Assembly (NCBI GenBank): GCA_964023205.1
Contig: OZ026833.1
Location: 39,525,137-39,589,136 of the forward strand
Direction of reading: 5' to 3'
Length of the DNA stretch: 64,000 bases
From: Lutraria lutraria
Taxonomy: Eukaryota > Mollusca > Bivalvia > Venerida > Mactridae
Position numbers and translations under genes: made by a program. Position 1 is the first letter of the stretch, and each line of letters starts with the position of its first letter. The notes under the pieces were generated by a model that was given only the letters and a program-made list of their open reading frames with translations, ran no database searches and was not told where the DNA came from. This document shows, in pieces, positions 1 to 64,000 of this stretch.

Positions 1-386
1 TAATTATATTTGATGACATGCTTGGTGATAAAGATGAAGAGAAAATCAAATTATGGTTTACACGAAAAGGTCACCATCGTAATGCTAGTGTGATCTACAT
101 TACACAAAACATGTTTCAACAATCGAAAGCCAGTCGTACCCTGAGTTTAAATGCACATTACATGATCTTATTTCAAAACACAAGAGATAAAGGACAAATC
201 AAAGTGTTGGCGAATCAAATTCAATTGCCACACTTGTTACCCGCTTATCAAGATGCTATCTCTACACCTCATGGGTATTTAGTGATTGACTTTCACCCTC
301 AAACACCAGACAGTTATCGGTTAAGAACTGATATTTTTCATCACTGGATCACTGGAGAAAAACGTGGGCCAGTTGTGTATATATAA
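1..386 (+). CDS. FtsK/HerA (A32-like) DNA packaging ATPase, C-terminal part
   Basis: The reading frame is open from base 3 and starts inside the Walker B motif (IIFDD, hydrophobic residues followed by two acids), so the window edge removes about the first 88 residues, including Walker A. The rest matches the complete 215-aa copy at 52681-53328. In the family this ATPase pumps genome DNA into the capsid. The segment after Walker B contains a conserved TQN-type sensor (VIYITQNMF) typical of A32-like ATPases. An internal ATG at 18 exists but is not the real start. The stop overlaps a TATA-like box that probably serves the next gene. Confidence 0.9.
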   Translation, partial: IIFDDMLGDKDEEKIKLWFTRKGHHRNASVIYITQNMFQQSKASRTLSLNAHYMILFQNTRDKGQIKVLANQIQLPHLLPAYQDAISTPHGYLVIDFHPQTPDSYRLRTDIFHHWITGEKRGPVVYI

Positions 387-387
387 A
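378..387 (+). promoter_or_regulatory. TATA-like box upstream of the Ser/Lys-rich gene
   Basis: TATATATAAA overlaps the ATPase stop codon and lies about 35 bp before the ATG at 421. The same block is kept in E2 (minus strand, 52680-52689), which supports a function. Inferred from position and conservation only. Confidence 0.5.
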
Positions 388-420
388 CATCGTTTACTCA
401 TATAAGATCATTCAGTCATC

Positions 421-1560
421 ATGTCAGCCACAGCCATAGCTCAATCGTTAGAACATTTGGGTCAGGAACGAGACCCTACTGTACGGGAGCAAATGCTACG
501 GTCTGGATTAAAAGAAATGCTCAAGTGGTTCACCTTAGCAGCAAAGGTGATTTTAAAAAAGAAAATTGTGCTACCTAAACAAACACAAAACTTTATGCAA
601 AAACATCAGCATGAATTAGAGCAGCTGGGAGATGATCAAGTGGACATGGATACTAAACGTCAACTCATATTGAAACCAGGAGGAGGTGGATTTCTTGGTG
701 GAGTTATGATACGAAGTTTACTCCGATGGAATGGTCAAAAGACGATTCGTAAATTTGTAAAATCTCCAGCTAAAAGAAAAGCGCCTGCTAGAAAACCTAG
801 AAAATCTCCAGCTAAAAGAGCAAGAAAAGCTCCAGCTAAAAAAGCTAGAAAATCGCCTGCCAAGATCAATGAACGTTTTATTACTCTCCGTCGTCGAAAG
901 CAAACCACTTCAACACCCTCTATGGCTGTAACTCCAATCAGTAAGTTACAATGGTCTCCTATCAGTCCTGTGAGTAGTTTGAACTTTAGCTCATCTAGAA
1001 GCTTAAGAAATTCTTCTAGAAGTGGATCAAACAGTTTTAGTACACCTAAAAGTTCATCTAGAAGTTTATCAAGAAGTGGATCAAACAGTTTTAGTACACC
1101 TAAAAGTTCATCTAGAAGTTTATCAAGAAGTGGACCAATCAGTTCATCTAGAAGTTTATCAAGAAGTGGATCAAACAGTTTATCTAGAAGTGGACCAAGC
1201 AGTTATTCAAGCAGTGGGCCAAGCAGTTATTCAAGCAGTGGGCCAAGCAGTTATTCAAGCAGTGGGCCAAGCAGTTCATCTAGAAGTGGACCAAGCAGCT
1301 TCAGTTCGCCAAGTAGTTCTTCAACCAGTGGGTCAAGTAGTTTTAGCACACCTAGGAGTTCATCCGGCAGATCATCTAGTAGATCATCTCCCAGTTCAAG
1401 AAGTTCACCAGACACTCCATTGTGCCGTTTTTCACCCCTATCCTTGTCTACCTTATCAAGACAGGCCGTCTTGAAACCCCTTTTGAGACATCGTATTCAC
1501 CTGATGAGACAGGGCCCTATGAATCCAGCTTCAAGACAAGCCTTTGATGCTTTAGTATAA
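421..1560 (+). CDS. H1-like Lys/Pro/Ala plus Ser/Arg-repeat protein (379 aa), putative DNA-condensing virion protein
   Basis: Three parts. Residues 1-100 form a helical domain ending in a Gly-rich GGGGFLGG patch; it resembles the neighbouring 123-aa protein (shared KEM, Leu/Lys helices, Lys-Gln-rich stretch then a Gly-rich hydrophobic end), suggesting tandem duplication. About residues 115-150 are repeats of the type KSPAKKARK/KAPAKKARK, like the C-terminal tails of histone H1 and protamine-like proteins that bind DNA. About residues 175-345 are Ser/Arg repeats (SGPSSYSS, SSRSLSRSG types). The C-terminus (HRIHLMRQGPMNPASR) is non-repetitive and identical in E2. The E2 homologue is 375 aa and differs by rearranged repeats. 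Role in packaging or condensing DNA is inference. Confidence 0.8.
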   Translation: MSATAIAQSLEHLGQERDPTVREQMLRSGLKEMLKWFTLAAKVILKKKIVLPKQTQNFMQKHQHELEQLGDDQVDMDTKRQLILKPGGGGFLGGVMIRSLLRWNGQKTIRKFVKSPAKRKAPARKPRKSPAKRARKAPAKKARKSPAKINERFITLRRRKQTTSTPSMAVTPISKLQWSPISPVSSLNFSSSRSLRNSSRSGSNSFSTPKSSSRSLSRSGSNSFSTPKSSSRSLSRSGPISSSRSLSRSGSNSLSRSGPSSYSSSGPSSYSSSGPSSYSSSGPSSSSRSGPSSFSSPSSSSTSGSSSFSTPRSSSGRSSSRSSPSSRSSPDTPLCRFSPLSLSTLSRQAVLKPLLRHRIHLMRQGPMNPASRQAFDALV

Positions 1561-1563
1561 AAG
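1556..1563 (+). promoter_or_regulatory. TATA box for the 123-aa gene
   Basis: TATAAAAG overlaps the preceding stop codon and lies 36-43 bp before the ATG at 1599. It is conserved in E2 (51516-51523, minus strand). This suggests gene-specific initiation inside the compact cluster. Confidence 0.5.
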
Positions 1564-1598
1564 CTGTGAAGAAGTAAAAACAGGTATTATTTGACATA

Positions 1599-1970
1599 AT
1601 GGCACCAAAGAGACCACTCCTGCATAAATACGGACATCTGGTTTTGGGTTTAACTCAAGCCCCAGATGGGTTAAGAAGAAAGATGATACATGGAGCATCT
1701 AAAGAAATGATTCAATGTGTGTCAGAATGCTGTCAGAATGTTTTAAAAGGCAATGTTGCCTTATCCCCCTCTCAAAAGCAAAGGTTGAAGTCCAAGCGTC
1801 AACATCTCCGCACTTTAGCAGATAAAAGAGTATCCATTCAAAAAAAGAAACGTGTGTTGAATCAAAAAGGAGGATTATTTCCATTACTAGCTCTTGCTCC
1901 AATCATTGCTAAAGCTGTTGCTGCAGGAGCACTCAGTGGAGGTGTTGCCACACTGGTGAAAAAGCTATGA
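1599..1970 (+). CDS. Small basic Polinton protein with C-terminal hydrophobic Gly/Ala segment (123 aa)
   Basis: Residues ~1-85 are basic and helical; residues ~90-120 (QKGGLFPLLALAPIIAKAV and a Gly/Ala run) are hydrophobic and could insert in a membrane or act as an amphipathic lytic helix. Proteins of this layout are recurrent in Polintons of marine invertebrates, but I know no proven function. Its core resembles the N-terminal domain of the preceding gene. The stop overlaps the next start as ATGA. The E2 homologue at 51109-51480 has the same length with only a few substitutions, so the frame is under constraint. Confidence 0.75.
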   Translation: MAPKRPLLHKYGHLVLGLTQAPDGLRRKMIHGASKEMIQCVSECCQNVLKGNVALSPSQKQRLKSKRQHLRTLADKRVSIQKKKRVLNQKGGLFPLLALAPIIAKAVAAGALSGGVATLVKKL

Positions 1971-2716
1971 AGAAAATGGCTATCGTCCCGTTCAAAATGC
2001 TAGAAGAGATGAATCGATGGAAAACAGAACAACGACCACGTTTACCTCCTCCCCCGCAAGTCAGTCAAACATCCGATTTACAGAAACAAATGGGAGACGT
2101 ATTACAAAATGAATCGTTGTCTGAATCAGAAAAAGCACAACACTATGGACAAGTCTTGCAAAAGTTTCAACTGTCTCATCAAAAAGCACGTGAACCGGCT
2201 ACTCTGGCTGCACCAGTTGCACCGGCTGCACCGGTTGTTCCAGCTGCTCAAGGTGCACAAGCGGCTCCTGCTACATTGACGGATCGGATTCTTGAAAGTG
2301 TTCCTACTACCATGCGTCGAAAAACTCAGCTTTTATTACACTTTCTACAAAATCATCCCCACATGTCATGGAATGATCAAGGGATGTTGGAATACCATGG
2401 AAAACCAATACAAGGATCCAACATTATTGATTTGGTCAATGATGTCATACGTCATAGAAAAGGGTCGGAGCCTAGAGGATGGGAACAGTTTTCTAGTGGA
2501 CTAAGAGATGTCAATGTACCACAAGAAGCGATAGGAAATAAACGGAGATGGTCATGGATGCAAAAAGCAGACGATTCGGAGGAAGATGATGAATTCTTTG
2601 ATAGTTTTGTTGAGCCTCGTTCACCTATAAGTAAACCTGCCAAACAGATGAAAGCAGAACCTATAAGTAAACCTGTCAAACAGATGAAAGCAGAACCTAA
2701 GTGGGAAGCCTACTAG
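1967..2716 (+). CDS. Polinton Pro/Ala-linker protein of unknown function (249 aa)
   Basis: The start ATG overlaps the previous stop (ATGA). N-terminal ~75 residues are helical and charged; residues ~80-105 are an Ala/Pro linker (APVAPAAPVVPAA); residues ~107-190 form a conserved globular part (TDRILESVP, HPHMSWNDQGMLEYHGKPI); the tail is acidic (DDSEEDDEFFDSF) followed by a short repeat, ISKP(A/V)KQMKAEP twice. E2 (246 aa) has lost part of the first repeat unit. Position between the small basic protein and the integrase is constant in both copies. It may be a scaffold or core protein; this is not shown by sequence. Confidence 0.75.
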   Translation: MKKMAIVPFKMLEEMNRWKTEQRPRLPPPPQVSQTSDLQKQMGDVLQNESLSESEKAQHYGQVLQKFQLSHQKAREPATLAAPVAPAAPVVPAAQGAQAAPATLTDRILESVPTTMRRKTQLLLHFLQNHPHMSWNDQGMLEYHGKPIQGSNIIDLVNDVIRHRKGSEPRGWEQFSSGLRDVNVPQEAIGNKRRWSWMQKADDSEEDDEFFDSFVEPRSPISKPAKQMKAEPISKPVKQMKAEPKWEAY

Positions 2717-2721
2717 ACAAC

Positions 2722-3795
2722 ATGAACAAAAAGGTAGACAGTCTGTTACATCAGATTTATTATGATCCCCATCATCCGGCTGGTTTTGGTGGGGTAGAAC
2801 GTCTTACTACAGCAGCTCGAACTCAACTGAAATCCATTACGCCAAGTCAAGTGCGATCCTGGTTGAAGGGACAAAAGACCTATACCCTGCACAAACCTAT
2901 CCGTAGGGTATTCTCGAGACGGAAAACGATTGTGGGTGGTATTGATCATCAATGGCAAGCTGATTTGGCAGACATGCAATCCTTGGCTCAGTACAACACC
3001 CCTTATCGATATTTGTTGTGTGTCATTGACGTGTTTTCAAAATATGCTTGGGTCGTTCCCCTCAAGGATAAAACGGGGCTCACATTGGTGGAAGCGTTTC
3101 GCTCTATTCTTAAAACGAGACAACCTAAAGCGTTGCAAACCGATAAAGGAACAGAATTCAAGAATCAAAGGTTTCAACAGTTTTTAGACAAAGTAGGGAT
3201 TCATTATTTTACGACTGAAAACCCAGAAACTAAGGCTAGTATAGTGGAACGTTTTCAACGGACCTTAAAATCACGCATGTGGAAATACTTTACGCATCAT
3301 AAAACACGAAGGTATATTCAGGTATTGTCTGATCTCGTGCATGCCTATAATCATCGTGTTCATCGTAGTATACAAATGGCACCCGTATCCGTAAATGAGA
3401 ATAACGAATCTCAAGTGGCCTTGACCTTGTATGGAAAATCAAGAAAAAAAGCGTCGACGACCCTTCATGTGGGAGATATTGTTCGTATCAATAAAACAAA
3501 ACGTACATTTGATAAAGGTTATCTACCTAACTGGACCATTGAACTGTTTAAAGTGATCCAAGTCAAAAAGACCTCTCCTGCTACTGTGAAATTGACTGAT
3601 TTAGACGGAGAACCCATTTTGGGTTCGTTTTATTTCTCTGAAGTACAGGTTATAAAAGATGATGCTATCTATGAAATTGAATCAGTGCTCGCACATCGCC
3701 AGAGTAAGGTAGACGGAAGACGTGAAATTAAAGTACATTGGAAAGGTTATCCTTCGAAATTTGACAGTTGGATTCCCGAATCCCATCTCGTTTGA
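2722..3795 (+). CDS. RVE-family integrase with C-terminal chromodomain (357 aa)
   Basis: Catalyses element integration, which leaves the 6-bp duplications of Polintons. Using the ATG at 2722 (the frame also opens upstream at a GTG, but eukaryotic initiation there is unlikely), the catalytic acids are D81 (QADLAD), D141 (TDKGTEF) and E176 (KASIVERF), the last two about 35 residues apart. The last ~45 residues are a chromodomain (YEIESVLAHR, HWKGYP, SWIPE), which in retroelement integrases binds modified histone tails and guides target choice. Gene starts 5 nt after the preceding stop. Orthologue in E2 is intact and nearly identical. Confidence 0.93.
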   Translation: MNKKVDSLLHQIYYDPHHPAGFGGVERLTTAARTQLKSITPSQVRSWLKGQKTYTLHKPIRRVFSRRKTIVGGIDHQWQADLADMQSLAQYNTPYRYLLCVIDVFSKYAWVVPLKDKTGLTLVEAFRSILKTRQPKALQTDKGTEFKNQRFQQFLDKVGIHYFTTENPETKASIVERFQRTLKSRMWKYFTHHKTRRYIQVLSDLVHAYNHRVHRSIQMAPVSVNENNESQVALTLYGKSRKKASTTLHVGDIVRINKTKRTFDKGYLPNWTIELFKVIQVKKTSPATVKLTDLDGEPILGSFYFSEVQVIKDDAIYEIESVLAHRQSKVDGRREIKVHWKGYPSKFDSWIPESHLV

Positions 3796-3803
3796 AGTTT
3801 GTT

Positions 3804-3809
3804 AATAAA
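3804..3809 (+). terminator. Possible poly(A) signal after the integrase gene
   Basis: AATAAA lies 9 nt after the integrase stop and is conserved in E2. It could end an integrase transcript before the capsid genes, or be chance in AT-rich sequence. Confidence 0.35.
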
Positions 3810-3815
3810 TACATC

Positions 3816-4061
3816 ATGTCTCAAACCGATACGGCCAGTGTGGTAGTGACTGCCTCAGAGCAAACCAAATTGTGTGAACCCAAAAATAAGGTCACTTTTT
3901 TTGCACAAATTGTAGTGGTATTTATTATTATTACCGTATCGCTATTTAATTTGTGTTTTCAACGACCCGATCGAGAATTGTGGCTTCTGCTTTTAAGTAG
4001 TTCTCTAGGTTATATTCTACCGAATCCCTCCTTGAAATTCAATAAACCTAAATCAACATGA
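3816..4061 (+). CDS. Small protein with two hydrophobic segments (81 aa)
   Basis: Start chosen at the ATG 3816 (MSQTDT), 20 nt after the integrase stop; the open frame extends upstream inside the integrase but lacks need for it. Residues ~28-48 (QIVVVFIIITVSLFNLCF) form a strong transmembrane helix and ~53-68 (ELWLLLLSSSLGYILP) a second one, with a basic tail. Small membrane proteins are common in Polinton capsid gene clusters. The stop overlaps the penton-like start (ATGA). E2 copy: 49027-49272. A role in envelope or capsid assembly is speculative. Confidence 0.7.
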   Translation: MSQTDTASVVVTASEQTKLCEPKNKVTFFAQIVVVFIIITVSLFNLCFQRPDRELWLLLLSSSLGYILPNPSLKFNKPKST

Positions 4062-4900
4062 GTTCGTTTTACATCACACTCATGAGTGATAGCTCTATGG
4101 ATTTATTCCAAGACAATACGCAATGTTGTTTTCGTACCAAACTGGCAAAACCCATCCATCTCAATAAACAAGACTGGGAAATTGCCTTAGTGGAAATGAT
4201 TGTTCCTAGTCAGGTCATTAATGTCACTGAAGAAGAGCGACATTTCTACATTGTCACACATGATCCTGTCCTGGGTAAGGCCTTAGAAAACTTTGAGACC
4301 TATTGTACTCTCCCCAATAAAGAAGAAAAAGGTGTACGACTTTGTATTCCTGTAGGAACTTATGTCACACCCCAACATTTGATCGAGACGATTGACTTTA
4401 CCGTGAAAGATCAATTAGGTAAAATATTTAAACAGAAAGGCCTTCGATTTACCATGGGTTTTTCAGGACAAAGTAAACGCGCAAAACTGGACAGTTCGGA
4501 TCAACTAGGCATTCAGTTTCATCCTCACATGTTTATTAAACTGGGTGGAGCCCCTGATAGTTCTTCGACCATCTTTTTTAAAGACACTCCAGATCCGTTT
4601 CCTCATGGCGTAGATATTAACATGGGTCATAATCATTTGTTTGTTTATTCCGACCTTGCGTCTTATACCTATTTGGGAAACATAGAAGCCCCCATCTTAC
4701 GTGTAGCTCCATTTGATCCGAGAACGAAAGCAGGAACTAACCCTCATATTCATTTCGAGTTCTTGAATTTACACTATGTACCACTGGCTAAAGCCGACTT
4801 TGACACCATCACTATCCATATAAGGGGTGACACTGGCCAGTCTATTCAGTTTATTCATGGGAAGTCTATGGTGAAACTACACCTACGCCAAAGACAATGA
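4058..4900 (+). CDS. Minor capsid (penton-like, single jelly-roll) protein (280 aa)
   Basis: Follows directly upstream of the basic protein and major capsid gene, the usual place of the Polinton penton gene. The N-terminus (SSFYITLMSDSS, WEIALVEMIVPSQ) is the typical beginning of this family, with alternating beta-strand patterns through the length and FDTITIHIRG near the end. It should form the pentameric vertices of the icosahedral capsid. Overlaps both neighbours by 4 nt. E2 homologue is the same length with few substitutions. Family assignment is from recognised pattern and synteny, not from a search. Confidence 0.82.
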   Translation: MSSFYITLMSDSSMDLFQDNTQCCFRTKLAKPIHLNKQDWEIALVEMIVPSQVINVTEEERHFYIVTHDPVLGKALENFETYCTLPNKEEKGVRLCIPVGTYVTPQHLIETIDFTVKDQLGKIFKQKGLRFTMGFSGQSKRAKLDSSDQLGIQFHPHMFIKLGGAPDSSSTIFFKDTPDPFPHGVDINMGHNHLFVYSDLASYTYLGNIEAPILRVAPFDPRTKAGTNPHIHFEFLNLHYVPLAKADFDTITIHIRGDTGQSIQFIHGKSMVKLHLRQRQ

Positions 4901-5262
4901 TACCTACTTACCAAGGTCAACCTCGACAATATGGACACGGACTTGGATCCATGTTTAAGAAAGCCATGAAAAGAATTATACCTTTACTGAATCCATTTGT
5001 GAAATCTGGAGTTCGCACCTTGAAAAAAGAAGGACTCCAGCAAGGAAAAGCCGCTATCAAAGATATCTTGACAGGATCAAACGCTAAACAAGTAATACGA
5101 AAACGTGGAGCCTCTGTATTAAAAGATGTGGGTGAATCCTTGCTACATGCCGTGGCCAGCCCTAAAAGACGTATAAAGAGCAAACCAGTCAAGAAAAGAC
5201 CTCATTCGAAACTTCATCATCGCCGAGTTAAGCAGGCCAGACCTCTTGATATTTTCGATTAA
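4897..5262 (+). CDS. Basic, Gly-rich-start virion protein (121 aa), possibly pVI/core-like
   Basis: Starts at an ATGA overlap with the penton-like gene and ends 2 nt before the capsid gene. N-terminus has a Gly-rich GHGLGS motif followed by an amphipathic helix (FKKAMKRIIPLLNPFVKSG); the C-terminal third is rich in Lys/Arg (SPKRRIKSKPVKKRPHSK) and ends in PLDIFD. The layout recalls membrane-lytic or core proteins of adenovirus-like capsids, which lie beside the capsid genes. No motif proves this. E2 copy: 47826-48191. Confidence 0.65.
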   Translation: MIPTYQGQPRQYGHGLGSMFKKAMKRIIPLLNPFVKSGVRTLKKEGLQQGKAAIKDILTGSNAKQVIRKRGASVLKDVGESLLHAVASPKRRIKSKPVKKRPHSKLHHRRVKQARPLDIFD

Positions 5263-5264
5263 TC

Positions 5265-6563
5265 ATGATGCAACACGGTTCCTGTGAATGTAGTAAGACA
5301 GAGTTGGATGTGTCTGTTGTGCCACCTACCATGACAGCCATGCAAGAAGGTCAATGGACTGAGCATTATCCCATTTCTGCTCTGGACAATAATGCTCCGA
5401 TTGAATTTGTGATTCCTGCACAGACAGAAAAATGGACAGATCTGAATCAATCTTACCTGTACCTAAAACTCAAAATTATACAGGCAGATGGTACAGACCT
5501 AGCGGCCGACAGTGAAATTGCTACCGTCAACAATTTCTTTCACAGTATGTTCTCAAGCATTGATGTGTACCTGAATAATAAACTGATCACCAGCAATGCG
5601 GACACGTATGCCTATCGGGCATACATAGAAAATTTACTCTCCTTCACCTCAAGCTGTAAAGACACTCAACTTCAGGCGCTAGAGTTATGGGGTGAAGACA
5701 CCCCTGGTCATATGAACACCCACGCACATGACGGGGGTAACCTGGGCTATATTGAGAGACGTGATCGTGTCCTTCAAAGTCGTGTGGTGGAACTATGTGG
5801 ACGACTTCATTTGGATCTGATGATGCAAGATAAATATTTACCCAATGGTATGGAAATACGCTTAAGACTAAACAAAGCGTCACCTCAATTCTGTCTCATG
5901 GGTGCCGCACCGGCTAAAATCAAGTTTCTAGAAGCAGGATTTAATGTAAGAACAGTAGATTTACTGCCAGTGGTAGCCAATCAACTCAATCAACAGATTG
6001 CTCAACATAACATGAAAATCCCCATCCGACGAACTGAAGTAAAAACATTTACGATTCCTAACGGTCAACGATCCAAGATTGAAGATCATTTATTTCAAGG
6101 TCAATTGCCAAAACGTCTTATCATCGGTATGGTAAGAAATGGAGACATGAATGGAGACATGGCTACCAACCCCTTTGATTTCCGTCATTTTACACTGAAT
6201 CATCTAGAAGTCAGCATTGACGGAAAAAGTATTCATAACAAAGCGTTTCAACCTAATTTTGAAACGGGAGAAGTTCTAAGATCCTACATGTCACTCTATC
6301 AAGCGACAGGAGCTCTTGGTCTCAATCGTTCATTTGGATTGAGCATGAATGATTATCGGAACGGATACACACTCTGGGGGTTGGACTTGACAGCAGATCA
6401 AGGTTGCGAGGAAGGTCAACTCCATCCTATAAAAACGGGCAATCTGAGATTGGAATTTCACTTTGGAACAGCACTTGCACAAGCCATCAACGTGATTGTA
6501 TTTGCGGAATACGACAATCAAATTGAAATCAATCAATTCAGAGAAGTGCTTCTAGATTATTAA
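5265..6563 (+). CDS. Major capsid protein (double jelly-roll, 432 aa)
   Basis: Length, position next to the penton-like gene, and sequence pattern fit the Polinton/adintovirus major capsid protein. The N-terminal region contains the recurrent elements HYPISALDNNAPIEFVIPAQ and WTDLNQSYLYLKLKI; the second half has HNMKIPIRRTEVKTFTIPNG, typical of these proteins, and a hydrophobic beta C-terminus (LRLEFHFG, INVIVFAEYD). It should form trimeric capsomers. Two consecutive ATGs begin the frame; either may be used. E2 carries the same frame with a few substitutions, so capsid function appears preserved in both copies. Confidence 0.9.
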   Translation: MMQHGSCECSKTELDVSVVPPTMTAMQEGQWTEHYPISALDNNAPIEFVIPAQTEKWTDLNQSYLYLKLKIIQADGTDLAADSEIATVNNFFHSMFSSIDVYLNNKLITSNADTYAYRAYIENLLSFTSSCKDTQLQALELWGEDTPGHMNTHAHDGGNLGYIERRDRVLQSRVVELCGRLHLDLMMQDKYLPNGMEIRLRLNKASPQFCLMGAAPAKIKFLEAGFNVRTVDLLPVVANQLNQQIAQHNMKIPIRRTEVKTFTIPNGQRSKIEDHLFQGQLPKRLIIGMVRNGDMNGDMATNPFDFRHFTLNHLEVSIDGKSIHNKAFQPNFETGEVLRSYMSLYQATGALGLNRSFGLSMNDYRNGYTLWGLDLTADQGCEEGQLHPIKTGNLRLEFHFGTALAQAINVIVFAEYDNQIEINQFREVLLDY

Positions 6564-6564
6564 G

Positions 6565-7029
6565 ATGGAAGACATGGATATTGAACACCTGGAAAAAGGA
6601 CAAGATTACGAAATGAAGTTATTGGCGTATCCTTGTTGTACAAGTTCAAGGACGGACTTTTTACAAGAGTGCTTGAATCATCACGTCACAGAAGCACTCC
6701 AATCTTTAATTTATAATCAAGTGCATAAAGACTGTTATGGTTGTCGAGTGAATCATCCTAGTCAAGTACAGCATGTACTCTGCTTATACACGAATACGGA
6801 AGAGTGGACAGAACTTTACATTCAAAAAGCGATTCAACGTTTGGACGTGTTCAAGGTCATGGAAAAGTGGTATCCTGAATTAGTGACCTTGACCGATAGT
6901 GAAAAAGGAGACGCGTGTCGATTATGGATTCAATTTAAAGAAGAACTCACTCAGAATCAGTTCATAGATCAATGGATCAGTGTTTGGGCTGAACGTGTCA
7001 ACAGAAATTGGCATTATGGAGACGAATGA
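6565..7029 (+). CDS. Conserved Polinton protein of unknown function (154 aa)
   Basis: Begins 1 nt after the capsid stop and overlaps the protease start by 14 nt. It contains several Cys/His residues (YPCCTSS, CYGCRVNHPSQVQH) that could bind zinc and an acidic/hydrophobic C-terminal half. It is nearly invariant between E1 and E2. I recognise no domain. The constant position between capsid and protease suggests a structural or maturation role. Confidence 0.7.
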   Translation: MEDMDIEHLEKGQDYEMKLLAYPCCTSSRTDFLQECLNHHVTEALQSLIYNQVHKDCYGCRVNHPSQVQHVLCLYTNTEEWTELYIQKAIQRLDVFKVMEKWYPELVTLTDSEKGDACRLWIQFKEELTQNQFIDQWISVWAERVNRNWHYGDE

Positions 7030-7606
7030 ACTACAATACCTATTAGATCATTCACCGTTATTAAAACCACTACGTGCACGTGTTTGTGCTAAAGATCAAT
7101 TACCTTCAGAGAAACCGCATGACGTGAAAGCCTATATTGTGAATACCCATAACGGGAATCAACCTGGAGAACACTGGGTGGCTCTTTATTTAAAAGACAA
7201 TAAAGCAGTGTACTTTGATTCCTACGGATTACCACCTTTCGAAGAGATTCTATCCTTTGTGAAAAAACATGCCAGCAAAACTTATCTGTGGAATGCCATG
7301 AGAATACAAGGCGATATGTTACCGGTGTGTGGTGTGTATTGTCTATTCGCTTTGGATTTTATCTCACGTGAATGTGACTTGAACCAGATACTGTTAACCC
7401 GATTCAAACCGGACATGTATGGAAAAAATGACACTTATGTGACGCATTGGTTTCAACAATATTATGGTACTTATTACATGCATGCTCAATATGTGAACAA
7501 GTGTGGACAAAAGTGTTGTGCTCAACGTAACTCTAGACCAGAAGGTCACAGACGTTTGTATCATAGTATCATACATAGAAATACAACTCTTTATGGTGAT
7601 CATTAA
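7016..7606 (+). CDS. Adenain-like cysteine protease (maturation protease, 196 aa)
   Basis: With the start at ATG 7016 (METNEL; an upstream in-frame ATG at 6980 would overlap more of the previous gene), the catalytic set is H53 (GEHW), D68 (YFDSYG), Q98 (IQGD) and C105 (PVCGVYC), in the order used by the adenovirus protease/ULP1 family. Adenovirus-type proteases cleave capsid precursors during maturation. The C-terminus is basic with extra Cys residues (CGQKCCAQR). An AATAAA at 7682 follows the stop at 76 nt and probably ends the late transcript. Confidence 0.92.
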   Translation: METNELQYLLDHSPLLKPLRARVCAKDQLPSEKPHDVKAYIVNTHNGNQPGEHWVALYLKDNKAVYFDSYGLPPFEEILSFVKKHASKTYLWNAMRIQGDMLPVCGVYCLFALDFISRECDLNQILLTRFKPDMYGKNDTYVTHWFQQYYGTYYMHAQYVNKCGQKCCAQRNSRPEGHRRLYHSIIHRNTTLYGDH

Positions 7607-7681
7607 ACAATGTTACTGTTTCATAAAATGTTTCATGTAGTTTCTTGTTACTGTTTTCTTGTTACTGTTTTCTTGTTACAA

Positions 7682-7687
7682 AATAAA
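7682..7687 (+). terminator. Poly(A) signal after the protease gene
   Basis: AATAAA after a short TTCTTGTTACTG tandem repeat; conserved in E2 (45417-45422, minus strand). It contrasts with the next gene, which ends in a histone-type stem-loop. Confidence 0.6.
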
Positions 7688-7774
7688 AGTTTAGAAAAAC
7701 TGAAACTACGCGTCTGTTGTCTTTTTTCTAAGTTCATAAAAATCAAGCACATGTCTGTGCGGTACATTGGCGCG

Positions 7775-7827
7775 TGACGCCATCCAACCCTAGGCTGACG
7801 TCATCCAAGCAATATGACGTCATCCAA
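7775..7827 (+). promoter_or_regulatory. Three tandem CRE-like sites (TGACGTCATCCAA)
   Basis: TGACGCCATCCAA at 7775, TGACGTCATCCAA at 7796 and 7815. TGACGTCA is the palindromic CRE/ATF site; the extra CCAA tail repeats with it. E2 has the same triple array (45277-45329). It lies just upstream of the terminal coiled-coil gene and probably drives it. Confidence 0.55.
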
Positions 7828-7878
7828 CCACGAGAGTGGGCGGCGCTTCAACAGAAAAATACTCCGTCTTACAATACA

Positions 7879-8343
7879 ATGCCTCATTTCATTCTGAGAA
7901 CTCAAACGCTCAAGATGGAGGCTTTATTCAATGAACTCAAAACAGCAAAACAACTGACTGAAAAACAGAGCAGGGTATGGCGTTCAATCAGTCGCTTAGC
8001 GGCTAGCATTGTTAGAAAAAGGGAACGTGATCTTCAATTCATTGGTGAGACTTTGAATACCATTGAAACCAATCGATTTCATCATAGAGAAGAATTATCT
8101 CAATTTCGAGATCAAGTCAGAGAAAGGCAGCGAGATGCTCGGGAACGAACGACGAATAGACAACGGGAACAACAACAAGAAGAAGAGCATTGGCGTATCA
8201 TCACTACCGCTCAAGTTGAGTACACGGAACAACCACCAGTACCAGAACAGGAATGGTCCTGTGGGGATCTAACATGTAGGCTCTGCTATCCCCCACCAGA
8301 CTGCAAATGTGAACTATGTACCCAACCAGATCAGTCAGCATAG
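7879..8343 (+). CDS. Terminal coiled-coil/Cys-rich protein (154 aa)
   Basis: Start placed at ATG 7879 (MPHFILRTQTLKMEALF) because similarity to E2 begins there; the frame is open to a GTG at 7774 but the upstream part differs between copies. Middle: long Arg/Glu/Gln-rich helix (RERQRDARERTTNRQREQ), a predicted coiled coil. C-terminus: Cys pairs (CGDLTCRLCYPPPDCKCELC) that could bind zinc. Its mRNA would end in two histone-type stem-loops 12-50 nt after the stop, located in the terminal repeat. E1 lacks four residues present in E2. Function unknown. Confidence 0.7.
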   Translation: MPHFILRTQTLKMEALFNELKTAKQLTEKQSRVWRSISRLAASIVRKRERDLQFIGETLNTIETNRFHHREELSQFRDQVRERQRDARERTTNRQREQQQEEEHWRIITTAQVEYTEQPPVPEQEWSCGDLTCRLCYPPPDCKCELCTQPDQSA

Positions 8344-8350
8344 ACAACTA

Positions 8351-8608
8351 TCAACGGTTCTTTTCAGGACCACCAACGGCCCTTTTCAGGGCCACCATGT
8401 CTTTTCGAAAGAAAATTCTCTCATTGTCTCAGTCTATACACACACAAAACAATGGTCCCAGAAGTTTCCGAAAATTCAATTCATACTATTTTGGGGTACA
8501 ACATTGATTTCCAATTTGTCCTAATTTGTCACAATTTTGTTTACTTTGGGGACCCACTCCCTCTATATTCTATATGACCCGGGTCCCAGGGTACCGCCAT
8601 ACACTACT
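8351..8608 (+). repeat. E1 terminal inverted repeat (right copy)
   Basis: Matches the 258-bp E2 repeats in the inner part (stem-loops, downstream element, GTTTTGTGTGTG and CCAAAATAGTATG blocks). It lacks a 15-base AT block and differs in the outer ~60 bp. The left partner is outside the window. Confidence 0.8.
8356..8415 (+). terminator. Tandem histone-type 3' stem-loops plus downstream element (E1 terminal gene)
   Basis: Stem-loop 1 at 8356-8371 (GGTTCT-TTTC-AGGACC, one G-U pair) and stem-loop 2 at 8378-8393 (GGCCCT-TTTC-AGGGCC), 22 nt apart, each with a CAAC 5' flank and ACCA(C) 3' flank, then GAAAGAAAA at 8407-8415. This matches the consensus of metazoan replication-dependent histone mRNA 3' ends (6-bp stem, UYUN loop, purine-rich HDE bound by U7 snRNA). 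No AATAAA is close to the gene end. Confidence 0.8.
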
Positions 8609-8650
8609 CATATGGTTTCGTGCTTACTGAGGTCTAATACGTCAGAACAA

Positions 8651-8901
8651 TGATTTTGGTTTATATCGAGTTTTACGCACCTTTTCAACGGCCAGAGTCA
8701 TATGAGGCGGACAGTTCACATAAACATCGTTCCTAGAAAGAACCAGTAATAGACTCCCATCCTCCATAAGCATCTGCCTACTTTCTCACATACAGAGGCA
8801 TGGTCGGTAGCGGGGCTCGAACCTACGACCCTCTATCAGTGAGAGGTTACAGTGATTTCAAGTCAGCTACCTTAACCACTCGACCACGGAGGCGGGTCAC
8901 T
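8651..8901 (-). mobile_element. tRNA-derived SINE, family A
   Basis: On the minus strand the 5' end reads like a tRNA with A box (TGGTCGAGTGGTTAAGG) and B box (GGTTCGAGCC), followed by a ~170-bp body also found at 22301-22503. A 9-bp direct repeat TCAGAACAA flanks it (8642-8650 and 8902-8910), the expected LINE-mediated target duplication. It lies between the E1 end and FMO exon 3. Confidence 0.85.
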
Positions 8902-9084
8902 TCAGAACAAACTTATTTGCATAAGACATTGTAACTACCTATATATTTTCCCTTCCATTATGTTTGCATTTTAACAGAATTTTTTATGAAAATGTGAAAT
9001 CATGAAATGTGTAAACCATACTTTTTCGGTCTAACAACATCGGGTTATGTACATCATTTATTCTACTATTTCTTCTTTTCTCAG

Positions 9085-10508
9085 GTCGATGGAAGAATAA
9101 AGTGAACCTAGAGAAATATATCAAACCACATTACCTGGTGAGGTATGTTCAATACAATGATAACAACAACGATTTTAGTGTGACAGTAACAAATCTCGTC
9201 ACGAACGAGACAAGAATTGAAACATTTACCCACGCGATTGTTGCTACTGGCATCTTCAACGTTCCAATTGTGCCTTCGTTTCCCGGAATTGATACATTTC
9301 AGGGTAGGATTATATATGCTCATAGTTTGAATGGCTCTACGCATGTAAAAGGTCAAAGGTTACTTATAGTCGGGGCCCCTTATTCCGTCGAGGACCTTGC
9401 TGCCAAATGTTTGATGAATGGAGCAAAATCGGTCATCTGTACATGCAGGACGAAACAATCGACTTTCCGATTGGCAAATGGAATTGAACAACGGCCATAC
9501 CTTCAAGAGTTTGAAGGGAATATTGCTTACTTTAAAGACAGAACCATGGCAGAAATAGACTGTTTAGTTATTGGAGCCGGCTATCTATACACCTATAGGT
9601 TTATGGAAGACCGCCTCCGTTTAAAGTCCTCGCCCTCATTTTATGCTGAGAATCTTTACAAAGGTTCTGTGTGGATGGGTGGTGGCAACAATAAGTTGTT
9701 TTACTTGGGGACCCAGGACCGATTGTACAGTCTTACATTGTTTGATGTTCAGGGAGCCTGGGTATGCAAGTAAGTATAATTTCAAACATGTTCTGGCGCT
9801 CTGCGAGTCTTTTTAAAACCCTTTTTGCGCTTCTATGGTTTGTCTCTTTGACAATTGAATGCTTCAATGCGATAATCAACCATATGTAGACATTTTATTT
9901 AATATCTTATTTGAACTTTGTCTTAATATTGTAAGTATCGTGGTTCGAGTTAAAAATAAACTTGTTAGTAGCGCTTCTTCGAAATCAAACTCATGTCTTT
10001 TTTTTGCATATTTATTTAGCAAGAATTACAAACGTGTATCAATACTCAATTTAATATGGTTGCAAATGCCAAGGGTTTGATACAGAGCGCTCTGTGATTA
10101 ATTTCAATCGCAGATGAGAGATTAGCTGCTATGGAACTTATTGCTAATTTAATAACAGTAACATGTATATAATATAGGTACATATTAGGAAATCTCACAG
10201 ACGAGCCAAAGTCAACATTTGAAATGCGACGGAGCGTCAAAGAATGGGTGCGAATGTCATCGAGAGCGATAAGTCTCCATGACTATGTCAACTTCCTGAA
10301 AGACTTTATTTCAGACCTGAGTAAGGATTTTGGTTTTCCAATGTATGCTACGACAGCGGAAATAACTAAACACTCATGGTCAAGGTTTCGTTCGGAGAAT
10401 AGCAGTATGTACAGAGGACGAAAGCGAATTTCTAGCTTTCCAGTGGAAGCCGTTTCCCGTAAGCCGCTAGTTCGTTTTCATAGCATACACAAAGACAGGT
10501 TTCATTGA
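9085..10508 (+). CDS. Flavin-containing monooxygenase-like gene, exons 3-4 only (FMO copy 1)
   Basis: Exon 3 is 9085-9769 (acceptor TTTTCTCAG, donor GTAAGT) and exon 4 is 10178-10508 (acceptor TATAG, stop TGA); phases agree with the complete copy at 19475-23153. The first two exons, with the FAD-binding motif, are not between E1 and exon 3, so they lie beyond E1 or are lost. Two key motifs are altered relative to the complete gene: the FMO fingerprint reads FQGRIIYAHSL (His replaced by Tyr) and the NADPH Rossmann motif reads GAPYSVE instead of GAGYSAE. The frames are otherwise open. Possibly a decaying or repurposed copy. AATAAA at 10700. Confidence 0.75.
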
Positions 10509-10734
10509 ACAACTATAGTTTACTGTTTATTCACATCGAGTTCTATTAGATTACAATCGCTTGTCTTACTATGTAGACCATCCACGCTTTAACAACGTTA
10601 TACATGTATATCATTAAATTGCTGACTGCCCTGGAGGAGAGTGAAAAGTGATTGGTTTGTAGTTCTACAACTTTATGTATCAAAGTAGGTTGTATAACAA
10701 ATAAAGAAAAACGTTCATACGTAATCGAGAAATT

Positions 10735-11000
10735 TGTTTATGTTTATTTGGGTTTAAAGTAATTTTTCAACCATTTTTCAGTTATGTACGGCGGTCGACT
10801 TACCTAACAAGTTTTGGACTGTTTTCTAAACAGAACTAACTTACCTTTCCACAAGCAACCGGCAACTTCTCCATATGTGGAGGGAAATTGACATTGTCAA
10901 ATATATTCATGAATTGGTATGACCAGCCGCGATCGGGAATCGAATCCGGATTGCTGGATTACAAAATTAATACAGTGTACTTACCACTAGACCACAACCG
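10735..11000 (-). mobile_element. tRNA-derived SINE, family B
   Basis: The minus strand begins with a tRNA-like head (A box TGGTCTAGTGGTAAGT, B box GATTCGATTCCCG) and a body with the motif CTCCACATATGGAG on that strand. It is flanked by the perfect 12-bp duplication AATCGAGAAATT (10723-10734, 11001-11012). A diverged relative is at about 62825-63055. Confidence 0.85.
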
Positions 11001-11012
11001 AATCGAGAAATT

Positions 11013-13540
11013 AATTAAATATATTTTCTAAACTTAAATTAATTCAACCAAATAGTATAAGTTTTTATATTTCAGTCACTCCGAAATACATATATACATG
11101 GTAGATAATAATACCGAACATATATAAACTCTGTAGCAGTGATTTCCCTTTTTCGGGATACTAATGTAGCACGAACTTGGTCTTTACTAATCATTGTTTC
11201 GTTATGCAGAAATATATACCTTAAAGTCCCATAAGCATGTAAATGTATCGGTCTTAATGGTTTCTATTTGTCCTATAACAGAGGAATTCCGGGGCGTTTT
11301 CCTCCCGTGCATACATTATAGCAAGAAAAAATGTTTCCGAAACCATTATCGTTATTTTCAATATAATTGAAAAAACAACTGTTTACAGAACAGCTGTGTT
11401 TTCCCGCAGTCATATTATGCACACTTCAAGTGACGTCACGCGCTCTATATATTTCAAGTTTACAAAAGCGAAATTCACAGTGACATTAGTGTTTTTAGAA
11501 GAAAAGGGGCTTGTTTCGTCGGTAATGATTATCTTGGGATAATATCAGCAACTGTTTGTTTTTGCATATATTTTATAGCAAAAGGCTAATGGGACTTTAA
11601 CTATTATATATAGTAAGCAATTTGTTGCTTAAAATCACGACAATCCTGATTTCTTATCATTAAGTAGATCCTCCGAGTGTTTGTAACACCATGTTAAAAG
11701 TAAATACCTGAAACTGTATACCATCTGATTTAAATTTATGTTTACACTCTGCTAGATGAAACGAAATTATCTCCAAACATCAAACTTCTTTGTGTTTGCT
11801 TACTAGATATATCGTTGTCATCTTTTATATGATTATTCTCGGAACTCGTTCACTGGAAAATAAAAGTGTTTTCCATAAGTTAATTGTCATTAAAAATCTC
11901 TACGGTAATTCTATATCTGTCATCATGCATTTTAGTTAGTATGACAGTAAGGATGGTACTTAATCATGAAGAGGATAAGATAATAATTGCGTAAATACAC
12001 CTATATTAGGAATACCACAGCTTCCAAATATTGGATACTGTGATAAAAAACTACACTGAACGACAGTTGCAGCTTCAATCAGAAGGTAAGTTAGACCATC
12101 CGGCAGACACAAACGACAGTGATAAGTTATTACAACTTGCTGCCGTACGAAAATGTTTTAAAAAGTTAGGTGCACTGTTGCTGATATGGTCCTCCTTGGT
12201 AGACCATCGGGACTGCGATTTTACGACAGTGTGCCGTTTTGTAAAGTTTGACCATTTTTCGAGTGAAAAATCTTCAATAGCGAGTTTAAAATATCTTTAA
12301 ATGTAGTAAAAGTGTACATTTTCTGTTAGCGTGTTGAGTTGCCCATACGTTGCACTATATATGAGTTAAATATTTTGTACTGTAATAACATGGACGTTTA
12401 TAACGCGCGTTGAATAATTCGAATTGTCGAAGTTCTTTCCCTTATATATATAATATGGGTTCGTGACAAACCCCTTTGTACCGAACAGCTTCCATTAATC
12501 TTCCACCTACGAACAAAGTTCCAATTTTTCAATTCAATGGCATAAATACAAAATCAAATAGTACGTGCATATAAGTCAAAATCAGATAGCTATGCAATAT
12601 TGTAAACGAGCAATACAAAACAGTTCTCTCCCTCGGATTACTACTACATGTATATTTATTACCAGTAAACATATTTCAAGGAAGGATGACGTTGTAAACG
12701 TATAGAAGTCATAATTGAATTCATGGACGATGCAATGATAATTGTGAGTCAGCCAGATATCCAAAAAAGTGGATCTTCGGGAAATTATAATTTGATGCTT
12801 ATAGCGTGTAACTTTTTCTTCGAGCATGTATTCATTTATATAAGATATTACATTCGGCATAAGTTGAGTATACAAAGGGGCAGGTAATGTAGACTATATA
12901 ATATCATGCTAATTGCTGAACTACTTTTGGTGATCAGACGGGAAACATAAACCAAAGTACTGAAAGCACATGGAACGGGAAGAACTTCAACAACTGCAAA
13001 GCGTTAGTAGTACTTTATCTGCATAAAATTCATGCGCAAACTATCGTTCGGTTTCCAAAACTCAGCACAATACCTCATCCTACAATGAAATTCAACTTCT
13101 GACTGCTTTGTAGTTCCGAACAACTGCAGAACCTTCTGAGCTTTGATTTTTCTTTGTGAAAGTGTCTTTGTACTGTCTAATTCCTACCACGACCATGTGA
13201 TTCGGTTGAATAAAGCTTAAAGAGACAAAAAGATATCCCATGAAACATCAATGCAAACCCTTCTACAGACGTACAATAAACCCTGAAAGTATTATTCCTT
13301 CCGTCTTGTCGTCTTCTGGTCTTTATTAGTATACGCCAAGGCACCTAAAATATGTGTCATCATCAGTCTGTCTTTGATTTTGTGAGGGTGGTTTCAATCA
13401 ACATACATTCATGAGGTAAACATATTTATATATATACAGTGTTTTTAACTAAGTACTGTCCTTGGATGATGAAAAGGTTTATTTACTATAAGACATTAAG
13501 TTAGGTTCTAATCTAAAGTACTTTAGTACTAAAGTATTTA
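11013..13540. other. Intergenic, no gene recognised
   Basis: AT-rich sequence with scattered short ORFs that I cannot support. A CRE palindrome TGACGTCA at 11431-11438 followed by CTATATAT at 11443 looks like a core promoter, but no recognised exon follows. An open stretch at 12031-12092 ending before a GTAAGT could be an exon of an unknown gene. Confidence 0.4.
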
Positions 13541-13995
13541 TTATACCCCCACTATAAAATGCATGCAGTGGGTCTATGTAAAAGTCGCTTCGTCTGTTCC
13601 GAAACTTGTCAGGGCTGTAGCTGTGTCATCCATTGGAGATTTTGAAATATCTTTCAAGAAATGTTAACCATCTTTAGACGATGTCTAACCCCATTTGCTA
13701 TAGCATAGCTCCAATGTCAAGGTCACACTTAGAGTTCTAAGCTCATAATGTTGGTCTTTTTTGGCATGTCCGCTCTGTAACTTTGTCATTCTTTGGAGGA
13801 TGTTGAAAGAAAAGTGCTAAAAACCTTAACCATCATTAGGTGATATGTCGCGTGCAACAAATTGTAACTCAAAGATTAAGGTCACACTTTGAGGTTAATA
13901 GTCAAAAATATTTTTGTGTCTCCGCTCAGTAACTTCGTCGTACATGGATAGATTTCGGAAATACTTGCCAGAAATGTTCACCAACATGTGACGGT
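13541..13995. repeat. Partial TACCCCC-type dispersed repeat
   Basis: Begins TTATACCCCCACTATAAAATGCATGCAGTGGG and contains repeated CTGTAACTTTGTCATTC and CAAGGTCACACTT modules about 170-180 bp apart. The end motif resembles that of the element at 35086-36612. It abuts the decayed Polinton fragment. Confidence 0.5.
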
Positions 13996-13998
13996 GTA

Positions 13999-15134
13999 TC
14001 ATGACCACGGGAAAAATGACCCTAAGTAGATATTTAAGTAATAGCCAATGACATTCCTGAAACTGGTAATGAACATGTTACCCAGTCTAGCGCTGACTAC
14101 CATTACACAGACACCAAGGACGTCTTCAATCGCCTCCAGGTCATTTAAGCTGGCTGGTCTGTCAGAGGGTACGCCGGTAAACTGACATAGGGCGGCGGCC
14201 AATTGTTGTTGTTGTTTTCGATTTTTTTTCAACATAGATTTTCGTAGAAACTTTCAGGAACTTTTTGATGTTCAAGCACAAGCTGTACATTACTTTTTCC
14301 TTGTTTGTCAAGTTCATTCCATTCTTCGAGGGTACACCGCTTGAGTTTCGCCCAACTTACACCAATCGCCCTGGCCAAACAGAGCTTGTCATCATTATCG
14401 ATGGTGATGACAGATGTTTTCAATCGAAATGAATTGTTTTCTCCCTTAATTCGAGTAATCCGACGTTTTCCTGTCCCTTAAGGTAGGTCTATGGAGCCGA
14501 TGGTTATTTCGAAACTGGTCCATGGATAATCATTGGTTACTGTTGAGCACTTTTTCAATTATTTTCATGACCGTGTCAGCATTGAGCTGATCCCATGGTT
14601 GAAAGGAAACCACAATGGGGTCGTCAAGTCCTTCATGGTGGATGACCACCCTTCCTAGATTGTTCCCCGCCAAATCATCCGGGCATGGTTAAGTATATTG
14701 TCGAGCATTTGATTTAATCCGTTTCTGATGTCTTCTAAGCGCTGGTCATGATGTTGTTCGTCCACCTTAACTCGGTAAGTCCTGTCTACGGCCAATTTAA
14801 TGGTATATGTTCGCTCCGATTTCTTTCGAACGGTAAACTGGAGCCCCTTGGATGTGTCGGGCTCATGAGACGGCCCGGGTTGGGGCTCAGGTTGGGGTTC
14901 ATCCGCACCCATGACCGGGGGATTCCATTCCCCATCTTTGATACACATACGGCAAGTTTCTTCCATATCTACTACATACTGAGGCTTCTGTGGTGGATCG
15001 GGTCTATGAGAGGGTCCGGGTTGGGGTTTATCCGCATCTAGTTGTTCGTTCACAAAATCATCGTCGTAGTAAGTATTTCTTAATTGAAATACACGATGGT
15101 GGACCTTAATCGTGACTTGTAAACCCCACGTCAC
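13999..15134 (-). pseudogene. Decayed Polinton polymerase N-terminal region (third lineage)
   Basis: Three minus-strand segments in different frames, in the right order, resemble the N-terminal region of the E2 polymerase: 14655-15134 (RTYTIKLAVDRTYRVKV and linkers with PQPGPSH repeats), a segment at about 14525-14680 (GLDDPIVVSFQPWDQL-like), and 13999-14423 (VITIDNDDKLCLARAIGVSW; QFTGVPSDR). Frame breaks lie between them and nothing of the exonuclease or polymerase domains remains. A TATA-like CTTATATATT at 15168 (minus) and two inverted CCAAT boxes lie upstream. Sequence is far from E2, so it is an older or different element. Assignment rests on alignment by eye. Confidence 0.65.
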
Positions 15135-15179
15135 GGCAAAGTTGATTGATGATCCTACAAATTTCTCCCTTATATATTT

Positions 15180-17983
15180 TCCGCAATCTATATTTAGATT
15201 AACATTGGTCCTTCTCCTAGGTTATGATTGGACACATTTGTCAGACCTCTTCTGATTGGTTGAGAATGGAGTCATTTCATTCTCGGCTAAACACGTCTGA
15301 TGGTTCTTAACATGTTATGACTTGTCTTAATGCATTATGACTTGTCGTAAGGCGATTTCTATAGAACATAAGTTTTATTCATATATCTGTAGAGTTAATT
15401 TGATTTAATCTGAACAAAAGACGTATGGAAACCTACCGTCAGTACTTTGATTTTATGTATACTGTAAAAACCCTGAATTCCGTCATTTTATCTATTAAAT
15501 CATAGTGTGTCACCTTGTGGACAACTCTAGTTCTATTGCAAGTGCAGACGAACTGTGCTAGAACATCCAGATATGCTTCATCTTTTTTCCATTATCACCT
15601 AATAAATGAGGATCAAGCACCTGGCCAATTATTAAAATGATAACTGAATCCGGTTTGGTGATTCTCATTTTGACGCTGCAGATAATGTTGACAAGATAAG
15701 TCTCTTTGGTTTTCATGAACTGTGAACTGATCATTTCACCGTGGTAGGTTAACTTTTGTATGTAGCTTGGTCATTTTGTGCTACAATGTTTTCCCGAGTG
15801 CTCTTCAATGATAATCCATCATTTTAAACCATATACTCAAGATTTACTACTGTTTTCTCAATCAGAGCAGGCGCATCTGAAAAACATAAGGGTTTTCTCC
15901 TGAAGCTGACAGCTCAAAACTCCAAGTTAAGTGTGAATGCCATGCATGAGTCCTATCAATAGAGCCGCTCTATAATAACATGCATTTGGTCATCGAATTA
16001 TCACTTGCCAACTATGAAAGAACACAAGATTGGCCTTTAGATTTGTCCGCATAGAAAAATACATAACGAACAAAATCTGTTTTGATTTACTTTGGTAACA
16101 CACTTTTAGACATTTTTGTCTGATTTATTTCAGATTTACATCAAACTTTACTGATATGTGTTTGTATTTGCTGTTCTGTTGTCTTTGGTGATAGAACAAC
16201 AATTGTAATTGTATGTGACGCTTGTCAGAAAAAATAACCTAATCGTATAGTTTTTATTGTACAATTCGTTTCCACCAACTGATCATCCAACGACTGTGAC
16301 ATCCATTTAGCTCAAGTGTTTCTGAGCATGTCATAAGTGCATATCTGCTAGTCTAGACCATTTCAATCTTAGTAACATACTTTGATTCGAAACGTAGAGG
16401 TAAGACTTTTATTTTGATATATTCGAAGATAATCATAATGTTATTATACTCAAATAAAACTGACCACTACCGTGAATGTATTTATTGTCTTACCTGACGC
16501 AAATACGCTGCATGCTTGAGTTTTACTGTCCTTTTTCAGGCTTTTCATTTTGTAATGCATTCAAATTGATGGTGTTTGTAACTGTCTTTATCATGGAATA
16601 CGTTCTTTGATTATTCCATCTTGAATAAGAGTCATAACGTTATGAAATATTTCGGACTGCCAAGAATCAGTTCTTTTCTGGATTAGATTACTCTGTTTTT
16701 TTAAATATTTCTGTAGTGCAATTAATCATTAATTGTATATACCCTTTTTATACTACTGTCAAGAATATAAAGGGACCAACATCGTCACTAACCTCAATTG
16801 GTTATACGCAGCACTGTCTGGGCGTTAGGATTGACTTTTAGAACGGCTTGTCTAAATCTGCTTAATTGGATCGTGGTTCACGTGGCCTTTTTAATTATGT
16901 TCTTTAAATTAAGTATAATGACGGGCAGTTGTTTCCTTTCGTCCGTCTGTATGATTGTCATGACACGTTCGTAGAAAGTGCTGTCGCGGTTAATTTGATG
17001 TGATGACAGTTAGACAGACATGCAGTAAGACTAAGAATCACACACAACGCTTGAAGTTTATAAATGATCTTTTTGTGAAGACGTGGCGAACGAATTCAAT
17101 TAAGAGCGTAATTCCGTGACTGTTACATCTCCCCGTAAATCAGTAAACATTTTACCTCACAATACGCGTGGGCAGTTTTTGGATACATGTACTTTCTAAT
17201 ATAGGTCTAATTGTTGCACGCTCGAGCGGTGATGCATCTATTAATTGGAAAATGGCATTACTATAAGTCTATAACTGTCATGTACATAGATATATCATTA
17301 TTAATGAACCTTGTCGTTAGGTTTTAGTTTGCACGTTAACTTTTGTGAACGGCTTGTCTACATTTGCCTAACCAGAACGTGGTTCATGTTGTTCTGTTAA
17401 GTGGTACTTTAATGCCAAATGCTAGACTTGACTTTCGCCCGTCTGTATGCTTGTCATGACAACATCAACACATTCCGATTTGATTCATAATTATATAATT
17501 GTACGGTTCAACCATCCGAAAGCAACATTATGATGTTATTTAGTGGTTGTTGGCCTAGATAGGTTAAATTAATAGTTAAGTTGTGCAGTGGGAAACATGT
17601 AATTCAAGCCTTACTACGATGGAGTATGTTGTTCAACAGAGGGTCGTTCTGGATAGGTTGTACTGTATACCGGTTTTCAAAATATCATCGGAGTTGATAT
17701 CATATGATATGTTTTGTTATGACTTTGTAGTTATACTATGAATCTAATGCATAATAAAGAATAATTATGCATTTTTTATTATGTATTATGATTGCTACAA
17801 CGTCCGTTTAATCGATGGTAACCTTGTATCACGGTGCGCATGGACAAGCACTTGCAGATTGACGTTCCTTCAGTTTTTGTCTAAAATACAATACTAATAT
17901 AATACATATATCCAAATATATCCATTCTTATATCAGTCAATAGATTGCTATGAAGATAATGCGCGCTCGTTCGGGGATGTTGC
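15180..17983. other. Intergenic, with a diverged direct duplication
   Basis: No gene seen. Two similar stretches, about 16820-16990 and 17315-17465, share GGCTTGTCTA, GTGGTTCA, TCCGTCTGTATG and TTGTCATGACA in the same order, so a ~500-bp-offset duplication is likely. The rest is AT-rich with no recognised structure. Confidence 0.4.
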
Positions 17984-18084
17984 TTGAATAGATTCATTAA
18001 TTCATTAGGATATTTAGTATGCCAATATCTGATTACTGTTACTCCCCACTATAATTTTTGTATCATTATAAGGCTGGTTGGTAA

Positions 18085-18917
18085 CAAGAGGGCCAACATG
18101 GCCCTTGATCTCTCACCTGAGAACCAAGGCACTATAATTAATGACCAGATAATACAGTTTCCATCTCGTATAACCCATTTTTACGTAGATTTTGAGATGA
18201 AAACCAACAATGAAGGTATAATACTGTTAAACAAGCTAAAACGTAGCAAATTTTCTAATCCAAGGGCCAATAACTCTTGAAGTTGCGGTCCGATTCCACC
18301 CATAACTGAACTTGTCCAAGACCTTAAGGTCATACACATTCATTTTAAATATGATTAGGATCGGTATATAAATGAAGGCGATAAAGTGTAAACAAGCTAA
18401 AATATAACAAATTTTCTAAGTCAACAGCCCATAACTCTTGAAGTTCTGGTCCAATCCCGCCCATAATCAAACCTTTCCAAGATCCTTTTGGTTATACACA
18501 TTTACTGAAAATATTATTAGGATTGGTGAATAAATGAATGCCCTAGAGTGTAAACAAACTCAAATATAGCAAATTTTCAAAGTCAAGGGCCCATAACTCT
18601 TGAAGTTCTGGTCCTATTCCAATCATAATCCTTTGGTTCTACACACTAACATAAAAATTTTGATGAAAATATTATTAGGATTGGTGAATAAATGAACGCG
18701 CTAGAGTGTAAACAAGCTAAATATAGCAAATTTTGTAATTCAATGGCCCATAACTCTAGAAGTTTTTGTCCGATTTTGCCCATAATCGAACTTAGCCGAG
18801 ACATTGTGGCCATATACATTGTGAGCAAGTTTGATCGTTAAGAGCTGTGGATGCTAGAGTGTAAACAAACTAATTGTGGACGGACGACGAACATTCGTCG
18901 AATCAGGTGAGCTAATA
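18085..18917. repeat. Dispersed element with four ~160-bp internal tandem units and CTCACCTG ends
   Basis: Starts AGGGCCAACATGGCCC...CTCACCTGAG and ends CAGGTGAGCT, giving short terminal inverted repeats. Inside, the AAACAAGCTAAA...GCAAATTTTCTAA...CATAACTCTTGAAGTT unit recurs at 18229, 18390, 18552 and 18710 (spacing 158-162 bp). Non-autonomous, no coding capacity. Confidence 0.7.
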
Positions 18918-19474
18918 AAGGCTTTCATCGTAGAACAAACGTGCACATTCAAATACTGTACTTTGAAGTGACTGCATGTTTATTGCTATATAAAGAGTTA
19001 TTATTGTAAAAGCATTATTGCCATAATTGGTAAATTATGTAAAAGTGGTTTTCCTTCTTGATTATTATTTATAGTAGTGGTTTCGGATAATTATGTGTAG
19101 GAATCGCAGTCTGTCATTAACCAAAAACTATTTCTTATGCAATATACCCAAATATTAACAGATCAATATATCCAGCTTTGGAGATCTAAATGAGCACTAA
19201 GTTCAAAACTTAATTATTATTCTTCATTCAAACAAAATTATCAGGTTGAATATGCTACTGCTTTGGAGGTTCATAAGTTTAGAATGTGTCTTGCAAATTT
19301 CAGACGCTCCGTTCACCCTGTTATATGTTATAAGAACTGACCTGGATTTTCTGTTATGTATTAAATTTGCTGTGGCTCTTATTCTAGCATTATTCTGATA
19401 AAATGGCCATAATGGCAAGTCTTTGTCTTTTCATTTATTAGTGCTCTGGGACGGAATTTACTCAATAGACCATA

Positions 19475-23153
<3,679 letters not shown>

Positions 23154-26100
23154 ATAAGAAATGGTTCGAAGCGATTGATGATTCGATTAAAACATTTACA
23201 AGTTGCAAATGATTTTTCAATATAATACCAGCACTCATGTTATCAGAATTATGTTTTAATGCGAAGCAAATATGATCGCTAATTTACTTGTAATCGGACT
23301 GTGTGATAAAAAGCTTCTAATTTTAGGCAAATTGTATCATTTAATATTTACTTGACTATTTAGCATGAGGGTCTCAGTGATTGAAGCATTTACTTGTAGT
23401 AAATGGTTTTCAGGAAAAGAAATATAGGTTGCACAAATGTAACCGAGACTGTTTTTAGAAAGTAATCGTTTAGTCTTTTCAAGTTATTGGTCGATTTATT
23501 TTTAATTTTCGAGTTCATTTCAGCTGCTCTGAGATATTCAAACTAATATTGTTTCTGGATTTTTATCATAAATAGATCAAGACGAGAATTGTGCTATCTT
23601 ACACTGTTCTACTTTAGCATAGTCCCATATGATAGACCTGTCTTTGTTCATAAGAACCTTTTAGTCGACGTAACTGGTTTGTAATTAATCGAGGGGTCAA
23701 TCATCATAATTACAAGAATATTATTGTCATGACGGTGATGTCTTTAGAAGTCTCTGCAGGTGTCTGGTGTTTATATTGTTTTCAAATTACGGTCAATTTT
23801 AGTATGTGCCGTGACAGTCAAGCCTCATATTCAATACTGCATGTTTGTACATGGAAGTGTATTGTAACAGAAAACCATAAGCCAAGAAATAAATGTATCT
23901 ACAGTTTAACTGGTAATGTATTCAACACATTTGTAAAAATTCAGTTGTGTCAAAAGGTTTACTTACGTTGACCGACAATTATTATTCACAAAATTATACT
24001 GTGTCACATCTTCGGTTTAATTTCTATAATTAAAACATTAGTATACAGTATGGTATCGTTTATTCAAGCCAAATTTGCCTAACATTCTACATACTTGTAT
24101 TTCTACACAGATAGATTCAACAGCATAATAATAAAATGTTAATTTACTTAAGAAACGACATCATATAATTTAAGCATTGAATTTCATCAAATTTGTCATG
24201 ATTGGTTGTATGTATCTTGAAAATAATGCAAGAAATTTGTCATGAAAAATTATCAAACTTTGGCGAGGGAAACAATTTAATTAAAATGATTCAGTATTTT
24301 GTTTCTTTTTCTCAAAACTTTAATATATGTAAGTTGATATATTTCTAAGTTCTTTAATATTTCTGATTTCGAAAGTTCAATAAATTTAAATATACTTGAA
24401 TATTGCTAATACATGTAACATTTTATGTACTTTTTTTCTTAAAATACAATAGGCGTACTAATAAAATTGAAATTCATCGTTCATTGTATGGTATCTTACT
24501 TGTTGATACCACCTGCCATCTTCTACCTCTAATTTATGTACAGACAATTAAAATCTAGTAATACCATATCTGAGTTTATTAACATGTATATTATCCAAAT
24601 AGTTTGAGAACGAAATTCAGTAAATAATTTGTACGTTCTAGTCATATATACAAACTATATAAATGTAATTGTATCAGCTACTTCTTGACTTATCAAAACT
24701 TCTGCGAATCCTAATGTTTCCAAAATAATTTCACAGATTTTTAACCAAGATTTTCTTTTTATGTGTAATTCTAATTCTTTAACCATTAGATTATATATAC
24801 ATTTTACATAATTATGTAATATCTGAGCCTTAAATAATGTTTAGCCGATATCTAATAACATTTATTATACATGGCACTTTTAATGGATTTCTACCTATCT
24901 CATGTACGTGTAAAAATAGGAATAAATAATTGACAACAATTTCCTATCCGAACAACCTTTAGCGAGGCATGGCGATTCCTCCCCTTTGATTTTATCTGCT
25001 CGTATGCTATGCTGAAATTCACGAATGAGACTGTTCACTAAAGTTAATCTGTTAAAAATCTACAGTATACAGTAACGTTCATTCCATAAAAAAACTACAT
25101 TACGTTTCTGAAATCATCCTAAAAACAAGCACAATGTACCATTTCGAAAACGGTAATTTGATTAAAAAGGGACACGTTAGTACAAGTTAAATAACCTATT
25201 TACCAAGAATCAGTGTTAAATACGTCTTGCAAAGAACTACTAAAGGTTGCTTTTACAGTTATAAATGAATTCGGGGAGTCAAAAGAAAATAATCATAAAA
25301 CATTATCGCTTAATAATTGAACCGGTTTTGAAGTCAGCTAAACAAATTGTTGAATAACGCAAGTAAAGAAATAACAATAATTGACCTTGTCAAATCAGTG
25401 TGTTTTGTAAATAAATGAAACACTTTTAAAATGTACTCGTTTATCACGATAGTGTTTAAAGCTAAAATATATCTTAAAGTGTGTGAAAACCACAAAGAAA
25501 GTTCCAGATATCAAGAATGTCCCTACATGATACAGAACGAGCACTTGTCTCCCATTATTCGGCATTTTCGTCAAAAAGAAAAAAGTGATCGTAAATTTTT
25601 ACTGGAAGGTAACATGATTCATTGTCTACAATTGTAAAACAGCGAATGTTTCAAAAAGCACTTCATTAGAAAGCTTAACTGTGCATATATCAGTGACGTC
25701 ACACGAACCGAAAATAAACGTCCGTAATAACAGATGAAGAAGACATTTCTTGAGTGATCTGGTATTAAGTTATGCTATCCATCCATAGGTTATCGGAAAA
25801 CTCACAGAACATTTAGGACAATATTCATTTCACTGACGAAGCATCATTTAGAAATAATGTTAATTTTTTTGGATTTGGGTCGAAATATTCTGGACCATTT
25901 TACAAATCTGTACCACATATTTGAGATTGTCAAAGGATGACAATACACCGTTGTTGAAGCTTTATGTTGCTTTGATTACATTAAACCCTATGTGCACGCT
26001 ACAGATTCATGGTAAAGAACCAAATTGCATATATTGATACACCAAAAGCAGTGGTCTCCCTTTTGTACTGTTTAATTTTACTGGTGTTATCGGCATATAA

Positions 26101-26496
26101 TGCCTCTTACCATTTACAATTTATTTACATGTCAACATGGTCAAGACCACTGTTTTTAAAACAGAGAGTATACATAATAAACATAATATATGTAGTGTCA
26201 ATACATACAATCAACATACATTTGCATTTTTGAAAATTTAAAGAACCAAAATCAACGCAAGCAGAAATATTTGAAAGAACATAATATTACCCCCCCCCCC
26301 CCCCAATAGATGAGATGTAAATAACATTTAGAAACATTTAACAAACAAATAATAATTACGAAGCAGTGCAAACAATATCCATGATTAACTAAGCAGTATT
26401 ATTCTCTTACCTTAATGTCGTTGCAAGAAAAATTATTTTTGCAATATCATTAGATAAATTGTGTTTGGTTGTTTAGACATGTATGCTATAATTTTG
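23154..26496. other. Intergenic, no gene recognised
   Basis: AT-rich. A CRE palindrome at 25694-25701 and a C homopolymer at about 26291-26305 are the only structured items noticed. Short ORFs here show no recognisable domain. Confidence 0.5.
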
Positions 26497-27310
26497 TTAA
26501 TGGAAGGCCAAGATGCATTTTTTGATATATTTTGTTCTTAAGTTGTTAAAGAAAGCATTACACATAAAGAAGTGATATTCAAATTCAACTTGGTTGATAG
26601 AACATAATTTACAGATGTAATTTTCTCTGAATATATTCTTGTATCTTCCTGATTCTATCTCTAGATTATCAGAACTTAATCTGAATTGGGTTAGTTCCTT
26701 TCTATATTTATCAATTTTAACAAGATCTAGATAGCGTTCATACTTGTAATCCTTTTTAAATTTTCGGTAGCAATGCATTTAATTTGGTTGGTTGAAATAT
26801 CATTCCATTCCTGGATATATTGATCCCTTAAACGTTGTTTAAACAATGGCATAAAATTGTAGTCTGTAAAATCAAAGTCTGTATAAAGATATCCAAAACC
26901 TAAACTATTAAGTGTTGACTGAATTTTCTGAACCCAACATCCAGATATCATCGCATTTATACCATGTAGTTGACCTGTAAAAGATTTATAGATAAGTAAC
27001 ATATAAAAAGACGACATGGCAATATCGTCATCGGACATTTCATTCAGATTTCATATAGTGGAGACAGAGTTTCACCCTGTTTAAGGCCAAGAGACACATC
27101 GAAAAAGTCAGAGTATGACATACTTGATGCGTCTATAACATATGATTTAACATTTCGATATATTGATCCAATTATATTTACCGCTTTACAACTTAGACCA
27201 GGTTAAATTAATTTAATCCACAGAGTGTCATGAATTACCGTATCAAAGGCCTTTTCATAATCGATGAAAGCACAGTACAGTTTTTTGCCTGAAGCTAATG
27301 TACTCGTTTT
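26497..27310 (-). mobile_element. Non-LTR retrotransposon (LINE) ORF2 remnant
   Basis: Minus-strand segments encode reverse-transcriptase pieces: FIDYEKAFDTV-like motif near 27240-27275, a GLKQGETLSP-like motif near 27065, then LGFGYLYTDF and, at the end, LTQFRLSSDNLEIESGRY with a CKLC...HFFMC zinc-type terminus typical of LINE C-termini. Stops and frame breaks lie between them and the YADD region is not seen. Inactive copy. Confidence 0.75.
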
Positions 27311-27329
27311 TTTTTAATAACAGGATGAA

Positions 27330-27935
27330 GAATACTAGTAACAAGAAACCTATAACGTTTAGACGAATTACAAGAAGCATATTGGGTTATTATTTTTGTA
27401 TGAAGTTGCTTTTTTCATAAAGGATATTGATTGTATATTTTATTCAATCCTCCATTAAGGAGAGTATAACATATGTACATGTTATGAATAATAGTAATTA
27501 TTAATACCCATATATTGACTATCATAAGTATTTGACATACGAAAAAAATGCATATATATAGTTCACAAGAACATGGTAACATCATACCCTACATCCATCA
27601 AATTAAATGCTAATACATTCACCATTATCTGCTATGATAAAACCACATTGGACTTCAAATAGCATTACCGATATTATGCCACACAATAACTTATCTAGGT
27701 CAACATCACAGAGGAATGCCTGCCTATGAACTATATTAAGTGGCAGACGAACATTCAGGTTACGCGATGAATAGCGCCAATTCAATGATTGACCAACCAA
27801 AATGACCGGCTTCACCAGCCAATCAAATGGCCAGGATTACCCAAACTAGTAATAGACACTATACTATATACTTGCAAACAACTAGAATAGACTTGTAATC
27901 ATGACAAAAATTCGTCTAGAAAAAAATCAGTGGTA
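27330..27935. repeat. Dispersed repeat, inverted partner at 41450-41965
   Basis: Read on the minus strand this block aligns with the plus strand of 41450-41965: TTCTAGACGAATT, GTGTCTATTACTAG, AATCCTGGCCATTTGATTGG, ACTCTCCTTAATGGAGGA and TTTATGAAAAAAGCAACTT occur in the same order. It adjoins the LINE remnant. The class is unknown. Confidence 0.7.
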
Positions 27936-29088
27936 CCAAACTGTGCTTCTAAAACGATTTGTTAATTCTGTTCCTTAACACTAGTGAAAATATTTTTATA
28001 AAGACTTCATTTACCCAATTAAACAACTCAGATTCACAAGAAGTGAGCACTTCGGTATTAAAGTTTATCTTTAATTTTGAAAACAATACAGGGGGTTATG
28101 CATGTTGTACAACTATATAGTTACTAGAGAAATGTCGTCAGGATTACATAATTGTATGCTGGTGCACAATCTGTGTCGTCATTATCTAAATTATCATAAT
28201 CACGTGAATTGTGCTACTGATGAGGATAATAATGCTCGTTATGAAGTGTTCATGATTTGTTTTATTGTGTCTATATATTGGTAAAGCATGCGTTGGTATC
28301 ACTGCTGTTGGCAATATGAATGCATTTGCATATTTAAATGCAGTACCTCATGTCTAAGTTACGTCCCTTGATTATGATTCGTACGAACGAAATAAAAAAA
28401 GTTCTAATAAGAGTTGGACAGCTGTATAGAGAACAGGGATCGAGGTTATAAAACTTGAGATCGGTCTCCGAAATCAAATCTCATATCTCGTATTTAAAAC
28501 TTTCAAAGTTATTATGATAAAACAATAGGGTTATTTTTAAAACATATTTCTGTCAGCATAATTGGTCTGAATATATAAGCTCTATCTTTCAAACATAATA
28601 CTTTTAGTACTTAGAGAATGGAATAGCGATTTGAGTTCTCAAATTTTATAGTGTCTGGATCAGAACGTATTTGGACAGTCATAATCCATAAAAAAACACG
28701 CAATAGATCACCAGAAAATAAAAACAATTTATTCCGGGTCACCTCCCTGGATGACCTGAAGAGAAATTTACAGACGTTGGGTGGGGCGGCAGTACTTGAG
28801 GGTGTAACATATTTAGCGGTAAAGTTTTTTCTTATAAGTTGTTAAAGTTATATGAAGGTTCAAAATCATCATTAAAAGTTAGCCAAATGCGCTGGCCACC
28901 GAATCAAATATCCTTTAAACAATACATTAACTTTGTTATTTGTTTAGGATGGCGTCCCACAGTTTAGTAAATTTTGTCTAAACTTTTGAAAATCTTTCTA
29001 AATACCTCTCCGAAACAAGCCGAAATACATCGTCGATTTCCGTAAATCAAGCTTTCACTCGATCACGTGATAAATTAGCATAACAGCA
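27936..29088. other. Upstream region of the decayed multi-exon gene
   Basis: No gene assigned. An open stretch at 28651-28845 shows no known domain. A probable promoter region lies just before 29089 but no TATA box is clear. Confidence 0.35.
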
Positions 29089-32000
29089 ATGGCGGATACA
29101 CACGGTAAACAGAGAGGGAGGCCAAGAATAACAGATAATGAAAGGAAGAGGCGTAAGGTTGTTCGTAAGAAGTCCTACGAACAATCAAGGATTAATTTAA
29201 GAAATGGAATTGCTCGGTGGAACGTGATAAAACACGATCATAACATACAGAGTGACCGTAACGGGGCGACATTCCGGATCGACAGGTACGATGATTTTTG
29301 TTTTGTCTGGTTAGATTTTCGACAGCGCATGCAGAGATCGATCGGTTTATTGTGTTTTTTCCGTTATTTTCTGTTGACGATGTTGATCAATCCTGGTGGA
29401 AAAACTGCTTTGGAACCGAAAAAGCTCAGGTTTCAAGAATATAGGCGAGACCGAAAAACCGCTGAACTGAAAGTGAAAGTAGCAAAAAGTAATATCCAGG
29501 GGCATAGCTGGAACTTACTCCAAAAGGAGTAAAGGTCTCTCCCCTCAGGTCTGTGGTATATATGGTCCAAAATATGGCTATATCTAAGCCATAAACGTAT
29601 CTTTTTATCATTTTGGCCTGTTCTAGATTTGACAAAATAACAGCATACAATCCCAGAGTCTAAACTTTTTTACCAGTCTCCTGTGAAAACAGTGTTAAAG
29701 AAGGCTTGGAATCACACAGATTGTTAATATGGAATAAAAACTGAAAGACTGACTGTACAATTAAAGATTTTGTAAACATGTTGTAGGTCTCTGTCTTGAT
29801 TTTTAAGCTGACATCCCTGTGAGGGGTTAATTTGGCATTAAACTTAATTAAAGGAACATATAGATTATAAGCATTTTAACTTGGTCGTTTTAAAGTTCAT
29901 TTTCATTTCAAATTAAATCCAAGGAGTTCAAGAATATAAAGTCCAGCTATGCGCCTTACATCACTTTGTGATATCTATCCAATTATTTTGACAATGCACA
30001 ACAGATCTGACTTCTTCATTAAGGCGATAAACAAATACAAGTGTAATACAAACATTGAAGTTATTTGAACTGCACATTTAATCTTGTGCAATTCATGAAA
30101 AACACACAAAGATAATGATAGACAGAAAGGAAATCATCCATCTGGTTCAAGTCTTAACATTGTAATGAGATTTGATTGAGAAGGCTGTTTTTATTTTAAT
30201 ACAAATTTGTAAATTTTATGCAATATAAATCTAAGCTATTTCATATTCTTTCCTCTGACTGTAATGTTCATATGTTTCTTCTAATTAGTCAATAGACTTG
30301 ATGCTCCAAACCATTAATATTTTCTTAAGTTTTTTTATTAATTTAAAAACATATAATTATGTTCATGTGCTGAAGAGTAATATTGTATGCATTATTTTAG
30401 GTACCAACATATTCTTATTGCTGAGATACCTGGACCATCAAGACTGACCTCCACCCCTGACAGTTTGAGGGATGTTGTGAGCACCCATTCAGTATCTGGT
30501 GTGTCAGTTTTAGAGATGGAAATGCATGGTGGCAGGTACTGTTTTATCATTTAGTTTCTCTATTATTTTGTTCAGTATGCCATGGATGTGAAATAAATCC
30601 TACATAACTTCTAATAAAGAATTCAGGATGGTAAAGTGAAATGAATTTGATTTTCAGAAAATAATTGCATCTTTGCAAATGCTGGTCCCTATGTGATGAG
30701 ACAAGCCTCTGGTCAGGTAAGGAGGCTGATCATCACATGTAGTCACTATGTACTATGATGTAGATGATCTCTAGTATGTCAGAGTCTCAGTGATGTTCAA
30801 CAAAAACCCATGTCATACCAATAACCTACAATTTTGTCTATGTGGATGACCGCTATTGAAAGCGATGTTGATAGGTTAAAGGGCAAGATTACTCAATGCA
30901 ATATTAAAGAGGAAATTAATATCCACTTTGCATTTTTAGTGGGTGTCATTGTTCTTTTTTCATTCCTTTGGTAAATTTAAATACTCCACAATTAACAATA
31001 ATTTTTGTGACTAATAATTTTACAATCCACCCATCCATCATTTCGCTCACCTTTCAGTTGTGCAACACAGTGTTTTAAAAGCTGTTCAAAGCAAAATAGT
31101 GAGTGGAACATAAATTTTAAAGCAAGATAGTGTTAATGACACGATGTGAAAATTCTTGTAACAATTAAGTTACAGTCTATGTTTAGGCTTGAATCCCTTG
31201 AGATGGCGTTTTAGTAGAAGGTGTTCATAAGAACAACAGTAAACAAAAAATAACAACACAAAATGTTTGTATTGCAGACATGTACATCTTGATTTAACAT
31301 CAGGATTGGAAGAAATGGACTCCTCTGGAGACAACAAAACTGAGTGAGTATGTCTACTTTGGTGATTTTTCATTGGCAAAAATAAATTGTAGTCACTGTG
31401 AAAGGATAGGAATAAGAACCTTATTGTACATTAGACGGCCTTCAAGATGTTTGTTTGCTGTAACCAGAAAACTTTTAGTTGGTAGGTAGGAAGGAATTTT
31501 TTTAACAATTTATTTTTTATACTTAACCCAAAGTACATGTCAGAATGCTGTTTTTGATTCCAAAACATCCTAAGAGGCCAAGAAAAGATTGTTATTGGCC
31601 TTTTTGGTCAATAGATAGTGTTATGGCAAACACATTTATTTGTCCGAACGGTCATATGTCAGCATACTTTCTGTTTTCGCATGGAAATTAACCAACTGAC
31701 TTTCTGTTGAGTTGCTATGTTTTTGCACAAGTTGTATGAAGTATTGTGAATAATTTCGAGTATATATAAACATTTACTTATCTTGTGTGTTAGTTATCAT
31801 GGCACTTTAGCCTTTCATATTTTAACTGAACTGTTTTTCCTCTTTCTCCATAAAACAAGAATCCAGTAGAGAAGATGGAAAGACTTCCAGACCTCATTTG
31901 ATGAAAAAACTATTATCATCCTTCATTGATCCTTCAGAGTAAGTTACTACAATAATATTATTTAAAACCTTATTATACTACATAGATTTTTGTAAAATAA

Positions 32001-32676
32001 TTTTTAGCAGAATGTTTTATCTTGGTGAAAGGGAGATTCATTTGTTTCATGCACAGCCAGTGAAATTACAGAATCTGTAGTAAACAGTGTTGTAATCTGG
32101 GTCTTGGATTTGAAGTGACCACACATTAACTCATTGTGCTGTACTCGATGGAGTCAGCTAAATTGGTTTCAACCATAAATTCTTTAGAACTATTAGTTAG
32201 GATATTTTATCCTCTAACTATGGTTAGTCTGTAAAGGCATATATTTAGTTTGATAATCACTGTAGTCATTTATATTTGTATGCATTGAAAAAAATTCTAA
32301 AGGATGTCTTTCTTCTTTTTGAAAAAAGCTACCTGGTATTTACTCTGCGTAAATAAATTATTCATGTACATATTACATTTACCCCGCCACCACCACCGAA
32401 ACATGCACATATGTACGATTTGTATAATATATGTGTCTGTCTGCAACACTTGTACAGTCCATATCTGACAAAAAATTTGCTTCATTCCATATTTTACTTT
32501 ACAAGTCAAATTTTGTATATTGTATTTATTGGTAGGTTTTGATGGAGTTTCGTTTCAATTATTCCTTCAAAATTCCTTGATTATAATATTTGAATCAGAT
32601 AGATATGACCACAGACACATTTTGTGTCTGAATGTGTACCTGAGAATGACTTGTACCTGTCACACATATTTGTACT

Positions 32677-32754
32677 TCGAGGGCTCAGCGCAACACTGTC
32701 GTAACTTGTTCTTATTTCCAAATGAGTTACGACACTGTTGCGTTGAACCCTCGA
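32677..32754. repeat. Imperfect 30-bp inverted repeat (hairpin)
   Basis: Arms 32677-32706 and 32725-32754 pair with three mismatches around an 18-bp loop; arm begins TCGAGGGCTCAGCGCAACA. It directly precedes a tRNA-like sequence at 32760. Possibly the end of a foldback element. Confidence 0.6.
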
Positions 32755-32759
32755 CTTAT

Positions 32760-33050
32760 AACCTTCCCTGGTAGCTCAGTTTGTATAACGTTCACCTTTG
32801 GAGTTTGAGTTTGTGAGTATGATCATTGGCTGCGACATACCAAAATTGTTAAAATGATTCTGGTTAATCACCCTAAGATGGTGCTTGGCATATAAGGGTC
32901 ATTCCAGGATTGCTTGGCCCAGTGTCAGGATATTGAAACTGGGTGTTGTATCACATCAGTGTTCGAGGCGTGATATACAGTGCAGAAACATGTTAGAAGT
33001 TGGAAACCGTCTCTGTATTCTGAAAGATTGTTGGTTGGATGTAAAAACAG
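32760..33050 (+). mobile_element. Probable tRNA-derived SINE, third type
   Basis: Starts CCTTCCCTGGTAGCTCAGT, a tRNA-like A-box region, and ends in a GTTGGATGTAAAAACAG-type tail. B box is degenerate and no flanking duplication was found, so boundaries are approximate. Confidence 0.45.
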
Positions 33051-35085
33051 ATACATATTAATTGATTATTTGTATTGTAAATTTGTCCTTTCAGGAAAAA
33101 ACTATCCAAACAAAACATTCCTATGACATTTGGCATGCTGCTAAGAACCTTGGAAAGAAACTAACCAAGGTAAATTGCTATAACACCTACCTATATTGTT
33201 TGGATAAGAATTTAGAAAAATAATTGATTTTGAACATTCAAGTAGAACAGAATCATCTTTACTAAAATAAATTTTGCTAATAATGGCTGTGAGATAAATG
33301 TATGTTTTTCCTTCATTGTAGAACTCAAGTACTCATATGTTGTTCTTACTAGATTGCACAGCGAAAAGGCAAAAGCATTTTGCATCAATGGTGTAAAGAT
33401 ATTGTTAATCATTTCTAGTTCACATGCAAGGTAGGGGAAACATGTGGTCAGTTTGTGGGAAGAAATACTTAAGCATTTGTTCATTGCTTTTAAATTGTTA
33501 TCCACAAAAGACTAAGTTGTTATGAATCAGATGAATCAATTGGTTAGTACACAATATTGTGATGTCATCTCCTACAACATTTTGAATAAGGTTTGTTTAA
33601 ACTTGGGCTATTGTATCTGACAGCCATGTATATGTTCAAGAAAGGTTTAAAATATGACAATTTTAATTATGTTACTTATTCATGACCTAGTCTAAATCAG
33701 TTGCTTTGTTTGTTGGATTCAATGCCATTATGAGAAGAAAATAAATCATTTGTTGTGATTTGACTGTGTTACATTACGCACCAACTGCCTGCTCATGCGT
33801 ACTTAATGAATAAATGTTTAGAGGCAACAATAGCCTACACATCGCACCAACTGACTCAAAACCAGAAATATCCTGCTCTAGTGAATGCGTCATTAGGACA
33901 GGCAAATTGTTTTGGTTATCATGTCTTAATTCTGTATTAGTGAAAAAATTGTTGCTTTATTCCTCAGGGACTATGGAGAAGTGTCCTCCACCACATTGTG
34001 AATGTGCATGAGTGGATTCTGGCTCACGGGGATGATAGAATTTACCAGTGCCTACATGGACCATTGTCTGAGGAAGACCAGACCAAATCTTGTATTTCTG
34101 TTTCTCAGCACAAGCAGGCCCTGAAGGATCTCGCTTGTGTTGTCTTAGATAAACAACTGCTGAAGAAAGTACATTACTTCCTAAATTTTAGGTAAACAAT
34201 GAATACTTCTTGATAACACTAAAATGTATATTTTTTATAATCACATTAGCAAGAAAAGAAACAAATCTATATAAATGCACTGTCAGACTGTTAGTTCTAT
34301 AAAAGTTGTCGATTTTGGTAAATTTTGAATGCTCTCATTGGAAGATGTTGATATTGCTTCTTCTGTCCCTCATTGCATGTGTATACTTATTTCTATGGAA
34401 ATACTGTCTGTAAATTTCCACATTTTACAACAAGTTTTACATAAACAACATATTCTCCATTTCTTAATGATTCTACCTGTTGGTATAACCAGTAAACTAT
34501 CAGCTGAATCTTTTTGAGAATTACATATAAGAATAACTCATGTGCTAATTTTAGCACATTCTTTTATGCTCGTGGCTGTAAAAGATACAAAAATATACTA
34601 ATAATTCATATAGGAGTACAGCAAATCTTGAAGGATTTCAACAGCACATCCTGATGTATTGCGCCAAGAGTTTTTCAAACACACCTCCCATTTACTGAGT
34701 TAGAAACCTATTAGCAGCCTTGGACAACGACACGCATGCTGACAGAGCAAATGTGCTCAACAAGATGGGTCAATGAGGTACATATTTATGTCTGTATGAA
34801 AATTCGCTTGCTTTTTAGGGGGGGGGGGGGGGGAATGCTCACTTAATGACAATGTCTCCTGTTCAATTTCCAAAGACTGCATTCATATCCAGTAATAACC
34901 TTCAAACGAATATTTGGCAAATGAGATATTTGGTGTTTCTTAGAAATTGACTACTTCTTCTGGGGGACAAATATAAGATATGAACTCCTGGCTGTTATTA
35001 AAACTGACAGCATGCTGATGTTAATGCTATGATAGATGTTGTGGGCAACTTAGTACAGTCACCTAAAATATTGGCAACTCAGACA

Positions 35086-36612
35086 GTAATTATACCCCCA
35101 GATATGAAATATATGGGGGCTATATTGGATTCACGCTTGACGGTCGGTCGGTCGGTCGGCCGGTCGGTCGGTCGGTCGGTCCGTGCGTCTGTAGACACAA
35201 TTTGTCCGGAGAATTTCTCAGCAACTACTTACAGGATTTCAATGAAACTTCACAGAAGTGATCAGTAGTAAGCCTAGTTGTGCTAGCTTAAAGCATTTTT
35301 TGTTCGGATTAATTTTCACTGAGTTATACCCCTTTGTTGTTTTTATACAATATATACAATAGGCAAATTTTGTCCGGACAATTTCTCAGCAATTACTCAC
35401 AGGATCTCAATGAAACTTCACAGAAGTGATCAGTAGTAAGCCTAGTTGTGCTAGCTTAAAGCAATTTTCGTTCGGATTAATTTTCACTGAGTTATACCCC
35501 TTTGTTGTTTTTATACAGTATATACAATAGGCAAATTTTGTCCGGACAATTTCTCAGCAATTACTTACAGGATCTCAATGAAACTTCACAGAAGTGATCA
35601 GTAGTAAGGCTAGTTGTGCATGGTTAAAGCAATTTTCGTTCGGATTAATTATCACTGAGTTATACCCCTTTGTTGTTTTTATACAGTATATACAATAGGC
35701 AAATTTTGTCCGTACAATTTCTCAGCAACTACTCACAGGATCTCAATGAAACTTCACAGAAGTGATCAGTAGTAAGCCTAGATGTGCATGCTTAAAGCAA
35801 TTTTCGTTCGGATTAATTTTCACTGAGTTATACCCCTTTGTTGTTTTTATACAGTATATACAATAGGCAAATTTTGTCCGGACAATTTCTCAGCAACTAC
35901 TCTCAGGATTTCAACGAAACTTCACAGAAGTGATCAGTAGTTGGCCTAGTTGTGCATGCTTAAATCATTTTTCATTTGGATTGATTTTAACTGAGTTATA
36001 GCCCTTTGTTTTTTTCTACAGTGTATACAATAGGCAAATTTTGTCCTGACTATTTCTCGTTGACTACTGCCAGAAATTCTATAAAACTTCTCAGAAGTGA
36101 TAAGTAGTTAGCCTAGTTGTGCATGCATTAAACATGTCTTGGTTTGTTAAATTTTCACTGAGTTATGGCCCTTTGTTGTTTTTTATACAGTGTATATACA
36201 ATATCTCAGTAACTACTCATAGGAATTCAATGAAATTTCACGGAAGTTATAAACAGCCAAGTTGTGCATGCCATAACCAGGTTTTGTTTGGATTAATTTT
36301 CACTGAGTTATGGCCCTTTGTTTTATACAATTAGGTTAATTTTGCCCATACCATTTCTCAGCAACTACATGCAGGAATTCAGTGAAACATCTTAGAAGTG
36401 ATAAGTAGTTTGCCAAGTTGTGCATGTCCACAATAGGTTTTGTCCCAGTAAATTTTGTTATGGCCCTTTGTTATTTTTTATATAATGTATATTTAGAAAC
36501 TGGTCAGGATATATCTAAGCAACAATTTGCAGGTATTAAAAAATGAAAATGCATTATATTTCCGTCTGTAAAATGTAACAATAACTGTGTCAAGGCCGCA
36601 TCTGGGGGTATT
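35086..36612. repeat. TACCCCC-type element with ~168-bp internal tandem array
   Basis: Ends ATACCCCCAGAT (35092) and ATCTGGGGGTAT (36600) are inverted repeats. After a GGTC microsatellite at about 35142-35181, a 168-bp unit (TGTCCGGACAATTTCTCAGCAA...TATACCCCTTTGTTG) repeats at 35203, 35371, 35539, 35707, 35875 and then in increasingly diverged copies to about 36540. The array lies in an intron of the decayed gene. Confidence 0.8.
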
Positions 36613-37358
36613 CATCACCTTTAGTGATAGTTCTAGTTTGAAATGAATTGGTGTTATAACTTTTTGTGACTATGGCCATCCAAAAATGTTTGAAAATGAA
36701 CTTGTTTAAAATGTGTCACACGGCACCCATCAGTTACTGGTTTGTGAAAATAGGCAGTATCACATACACCGTAGAAGGGATTTTTTACAATGATAAACAT
36801 TTATTTTGTCTACAATACAGGGTTGGTAAGAGGGGGAAACCCTGTGGATAAAGTTTAGTGTAAAATTGTGTTTCAGACTGTAGCGTGTGTGGAACAAGAA
36901 GAGTAGGAGGTGGTCTGTATACCCAGTGATGGAAACAAAGACATATAATGTGTTGAAAAATGCTCTGTGTGTGAGACTGGCAGATGGTGTTGGCATGTTC
37001 AAGCCCTAGCTAGAGGAAGGTGATCCTAGGAGGCTATAAAAGCATCTTGCTCTAATATTTCCTAAAGCAACACAGATGAAGAACAGAAATCTCGCTTTAA
37101 ATAAATGGCCTAATCCGTACAAAACATTTTAATATTGAAAACATGAACACACTTTTTAATACTGTCAAACCTGAAACTGTCAATTATTTAAAGAAAGTAG
37201 GACTTTTATACACTTCATCTTATTTATGCTAACTGGTCTATTCAGTAAATTATTTCATCACCTTTCAGTTTTAAAACTGTTCATGTCAGTCACCCTTCGT
37301 TCTCATTTATACATTATTATATTACATGAATTATGTCTATTGATTTCCATTTTTAGCT

Positions 37359-38651
37359 TACCTGGCACAGAGTGCCAAGAGAGTATTTAGGATTGAGTTA
37401 TGTCCTTCATCGTCCGTCTGTTGTCAACAATTTCTTTAAACAACATCTCCTCCTAAACCACATGGTCAATTTCAACCAAACTTCACAGGTGTGTTCCTTG
37501 CATGAAGCTCTACCAAAATGTGTAGCATTTCTAGTGGAGCTCTACCAAGTTTGTTCAAAATATTACCCTAGGGTCAAAATAGGCCCCGCCCCGGGGTCAC
37601 TTGATTTATATATGCTTATATAGGAAAATGTTCTTCTCCAAAACCACAAGGTCTAGAGCTTAGATATTTGTATGTAGCATTGTCTTGTGGACCTCTTCCA
37701 GGTTTGTTCGAATTATGGCCCGGGGTAAAAAATGGCCCCGCCCCTGGGTTTACTCTATGTTATATTAGAAAATTAAAAAATCTTCTTGTCCAAAACCACA
37801 TGGCCTAGAGCTAAGATATTTGGTATGTAGCATTGTCTAGTGGATCTCTACTGAGTCTGTTCAAATTACAGATGCAGGGTCAAAATTGATTTACATAGGC
37901 TTTTATAGGAAAATTAAAAACCACAAGGCCTAGAGCTTAGATACTTTGTATGTAGCATTGTCTTGTAGATTTCTACAAATTTACATGCAAATCATGGCCC
38001 CAGGGTCAATATTGGCCCTGCCCAGGGGGGTGATTTCAACAACTACTTGACAGTTGGGGTATATAACCTTTTACCATGACAAATAGCCTCCCTTGATCAA
38101 ACAAGCTTACAGTCAGTATTGCATGCGAATCAAGTCCACTGCCAGCACACATTATTGGAATGTAAGCTTATGTTTATACAGCAGCATCTGCTAAGATTTT
38201 TTAATGATGATAATTTTGTCTATATGAGCGAGCCAGCTTAAGTTATCTTCCTAAAACAAATTTCAGTCACCTAGATATTTGACCTATTGACACTAAGTGT
38301 AATCCCACTCTAGGCAATCCCCTAAGCTATCCATACACCAACTTTCATTGCAATCCATCACCCCTAACTGAAGTTATCATCCGGAAACTAATTTTCTATT
38401 TTTAGTAACAGTGACCTAGATATTTGACCAATTGACCCCAAGTGCAATATCACTCCAGGTAATCATCTAAGCTATACATATACCAACTTTCATTGAAATC
38501 CATCTCCCCTAACTGAAGTTATCATCCCGAAACCACTTCGGACAGACAGACGGACGGATGGACAGACTGACATCGACAAACAATTAAGTCCCCTCCGGTA
38601 CCGCAGGAGACTAATTATCCCTTAGTGTTACGATACTCAGGTGAGCGATCC
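37359..38651. repeat. CTCACCTG-type element with internal ~150-bp units
   Basis: Starts AGCTTACCTGGCAC and ends CTCAGGTGAGCG, an imperfect terminal inverted repeat. Internal units with CCAAAACCACA(A/T)GG(T/C)CTAGAGCT...TATGTAGCATTGTCT repeat at least three times. GGACAGACAGACGGACGGATGG lies near the right end. No coding capacity. Confidence 0.65.
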
Positions 38652-40565
38652 AGTTATTCATTTTTATGGCTTGCTATATTTCATTTCTTTTGACAATTTG
38701 TTGTCGATGCACCATAAAACTGAACTAAGAATAAACAAACTATAAGTCTTGCAGAAATCAATCTGAGAGGTGGTAGTGTTATTGATTTAATATGTACAGA
38801 AATAATGTTCTTTTCCCGCTCCAAAACGTTGCATGTATTACCTCAGAACTATTACTCAATACAGTGAAAAAGATTCCTCATTGTCATGTTGTACATTATT
38901 ACATTCATTTATGGTCAATTCAAATGACATATGCTGTCTCAGATGATTGATTGTATGAAGTTTGTAACATAATCTGGGGCCGATTTCATAATAAGTTAAA
39001 ACAACGTAACTTTAATTTATCATTTTAATTTCTATCATTTGAATTCAATACAATTTTTTAAACCAGATTTATCTATGCCATAGACATTTGGCTTTGCAGA
39101 TCACCTGCATTTTACAGACTTCAAATCTAGCCCAATATATTTGGACTTAGCCTAAGTAATAAACATATTACGAAATAGGATCCCTGAAGGTCTCTTAGTC
39201 ATTTTTTCATAAGTGGAGGCCATCTATTCTTCTTACACATTTTGATCACTTTTTTGTTTAAGAATACTGTTATAAGAATGTCACTGTATGTATTATAAAT
39301 TCTAGTTGGTAGAAAAACAATTACAACTCATAAAATCACTGTCAGTGTCTGTATATTCTATTGGTCCATTATATCAATGCATGTGCTGTTTACACAAATA
39401 ACCAATACATCTTTACACATTACACACATGCACATCATCACATGGTTATATTGGTTGACTCTTTCTACCTAGCCAATACTTGCCAGAATAAAACCTGGTA
39501 TACTGTGCATTACTCCAGGGCTCATCTCGATCGGCCGACACAGTGTTTCCCGCTATTTTCCATGTCCATTCAGTGAACCTCATCCTGTGAATGCAATAAA
39601 CATGATAAGTACTCAATATTACAAATATTCATACCAGTATAAACATTGTATACTGTGATTCAAATTATTGACCCAAAATGTCATTTATTTCAAATTGCCT
39701 ATACAGGTCAACCTCTTCAGAGCACCAACTTCTCTTTTTTTCTTGATTATTCCTTTTTCATAATATCACTAATAATATGTACTAATTTAACCCCTCTAGA
39801 GCGACAACTTCTCAGTAATGACACACTTGATACTCCCAAAAGGTGTTGCTTTTGGGAGGTTGCACTGTAAAGTATATACAATTATGTATACAGGTATAAG
39901 TAGCTGGGCATACATGTATGTTATGTAACAATCAGTGGTTTGTGAATCAGTATGGATAATAAATAAGCACAGAAAATATCAATAAATGTACATGTATACA
40001 CAAAATATGTTTTCATGAGATTGAGAATAGCAGTGAGAACACTGTCAATTCTTAGATGGCACAGATATATACCTGGATCATAATTAAATTTGGTCTATGC
40101 CTATGGTGGATCATTTACAGAAAGTATTAGTATAATTAAATGGTTGTTTTCTGCTGTTTCAGTAGAAAAAATGATAGAATAAATCAAATTTTCAGACAGG
40201 AACCAGTAATTGAGAAAAGTCAGAAACACAAACCTTCATTTCTGTCCAGACTGCTTGATCTTGTGGACCCTCGCCTCGCCTATCCCTCTGGCCTCTCAAC
40301 CGGACTAGATGACCGACTACTGTCATTGCTATCTTGTTCTATGCTCTTTTAGTAACATGAAATGCACAAGGAATCAACATTCAGACATCATCACTTTTTA
40401 TTGTTGTATAAATTTACATATGACTGAAGAAATTCATAGGCGCGGTTTATAATTACAAAGTACAGTGTAACATGGCTTTTTAATTGAAGTTGATCGAGTT
40501 GTCTTGACATGCTTATGTAAGGGAATATAATCTTTACAGACAATGGTGTCTGACTGAACACGTAC
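38652..40565. other. Intergenic, no gene recognised
   Basis: AT-rich with short unsupported ORFs. Around 39700-39870 two diverged copies of a TCAACCTCT(T/A)(C/G)AGAGC(A)CCAACTTCTC-like motif occur about 90 bp apart. Nothing else stands out. Confidence 0.35.
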
Positions 40566-40969
40566 GTTCACGAAAGTAAAATCATGTCCTTCATTTTCGG
40601 CATGTTTTGTTGAGCGAAGCACCGATGCGTGGATTGACTGAAACCTCGTAAACACTTATAACATACATATTGCTTCAATATAAACAAATCAAACCTACAC
40701 CGGCATTCACATACCAAAGTAAATTAACAGTTAGGTCTATAAAAACATAATTTGGGATATAAAAGCATCGAACTGCGCCTATTTCAACCAAGTCAAAATG
40801 TCCCATTTCAGCTCTCCGTCGACAAATAACCAGAATTAACTGGTACAACAATCGCAGACATGTATCGTACATTATGTAATAATCACGATCAAGCCTAAGC
40901 ATTACCGAAATTTTAATAATATTGAGAAAAAATCACACTTACGGACGATGTGCTGGTCGTCGCAGACAT
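40566..40969 (-). CDS. Possible first two exons of a host gene
   Basis: Minus strand: ATG at 40969, exon 1 to 40943 ending before GTAAGT; exon 2 40637-40566, preceded by a TTTCAG acceptor and followed by GTACGT. Both are phase 0, giving a short Ser/Thr-rich start then LRSTKHAENEGHDFTFVN. A CRE palindrome (41013-41020) and an ATTTGCATA octamer-like site lie upstream. I recognise no family and see no later exons, so this is a tentative model. Confidence 0.35.
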
Positions 40970-41449
40970 TTTGGTTTGTTTTGATCGAACATTGGCTAAA
41001 AATAGCGTTCAATGACGTCACGCATTTATGCAAATCGCCGATCTTCCGACCAGTTACGGACGTACCCGAGTAATGGCCCAGATTCAAAGCAAACGAAAAT
41101 GACAAGTTTTTTATCCGCTGTCATCCGCGTCACAAAGCATCGTAAGGGAGAAACTAAGTTGTTAATATGTTCTTCAGCAAGTTAATACCCCATTGATGTG
41201 AAAAATTTTACATTCACATAAAAATAATTATAATTCCGTCCTGAACAGTAATATACCTTTAATAAATTTGATAAACTCTTACTGATAAACAATTAATAAA
41301 GACCTATACTCAAAGATGTTTACTAATTTATTCATCATGGCATTTACTATAATTACCATTATTTGCTTTTAGAGAGATGGATCGAAGTGTTTATTACTTC
41401 CTGTGAAAATACGAACTTGTTTTAGAACCCTTGCATTATTGTCTTATTT

Positions 41450-41965
41450 TCTAGACGAATTATATTTATGAGTATTAGTTTATTATAGCTGTTTGTGAGT
41501 ATATAGTGTAGTGTCTATTACTAGTTAGGCTAATCCTGGCCATTTGATTGGCTAATGATGATGACTGAATCTATTAATAGTTGACAGGTAAGTAAATCGT
41601 GAAGGCATTGTCTAGATAAGTTGTTGTGTGGCTATTTAAAGTTCAATGTGGTTGTATGATATATAGTGCTCAGATTTATGGTGAATTTGTGAACATTTAG
41701 GGTTGATTCGATTTGATTGATGTAGAAATATGATATTACCATGTGCTTGTAAACTATATACATGAATGTATTCATTTGTCAAATGTTGTTATTATAATTT
41801 GTATTACTCATATCATATAACTATTTTATACTCTCCTTAATGGAGGATTGAATAAAATAATCAAAAATCAATATATCATTTATGAAAAAAGCAACTTTAC
41901 AAAAAATAAACCAAATTATATGCTTCTTGTAATTTGTCTGTCTATAACGTTTTGTTATTGTTGTT
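41450..41965. repeat. Inverted partner of the 27330-27935 repeat
   Basis: Same ordered blocks as at 27330-27935 in reverse orientation, shorter in the middle. The two copies bracket about 13.5 kb that includes the decayed gene and repeat elements. Confidence 0.7.
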
Positions 41966-42887
41966 CATGTTATGTTTGGGCTGATTCGTAGCATATTCCG
42001 TCGTCGGTCGTCAAGAACGACATAACAACGTTTGAATGGCCCCAAACTGTTTCCGTCGATCGTCATAATCATGCATTGTTCAATCTGCAGACCGGCAACA
42101 TATGCAATACAATTGAAATACATTTCGTACCAAGGCAGTTAAACATTTATCATTATCTATGTTCGCTCATCATAAATGTGAATAAACTGAACTGAATAAA
42201 TATTGGACAAATGATACGTTGGCGATCTTATCAAACCTTTAATCTTTTATTTTTTTTTATTTCTCTTTAACATCATTTAGGTAAACATGTTAAAGTCAAG
42301 GTCGACTAATTTTTTATACTATTAACTGTGTAAATTATAATTTATATTCGGCTTGACGTTCGGGACTATGTTTTCATACTTTGCTGAACAAATAAACTGT
42401 GATCATATTACTGAAATGGCTCAGTTTTAATCGTGAAGTTCATGGTTAGGAATATAATTAACTTTACAGGTTAGATATTTACCTTAACTTATTCGATATT
42501 TATGATTATATTTTGTTGCAAGTTACCTTAATATAAGACTAAGAAAATCTTAAACATCATGGTAACAGTATAAGTAGGCTGAATTGTCAAACCGTGAGTC
42601 AGATGATTCCCTTCAATGATTTTTCTTGTACGTCAACAAGCTGAAATATTGGAATAATAGAGAATTTATTCATTTGTGAACATAAACGCGACATGTTTGG
42701 CTTAAGTGTAAAGTACGTGGAATAAAAGTATTGTAAATTAAGTATAATGCAGTGTAAAATGTAAGTCTGTGTTTTACAATGATCCATAAATAAAATATAT
42801 GATTGTACGTCGCGTCCCTGAACTTAGCACTGTGTTTACTACAACAACACGTATGAAGCACGTATCGGCTCACTTCGACCGTCTACG

Positions 42888-43226
42888 TCTATATAGAGGT
42901 ACGGAATCGGCCGATGTGCTCTGAATAAATGTATGGTCATTATGATATAAACTGTGGAGCTCCATGTCTCAGCTTCATATAAAGGTACGAAATCGACCGA
43001 TGTGTTTCGAATGTATGGTCAATACGATATAAACTAGTCCCCGTTCCATGTTGCAGCTCTATATAGAGGTACGGAATCGACCGATGTGTTCCGAATGTAT
43101 GGTCATTACGATATAAACTGGTTTAGGTTCCATGTTACAGCTCTATATAGAGGTACGGAATCGGCCGATGTGTTCCGAATATATGATCATTACGATATAA
43201 ATTGGTTCCCTGTTCCATGTTTCAGC
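42888..43226 (+). repeat. Four tandem copies of an ~84-bp unit
   Basis: Units start at 42888, 42975, 43059 and 43143 with CTATATAGAGGTACGGAATCG, then GCCGATGTGTTCCGAATGTATGGTCATTACGATATAAACTGG-like sequence. Each unit contains a TATATAG motif and an ACGATATAAA motif, so each could act as a small promoter. No ORF is maintained. Confidence 0.7.
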
Positions 43227-44104
43227 GCACGAAATATCTATGTACGGACAGACATCTGCTCCCAGTTTAATCACGATAACGCATTGAGTCGCAGTTTATC
43301 ATTTTCAGATAACTTAACACCTTTAACAACCAACGAGGTATCTTAACACTGAAGGTCTACCTTCTCGGTTGTGTTATTCGAAATAAGGTATGTTTTGCTT
43401 TAATATTTTATTTTTCTTCCTTAATTTTTTGCTCAGTGTTCGCGCATTTGTATAAGGACTCCTATACGCTTCATAATCAAATAACGCGAGACACTACCAC
43501 AACCGAGATTAAGAAATCATTAATATTGAAATGTGCGAGTTAAATCTAATAACACAGTTGTGGTTCTTCGCAAAAAACGAACCACGCTTCGCTTTATAGT
43601 AAACGGTGTAAAATTCGTTTCCACACACACATGAATGAAATATGAAACACCTTGTCAGTTGATAAATATAATAATATTCTTTTAAGAGTTAAAGTGCTGG
43701 GTTTGTGTATTAAGGCCAAAAGAATGTTTGCTTTTTGTACGTGAGTGGAAGATTCCTGGATTATTCTTTTGAACTGGATCAACACATTATAGATACTTCT
43801 GCTTAGAATAGGTTGTCATTCCTGTTTAAGGTATATTTATTATAATAACAATTCAAGTTGATTTTGTGTTGCAAAATCCAGTTTGTCTATTAAACAAAAT
43901 TGACAAGTTTTTCAACGGAAAATATTAAATATAAATTTATCTGCTTCCTTGTTCTGAATTGGACGAAATGTGTAGTGTAATGTATTAATTTTGTTATATG
44001 TAGACCTTGCACCGATCTTTTAAACTTTGTGTTTAACTAACTTGGTTCGGAAAGTGTCAATTCGGAAGTCGTAACCCTAGTATGGATGTACGTGTTTATT
44101 TAAA

Positions 44105-44276
44105 CAGTCAAAACTGTGAACAAAAATTACCCTTAGGAAAGACAAAAAGTGGACTTTATTGACAGGTGACCTTTATTTGGAGGTCAGTTTGTTTTTGGTA
44201 ATCAATGACGTTTTTTAAACACCTTTATTCACAGTGTGGCCTTTATTCGGAGTTGGACGCGAACACGGGTTTGACT
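44105..44276. repeat. Possible small MITE-like element
   Basis: ACAGTCAAAACTGTG on the left and the reverse complement of ACAGTCAAACCCGTG on the right bound 172 bp containing ACCTTTATT(T/C)GGAG-type motifs. No clear target duplication seen. Confidence 0.35.
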
Positions 44277-44472
44277 GTATATATTCATTTCTATAGGATA
44301 AATATGTCCATGTGGCTAGTTTAGGACTTAATGAACCATGTATACCCAACTTATCGTACAACCAAAGATTTGACCAGTCGCTAAAATGATAGGTATAGGT
44401 AAGACTTTTAATAAATTATCAAACCAAAGCGAGCGGAATGTAAAGTTGTTCGCCTGTCTATCGCGCTTTAAA

Positions 44473-44478
44473 CGCGTC
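44473..44478. repeat. E2 target-site duplication, left
   Basis: CGCGTC directly before the E2 end, matching CGCGTC at 61647-61652. Six bp is the usual Polinton duplication length. Confidence 0.92.
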
Positions 44479-44736
44479 AGTAGTAATGGACGGTACCCTG
44501 GGACCATTTGCACCCATTTTGGTCCCCAAAGTAAACAAAATTGTGACAAATTAGGACAAATTGGAAATCAATGTTGTACCCCAAAATAGTATGAATTGAA
44601 TTTTAGGAATGTTCTGGGACCATTGTTTTGTGTGTGTAATAGACTAAATATTTATTTGAGACAATGAGAGAATTTTCTTTCGAAAAGACATGGTGGCCCT
44701 GAAAAGGGCCGTTGGTGGTCCTGAAAAGGACCGTTG
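44479..44736 (+). repeat. E2 left terminal inverted repeat (258 bp)
   Basis: Reverse-complement match to 61389-61646 over the full length with no difference seen by eye. The inner end contains two histone-type stem-loops and the purine-rich element, so the repeat also supplies the 3' end of the outward-reading gene. Confidence 0.92.
44673..44732 (-). terminator. Tandem histone-type stem-loops plus downstream element (E2 left)
   Basis: In the gene's sense: GGTCCT-TTTC-AGGACC (44732-44717), GGCCCT-TTTC-AGGGCC (44710-44695), then GAAAGAAAA (44681-44673). First stem begins 28 nt after the stop at 44760. The third base pair differs between the two stems (T-A versus C-G) and pairing is kept in both. 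Confidence 0.85.
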
Positions 44737-44759
44737 ATAGTTTTTTTTAAACTTTTAAA

Positions 44760-45236
44760 CTATGCTGACTGATTTGGTTGGGTACATAGTTCGCATTGGC
44801 AGTCTGGTGGGGGATAGCAGAGCCTGCATGTTGGATCCCCACAGGACCATTCCTGTTCTGGTACTGGTGGTTGTTCCGTGTACTCAACTTGAGCGGTAGT
44901 GATGATACGCCAATGCTCTTCTTCTTGTTGTTGTTCCCGTTGTCTATTCGCCGTTCGTTCCCGAGCATCTCGCTGCCTTTCTCTGACTTGATCTCGAAAT
45001 TGCTCTCGCATTTGAGATAATTCTTCTCTATGATGAAATCGATTGGATTCAATGGTATTCAAAGTCTCACCAATGGTTTGAAGATCACGTTCCCTTTTTC
45101 TAACAATGCTAGCCGCTAAACGACTGATTGAACGCCATACCCTGCTCTGTTTTTCAGTCAGTTGTTTTGCTGTTTTGAGTTCATTGAATAAAGCCTCCAT
45201 CTTGAGTGTTTGAGTTCTCAGAATGAAATTAGGCAT
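44760..45236 (-). CDS. Terminal coiled-coil/Cys-rich protein of E2 (158 aa)
   Basis: Homologue of the E1 gene at 7879-8343. The frame can start at ATG 45290 but similarity between copies begins at ATG 45236 (MPNFILRTQTLK), which I prefer. E2 keeps a short MREQ insertion absent from E1. Arg/Glu/Gln coiled coil followed by Cys pairs (CGDPTCRLCYPPPDCQCELC). The tail C-x2-C spacing suggests a small zinc site. The mRNA should end at the stem-loops in the terminal repeat. Function unknown; the zinc site plus coiled coil would fit a nucleic-acid or protein-binding accessory factor. Confidence 0.7.
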   Translation of the reverse strand: MPNFILRTQTLKMEALFNELKTAKQLTEKQSRVWRSISRLAASIVRKRERDLQTIGETLNTIESNRFHHREELSQMREQFRDQVRERQRDARERTANRQREQQQEEEHWRIITTAQVEYTEQPPVPEQEWSCGDPTCRLCYPPPDCQCELCTQPNQSA

Positions 45237-45276
45237 TGTAAGACGGAGTATTGTATTACGCCGCCCACTCTCGTGG

Positions 45277-45329
45277 TTGGATGACGTCATATTGCTTGGA
45301 TGACGTCACCCTAGGGTTGGATGGCGTCA
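45277..45329 (-). promoter_or_regulatory. Three tandem CRE-like sites (E2)
   Basis: TTGGATGACGTCA at 45277 and 45296 and TTGGATGGCGTCA at 45317 (plus-strand view), equal to the E1 array. Conserved number and spacing between diverged copies supports function. Confidence 0.55.
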
Positions 45330-45416
45330 CGCGCCGATGTACCGCACAGACATGTGCTTGATTTTTATGAACTTAGAAAAAAGACAACAGACGCCTAGTT
45401 TCAGTTTTTCTAAACT

Positions 45417-45422
45417 TTTATT
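45417..45422 (-). terminator. Poly(A) signal after the E2 protease gene
   Basis: AATAAA on the minus strand, 60 nt after the protease stop; same position as in E1. Confidence 0.6.
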
Positions 45423-45481
45423 TTGTAACAAGTAACAAGAAACTACATGAAACATTTTAATAACAGTAACATTGTTTACAT

Positions 45482-46072
45482 TTAATGATCACCATAAAGA
45501 GTTGTATTTCTATGTATGATACTATGATACAAACGGTTGTGACCTTCTGGTCTAGAGTTACGTTGAGCACAACACTTTTGTCCACACTTGTTCACATATT
45601 GAGCATGCATGTAATAAGTACCATAATATTGATGAAACCAATGCGTCACATAAGTGTCATTTTTTCCATACATGTCCGGTTTGAATCGGGTAAACAGTAT
45701 CTGGTTCAAGTCACATTCACGTGAGATAAAATCCAAAGCGAATAGACAATACACACCACACACCGGTAACATATCGCCTTGTATTATCATGGCATTCCAC
45801 AGATAAGTTTTGTTGGCATGTTTTTTCACAAAGGTTAGAATCTCTTCGAAAGGAGGTAATCCGTAGGAATCAAAGTACACTGCTTTATTGTCTTTTAAAT
45901 AAAGAGCCACCCAGTGTTCTCCAGGTTGATTCCCGTTATGGGTATTCACAATATAGGCTTTCACGTCATGCGGTTTCTCTGAAGGTAATTGATCTTTGGC
46001 ACAAACACGAGCATGTAGTGGTTTTAATAACGGTGAATGATCTAATAGGTATTGTAGTTCATTCGTCTCCAT
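45482..46072 (-). CDS. Adenain-like cysteine protease of E2 (196 aa)
   Basis: Same catalytic residues as in E1: His in GEHW, Asp in YFDSYG, Gln in IQGD, Cys in PVCGVYC. Start chosen at METNEL (46072); the longer frame from 46108 overlaps the upstream gene by 50 nt. A handful of substitutions relative to E1 (for example RARV to HARV near residue 20), none at catalytic positions, so it should be active in maturation. Confidence 0.92.
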   Translation of the reverse strand: METNELQYLLDHSPLLKPLHARVCAKDQLPSEKPHDVKAYIVNTHNGNQPGEHWVALYLKDNKAVYFDSYGLPPFEEILTFVKKHANKTYLWNAMIIQGDMLPVCGVYCLFALDFISRECDLNQILFTRFKPDMYGKNDTYVTHWFHQYYGTYYMHAQYVNKCGQKCCAQRNSRPEGHNRLYHSIIHRNTTLYGDH

Positions 46073-46523
46073 AATGCCAATTTCTGTTGACACGTTCAGC
46101 CCAAACACTGATCCATTGATCTATGAACTGATTCTGAGTGAGTTCTTCTTTAAATTGAATCCATAATCGACACGCGTCTCCTTTTTCACTATCGGTCAAG
46201 GTCACTAATTCAGGATACCACTTTTCCATGACCTTGAACACGTCCAAACGTTGAATCGCTTTTTGAATGTAAAGTTCTGTCCACTCTTCCGTATTCGTGT
46301 ATAAGCAGAGTACATGTTGTACTTGACTAGGATGATTCACTCGACAACCATAACAGTCTTTATGCACTTGATTATAAATTAAAGATTGGAGTGCTTCTGT
46401 GACGTGATGATTCAAGCACTCTTGTAAAAAGTCCGTCTTTGAACTTGTACAACAAGGATACGCCAATAACTTCATTTCGTAATCTTGTCCTTTTTCCAGG
46501 TGTTCAATATCCATGTCTTCCAT
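46059..46523 (-). CDS. Conserved Polinton protein of unknown function, E2 copy (154 aa)
   Basis: Almost identical to the E1 protein at 6565-7029 (one Arg/Lys change near residue 30 seen). Contains YPCC and CYGCRVNHPSQVQH. Such strong conservation in a protein without a known domain, placed between capsid and protease, points to purifying selection on a virion or maturation factor. Confidence 0.7.
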   Translation of the reverse strand: MEDMDIEHLEKGQDYEMKLLAYPCCTSSKTDFLQECLNHHVTEALQSLIYNQVHKDCYGCRVNHPSQVQHVLCLYTNTEEWTELYIQKAIQRLDVFKVMEKWYPELVTLTDSEKGDACRLWIQFKEELTQNQFIDQWISVWAERVNRNWHYGDE

Positions 46524-46524
46524 C

Positions 46525-47823
46525 TTAATAATCTAGAAGCACTTCTCTGAATTGATTGATTTCAATTTGATTGTCGTATTCCGCAAATACAATCACGTTG
46601 ATGGCTTGTTCAAGTGCTGTTCCAAAGTGAAATTCCAATCTCAGATTGCCCGTTTTTATAGGATGGAGTTGACCTTCCTCGCAACCTTGATCTGCTGTCA
46701 AGTCCAACCCCCAGAGTGTGTATCCGAACCGATAATCAGTCATGCTCAATCCAAATGAACGATTGAGCCCAAGAGATCCTGTCGCTTGATAAAGTGACAT
46801 GTAGGATCTTAGAACTTCTGACGTTTGAAAATTGGGTTGAAACGCTTTGTTATGAATACTTTTTCCGTCAATGCTGACTTCCAGATGATTCAGTGTAAAA
46901 TGACGGAAATCAAAGGGGTTGGTAGCCATGTCTCCATTCATGTCTCCATTTCTTACCATACCGATGATAAGCCGTTTTGGCAATTGACCTTGAAATAAAT
47001 GATCTTCAATCTTGGATCGTTGACCGTTAGGAATCGTAAATGTTTTTACTTCAGTTCGTCGGATGGGGATTTTCATGTTATGTTGAGCAATCTGTTGATT
47101 GAGTTGATTGGCTACCACTGGCAGTAAATCTACTGTTCTTACATTGAATCCTGCTTCTAGAAACTTGATTTTGCCCGGTGCGGCACCCATGAGACAGAAT
47201 TGGGGTGACGCTTTGTTTAGCCTTAAGCGTATTTCCATACCATTGGGTAAATATTTATCTTGCATCATCAGATCCAAATGAAGTCGTCCACATAGTTCCA
47301 CCACACGACTTTGATGGACACGAGCACGCCTCTCAATATAGCCCAGGTTAGCCCCGTCATGTACGTGGGTGTTCATATGACCAGGGGTGTCTTCAGCCCA
47401 TAACTCTAACGCCTGAAGCTGAGTGTCTTTACAGCTTGAGGTGAAGGAGAGTAAATTTTCTATGTATGCCCGATAGGCATACGTGTCCGCATTGCTGGTG
47501 ATCAGTTTATTATTCAGGTACACATCAATGCTTGAGAACATGCTGTGAAAGAAATTGTTGACGGTAGCAATTTCACTGTCAACTGCTAGGTCTGTACCAT
47601 CTGCCTGTATAATTTTGAGTTTTAGGTACAGGTAAGATTGATTCAGATCAGTCCATTTTTCTGTCTGTGCAGGAATCACAAATTCAATCGGAGCATTATT
47701 GTCCAGGGCAGAAATGGGATAATGCTCAGTCCATTGACCTTCTTGCATGGCTGTCATAGTAGGTGGCACAACAGACACATCCAACTCTGTCTTACTACAT
47801 TCACAGGAACCGTGTTGCATCAT
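46525..47823 (-). CDS. Major capsid protein of E2 (432 aa)
   Basis: Same length and frame as the E1 capsid protein. Differences are scattered (for example ETGEVLRS to QTSEVLRS, NDYRNGYT to TDYRFGYT) and conservative for fold. Ends 1 nt before the next gene and begins 2 nt after the basic protein. Both copies being open over 1.3 kb suggests that virion production has been selected, not only transposition. Confidence 0.9.
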   Translation of the reverse strand: MMQHGSCECSKTELDVSVVPPTMTAMQEGQWTEHYPISALDNNAPIEFVIPAQTEKWTDLNQSYLYLKLKIIQADGTDLAVDSEIATVNNFFHSMFSSIDVYLNNKLITSNADTYAYRAYIENLLSFTSSCKDTQLQALELWAEDTPGHMNTHVHDGANLGYIERRARVHQSRVVELCGRLHLDLMMQDKYLPNGMEIRLRLNKASPQFCLMGAAPGKIKFLEAGFNVRTVDLLPVVANQLNQQIAQHNMKIPIRRTEVKTFTIPNGQRSKIEDHLFQGQLPKRLIIGMVRNGDMNGDMATNPFDFRHFTLNHLEVSIDGKSIHNKAFQPNFQTSEVLRSYMSLYQATGSLGLNRSFGLSMTDYRFGYTLWGLDLTADQGCEEGQLHPIKTGNLRLEFHFGTALEQAINVIVFAEYDNQIEINQFREVLLDY

Positions 47824-47825
47824 GA

Positions 47826-48191
47826 TTAATCGAAAATATCAAGAGGTCTGGCCTGCTTAACTCGGCGATGATGAAGTTTCGAATGAGGTCTTTTCTTGAC
47901 TGGTTTGCTCTTTATACGTCTTTTAGGGCTGGCCACAGCACGTAACAAGGATTCACCCACATCTTTTAATACAGAGGCTCCACGTTTTCGTATTACTTGT
48001 TTAGTGTTTGATCCTGTCAAGATATCATTGATAGCGGCTCTTCCTTGCTGGAGTCCTTCTTTTTTCAAGGTGTGAACTCCAGATTTCACAAATGGATTCA
48101 GTAAAGGCATAATTCTTTTCATGGCTTTCTTAAACATGGATCCAAGTCCGTGTCCATATTGCCGAGGTTGGCCTTGGTAAGTAGGTATCAT
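47826..48191 (-). CDS. Basic Gly-rich-start virion protein, E2 copy (121 aa)
   Basis: Homologue of 4897-5262. GHGLGS motif, amphipathic helix, Lys/Arg-rich tail. Starts at an ATGA overlap with the penton-like gene. Changes from E1 are mostly conservative (IIPLL to IMPLL, AAIKD to AAIND). Confidence 0.65.
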   Translation of the reverse strand: MIPTYQGQPRQYGHGLGSMFKKAMKRIMPLLNPFVKSGVHTLKKEGLQQGRAAINDILTGSNTKQVIRKRGASVLKDVGESLLRAVASPKRRIKSKPVKKRPHSKLHHRRVKQARPLDIFD

Positions 48192-49030
48192 TGTCTTTGA
48201 CGTAGGTGTAGTTTCACCATAGACTTCCCATGAATAAACTGAATAGACTGACCAGTGTCACCCCTTATATGGATAGTGATGGTGTCAAAGTCGGCTTTAG
48301 CCAGTGGTACATAGTGTAAATTCAAGAACTCGAAATGAATATGGGGGTTAGTTCCTGCTTTCGTTCTCGGATCAAATGGAGCTACACGTAAGATGGGGGC
48401 TTCTATGTTTCCCAAATAGGTATAAGACGCGAGGTCAGAATAAACAAACAAATGATTATGACCCATGTTAATATCTACGCCATGAGGAAACGGATCTGGA
48501 GTGTCTTTAAAAAAGATGGTAGAAGAACTATCAGGGGCTCCACCCAGTTTAATAAACATGTGAGGATGAAACTGAATGCCTAGTTGATCCGAACTGTCCA
48601 GTTTTGCGCGTTTACTTTGTCCTGAAAAACCCATGGTAAATCGAAGGCCTTTCTGTCTAAATATTTTACCTAATTGATCTTTTACGGTAAAGTCAATCGT
48701 CTCGATCAAATGTTGGGGTGTGACATAAGTTCCTATAGAAATACAAAGTCGTAAACCTTTTTCTTCTTTATTGGGGAGAGTACAATAGGTCTCAAAGTTT
48801 TCTAAGGCCTTACCCAGGACAGGATCGTGTGTGACAATGTAGAAATGTCGCTCTTCTTCAGTGACATTAATGACCTGACTAGGAACAATCATTTCCACTA
48901 AGGCAATTTCCCAATCTTGTTTATTGAGATGGATGGGTTTTGCCAGTTTGGTACGAAAACAACATTGCGTATTGTCTTGGAATAAATCCATAGAGCTATC
49001 ACTCATGAGTGTGATGTAAAACGAACTCAT
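48188..49030 (-). CDS. Minor capsid (penton-like) protein of E2 (280 aa)
   Basis: Same length as in E1 with few substitutions (GVRLCIPVG to GLRLCISIG). Overlaps both neighbours by ATGA. Expected at capsid vertices. Confidence 0.82.
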   Translation of the reverse strand: MSSFYITLMSDSSMDLFQDNTQCCFRTKLAKPIHLNKQDWEIALVEMIVPSQVINVTEEERHFYIVTHDPVLGKALENFETYCTLPNKEEKGLRLCISIGTYVTPQHLIETIDFTVKDQLGKIFRQKGLRFTMGFSGQSKRAKLDSSDQLGIQFHPHMFIKLGGAPDSSSTIFFKDTPDPFPHGVDINMGHNHLFVYSDLASYTYLGNIEAPILRVAPFDPRTKAGTNPHIHFEFLNLHYVPLAKADFDTITIHIRGDTGQSIQFIHGKSMVKLHLRQRQ

Positions 49031-49272
49031 GTTGATTTAGGTTTATTGAATTTCAAGGAGGGATTCGGTAGAATATAACCTAGAGAAGTACTTAAAAGCA
49101 GAAGCCACAATTCTCGATCGGGTCGTTGAAAACACAAATTAAATAGCGATACGGTAATAATAATAAATACCACTACAATTTGTGACAAAAAAGTGACCTT
49201 ATTTTTGGGTTCACACAATTTGGTTTGCTCTGAGGCAGTCACTACCACACTGGCCGTATCAGTTTGAGACAT
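49027..49272 (-). CDS. Small two-helix membrane protein of E2 (81 aa)
   Basis: Start at MSQTDT (49272). Two hydrophobic segments as in E1, with FFAQIVVVF changed to FLSQIVVVF. A conserved AATAAA precedes the start, as in E1. Confidence 0.7.
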   Translation of the reverse strand: MSQTDTASVVVTASEQTKLCEPKNKVTFLSQIVVVFIIITVSLFNLCFQRPDRELWLLLLSTSLGYILPNPSLKFNKPKST

Positions 49273-49292
49273 GATGTATTTATTAACAAACT

Positions 49293-50366
49293 TCAAACGA
49301 CATGGGATTCGGGAATCCAACTGTCAAATTTCGAAGGATAGCCTTTCCAATGCACTTTAATTTCTCGTCTTCCGTCTACCTTACTCTGGCGATGTGCGAG
49401 CACTGATTCAATTTCATAGATAGCATCATCTTTTATAACCTGTACTTCAGAGAAATAAAACGAACCCAGTATGGGTTCTCCGTCTAAATAAGTTAATTTC
49501 ACAGTAGCAGGAGAGGTCTTTTTGACTTGGATCACTTTAAACAGTTCAGTGGTCCAGTTGGGTAGATAACCTTTATCAAATGTACGTTTTGTTTTATTGA
49601 TACGAACAATATCTCCCACATGAAGGGTCGTCGACGCTTTCTTTCTTGATTTTCCATACAAGGTCAAGGCCACTTGAGATTCGTTATTCTCATTCACGGA
49701 TACGGGTGCCATTTGTATACTACGATGAACACGATGATTATAGGCATGCACGAGATCAGGCAATACCTGAATATACCTTCGTGTTTTATGATGCGTAAAG
49801 TATTTCCACATGCGTGATTTTAATGTCCGTTGAAAACGTTCCACTATACTAGCCTTCGTTTCTGGGTTTTCAGTCGTAAAATAATGAATCCCTACTTTGT
49901 CTAAAAACTGTTGAAATCTTTGATTCTTGAATTCTGTTCCTTTATCGGTTTGCAACGCTTTAGGTTGTCTCGTTTTAAGAATAGAGCGAAACGCTTCCAC
50001 CAATGTGAGCCCCGTTTTATCCTTGAGGGGAACGACCCAAGCATATTTTGAAAACACGTCAATGACACACAACAAATATCGATAAGGGGTGTTGTACTGA
50101 GCCAAGGATTGCATGTCTGCCAAATCAGCTTGCCATTGATGATCAATACCACCCACAATTGTTTTCCGTCTCGAGAATGCCCTACGGATAGGTTTGTGCA
50201 GGGTATAGGTCTTTTGTCCCTTCAACCAGGATCGCACTTGACTTGGCGTAATGGATTTCAGTTGAGTTCGAGCTGCTGTAGTAAGACGTTCTACCCCACC
50301 AAAACCAGCCGGATGGTGGGGATCATAATAAATCTGATGTAACAGACTGTCTACCTTTTTGTTCAT
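49293..50366 (-). CDS. RVE-family integrase with chromodomain, E2 copy (357 aa)
   Basis: Catalytic D81, D141, E176 (counting from the ATG at 50366) and C-terminal chromodomain (YEIESVLAHR, HWKGYP, SWIPE) all present. Only scattered substitutions from E1 (IRRVFS to IRRAFS, LSDL to LPDL, TDLDG to TYLDG, final HLV to HVV). The element's clean 6-bp duplication shows that such an enzyme acted at this site. Confidence 0.93.
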   Translation of the reverse strand: MNKKVDSLLHQIYYDPHHPAGFGGVERLTTAARTQLKSITPSQVRSWLKGQKTYTLHKPIRRAFSRRKTIVGGIDHQWQADLADMQSLAQYNTPYRYLLCVIDVFSKYAWVVPLKDKTGLTLVEAFRSILKTRQPKALQTDKGTEFKNQRFQQFLDKVGIHYFTTENPETKASIVERFQRTLKSRMWKYFTHHKTRRYIQVLPDLVHAYNHRVHRSIQMAPVSVNENNESQVALTLYGKSRKKASTTLHVGDIVRINKTKRTFDKGYLPNWTTELFKVIQVKKTSPATVKLTYLDGEPILGSFYFSEVQVIKDDAIYEIESVLAHRQSKVDGRREIKVHWKGYPSKFDSWIPESHVV

Positions 50367-50371
50367 GTTGT

Positions 50372-51112
50372 CTAGTAGGCTTCCCACTTAGGTTCTGCTT
50401 TCATCTGTTTGACAGGTTTACTTATAGGTTCTGCTTTCATCCGTTTACTTATAGGTGAAGGAGGCTCAACAAAACTATCAAAGAATTCATCATCTTCCTC
50501 CGAATCGTCTGCTTTTTGCATCCATGACCATCTCCGTTTATTTCCTATCACTTCTTGTGGTACATTGACATCTCTTAGTCCACTAGAAAACTGTTCCCAT
50601 CCTCTAGGCTCCGACCCTTTTCTATGACGTATGACATCATTGACCAAATCAATAATGTTGGATCCTTGTATTGGTTTTCCATGGTATTCCAACATCCCAT
50701 GATCATTCCATGACATGTGGGGATGATTTTGTAGAAAGTGTAATAAAAGCTGAGTTTTTCGACGCATGTTAGTAGGAACACTTTCAAGAATCCGATCCGT
50801 CAATGTAGCAGGAGCCGCTTGTGCCCCTTGAGCAGCTGGAACAACCGGTGCAGCCGGTGCAACCGGTGCAGCCAGAGTAGCCGGTTCACGTGCTTTTTGA
50901 TGAGACAGTTGAAACTTTTGCAAGACTTGCCCATAGTGTTGTGCTTTTTCTGATTCAGACAACGATTCATTTTGTAATACGTCTCCCATTTGTTTCTGTA
51001 AATCGGATGTTTGACTGACTTGCGGGGGAGGAGGTAAACGTGGTCGTTGTTCTGTTTTCCATCGATTCATCTCTTCTAGCATTTTGAACGGGACGATAGC
51101 CATTTTCTTCAT
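50372..51112 (-). CDS. Pro/Ala-linker protein of unknown function, E2 copy (246 aa)
   Basis: Homologue of 1967-2716. The C-terminal ISKP repeat is shorter: E2 has SPISKRMKAEP followed by one full unit. This 3-residue difference is an in-frame deletion, which keeps the frame and the overlap with the small basic protein. The central conserved part is unchanged apart from point differences. Confidence 0.75.
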   Translation of the reverse strand: MKKMAIVPFKMLEEMNRWKTEQRPRLPPPPQVSQTSDLQKQMGDVLQNESLSESEKAQHYGQVLQKFQLSHQKAREPATLAAPVAPAAPVVPAAQGAQAAPATLTDRILESVPTNMRRKTQLLLHFLQNHPHMSWNDHGMLEYHGKPIQGSNIIDLVNDVIRHRKGSEPRGWEQFSSGLRDVNVPQEVIGNKRRWSWMQKADDSEEDDEFFDSFVEPPSPISKRMKAEPISKPVKQMKAEPKWEAY

Positions 51113-51480
51113 AGCTTTTTCACCAGTGTGGCAACACCTCCACTGAGTGCTCCTGCAGCAACAGCTTTAGCAATGATTGGAGCAAGAGCCAGTAATGGAA
51201 ATAATCCTCCTTTTTGATTCAACACACGTTTCTTTTTTTGAATGGATACTCTTTTATCTGCTAAAGTGCGGAGATGTTGACGCTTGGACTTCAACCTTTG
51301 CTTTTGAGAGGGGGATAAGGCAACATTGCCTTTTAAAACATTCTGACAGCATTCTGCCACACATTGAATCATTTCTTTAGATGCTCCATGTATCATCTTT
51401 TTTCTTAACCCATCTGGGGCTTGAGTTAAACCCAAAACCAGATGTCCGTATTTATGCAGGAGTGGTCTCTTTGGTGCCAT
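51109..51480 (-). CDS. Small basic protein with hydrophobic Gly/Ala end, E2 copy (123 aa)
   Basis: Equal in length to 1599-1970, with RRKM to KKKM-type and VSEC to VAEC changes. A TATA box (TATAAAAG, 51523-51516) overlaps the stop of the upstream gene, as in E1. Confidence 0.75.
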   Translation of the reverse strand: MAPKRPLLHKYGHLVLGLTQAPDGLRKKMIHGASKEMIQCVAECCQNVLKGNVALSPSQKQRLKSKRQHLRTLADKRVSIQKKKRVLNQKGGLFPLLALAPIIAKAVAAGALSGGVATLVKKL

Positions 51481-51518
51481 TATGTCAAATAATACCTGTT
51501 TTTACTTCTTCACAGCTT

Positions 51519-52646
51519 TTATACTAAAGCATCAAAGGCTTGTCTTGAAGCTGGATTCATAGGGCCCTGTCTCATCAGGTGAATACGATGTCTCAAAAGG
51601 GGTTTCAAGACAGCCTGTCTTGATAAGGTAGATAAGGATAGGGGTGAAAAACGACACAATGGAGTGTCTGGTGAACTTCTTGAACTGGGAGATGATCTCA
51701 AACTTCTAGAACTGTGAGATGATCTGCTGGATGAGCTCCTAGATGAATTTCTAGGTGTGCTCCTAGATAAACTACTTGGCCCACTTCTAGATGAATTTCT
51801 TGAAGAACTACTTGGCGAACTTCTAGATAAACTCAAACTGCTTGGTCCACTTCTAGATAAACTGCTTGGCCCACTGCTTGAATAACTGCTTGGTCCACTT
51901 CTAGATAAACTGCTTGGCCCACTGCTTGAATAACTCAAACTGCTTGGTCCACTTCTTGATAAACTTCTTGAACTTCTAGATAAACTTCTAGGTGTGCTAA
52001 AACTGTTTGATCCACTTCTAGAAGAATTTTGAGATGAGCTTTTAGATGAATTTCTAGATGAGCTAAAGCTCAAACTACTCACAGGACTGATAGGAGACCA
52101 TTGTAACTTACTGATTGGAGTTACAGCCATAGAGGGTGTTGAAGTGGTTTGCTTTCGACGACGGAGAGTAATAAAACGTTCATTGGTCTTGGCAGGCGAT
52201 TTTCTAGCTTTTTTAGCTGGAGCTTTTCTAGGTTTTCTTGCTCTTTTAGCTGGAGATTTTCTAGGTTTTCTAGCAGGCGCTTTTCTGGCTTTTTTAGCTG
52301 GTGATTTTACAAATTTACGAATCGTCTTTTGACCATTCCATCGGAGTAAACTTCGTATCATGACTCCACCAAGAAATCCACCTCCTCCTGGTTTCAATAT
52401 GAGTTGACGTTTAGTATCCATGTCCACTTGATCATCTCCCAGCTGCTCTAATTCATGCTGATGTTTTTGCGTAAAGTTTTGTGTTTGTTTAGGTAGCACA
52501 ATTTTCTTTTTTAAAATCACCTTTGCTGCTAAGGTGAACCACTTGAGCATTTCTTTTAATCCAGACCTTAGCATTTGCTCCCGTACAGTAGGGTCTCGTT
52601 CCTGACCCAAATGTTCTAACGATTGAGCTATGGCTGTGGCTGACAT
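51519..52646 (-). CDS. H1-like Lys/Pro/Ala plus Ser/Arg-repeat protein, E2 copy (375 aa)
   Basis: The N-terminal ~110 residues and C-terminal ~60 residues match E1. The H1-like block is longer here (more KAPARKPRK/KSPAKRARK units), while the Ser/Arg block is rearranged, with SSLSRSGPSS and SSRSLSRSG units in another order. The overall length stays close to E1 despite this, so repeat turnover is occurring without loss of frame. A TATA-like box overlaps the ATPase stop (52680-52689). Confidence 0.8.
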   Translation of the reverse strand: MSATAIAQSLEHLGQERDPTVREQMLRSGLKEMLKWFTLAAKVILKKKIVLPKQTQNFTQKHQHELEQLGDDQVDMDTKRQLILKPGGGGFLGGVMIRSLLRWNGQKTIRKFVKSPAKKARKAPARKPRKSPAKRARKPRKAPAKKARKSPAKTNERFITLRRRKQTTSTPSMAVTPISKLQWSPISPVSSLSFSSSRNSSKSSSQNSSRSGSNSFSTPRSLSRSSRSLSRSGPSSLSYSSSGPSSLSRSGPSSYSSSGPSSLSRSGPSSLSLSRSSPSSSSRNSSRSGPSSLSRSTPRNSSRSSSSRSSHSSRSLRSSPSSRSSPDTPLCRFSPLSLSTLSRQAVLKPLLRHRIHLMRQGPMNPASRQAFDALV

Positions 52647-52680
52647 GATGACTGAATGATCTTATATGAGTAAACGATGT

Positions 52681-53328
52681 TTATATATACACAACTGGCC
52701 CACGTTTTTCTCCAGTGATCCAGTGATGAAAAATATCAGTTCTTAACCGATAACTGTCTGGTGTTTGAGGGTGAAAGTCAATCACTAAATACCCATGAGG
52801 TGTAGAGATAGCATCTTGATAAGCGGGTAACAAGTGTGGCAATTGAATTTGATTCGCCAACACTTTGATTTGTCCTTTATCTCTTGTGTTTTGAAATAAG
52901 ATCATGTAATGTGCATTTAAACTCAGGGTACGACTGGCTTTCGATTGTTGAAACATGTTTTGTGTAATGTAGATCACACTAGCATTACGATGGTGACCTT
53001 TTCGTGTAAACCATAATTTGATTTTCTCTTCATCTTTATCACCAAGCATGTCATCAAATATAATTAAATGAGGAATGGATGTATCCTCTACTATCTCTTC
53101 ATCCTCGTCAGGTATCCCCTGTATGAACCGAATACTAGGTTCTTGTTCTTGTAATTGTGCATAGGCTACTTGCCATTCTTTGTAACACCATACAATACGC
53201 TCTGGTACTACTTGAAACAAATCTGATTTGTATTCCAACACCTTTTTTACAAATTGTGTTTTACCAGAGCCACTAGGGCCTGAGATAAACATATTGCAAG
53301 GATGCTTAAAAAGTAAACTGGACTCCAT
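52681..53328 (-). CDS. FtsK/HerA (A32-like) DNA packaging ATPase (215 aa)
   Basis: Complete. Walker A GPSGSGKT at residues 17-24, Walker B LIIFDD at 88-93, and a VIYITQN sensor-like motif near 123-129. It translocates DNA into capsids in related viruses. It is the first gene of the late cluster; a poly(A) signal of the upstream gene block (53369-53378) lies just before it, so it probably has its own promoter. Confidence 0.93.
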   Translation of the reverse strand: MESSLLFKHPCNMFISGPSGSGKTQFVKKVLEYKSDLFQVVPERIVWCYKEWQVAYAQLQEQEPSIRFIQGIPDEDEEIVEDTSIPHLIIFDDMLGDKDEEKIKLWFTRKGHHRNASVIYITQNMFQQSKASRTLSLNAHYMILFQNTRDKGQIKVLANQIQLPHLLPAYQDAISTPHGYLVIDFHPQTPDSYRLRTDIFHHWITGEKRGPVVYI

Positions 53329-53368
53329 GACGTGAAAATCACAACTAACACTATTGGAAGAAAAACAT

Positions 53369-53378
53369 TTTATTTATT
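53369..53378 (-). terminator. Two overlapping poly(A) signals
   Basis: Minus-strand AATAAATAAA about 45 nt after the 53420 stop. Likely ends the polymerase-side transcript. The same AT run could also act as a TATA-like element for the ATPase gene 40-50 nt downstream. Confidence 0.5.
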
Positions 53379-53419
53379 TGTATAACCAGATAAAACATGA
53401 TTGATGACAACATGAATGT

Positions 53420-53764
53420 TTATGTATGAGTACAAGAATAATCACAACAAGAACAACACATGTCATGTAAGGGTAACAACAGTTTGTCAGAAAATTCAAA
53501 CACACATTCTGAATGTCCAGATTGACTCAGAAATGTTAACACAGAGTCATTGTTCACCACCTGTTTGAACCAATCCGTTTCACTCAAGTCCATGGGTACT
53601 GATTGTTTATAAAATGAATTCATCACATGAAGTCCATGTTTCATTTCTTCAAACATGTCTGGTGTACTCAACTGTTGTCGAATCCATTCCAGAGAATGAT
53701 GACCTTCAGGTATCTTCATACGATAAGCAAATACCAATGCTTTTCTCAACAGGGTATGGTTCAT
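53420..53764 (-). CDS. Unrecognised E2 protein with Cys-rich tail (114 aa)
   Basis: Start chosen at ATG 53764, which makes an ATGA overlap with the previous stop as elsewhere in the element (an upstream in-frame ATG at 53782 is possible). Hydrophilic helical body, then MCCSCCDYSCTHT at the C-terminus, which may bind metal or be palmitoylated. Lies between the polymerase side and the ATPase. No known domain. Confidence 0.6.
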   Translation of the reverse strand: MNHTLLRKALVFAYRMKIPEGHHSLEWIRQQLSTPDMFEEMKHGLHVMNSFYKQSVPMDLSETDWFKQVVNNDSVLTFLSQSGHSECVFEFSDKLLLPLHDMCCSCCDYSCTHT

Positions 53765-54069
53765 AATATCAAACTGTTCCATTCTTGAATCGTGTGAATC
53801 ACTCTATCGTTACATACATAAGTATTCCAATCGTCTCGATGGATAGCTTTCAAGTCTAAGTGTGCACTGATCATAGCATCACGAATCATCTGTCTAAATA
53901 GTTCAAACGTGTGAGGGTTCAGAATCCACGCGCGAATGTCCTTGACCTTGACAAGGTCATCTTGTACAATACTGTATAACGTATCCGTATACAGCTCAAA
54001 ATCCAAAATGTAATATAAACTTATAAATCGTCTAGATGGTTTAACCATAATTGAATATTTCCTGAACAA
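53761..54069 (-). CDS. Unrecognised E2 protein (95-102 aa)
   Basis: Two possible starts, 54069 and 54048 (MVKPSRRF). Mixed helical sequence rich in Leu, Ile, Asp and Tyr (FISLYYILDFELYTDTLY). It overlaps the F-box-like gene upstream and the Cys-tail gene downstream, and reads as part of one translation series. No recognised domain. Confidence 0.55.
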   Translation of the reverse strand: MFRKYSIMVKPSRRFISLYYILDFELYTDTLYSIVQDDLVKVKDIRAWILNPHTFELFRQMIRDAMISAHLDLKAIHRDDWNTYVCNDRVIHTIQEWNSLIL

Positions 54070-54647
54070 ATCACTATTCTAGGTCGATTCGCATGAACGG
54101 CTTCAATCTCGTCTTTGACTTCTCTTAAGCGGTGCCTTAATTTATAGAACACGGCACGATACTGTAGAATATGAATAACATGAGTGAACGGTACCTGTCT
54201 CTTAAATACCATGATACCACGTATTTTAAACTGTGAATACTGACGCCATCCGGGGTGAGATCTCCCATTGTCCTCTTCAGCCATACTGAACCATATCACA
54301 TTGGGGGTAGAACGAAAATTGTTAGCTAAGGCAGATACGGCGCTCAAATTAGCATCGTGGATTAAAAAATCCCATGTCGTAGATAACATACGATCTAAGC
54401 TTTGTTGTACCACATTCAGTTTTCGTAGAATAGGTAATTTTTGGTTGAATGACAAGTCCTGGCGATCACCTACATCCTTCAACAGTCTCTCTATCCGTCG
54501 ATGATTTGTACGTTGTAAGCTATGTATAGCATTATGAGTAGCCCATGTGTGCACTAACTCCATCTTCCATGTTTTAGCGTTAGCCCATATGACATAACGA
54601 TAAATTTTAAGTCTCAGCTCTATCGGTAGTAAGGGTATCCAATCCAT
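54021..54647 (-). CDS. F-box-like protein (208 aa)
   Basis: The N-terminus reads IPLLPIELRLKIYRYVIWA, which fits the F-box pattern LPxELxxxIxxxL; in cells an F-box binds Skp1 and recruits targets to SCF ubiquitin ligases. The rest has basic helices (RRIERLLKDVG, KLRHRLREVKDEIEAV) and a hydrophobic middle. Length is enough for an F-box plus a target-binding part. Similarity is limited to the short motif, so chance is possible. It lies directly downstream of the polymerase gene. Confidence 0.5.
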   Translation of the reverse strand: MDWIPLLPIELRLKIYRYVIWANAKTWKMELVHTWATHNAIHSLQRTNHRRIERLLKDVGDRQDLSFNQKLPILRKLNVVQQSLDRMLSTTWDFLIHDANLSAVSALANNFRSTPNVIWFSMAEEDNGRSHPGWRQYSQFKIRGIMVFKRQVPFTHVIHILQYRAVFYKLRHRLREVKDEIEAVHANRPRIVICSGNIQLWLNHLDDL

Positions 54648-54712
54648 GTCTTTATGAATAATGAATTTTAGATGACTTGTTCTAGGCCAAAAGGTATCCT
54701 AAAAGGTCAAGG

Positions 54713-57700
54713 TCAGTCATGTAGATAACCATAAGGCATAGTCATATGATTCTCGACCACAATACGTTTGGTATACACCGAACGAAATGTTTTGACTTGT
54801 TTCTCACTGGTCACGGTTCTGTCCTTATGACGTTTAATCCGAGAAGCATATTCAACTACGGTCGAATAATGATGTCTGTCTTTCACACAATCCACCATCG
54901 TATTGAAATTCACTTGTTGAGTAGCATTGTAGTCTAACGTAATGCCTTTCACTTTGCATTTTTGATGGAGTTCACCGTTTTCAATGTATTCATAGCCATA
55001 GTTCTTTGGACCTAAAGCGACATATCTCACAATACGACCCTTTGGTACCTCATCTGTCCATTTTCCCAATCGACTGGAGATAATAGGAACATTATAGCCA
55101 TCAGGGTCATGAATGTACATACAACTGTCTGTGTCAAAATACAATACTCTCTTTCCTAGAGGTTCAAGCACTTTGTACAGTTCTAATCGAGCATAAGCCG
55201 TCACAAATGAAGCCACCACAGGATTGGCTGATGAATGAGGGTCTGCTTTGTCCGATTCATCAGTATAATTCATTAACATGAATTCATCATGATCAAAACA
55301 CTCTGCATATTTCACAGACTTTTTAGGATCGTTCAGTATTCCGTAGAACTGGTCCAATCGATGAACATACTCTGTTTTAGGCAAGAGGTTGGTTTGAGCA
55401 TTTTTACCCCAGAGACAATTCAGCATGGTTTTGGCAAAAGCTCGTTTTCCTGGATTTTTCTCCACCTGTTGCAAACGAATTCCTTCTGCTTCAAAATAAT
55501 CCTGTTTAAATTTATCTTGACCCTCTTCCGTATCCACCCCTGGAGGATATCCACTAGCCTCTTGTTTCATTTTCAAGTATTTGTCAATATATTGCCGATA
55601 GACGTCCGTACTCCATTCATCCCAGTGCCATACATGATACACTTTTGATACTTGATAGCCTAAAGCAATAGCTTTAGCCAATTCAACATGAGTCCATGTG
55701 CCATACAAGAACCGTTCATACGATGAATGTGTACAATAATCCATCTCCTTCTCAGCACAGGTACGGCATAGCGTAAACACCATTTTACTATTACAGTGTA
55801 TGGGTAAGACAGGCATCCATAAATCTTGCGGGGGTAGAACACGGCATTTAATCAGTCCTTTGTATTTCTCAATATGCTGTTGATCAATTTGTTCTTGACT
55901 CATGATCACTGGATGACCTATCGGATAAGCCCTGTACTTTTTCACATACGGATAGAGAGAACAAATATCCACATATTTGATTTCTTGGTCGTTGTCTACT
56001 TCATGATACAGTCGGACGGCATTCGTACGACCTCCGAACAAAGCTTCCCTGGGTTGAATCGGGTCTTGACCATGATAGAATCGTTCCACTCTTGTCTTAT
56101 AGGCAGGATCCTTTTGACAACGCTGATCAAATTCACATTCCCACATGACCACAACAGGGTACCCCTGTTCTTTCAAAGTCTTCAGTCGTTTATACGTATC
56201 GTGATAGGCCTGTTGCATGCTTCTCAAAGTATATGGATTGATGGTACTTCGGTTAGGAAAACAGGTGGGGCACCCATGGTACCAACATCCCATGAATTCA
56301 TACACGGTGTTGGTCTCTTGACAATAGCCATCCACGTAATAAGGTCCAATTTTGACTTCGCCTTTGTTATTCAAGGCATGCCGAATATGTATCTCTTCGG
56401 TGACAGCCATCATTTGTAGCCAACGTATGCCTTTCATGGAATACCGGGTTTTATTGGGATACCCGGCATCAGAAATCACGGCTAAACTATGAGGTGGCAT
56501 GGAATTTTTGCGCCAGGCTTTGTTACACACTTGAGCTAACGTGGTAGCTTCAGTAAATGGATCTATTTGATCACTGTCCAATAATTGTTGACGAAATTCT
56601 CCACACCCGCGTCTTAAAATGTCCACATCCGATTGACAGTATTTCTCCATTTCCTTTTGAAAATCAAATACGTCACCTTTTCTTTCATTGTACCAGATTA
56701 AAAACTCTTCACGTCGCTCTGGTTTCATACTATCCGGTTTGTAAAAGTGTAGCGGCAAATAAGGTCCTACATAATCTTGATACGCCAAGGTGTTTGCATA
56801 GAATGGAAACCATCCTTTGGCTAACTCGCTCAGTCCAAATGTATTGGGAAAATAGGAGAGAGGCATACTCAGGAAACTGAGGGAGTCAATCATGCGTATT
56901 CCATGCACTCTCAATTGAATGATTTTACTACCATTCATAATCAACTGGGGTTTCGCCGTCCCCTGAGTGACCACATATCTAAGAATAAACTGAGCGTCAT
57001 AGCCTTGAGCATTGTGGGCTATCACTGTCGATCCTCGATGGGTAGGGAGGAATAGCCAAGTACAGAATTGTTGTAACGTATTTTCACCACGGAATGTCAT
57101 TTGTCTGGCTTCATTCACCTCTTCACAATACTCACATGGAGCTTTCACTGACTTACACATACAGTCACCACAAGCACGTTGAGCCACACAAAAATTAGGG
57201 ATATGTTCTCCAGAATCAAAACGACATTCAAAATCAAAAAAGATGAATGGTACTTCTGGTTGTTTTCTATCGGGTGGTTCATACGTTGGAATGTAACAGT
57301 CATGATCTGGTCCTACTATGGCTTTACAACACCTGCATTTCTTTGTCCCTGGGCAAACGTGATTCCGTTTCGTTCCAATCACCTTTTGCCCACATTTCTT
57401 ACAATTCCATACGGATTCACAAATGGTTTTACGTTGTTTTCCCGTTTTTGTTTTATGATTGTCAAAACATGCCTGACTCTGGAATAGGCGACGGCAATCC
57501 GGACATCTTATAGATTGTCCTGCTGGGCACAGGGTGTGAGCATAACACTGACAAATATGGCTACACTGGTGTCCTTCACGGTGATCATAACCGACATCAC
57601 ACCATTCACAATAATAACTCCACCCGAGAAATCCGGTAATGGATACGATACAGTCATAATGATTATCATGGTGAAAGATATGAATCACACGACTTTTTTC

Positions 57701-58273
57701 AATCATAGCAGGTGGTTTGAATAACAATTCACTTCCATAATGTTGTGGATGGATTTTAATCACATAGCCTGGATAGAGATAGTCCTGTAGTTTTTGGTAT
57801 TCTTCTATACCACACGACTGATCCGATGAAATACCCACTTGCTTTAATAATGCTTCAGCTTCGTATTTTTGAAGATTTTTCTTAGAGTGACGTATAAGAC
57901 CCCATCGTTTTTTCCATTCCGGGGTTTGATTTTCATGTACTTTGCACCGTCCTACCACAATCGATCTAGCTAAACACATAGAGTCCTTACTATTGTCAAT
58001 ACACACAACACTTGTCTTTGACTTCCGCATACTGGATAAGTTTGGTGCTTTAAACGTTTTCTTTCCGGATCCCTGTGGCATAGCAATATGCGTAATTTCC
58101 ATCTGTGCCGCCCCATCATGAATTTTAAATTGACGGTTACTCTGTGCCACACGTTCAATTTCATCCAATAATGTATCTCCACTAATACAAGATGCCCTAT
58201 TAAACGGAACATGTATCCCAAAGTCCAAATCAGGATGTAGAATAGATACTCGAACTCGATCATTCGACTTCAC
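54713..58273 (-). CDS. Protein-primed family B DNA polymerase, main open part
   Basis: Contains N-terminal Cys/His zinc-type clusters (residues ~220-330), exonuclease motifs FFDFE (~344), HNAQGYD and YCQSD, then polymerase motif A (DICSLYP, ~768), motif B (KTMLNCLWGKNAQ), motif C (YFDTDS, ~1045) and GPKNYGY. All catalytic residues are present. The open part begins after an in-frame TAG at 58292-58294; the first ATG-started part of the same frame lies upstream (58295-58504). Without readthrough, the usable start would be the GTG at 58273 or an internal ATG, losing conserved N-terminal sequence. It copies the element by protein priming in related viruses. Confidence 0.9.
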   Translation of the reverse strand: MKSNDRVRVSILHPDLDFGIHVPFNRASCISGDTLLDEIERVAQSNRQFKIHDGAAQMEITHIAMPQGSGKKTFKAPNLSSMRKSKTSVVCIDNSKDSMCLARSIVVGRCKVHENQTPEWKKRWGLIRHSKKNLQKYEAEALLKQVGISSDQSCGIEEYQKLQDYLYPGYVIKIHPQHYGSELLFKPPAMIEKSRVIHIFHHDNHYDCIVSITGFLGWSYYCEWCDVGYDHREGHQCSHICQCYAHTLCPAGQSIRCPDCRRLFQSQACFDNHKTKTGKQRKTICESVWNCKKCGQKVIGTKRNHVCPGTKKCRCCKAIVGPDHDCYIPTYEPPDRKQPEVPFIFFDFECRFDSGEHIPNFCVAQRACGDCMCKSVKAPCEYCEEVNEARQMTFRGENTLQQFCTWLFLPTHRGSTVIAHNAQGYDAQFILRYVVTQGTAKPQLIMNGSKIIQLRVHGIRMIDSLSFLSMPLSYFPNTFGLSELAKGWFPFYANTLAYQDYVGPYLPLHFYKPDSMKPERREEFLIWYNERKGDVFDFQKEMEKYCQSDVDILRRGCGEFRQQLLDSDQIDPFTEATTLAQVCNKAWRKNSMPPHSLAVISDAGYPNKTRYSMKGIRWLQMMAVTEEIHIRHALNNKGEVKIGPYYVDGYCQETNTVYEFMGCWYHGCPTCFPNRSTINPYTLRSMQQAYHDTYKRLKTLKEQGYPVVVMWECEFDQRCQKDPAYKTRVERFYHGQDPIQPREALFGGRTNAVRLYHEVDNDQEIKYVDICSLYPYVKKYRAYPIGHPVIMSQEQIDQQHIEKYKGLIKCRVLPPQDLWMPVLPIHCNSKMVFTLCRTCAEKEMDYCTHSSYERFLYGTWTHVELAKAIALGYQVSKVYHVWHWDEWSTDVYRQYIDKYLKMKQEASGYPPGVDTEEGQDKFKQDYFEAEGIRLQQVEKNPGKRAFAKTMLNCLWGKNAQTNLLPKTEYVHRLDQFYGILNDPKKSVKYAECFDHDEFMLMNYTDESDKADPHSSANPVVASFVTAYARLELYKVLEPLGKRVLYFDTDSCMYIHDPDGYNVPIISSRLGKWTDEVPKGRIVRYVALGPKNYGYEYIENGELHQKCKVKGITLDYNATQQVNFNTMVDCVKDRHHYSTVVEYASRIKRHKDRTVTSEKQVKTFRSVYTKRIVVENHMTMPYGYLHD

Positions 58274-58291
58274 TTCACATCTCTTGTAGAG

Positions 58292-58504
58292 CTAATCCAT
58301 CATATCATTAAACAAACTGTTTGTAAATTCAAACGATTGATTATACGGCTGAAATGTCACATCATATACTCTAGATTGAGTCTTGAATTTTCTTGACTTT
58401 CTTTCCATGCGTGACTGTATGTTATAATAGTCGCGCACAGGCTCAAACTTACTTCGTTTAGTTGGAGGTTCATCCTCACCACTAGTACTGTCGGTATCTG
58501 ACAT
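58292..58504 (-). CDS. N-terminal piece of the polymerase, ended by an in-frame TAG (70 aa)
   Basis: Starts at ATG 58504 (MSDTDSTSGEDEPPTKRSK, acidic then an NLS-like basic cluster), 30 nt after a TATA box; an upstream ATG at 58570 precedes that TATA box and is unlikely. It is in the same frame as the polymerase and its order of motifs parallels the N-terminus of the third-lineage fragment at 13999-15134. It could be a nonsense mutation, a programmed readthrough site, or a separate small protein. Confidence 0.6.
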   Translation of the reverse strand: MSDTDSTSGEDEPPTKRSKFEPVRDYYNIQSRMERKSRKFKTQSRVYDVTFQPYNQSFEFTNSLFNDMMD

Positions 58505-58613
58505 GATTATGATCTTAAAACTTCTCCGCCGTTTTTTATAGTTCGGGTTCAAGGTCACAACGCGTGACACTCTATAAAAGACGTACGCTCCGTCAGTTTT
58601 TTATCATTTCAAC
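58505..58613. promoter_or_regulatory. Divergent promoter: polymerase (-) and zinc-knuckle gene (+)
   Basis: TATA box on the minus strand at about 58534-58540 (TATAAAAAAC) and on the plus strand at 58572-58579 (CTATAAAAG). Each lies about 30-42 bp before its ATG (58504 and 58614). The TATA boxes are only ~33 bp apart, so the two early genes likely share one control region. Confidence 0.65.
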
Positions 58614-58964
58614 ATGAGCGATCCTAAAATGAACCAAGCTGAAGAGAACCGAGATCAAACTTTGATGTATTCATTAAAGAAGAAAATTAAAGAGCTTAAC
58701 AACTTAGCGGATCAGCTCTGTGGACAGAAAAATGTAACATGGGATCATATCAAGTGTTATCGTTGTGGAAAGAAAGGACATTATTCTACCAGCTGTACGG
58801 AACCCTTCAACAATGAATGCTTTTATTGTCATGAACAAGGACATTTCATCGCAGACTGTCCTAAGAAACAAGGTGAACAGGTCGATCTACAGGACGCAGA
58901 ACAGAGTAAGAAAAAACGTAAATACAAAAAGAATCCAACAAAAACTGTGAGTGACTTTGTGTAA
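58614..58964 (+). CDS. CCHC zinc-knuckle protein (116 aa)
   Basis: Two retroviral-type knuckles, C-x2-C-x4-H-x4-C: CYRCGKKGHYSTSC and CFYCHEQGHFIADC, preceded by a helical stretch (LKKKIKELNNLADQL) and followed by a basic tail. Such knuckles bind single-stranded nucleic acid. In a DNA element it could coat replication intermediates or RNA. The gene has a TATA box upstream and AATAAA at 59093, so its mRNA appears polyadenylated, in contrast to its neighbours. Confidence 0.85.
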   Translation: MSDPKMNQAEENRDQTLMYSLKKKIKELNNLADQLCGQKNVTWDHIKCYRCGKKGHYSTSCTEPFNNECFYCHEQGHFIADCPKKQGEQVDLQDAEQSKKKRKYKKNPTKTVSDFV

Positions 58965-58969
58965 TCCAG

Positions 58970-59098
58970 ACAATGTGTTGGACAATGTGTTGGACAATGT
59001 GTTGGACAATTGTGTATAGACTTAAATTGGAGACTAAGTGAGTTGTATTGTGTTGTACTTTGTTGTACTTTGTTACTTAGAATGTTTTTAAAAATAAA
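58970..59098 (+). terminator. 3' region of the zinc-knuckle gene with short repeats and AATAAA
   Basis: GGACAATGTGTT-type 12-bp repeats (three to four copies) and TGTTGTACTT repeats precede AATAAA at 59093-59098. Confidence 0.55.
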
Positions 59099-59163
59099 AT
59101 GATAGACAATGTAATATGCTTTTGTCTTTGCTTGAGATATAAAACGAATCTAACACATATGGT

Positions 59164-59179
59164 GGCCCTAATAAGGGCC
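59164..59179 (-). terminator. Single histone-type stem-loop, loop variant
   Basis: GGCCCT-TATT-AGGGCC in the sense of the MGNCLKS gene, 11 nt after its stop at 59190, with CCCAAC 5' and ACCA 3' flanks. The loop keeps U at positions 1 and 3. The purine-rich downstream element is weak here (CAAGCAAAGAC further away). Confidence 0.65.
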
Positions 59180-59189
59180 GTTGGGTAAT

Positions 59190-59420
59190 TCATTGCATTT
59201 CTGCAAGAAATAGGTATCGCCAATAGTTGGCTCTCAAATCCTCATCATAAAAGATGGCAAGGTCAGGGTATAAATTACCCATCTTGATATCCATCTTCAC
59301 CTCTACACATGCATCTTGGAATTCAGACAAGTCTGGGTACAAATTACCCATCTTGACCATCCAAACATCTTCTTGTAACTCATCAGGTTCATCAGAAGTA
59401 CTTTTCAAGCAGTTGCCCAT
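59190..59420 (-). CDS. Acylation-signal protein with two YPDL motifs (76 aa)
   Basis: N-terminus MGNCLKST fits the N-myristoylation signal (Gly2, Ser/Thr at 6-7) with an adjacent Cys for palmitoylation, so the protein should be membrane-anchored. It contains the direct repeat KMGNLYPDL at about residues 23-31 and 46-54. YPDL is the YPxL late-domain motif that binds ALIX and recruits ESCRT-III in retroviral budding. The rest is acidic with a WRYLFLAEMQ end. The gene diverges from the 59623 gene across a CCAAT-rich promoter and ends in a histone-type stem-loop. Membrane-budding role is inference. Confidence 0.7.
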   Translation of the reverse strand: MGNCLKSTSDEPDELQEDVWMVKMGNLYPDLSEFQDACVEVKMDIKMGNLYPDLAIFYDEDLRANYWRYLFLAEMQ

Positions 59421-59622
59421 GTTGAATCATGAAACATAAATGAGCTATGGAACATGAAAAAAAACACTGACCTAGAACAGACCAATGAAATGCCATTAAA
59501 ATACACCAATGAAATACCGTTAAAATGGACCAATGAAATACCGTTAAAAATGGACCAATCAGAGTCCTTGTATCAAAGTCAGTGAGTGACCTTGCCTTGA
59601 TCTAGTTTCATTCTGTATCAAG
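59421..59622. promoter_or_regulatory. Divergent promoter with four evenly spaced CCAAT boxes
   Basis: CCAAT at 59482, 59506, 59530 and 59555, spaced 24-25 bp by a tandem CCAATGAAAT(A/G)CC unit; the last one reads CCAATCAGAG, the NF-Y consensus. Divergent CCAAT-rich promoters are typical of replication-dependent histone pairs. No strong TATA box seen. Confidence 0.65.
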
Positions 59623-59949
59623 ATGTCACAGAGAACAGTCAATATTATCAAGAGAAAATATGCTGCCTTAGGGCGGTATATTGAACAACTGGAGATGCAA
59701 CTAGAAGAGCTGCGGCTGGAGGTGAAGACCCTAAGAGAAGGGAAGGAGAAGTTTGTAGAGGAGGTGGAGGTCTGCTCTGGGGAAGAGGACTGGGGGGATA
59801 CCCCTCAAGAATCAACCCCAGAGAACTGGGAAGATGAACTCACGGAGGTTCCGTCGAACCTGTACCAACCCACACCGGACCCCAAGGATGTCCAGAAATG
59901 GGACAAGTGGTGTCCCGCTTGTATGGGGAGATGCGGTCAACGCCATTAA
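59623..59949 (+). CDS. Coiled-coil/acidic protein with CxxC tail (108 aa)
   Basis: Residues ~10-45 form a heptad coiled coil (YIEQLEMQLEELRLEVKTLREG), residues ~46-80 are acidic and Pro/Ser/Thr-rich, and the C-terminus (WCPACMGRCGQRH) may bind zinc. ATG at 59623. The mRNA would end in two histone-type stem-loops 20 nt after the stop. No recognised family; size and layout are those of an accessory regulator. Confidence 0.7.
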   Translation: MSQRTVNIIKRKYAALGRYIEQLEMQLEELRLEVKTLREGKEKFVEEVEVCSGEEDWGDTPQESTPENWEDELTEVPSNLYQPTPDPKDVQKWDKWCPACMGRCGQRH

Positions 59950-59968
59950 TTCCCATACAAGCACCAAC

Positions 59969-60026
59969 GGTCCTTTTCAGGACCACCAACGGCCCTTTTC
60001 AGGGCCCCCATACAATTCAGAAAGAA
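59969..60026 (+). terminator. Tandem histone-type stem-loops plus downstream element (internal)
   Basis: GGTCCT-TTTC-AGGACC at 59969-59984 and GGCCCT-TTTC-AGGGCC at 59991-60006, then GAAAGAA at 60020-60026, 14 nt after the second stem. Same 22-nt step as at the element ends, although this copy is not in the terminal repeat. Confidence 0.85.
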
Positions 60027-60169
60027 TCACTCTCATATTGTCAATATTTACAGTCCTATCTGATAACACCAAATACAAATAGACGGTGTGAGGTAAGTTT
60101 TCTATAAACATTATAACATTTTTCCCTACAAATATAAGTGATAGTATGATGTGTACAATCATTTTCAAC

Positions 60170-60445
60170 AAATGTATTCAAAGTGCTGTGATTGTATATA
60201 TTAAGTGTACAGTATTCAAATTGCTGTGATAGTATATATTAAGTGTACAGTATTCAAATTGCTGTGATAGTATATATTAAGTGTACAGTGTTCAAATTGC
60301 TGTGATAGTATATATTAAGTGTACAGTGTTCAAATTGCTGTGATAGTATATATTAAGTGTACAGTGTTCAAATTGCTGTGATAGTATGATGTGTACAAAG
60401 TATTCCCACAAATGTATTCAAAGTGCTGTGATTGTATGATGTGTA
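60170..60445 (+). repeat. 38-bp tandem array in E2
   Basis: GTGTACAGT(A/G)TTCAAATTGC then TGTGATAGTATATATTAA repeats with exact 38-bp spacing (60205, 60243 and on), five to six good copies with diverged ends. It lies between two stem-loop genes. Possible replication or enhancer region; no function shown. Confidence 0.8.
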
Positions 60446-60467
60446 CAAAGCATATCTACAATATAAC

Positions 60468-60613
60468 CTTGAAGTGTCACAATTAACCTTGACGTGTCAA
60501 ACACTTGTTCAAAAAAAACTTGAAGTGTCACACTTATTCAAAAAAAACTTGAAGTGTCAAAAATAACCTTGACCTAATAGAACACTGGCGCGTGCAGGCA
60601 AAAAGTATAAATA
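60468..60613 (+). promoter_or_regulatory. Promoter of the terminal right gene: four CTTGA(A/C)GTGTCA motifs and TATA box
   Basis: CTTGAAGTGTCA at 60468, 60519 and 60548, CTTGACGTGTCA at 60488; TATAAATA at 60606-60613, 36-43 bp before the ATG at 60649. The repeated motif is likely a transcription-factor site. Confidence 0.6.
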
Positions 60614-60648
60614 CCCCCGACGCAGACACTATTTTTTCATTATCTAGC

Positions 60649-61326
60649 ATGGAGTCCTTCAACATGCCATACGATGTATTGAGAGAAGCACTAGAATCAT
60701 CTGAGTTGATAGACCCGAATGCGGGTATGCATTACAACCAGCCGAAGTACAACCAGCCAAAGTACGGTCAACTACAGTATAGTCAACCACAGTACAGCCA
60801 ATACAGTCAACCACTGTACAGCCTGCCTAAGTACAGTCAACAGTCCATGGTAGATGTACAACCCCCCATGGTAGATGTACAGCCGATACAACCCATGGTA
60901 GATGTACAACCCACTATGACGAATACACAGCCTATGGTAGATGTACAACCCACTATGACGAATACACAACCCCCTATGGCGAATACACAGCCCCCTATGG
61001 CGAAAACACAGTCTAATACAACGGGTGATGCAAAGCCTACAGCGGGATTGTCTGTTCTACAAGGTATCAGGGAAGAAATGGTACAGATGAATCAAGTCAT
61101 GCAAGAGATGGTCAGACTCATGAAAAATCAAGAAGTACGGTTTAAGCCACAAGAAATGATTGTACCTGTACAGTTTCTGTATGATTCAAAGAAACGAAAA
61201 CATGAGCATGAGAAAAAGAAACCGGAGCATGACAAAAAGAAACCGGAGATGACAGAAACGAAGAAACGAAAACATGATCTTGAGAAACAACCTCGGGGCA
61301 AGTATGGTAAAGAAATAAAGAAATGA
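60649..61326 (+). CDS. Tyr/Pro/Gln-repeat protein with Lys-rich tail (225 aa)
   Basis: Start at ATG 60649 (MESFNMPYDVL), downstream of the TATA box; the frame is also open from a GTG at 60592, which would lie upstream of the box. Low-complexity YNQPKY/YSQPQY repeats, then repeats of MVDVQP(P/T) and MTNTQP, then a helix (REEMVQMNQVMQEMVRLM) and a Lys/His/Glu tail (KKRKHEHEKKKPEHDKKKPE). The Tyr/Gln/Pro part is of a type prone to phase separation, with a nucleic-acid-binding tail. It ends in three histone-type stem-loops. Function unknown. Confidence 0.7.
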   Translation: MESFNMPYDVLREALESSELIDPNAGMHYNQPKYNQPKYGQLQYSQPQYSQYSQPLYSLPKYSQQSMVDVQPPMVDVQPIQPMVDVQPTMTNTQPMVDVQPTMTNTQPPMANTQPPMAKTQSNTTGDAKPTAGLSVLQGIREEMVQMNQVMQEMVRLMKNQEVRFKPQEMIVPVQFLYDSKKRKHEHEKKKPEHDKKKPEMTETKKRKHDLEKQPRGKYGKEIKK

Positions 61327-61363
61327 AGATCCGACTAACAGCTATGAAGAAACCACGACCAAC

Positions 61364-61452
61364 GGTACTTTTCAGGGCCACAAACCACCAACGGTCCTTT
61401 TCAGGACCACCAACGGCCCTTTTCAGGGCCACCATGTCTTTTCGAAAGAAAA
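61364..61452 (+). terminator. Three histone-type stem-loops plus downstream element (E2 right)
   Basis: 61364-61379 GGTACT-TTTC-AGGGCC (imperfect), 61393-61408 GGTCCT-TTTC-AGGACC, 61415-61430 GGCCCT-TTTC-AGGGCC, then GAAAGAAAA at 61444-61452. The last two stems and the element belong to the terminal inverted repeat and are identical to the left end. Confidence 0.85.
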
Positions 61453-61646
61453 TTCTCTCATTGTCTCAAATAAATATTTAGTCTATTACACACACAAAAC
61501 AATGGTCCCAGAACATTCCTAAAATTCAATTCATACTATTTTGGGGTACAACATTGATTTCCAATTTGTCCTAATTTGTCACAATTTTGTTTACTTTGGG
61601 GACCAAAATGGGTGCAAATGGTCCCAGGGTACCGTCCATTACTACT
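61389..61646 (-). repeat. E2 right terminal inverted repeat (258 bp)
   Basis: Reverse complement of 44479-44736 with no difference seen by eye. Ends TCCATTACTACT. Confidence 0.92.
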
Positions 61647-61652
61647 CGCGTC
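61647..61652. repeat. E2 target-site duplication, right
   Basis: CGCGTC, identical to 44473-44478. Confidence 0.92.
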
Positions 61653-62824
61653 TATCACAAATGAGCATCTGTCGATGCATTAATTAAGTGACACATTGCT
61701 AGGTTACTTAATCGTGAAGAAAACCTAGTCCATGAGTAAATAACATTCTCTATGGAATAGAAACAATAAAATTCCTGCCATCTCATGGGCTTAAAATATA
61801 GAACAAGTACTAACGACGTCGATATTAAGTATCTGGGTAGAGCCAAACAAGTTAACCTCTTTGTACACTGTACAACTCGACCGCAGCGTAAGTTTTACGT
61901 ATCATACCTTGATGCATATACCTTACACCGGCATGTTAGGAATGTATGCATTAGTTTTGGGTTTCGTACAGGAATGTTAAAAGGAGATAAATTATACTCT
62001 TCTTGCAACTCATTTGTTCAATTTTCTTTACATCTTTCTTCACACGATGTATTGTGTTGAACAATGAAAGGTGTTAATGATCAATCTTCATCTGCATGCA
62101 AATTATATTCATGTATGTATTAAAGTTATTGTTCAAAGGACTGATCCAGTTTTAAAACATTTTAAACCCACTCCCGCTCCTAAGAAATCGTTGCAAAACA
62201 CCAACGGTATCACTAACTGGATGTTACATCCTCTATATGTAAATTACGTGACAATTGAAATATAAACTGTACGTAAACAAAAATGACGGACAAGAAAATA
62301 ATCCGATCAAATTACCTTGAGAATTGAACTCAATAACGAAGTATATCAACGAATTAACAAATCACTAAATGCACTTGTCGAACTGCTTTCATCAACGTCC
62401 ATGTTTGTTTTGTCAACTTGATCATGTGACCAATCATGTGAAGCGATGACGTGTTTCGTGCTATATTTAACTTTCCGTTTTACATCAGATTCATTCTCCA
62501 TAGTTTTAAAAATCAAAATTTCTACATTTGCGTTGCCCTTTTTACGATGGGACTTGTAATATTGTCAATTTCGAGTACTTAAACAAGTGCTCAAATTTAG
62601 CCTTTTTTAGCATACTGGATCCTTAAATATTTCAAAATCCCCAAGTTACCGTCACAAAAGATAAAGAAAAAAGTAATCATTAGCCTTCTTGTGTATATAA
62701 CTACATTAAGACGGCCGATTATAAACTTAAAGTTTTACTGATGGGGCACGGACATTTAACTTTAGTGGCCGACAAAATATCTTTAGAACATTCAATACAA
62801 TAAAGTCATGTTCAGTTACTTTCA
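61653..62824. other. Intergenic, no gene recognised
   Basis: Flank of E2 and upstream region of FMO copy 3. Short ORFs only. ATGACGTG near 62448 followed by CTATATTTAA resembles a CRE plus TATA promoter but is about 1 kb from the next exon. Confidence 0.4.
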
Positions 62825-63055
62825 GGGTACATGAACGATCTACGTCGACCGGTTAGATTAATCAGTTTTCCAGGACGTATTCTAATCAGTACTAACTTAA
62901 CTATCCGAATGGAGCCGGCGACATCTCCACAAAAGGAGTTTAATCGATACCTGTGTCACAATTTCATAGAAGGGTATGACAAGCTCCGTCAGAGCTTCTA
63001 ACCCAGATATCCGAGTAACAAACAAGTCCAACGCACTAACCACTGGGTCATGGCC
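62825..63055 (-). mobile_element. tRNA-derived SINE, family B, diverged
   Basis: The minus strand starts GCGGCCATGACCCAGTGGTT, an A-box-like tRNA head with a degraded B box, and its body shares CTCC(A)...GGAG, TGTCA and ACTAACTTA blocks in order with the SINE at 10735-11000. No target duplication identified. Confidence 0.6.
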
Positions 63056-63150
63056 GCAGCGTTTAAAAACTGCATTTTCTGCTAAGATACGTCTACCAAA
63101 CGGACTATTAATTGTTATAAGTCCATTTTTTAAGAAAGTACATCAGTGTA

Positions 63151-63447
63151 GGAAATCCACGTGACCTAGTGACGTCACAATGTTATCGTTGCAAGCGCTT
63201 TTTCTGTCAATTGAACTAGGAAAACTGTAGGCTCTCTACTTTTTTTGCTTTTCTTGTCCAAACCGTTTGACAGTGTTATGAAAATGAACGTTATTTTTAC
63301 ATGTAATTATGTAAGGAGTTGCAACAGTTATGTGGCTTTAGAAGAAAACGAAAAATAATGCACTTACGTGGTTTTTTACCTAGTTCGAATGACAGAAAAT
63401 GCGCTTGTAACGATAACATTGTGACGTCATTAGGTCACGTGAATTCC
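63151..63447. repeat. Foldback/MITE-like inverted repeat upstream of FMO copy 3
   Basis: Arms 63151-63220 and 63379-63447 pair over about 70 bp with few mismatches; each carries CACGTGACCTA and the CRE palindrome TGACGTCA (63170 and 63422). The loop is about 158 bp. It ends 55 bp before the FMO start codon, so it probably contributes the promoter. Confidence 0.75.
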
Positions 63448-63501
63448 CCAGACTGTACATTCTCTCTTTTCTGTACAGCGAAGATTATTTAAAAAGGAAA
63501 A

Positions 63502-63679
63502 ATGTCAGACTCCAAGAAGAGAGGCTCCAAGAAGAGAATTTGCGTGATTGGCGCAGGGCCATCTGGAATGTCTACGCTGTACGAGTTTGCCAAGGAGGAC
63601 ACCGGAAACGACGTAGAAATTGTGTGTTATGAGAAACAAACCTCTTGGGGTGGACTTTGGAACTTGACTTGGCGTACAG
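63502..63679 (+). CDS. Flavin-containing monooxygenase-like gene, exon 1 (FMO copy 3)
   Basis: ATG 63502, donor GTACAT after base 63679. Encodes the FAD-binding motif GAGPSG, then [20 protein letters not shown], closely matching exon 1 of the complete copy at 19475 and ending in the same phase. The N-terminus has a duplicated SKKRGSKKR segment, five residues longer than copy 2. Later exons lie beyond the window. The short exon and intact motif suggest a working gene. Confidence 0.85.
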
Positions 63680-64000
63680 GTACATAGTTTGTAATTCCCT
63701 CGTTTAAAATCGTCCTTAGACAATTATCGCAGGACAATCACTGTATGATTTATCATGCAGGACTGGATAAAGTATAATTCTTACTACTTTTTCAGCTTGC
63801 TGTCTAATATTACTTTTGACCTACATTTATAATCAATGAAAGTGTTTGATACAAAATCTTCAGCTGAAGTAATAGTTTTCTCATATGTTAAGAGCGTTGT
63901 TGAAACAAATTTTTAGGCCAGAATTCTGTAATTATTTGTTTTTATTCCCTGATAATAATGCAATGATAAAAGCCGAAAAAACATCAATACAATCGCATAT

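Follow-up and report, generated by a model that had tools for sequence, protein, structure and literature searches.

Four small accessory genes of a Polinton element (E2), lying in a 64 kb stretch of the Lutraria lutraria genome (the window), are followed by stem-loops whose identification as histone-type 3′-processing signals is strongly supported. We base this identification on the Rfam scores of the stem-loops, on a loop and a downstream-element register common to the host histone genes, on conservation of the stem-loop in copies of the element chosen irrespective of it, on purifying selection acting on the genes ahead, and on the presence of an SLBP gene in the host. The sequence-only reading of this DNA had proposed that the element hijacks the host histone 3′-processing pathway. 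Its first part, histone-type signals on Polinton genes, is upheld by this evidence; as to the second, we consider it probable that the pathway is used for the four accessory genes, whose transcripts would be cut by the SLBP/U7 machinery to give tail-less, S-phase mRNAs.

E2 (Table 1) is bounded by terminal inverted repeats (TIRs) of 265 nt each (44479-44743 and 61382-61646; 99% alike in an inverted-repeat search), its tips read AGTAGT...ACTACT, and it is flanked by the 6-bp target-site duplication CGCGTC (44473-44478 and 61647-61652). Pfam searches revealed the Polinton hallmarks of a retrovirus-like integrase (PF00665, E 3.2e-12) with a chromodomain (PF00385), a family B DNA polymerase (PF03175, E 1.9e-38) and an A32-type ATPase (PF04665, E 3.9e-8), as well as a weak candidate for an adenovirus-type protease, under the Pfam cut-off (PF00770, E 0.055). 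The predicted major capsid protein has no Pfam domain and has 332 homologues, with bivalves among the named ones listed. With Polinton/Maverick elements and the related adintoviruses E2 thus has in common the rve integrase/chromodomain, a family B polymerase, an A32 ATPase, a predicted capsid-like gene, the AG...CT tips of its TIRs and the 6-bp duplication; what sets it apart are the histone-type 3′ ends of four small genes, of which no mention was found in the searches on these groups. The zinc-knuckle (CCHC) gene adjoins the stem-loop-bearing accessory genes, yet has no stem-loop itself.

Table 1. Features of E2 and of its truncated copy E1 (window coordinates)
Feature	Position	Strand	Evidence or remark
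Polinton element E2	44479..61646	.	inverted repeat, tip and flank letters, gene content
Downstream element GAAAGAAAA, purine-rich, left TIR	44673..44681	-	starts at nt 14 past stem
Stem-loop GGCCCTTTTCAGGGCC, left TIR, second	44695..44710	-	Rfam and strict scan
Stem-loop GGTCCTTTTCAGGACC, left TIR, first	44717..44732	-	strict and relaxed scans
acc-L, 176 aa, Cys-rich C-terminus	44760..45290	-	two stem-loops behind stop
Predicted major capsid gene, 432 aa	46525..47823	-	homologues; no stem-loop 300 nt downstream
Integrase with chromodomain	49293..50387	-	PF00665, PF00385; AATAAA past stop; no stem-loop 300 nt downstream
A32-type packaging ATPase	52681..53328	-	PF04665; no stem-loop 300 nt downstream
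DNA polymerase B gene	54713..58273	-	PF03175; no stem-loop 300 nt downstream
Zinc-knuckle (CCHC) gene, 116 aa	58614..58964	+	PF00098; AATAAA past stop
Stem-loop GGCCCTTATTAGGGCC of acc-minus	59164..59179	-	strict scan
acc-minus, 76 aa, begins MGNCLKS	59190..59420	-	stem-loop behind stop
acc108, 108 aa	59623..59949	+	ORF; two stem-loops behind stop
Stem-loop GGTCCTTTTCAGGACC, acc108 first	59969..59984	+	strict scan
Stem-loop GGCCCTTTTCAGGGCC, acc108 second	59991..60006	+	strict scan; Rfam 31.7 bits
Downstream element GAAAGAA of acc108	60020..60026	+	GAAAG from nt 14 past last stem
acc225, 225 aa, low-complexity, Lys-rich end	60649..61326	+	ORF; stem-loops behind stop
Degenerate stem-loop GGTACTTTTCAGGGCC, one mismatch	61364..61379	+	relaxed scan
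Stem-loop GGTCCTTTTCAGGACC, right TIR, first	61393..61408	+	strict and relaxed scans
Stem-loop GGCCCTTTTCAGGGCC, right TIR, second	61415..61430	+	Rfam and strict scan
Downstream element GAAAGAAAA, right TIR	61444..61452	+	starts at nt 14 past stem
Stem-loop GGTTCTTTTCAGGACC of E1, one G-U pair	8356..8371	+	pattern scans
Stem-loop GGCCCTTTTCAGGGCC of E1	8378..8393	+	Rfam and strict scan

When both strands of the window were scanned with the strict pattern GGYYYTTHTHARRRCC, nine exact matches were found against 0.02 expected from dinucleotide shuffles (largest shuffle, 1), which shows that the stem-loops reported behind the Polinton accessory genes are real; chance hairpins were rejected as the main reading. 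A relaxed scan (requiring 4 or more of the 6 pairs, and 12 or more of 16 letters as in GGCCCTTTTCAGGGCC) returned eight sense stem-loops in E2, all fully paired except the one at 61364, and two in E1; its other rows were palindromic stems on the opposite strand with the loop motif missing. The initial count of nine in E2 and two in E1 is therefore right for E1 and one too high for E2, making ten in total rather than eleven, and there may be a more diverged eleventh. With the Rfam covariance model Histone3 (RF00032, cut-off 34 bits), three sites scored above the cut-off at 35.8 bits each (8373-8419, 44669-44715 and 61410-61456), and those at 59986 and 59139 (31.0 bits for the latter) fell under it. 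The tandem stem-loop pairs fold as drawn, three of these pairs having z between -3.8 and -4.1; the degenerate stem-loop of acc225 is absent from the minimum-energy fold of its stretch.

Among the 19 E2 ORFs examined, only the four small genes carry sense-strand stem-loops downstream; none was found within 300 nt downstream of the other 15, the capsid, polymerase, integrase and ATPase genes among them. The first stem-loop starts 28 nt after the stop codon in acc-L, 11 in acc-minus, 20 in acc108, 38 in acc225 and 13 in E1. As first noticed, GAAAGAA is present at four of the five sites, acc-minus being the one without it (neither GAAAG nor AATAAA/ATTAAA was found in the 300 nt examined there), and the proposed spacing of about 14 nt past the last stem also holds, GAAAG starting at nt 14 in the TIR and acc108.

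Comparison with the host's own histone 3′ ends, which the sequence-only reading had suggested, gave near-identical stem-loops and the same register. Host genes for H2A, H2B, H3 and H4 have GGCCCTTTTTAGGGCC at their ends, 28-30 nt past the stop, and an H1-like gene has GGTCCTTTTCAGGACC. The fully paired E2 stem-loops share 15-16 of their 16 letters with a host histone hairpin, the second stem-loop of one other copy (L079) is identical to the core-histone hairpin, and GAAAG at nt 14 is common to the TIR, acc108 and host H2A. Such identity would not be needed by an independent protein, which makes it highly improbable that the stem-loops are bound, instead of by SLBP, by an RNA-binding protein of the element (for example of CCHC type) that marks or packages element RNA, even with a zinc-knuckle protein of 116 aa encoded beside the genes concerned. 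Could a piece of histone DNA from the host, or a pseudogene of a histone, simply sit within the element? The 3′ ends are alike, and only they; Pfam detected no histone domain in the E2 proteins scanned, the four accessory proteins included, and both the flanks (CCAAC, ACCA) and the spacers are unlike those of host histone genes. This explanation is almost certainly wrong, and we rejected it on these grounds.

The histone-type reading places the E2 signals beside the metazoan replication-dependent histone mRNA 3′ ends (RF00032; SLBP/U7 pathway), with which they share the 6-bp stem, the 4-nt loop, the purine element at nt 14 and the short distance from stop to stem. They differ in that the genes encode non-histones, that tandem arrays of the E2/E1 hairpins occupy four of the five window sites and that some E2 hairpins sit in terminal inverted repeats. 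The host does have another non-histone case: a tandem gene (G000:C12:22.875-22.916 Mb, L061-L063) is followed, as in E2, by a histone-type hairpin 39-40 nt later and a purine run. Unlike E2, this multicopy gene has relatives in bivalves and is no mobile element, and its hairpin has one non-pairing position. The SLBP RNA-binding domain is encoded in two exons on host sequence C10 (PF15247, 60.9 and 34.5 bits). The best U7 candidate (L106) is weak, at 29.2 bits against an Rfam cut-off of 34, and its predicted pairing with the downstream elements did not exceed that of shuffled sequences (201/1000 for the TIR, 434/1000 for acc108 and 405/1000 for host H2A itself).

A capsid gene search of the host genome gave 97 scored copies, from which 20 other copies were picked by their capsid gene, irrespective of stem-loop. 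The strict stem-loop at the left end was kept in 19 of the 20, these copies being kin and the conservation counts thus non-independent events; in the remaining copy (L086) the left end is not recognisable, and no signal was found. The left-TIR block of stem-loops and downstream element has 5 variable columns out of 73 across the 19 copies and the window; the remainder of the TIR has 118 out of 175. Behind acc108 the stem-loop block has no variable column out of 65, against 56 of 100 just downstream, in an alignment of 11 rows (eight capsid-picked copies and the window, all free of stem-loop choice, and L071 and L073, which are not); one extra C in five of these rows shifts GAAAG to nt 15. One homologous stem pair occurs as C-G, U-G and U-A (L023, L011, L026), and in some copies one member of a tandem has decayed, for example the second stem-loop of acc108 in L068 and the second one in L066 and in L067.

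These patterns bear on the idea that the hairpins work as DNA in the TIRs, forming cruciforms that would serve the priming of replication, the integrase or packaging, and have no more than a likeness to histone ends. Five of the eight E2 hairpins do lie in or beside the TIRs. However, those in the TIRs occupy the inner part, away from the tips, and the other three are found 1.6-2.5 kb inward of the right end behind two other genes (acc-minus and acc108), where they are exact in all eight copies sampled; moreover, a cruciform has no need of the conserved single-strand features (loop, 5′ CAAC, 3′ ACCA and the purines at nt 14). We thus rejected the TIR cruciform as the main reading, and regard it as very unlikely.

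Little favours the ending of these transcripts at AATAAA, the outcome that the sequence-only reading had named as speaking against it. In the window's TIRs the hexamer lies 104 and 143 nt past the stops, beyond the signal, so that poly(A) use is possible there. At the left TIR it is present in 6 of 20 rows and absent in 14, and neither AATAAA nor ATTAAA, the two hexamers scanned, occurs within 300 nt of the internal stem-loops in nine sequences; a few other copies have hexamers within about 300 nt (L001, L003 and L026), and L073 has one at nt 287 past acc-minus. A histone 3′ end might have been captured once and carried along on mRNAs that are polyadenylated, SLBP binding being incidental or serving stability only. 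Drosophila SLBP mutants, according to PMC2781718, do shift histone genes to downstream poly(A) sites. However, the stem block hardly varies where the hexamer is mostly missing, and C. elegans histone genes, as described in PMC1924863, combine hairpin, downstream element and an AATAAA just downstream, as some element copies do, and still give mRNAs that end past the hairpin. Those ends belong to host genes and were mapped experimentally, whereas the ends in the element are predicted from sequence. On balance, capture with continued polyadenylation seems unlikely.

The four genes behind which the histone-type signals stand are under purifying selection (pN/pS 0.11-0.35): 0.29 for acc-L (15 intact ORFs from other copies and E1, the window's E2 ORF being left out), 0.35 for acc-minus (14 intact ORFs), 0.11 for acc108 (14) and 0.25 for acc225 (12). 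A protein search with acc-L gave two relatives, acc108 is predicted to have a long N-terminal helix, and acc-minus had no Pfam match over the cut-off. We think it likely that the transcripts of these genes are cleaved just past the stem by SLBP and the U7 snRNP of the host; the resulting mRNAs would carry no poly(A) tail, and both their synthesis and their stability would be largely limited to S phase. The element would then have two predicted classes of 3′ end: the virion, replication and CCHC genes without stem-loops, several of them followed by poly(A) hexamers, and the four small genes with histone-type ends. In the TIRs a single signal serves the two end genes, which face outward, and would keep transcription from entering host DNA. 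The fuller picture, to which we give about equal weight for and against, is of a virus-like DNA transposon with two classes of 3′ end that takes over histone 3′-processing and S-phase mRNA control for its accessory genes, so that tail-less mRNAs timed to replication arise in the germ line or embryo, the tandem stem-loops of its TIRs acting also as outer transcription boundaries. Our guess is that the four proteins serve as early regulators or as cell-cycle factors, needed at the time when the host's replication proteins can be drawn on.

Searches of IMG/VR gave no match to the stem-loop pattern, one unconfirmed stretch by capsid protein and no confirmed relative among 26 stretches by capsid alignment, and none of 10 GTDB contigs was confirmed as related by alignment; the capsid relatives outside the host genome are known as proteins only. 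No prior description of histone-type 3′ ends on Polinton genes was found in the literature searched. To our knowledge, hardly any genes apart from the replication-dependent histone genes are held to have such ends, and, if our reading is true, no mobile DNA element before E2 is known to us to use host histone 3′-processing. Poly(A)-selected RNA sequencing would in that case miss or under-count the accessory-gene transcripts. Retention of the histone signal by a selfish element, behind several genes of its own, would demonstrate that this pathway is open to borrowing, and the stem-loops of E2 offer natural tests of SLBP and U7 requirements, together with a simple hypothesis for how Polintons may time their gene expression to host DNA replication.

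The Polinton E2 begins with AGTAGT and ends with ACTACT, has a CGCGTC target duplication at both sides, and encodes an integrase with a chromodomain, a B-family polymerase, an A32 ATPase and a capsid-like protein of 432 aa. Among the best 120 of 332 matches, the capsid protein has its closest named relatives in Mercenaria mercenaria (73%), followed by Saccostrea and Ostrea, which points to a bivalve as the probable host. A 375-aa ORF carries a lysine-rich, KPRKSPAKK-like repeat similar to the tails of histone H1 or to core proteins of viruses; a Pfam scan of it gave nothing over cut-off.

Coordinates of the elements, genes and repeats discussed (window positions unless a host contig is named)
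Feature	Position	Size	Remarks
Polinton E2	44479-61646	17,168 bp	inverted repeats 265 nt, 99% alike
E1	1 to about 8554		truncated copy, orientation opposite to E2
375-aa ORF	51519-52646	375 aa	
acc-minus	59190-59420		
acc-minus/acc108 intergenic region	59421-59622		
Tandem repeat between acc108 and acc225	60136-60425	unit 38 bp	
Host non-histone tandem array	G000:C12:22875500-22916500	unit ~1.5 kb	L061, L062, L063
Host histone cluster	C6:24.99-25.10 Mb		

A strict histone stem-loop pattern has nine matches in the window, where 0.02 would be expected. In sense orientation we counted two stem-loops in E1, as in the sequence-only reading, and eight in E2 rather than the nine reported there, which brings the total one lower. 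Three window sites scored over the Rfam cut-off for Histone3, the covariance model of the histone mRNA 3' stem-loop, and two slightly under it. Three tandem pairs are predicted to fold as drawn (z -3.8 to -4.1); the single hairpin of acc-minus has a folding z of -2.4, and a 91-nt stretch of the right terminal inverted repeat (TIR) one of -2.8, with its mismatched first hairpin unformed in the predicted fold. A stem-loop lies at most 100 nt past the stop in 4 of 19 E2 ORFs examined, namely the accessory genes acc-L (176 aa), acc-minus (76 aa), acc108 and acc225, and none was found within 300 nt of the other 15, including the neighbouring CCHC gene. AATAAA is present 3' of the protease-like gene, the integrase, a 120-aa ORF and the CCHC gene; neither AATAAA nor ATTAAA occurs within 300 nt after acc-minus and acc108.

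Judged by their frames, the four accessory genes are real genes: pN/pS, taken from intact frames only, a choice favouring low values, was 0.11 for acc108 (pS 0.28, 14 frames), 0.35 for acc-minus (14 frames, selected by an MGNCLKS start), 0.29 for acc-L (15) and 0.25 for acc225 (12). None of the four proteins matched Pfam over cut-off. A single-sequence structure model of acc108 gave one confident helix, residues 3-51, and little beyond. The MGNCLKS N-terminus of acc-minus resembles an N-myristoylation/palmitoylation signal. The acc-minus and acc108 genes are divergent, and the short region between them holds three to four CCAAT boxes in all nine sequences compared, an arrangement that we take to recall divergent histone gene promoters.

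We searched the host assembly (728.5 Mb, 71 contigs) for further copies. Histone3 gave 44 listed matches, 37 of them over cut-off, from 75 scored of 131,090 first-look candidates; 44 is a lower bound, because the host histone cluster is absent from it. Stem and flank sequence of the element itself were found in 39, many of which pair up, one on the minus and one on the plus strand at a spacing of about 17 kb, and thereby mark both ends of other copies; the remaining five lie within a host tandem gene on contig C12. Some copies fetched in this way have one tandem stem degraded (L066, L067, L068), and in a few a hexamer lies no more than about 300 nt away (L001, L003, L026, and L073 at nt 287 past acc-minus), but such copies are uninformative on stem-loop conservation because the stem-loop was how they were found. 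A capsid search, with 97 of 473 first-look candidates scored, found at least 97 copies, the window's own included, at 97-100% identity, 94 of the 97 without a stop. These near-identical, mostly open sequences point to a large recent expansion of the element in the host. A 95% identical capsid protein (P0001) is also present on a 13-kb contig of a public sequence set; this could be either host DNA or an extracellular form.

Constraint on the signal was observed in copies picked by capsid. We read 20 of them, about every fifth of the 97, at the expected distance; 19 have at least one strict stem-loop at the left end, and in the other, L086, no left end can be recognised at the expected place. 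Across these 19 and the window, 5 of 73 columns vary from the first stem-loop to just beyond the purine-rich downstream element, versus 118 of 175 other TIR columns (Fisher p 5e-20, to be read as a ratio only, columns and copies not being independent). The AATAAA of the TIR is present in 6 of the 20 rows; L084, among the other 14, has a hexamer at nt 229. In eight right ends, drawn from the same 20 copies, all three internal stem-loops are exact, no AATAAA or ATTAAA lies within 300 nt of them, and seven of the eight have an open acc108 frame. In an acc108-anchored alignment of 11 rows, two of which (L071, L073) came from stem-loop matches, variable columns number 0/65 in the stem-loop/downstream block, 12/90 in the coding end and 56/100 in the next stretch; two further rows, short of upstream sequence, were dropped, and copies whose frame end misfit the anchor are uncounted. 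An extra C past the second acc108 stem in five of the 11 rows puts GAAAG at nt 15. A single homologous stem position reads C-G, U-G and U-A across L023, L011 and L026, which fits selection on pairing; exchange with the adjacent tandem stem could also be the source of these variants.

Comparison with the host's own histone 3' ends, proposed in the sequence-only reading, bore out the likeness. In the host cluster, H2A, H2B, H3 and H4 end in GGCCCTTTTTAGGGCC, 28-30 nt past the stop, and a gene whose Lys/Ala-rich end suggests H1 ends in GGTCCTTTTCAGGACC. The element has the H1-type hairpin plus the core type with one loop base altered; in copy L079 the core-type stem-loop is identical to the host's. 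A GAAAG starting at nt 14 past the stem is common to the TIR, acc108 and host H2A, whereas H3, H4, H2B and the H1-like gene differ at these positions. The flanks CCAAC and ACCA are the element's and those of the host histone genes differ, and we thus infer that the signal is not a recent copy of host histone genes.

The C12 array encodes a 109-aa protein that has relatives in bivalves, e.g. Mya and Pinctada, and matches no Pfam family over cut-off. A histone-type stem-loop with one mismatch, plus a purine run, lies 39-40 nt 3' of its stop, which makes it a possible case of a histone-type 3' end on a non-histone gene of the host.

The host encodes the SLBP RNA-binding domain in two coding exons on C10. 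The best U7 candidate, on C18, scored 29.2 bits, below the cut-off of 34 (E 0.07 for the genome); at a lax E of 10 the model also matched 12 of 14 control genomes, none over cut-off. Against shuffles, the 5' part of this candidate paired no better with the TIR (201/1000) and acc108 (434/1000), and somewhat better with acc-minus (12/1000) and host H2B (44/1000), but not host H2A (405/1000).

A nearby AATAAA is no argument against histone-type ends, because C. elegans histone genes have AATAAA nearby, yet their mRNA ends follow the hairpin (PMC1924863), and in Drosophila loss of SLBP leads to use of downstream sites (PMC2781718). A literature search, covering mostly papers free of subscription, found, among the matches listed, nothing linking Polintons or adintoviruses with the histone stem-loop or histone mRNA; PMC11071296 notes that relatives of these viruses have histone-like proteins, and the word stem-loop is absent from it. 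The best reading of the element's stem-loops is processing by host SLBP and U7: SLBP would bind the stem-loop, the U7 complex would then cleave directly past the stem, and the products would be tail-less mRNAs under the S-phase control of histone mRNAs.
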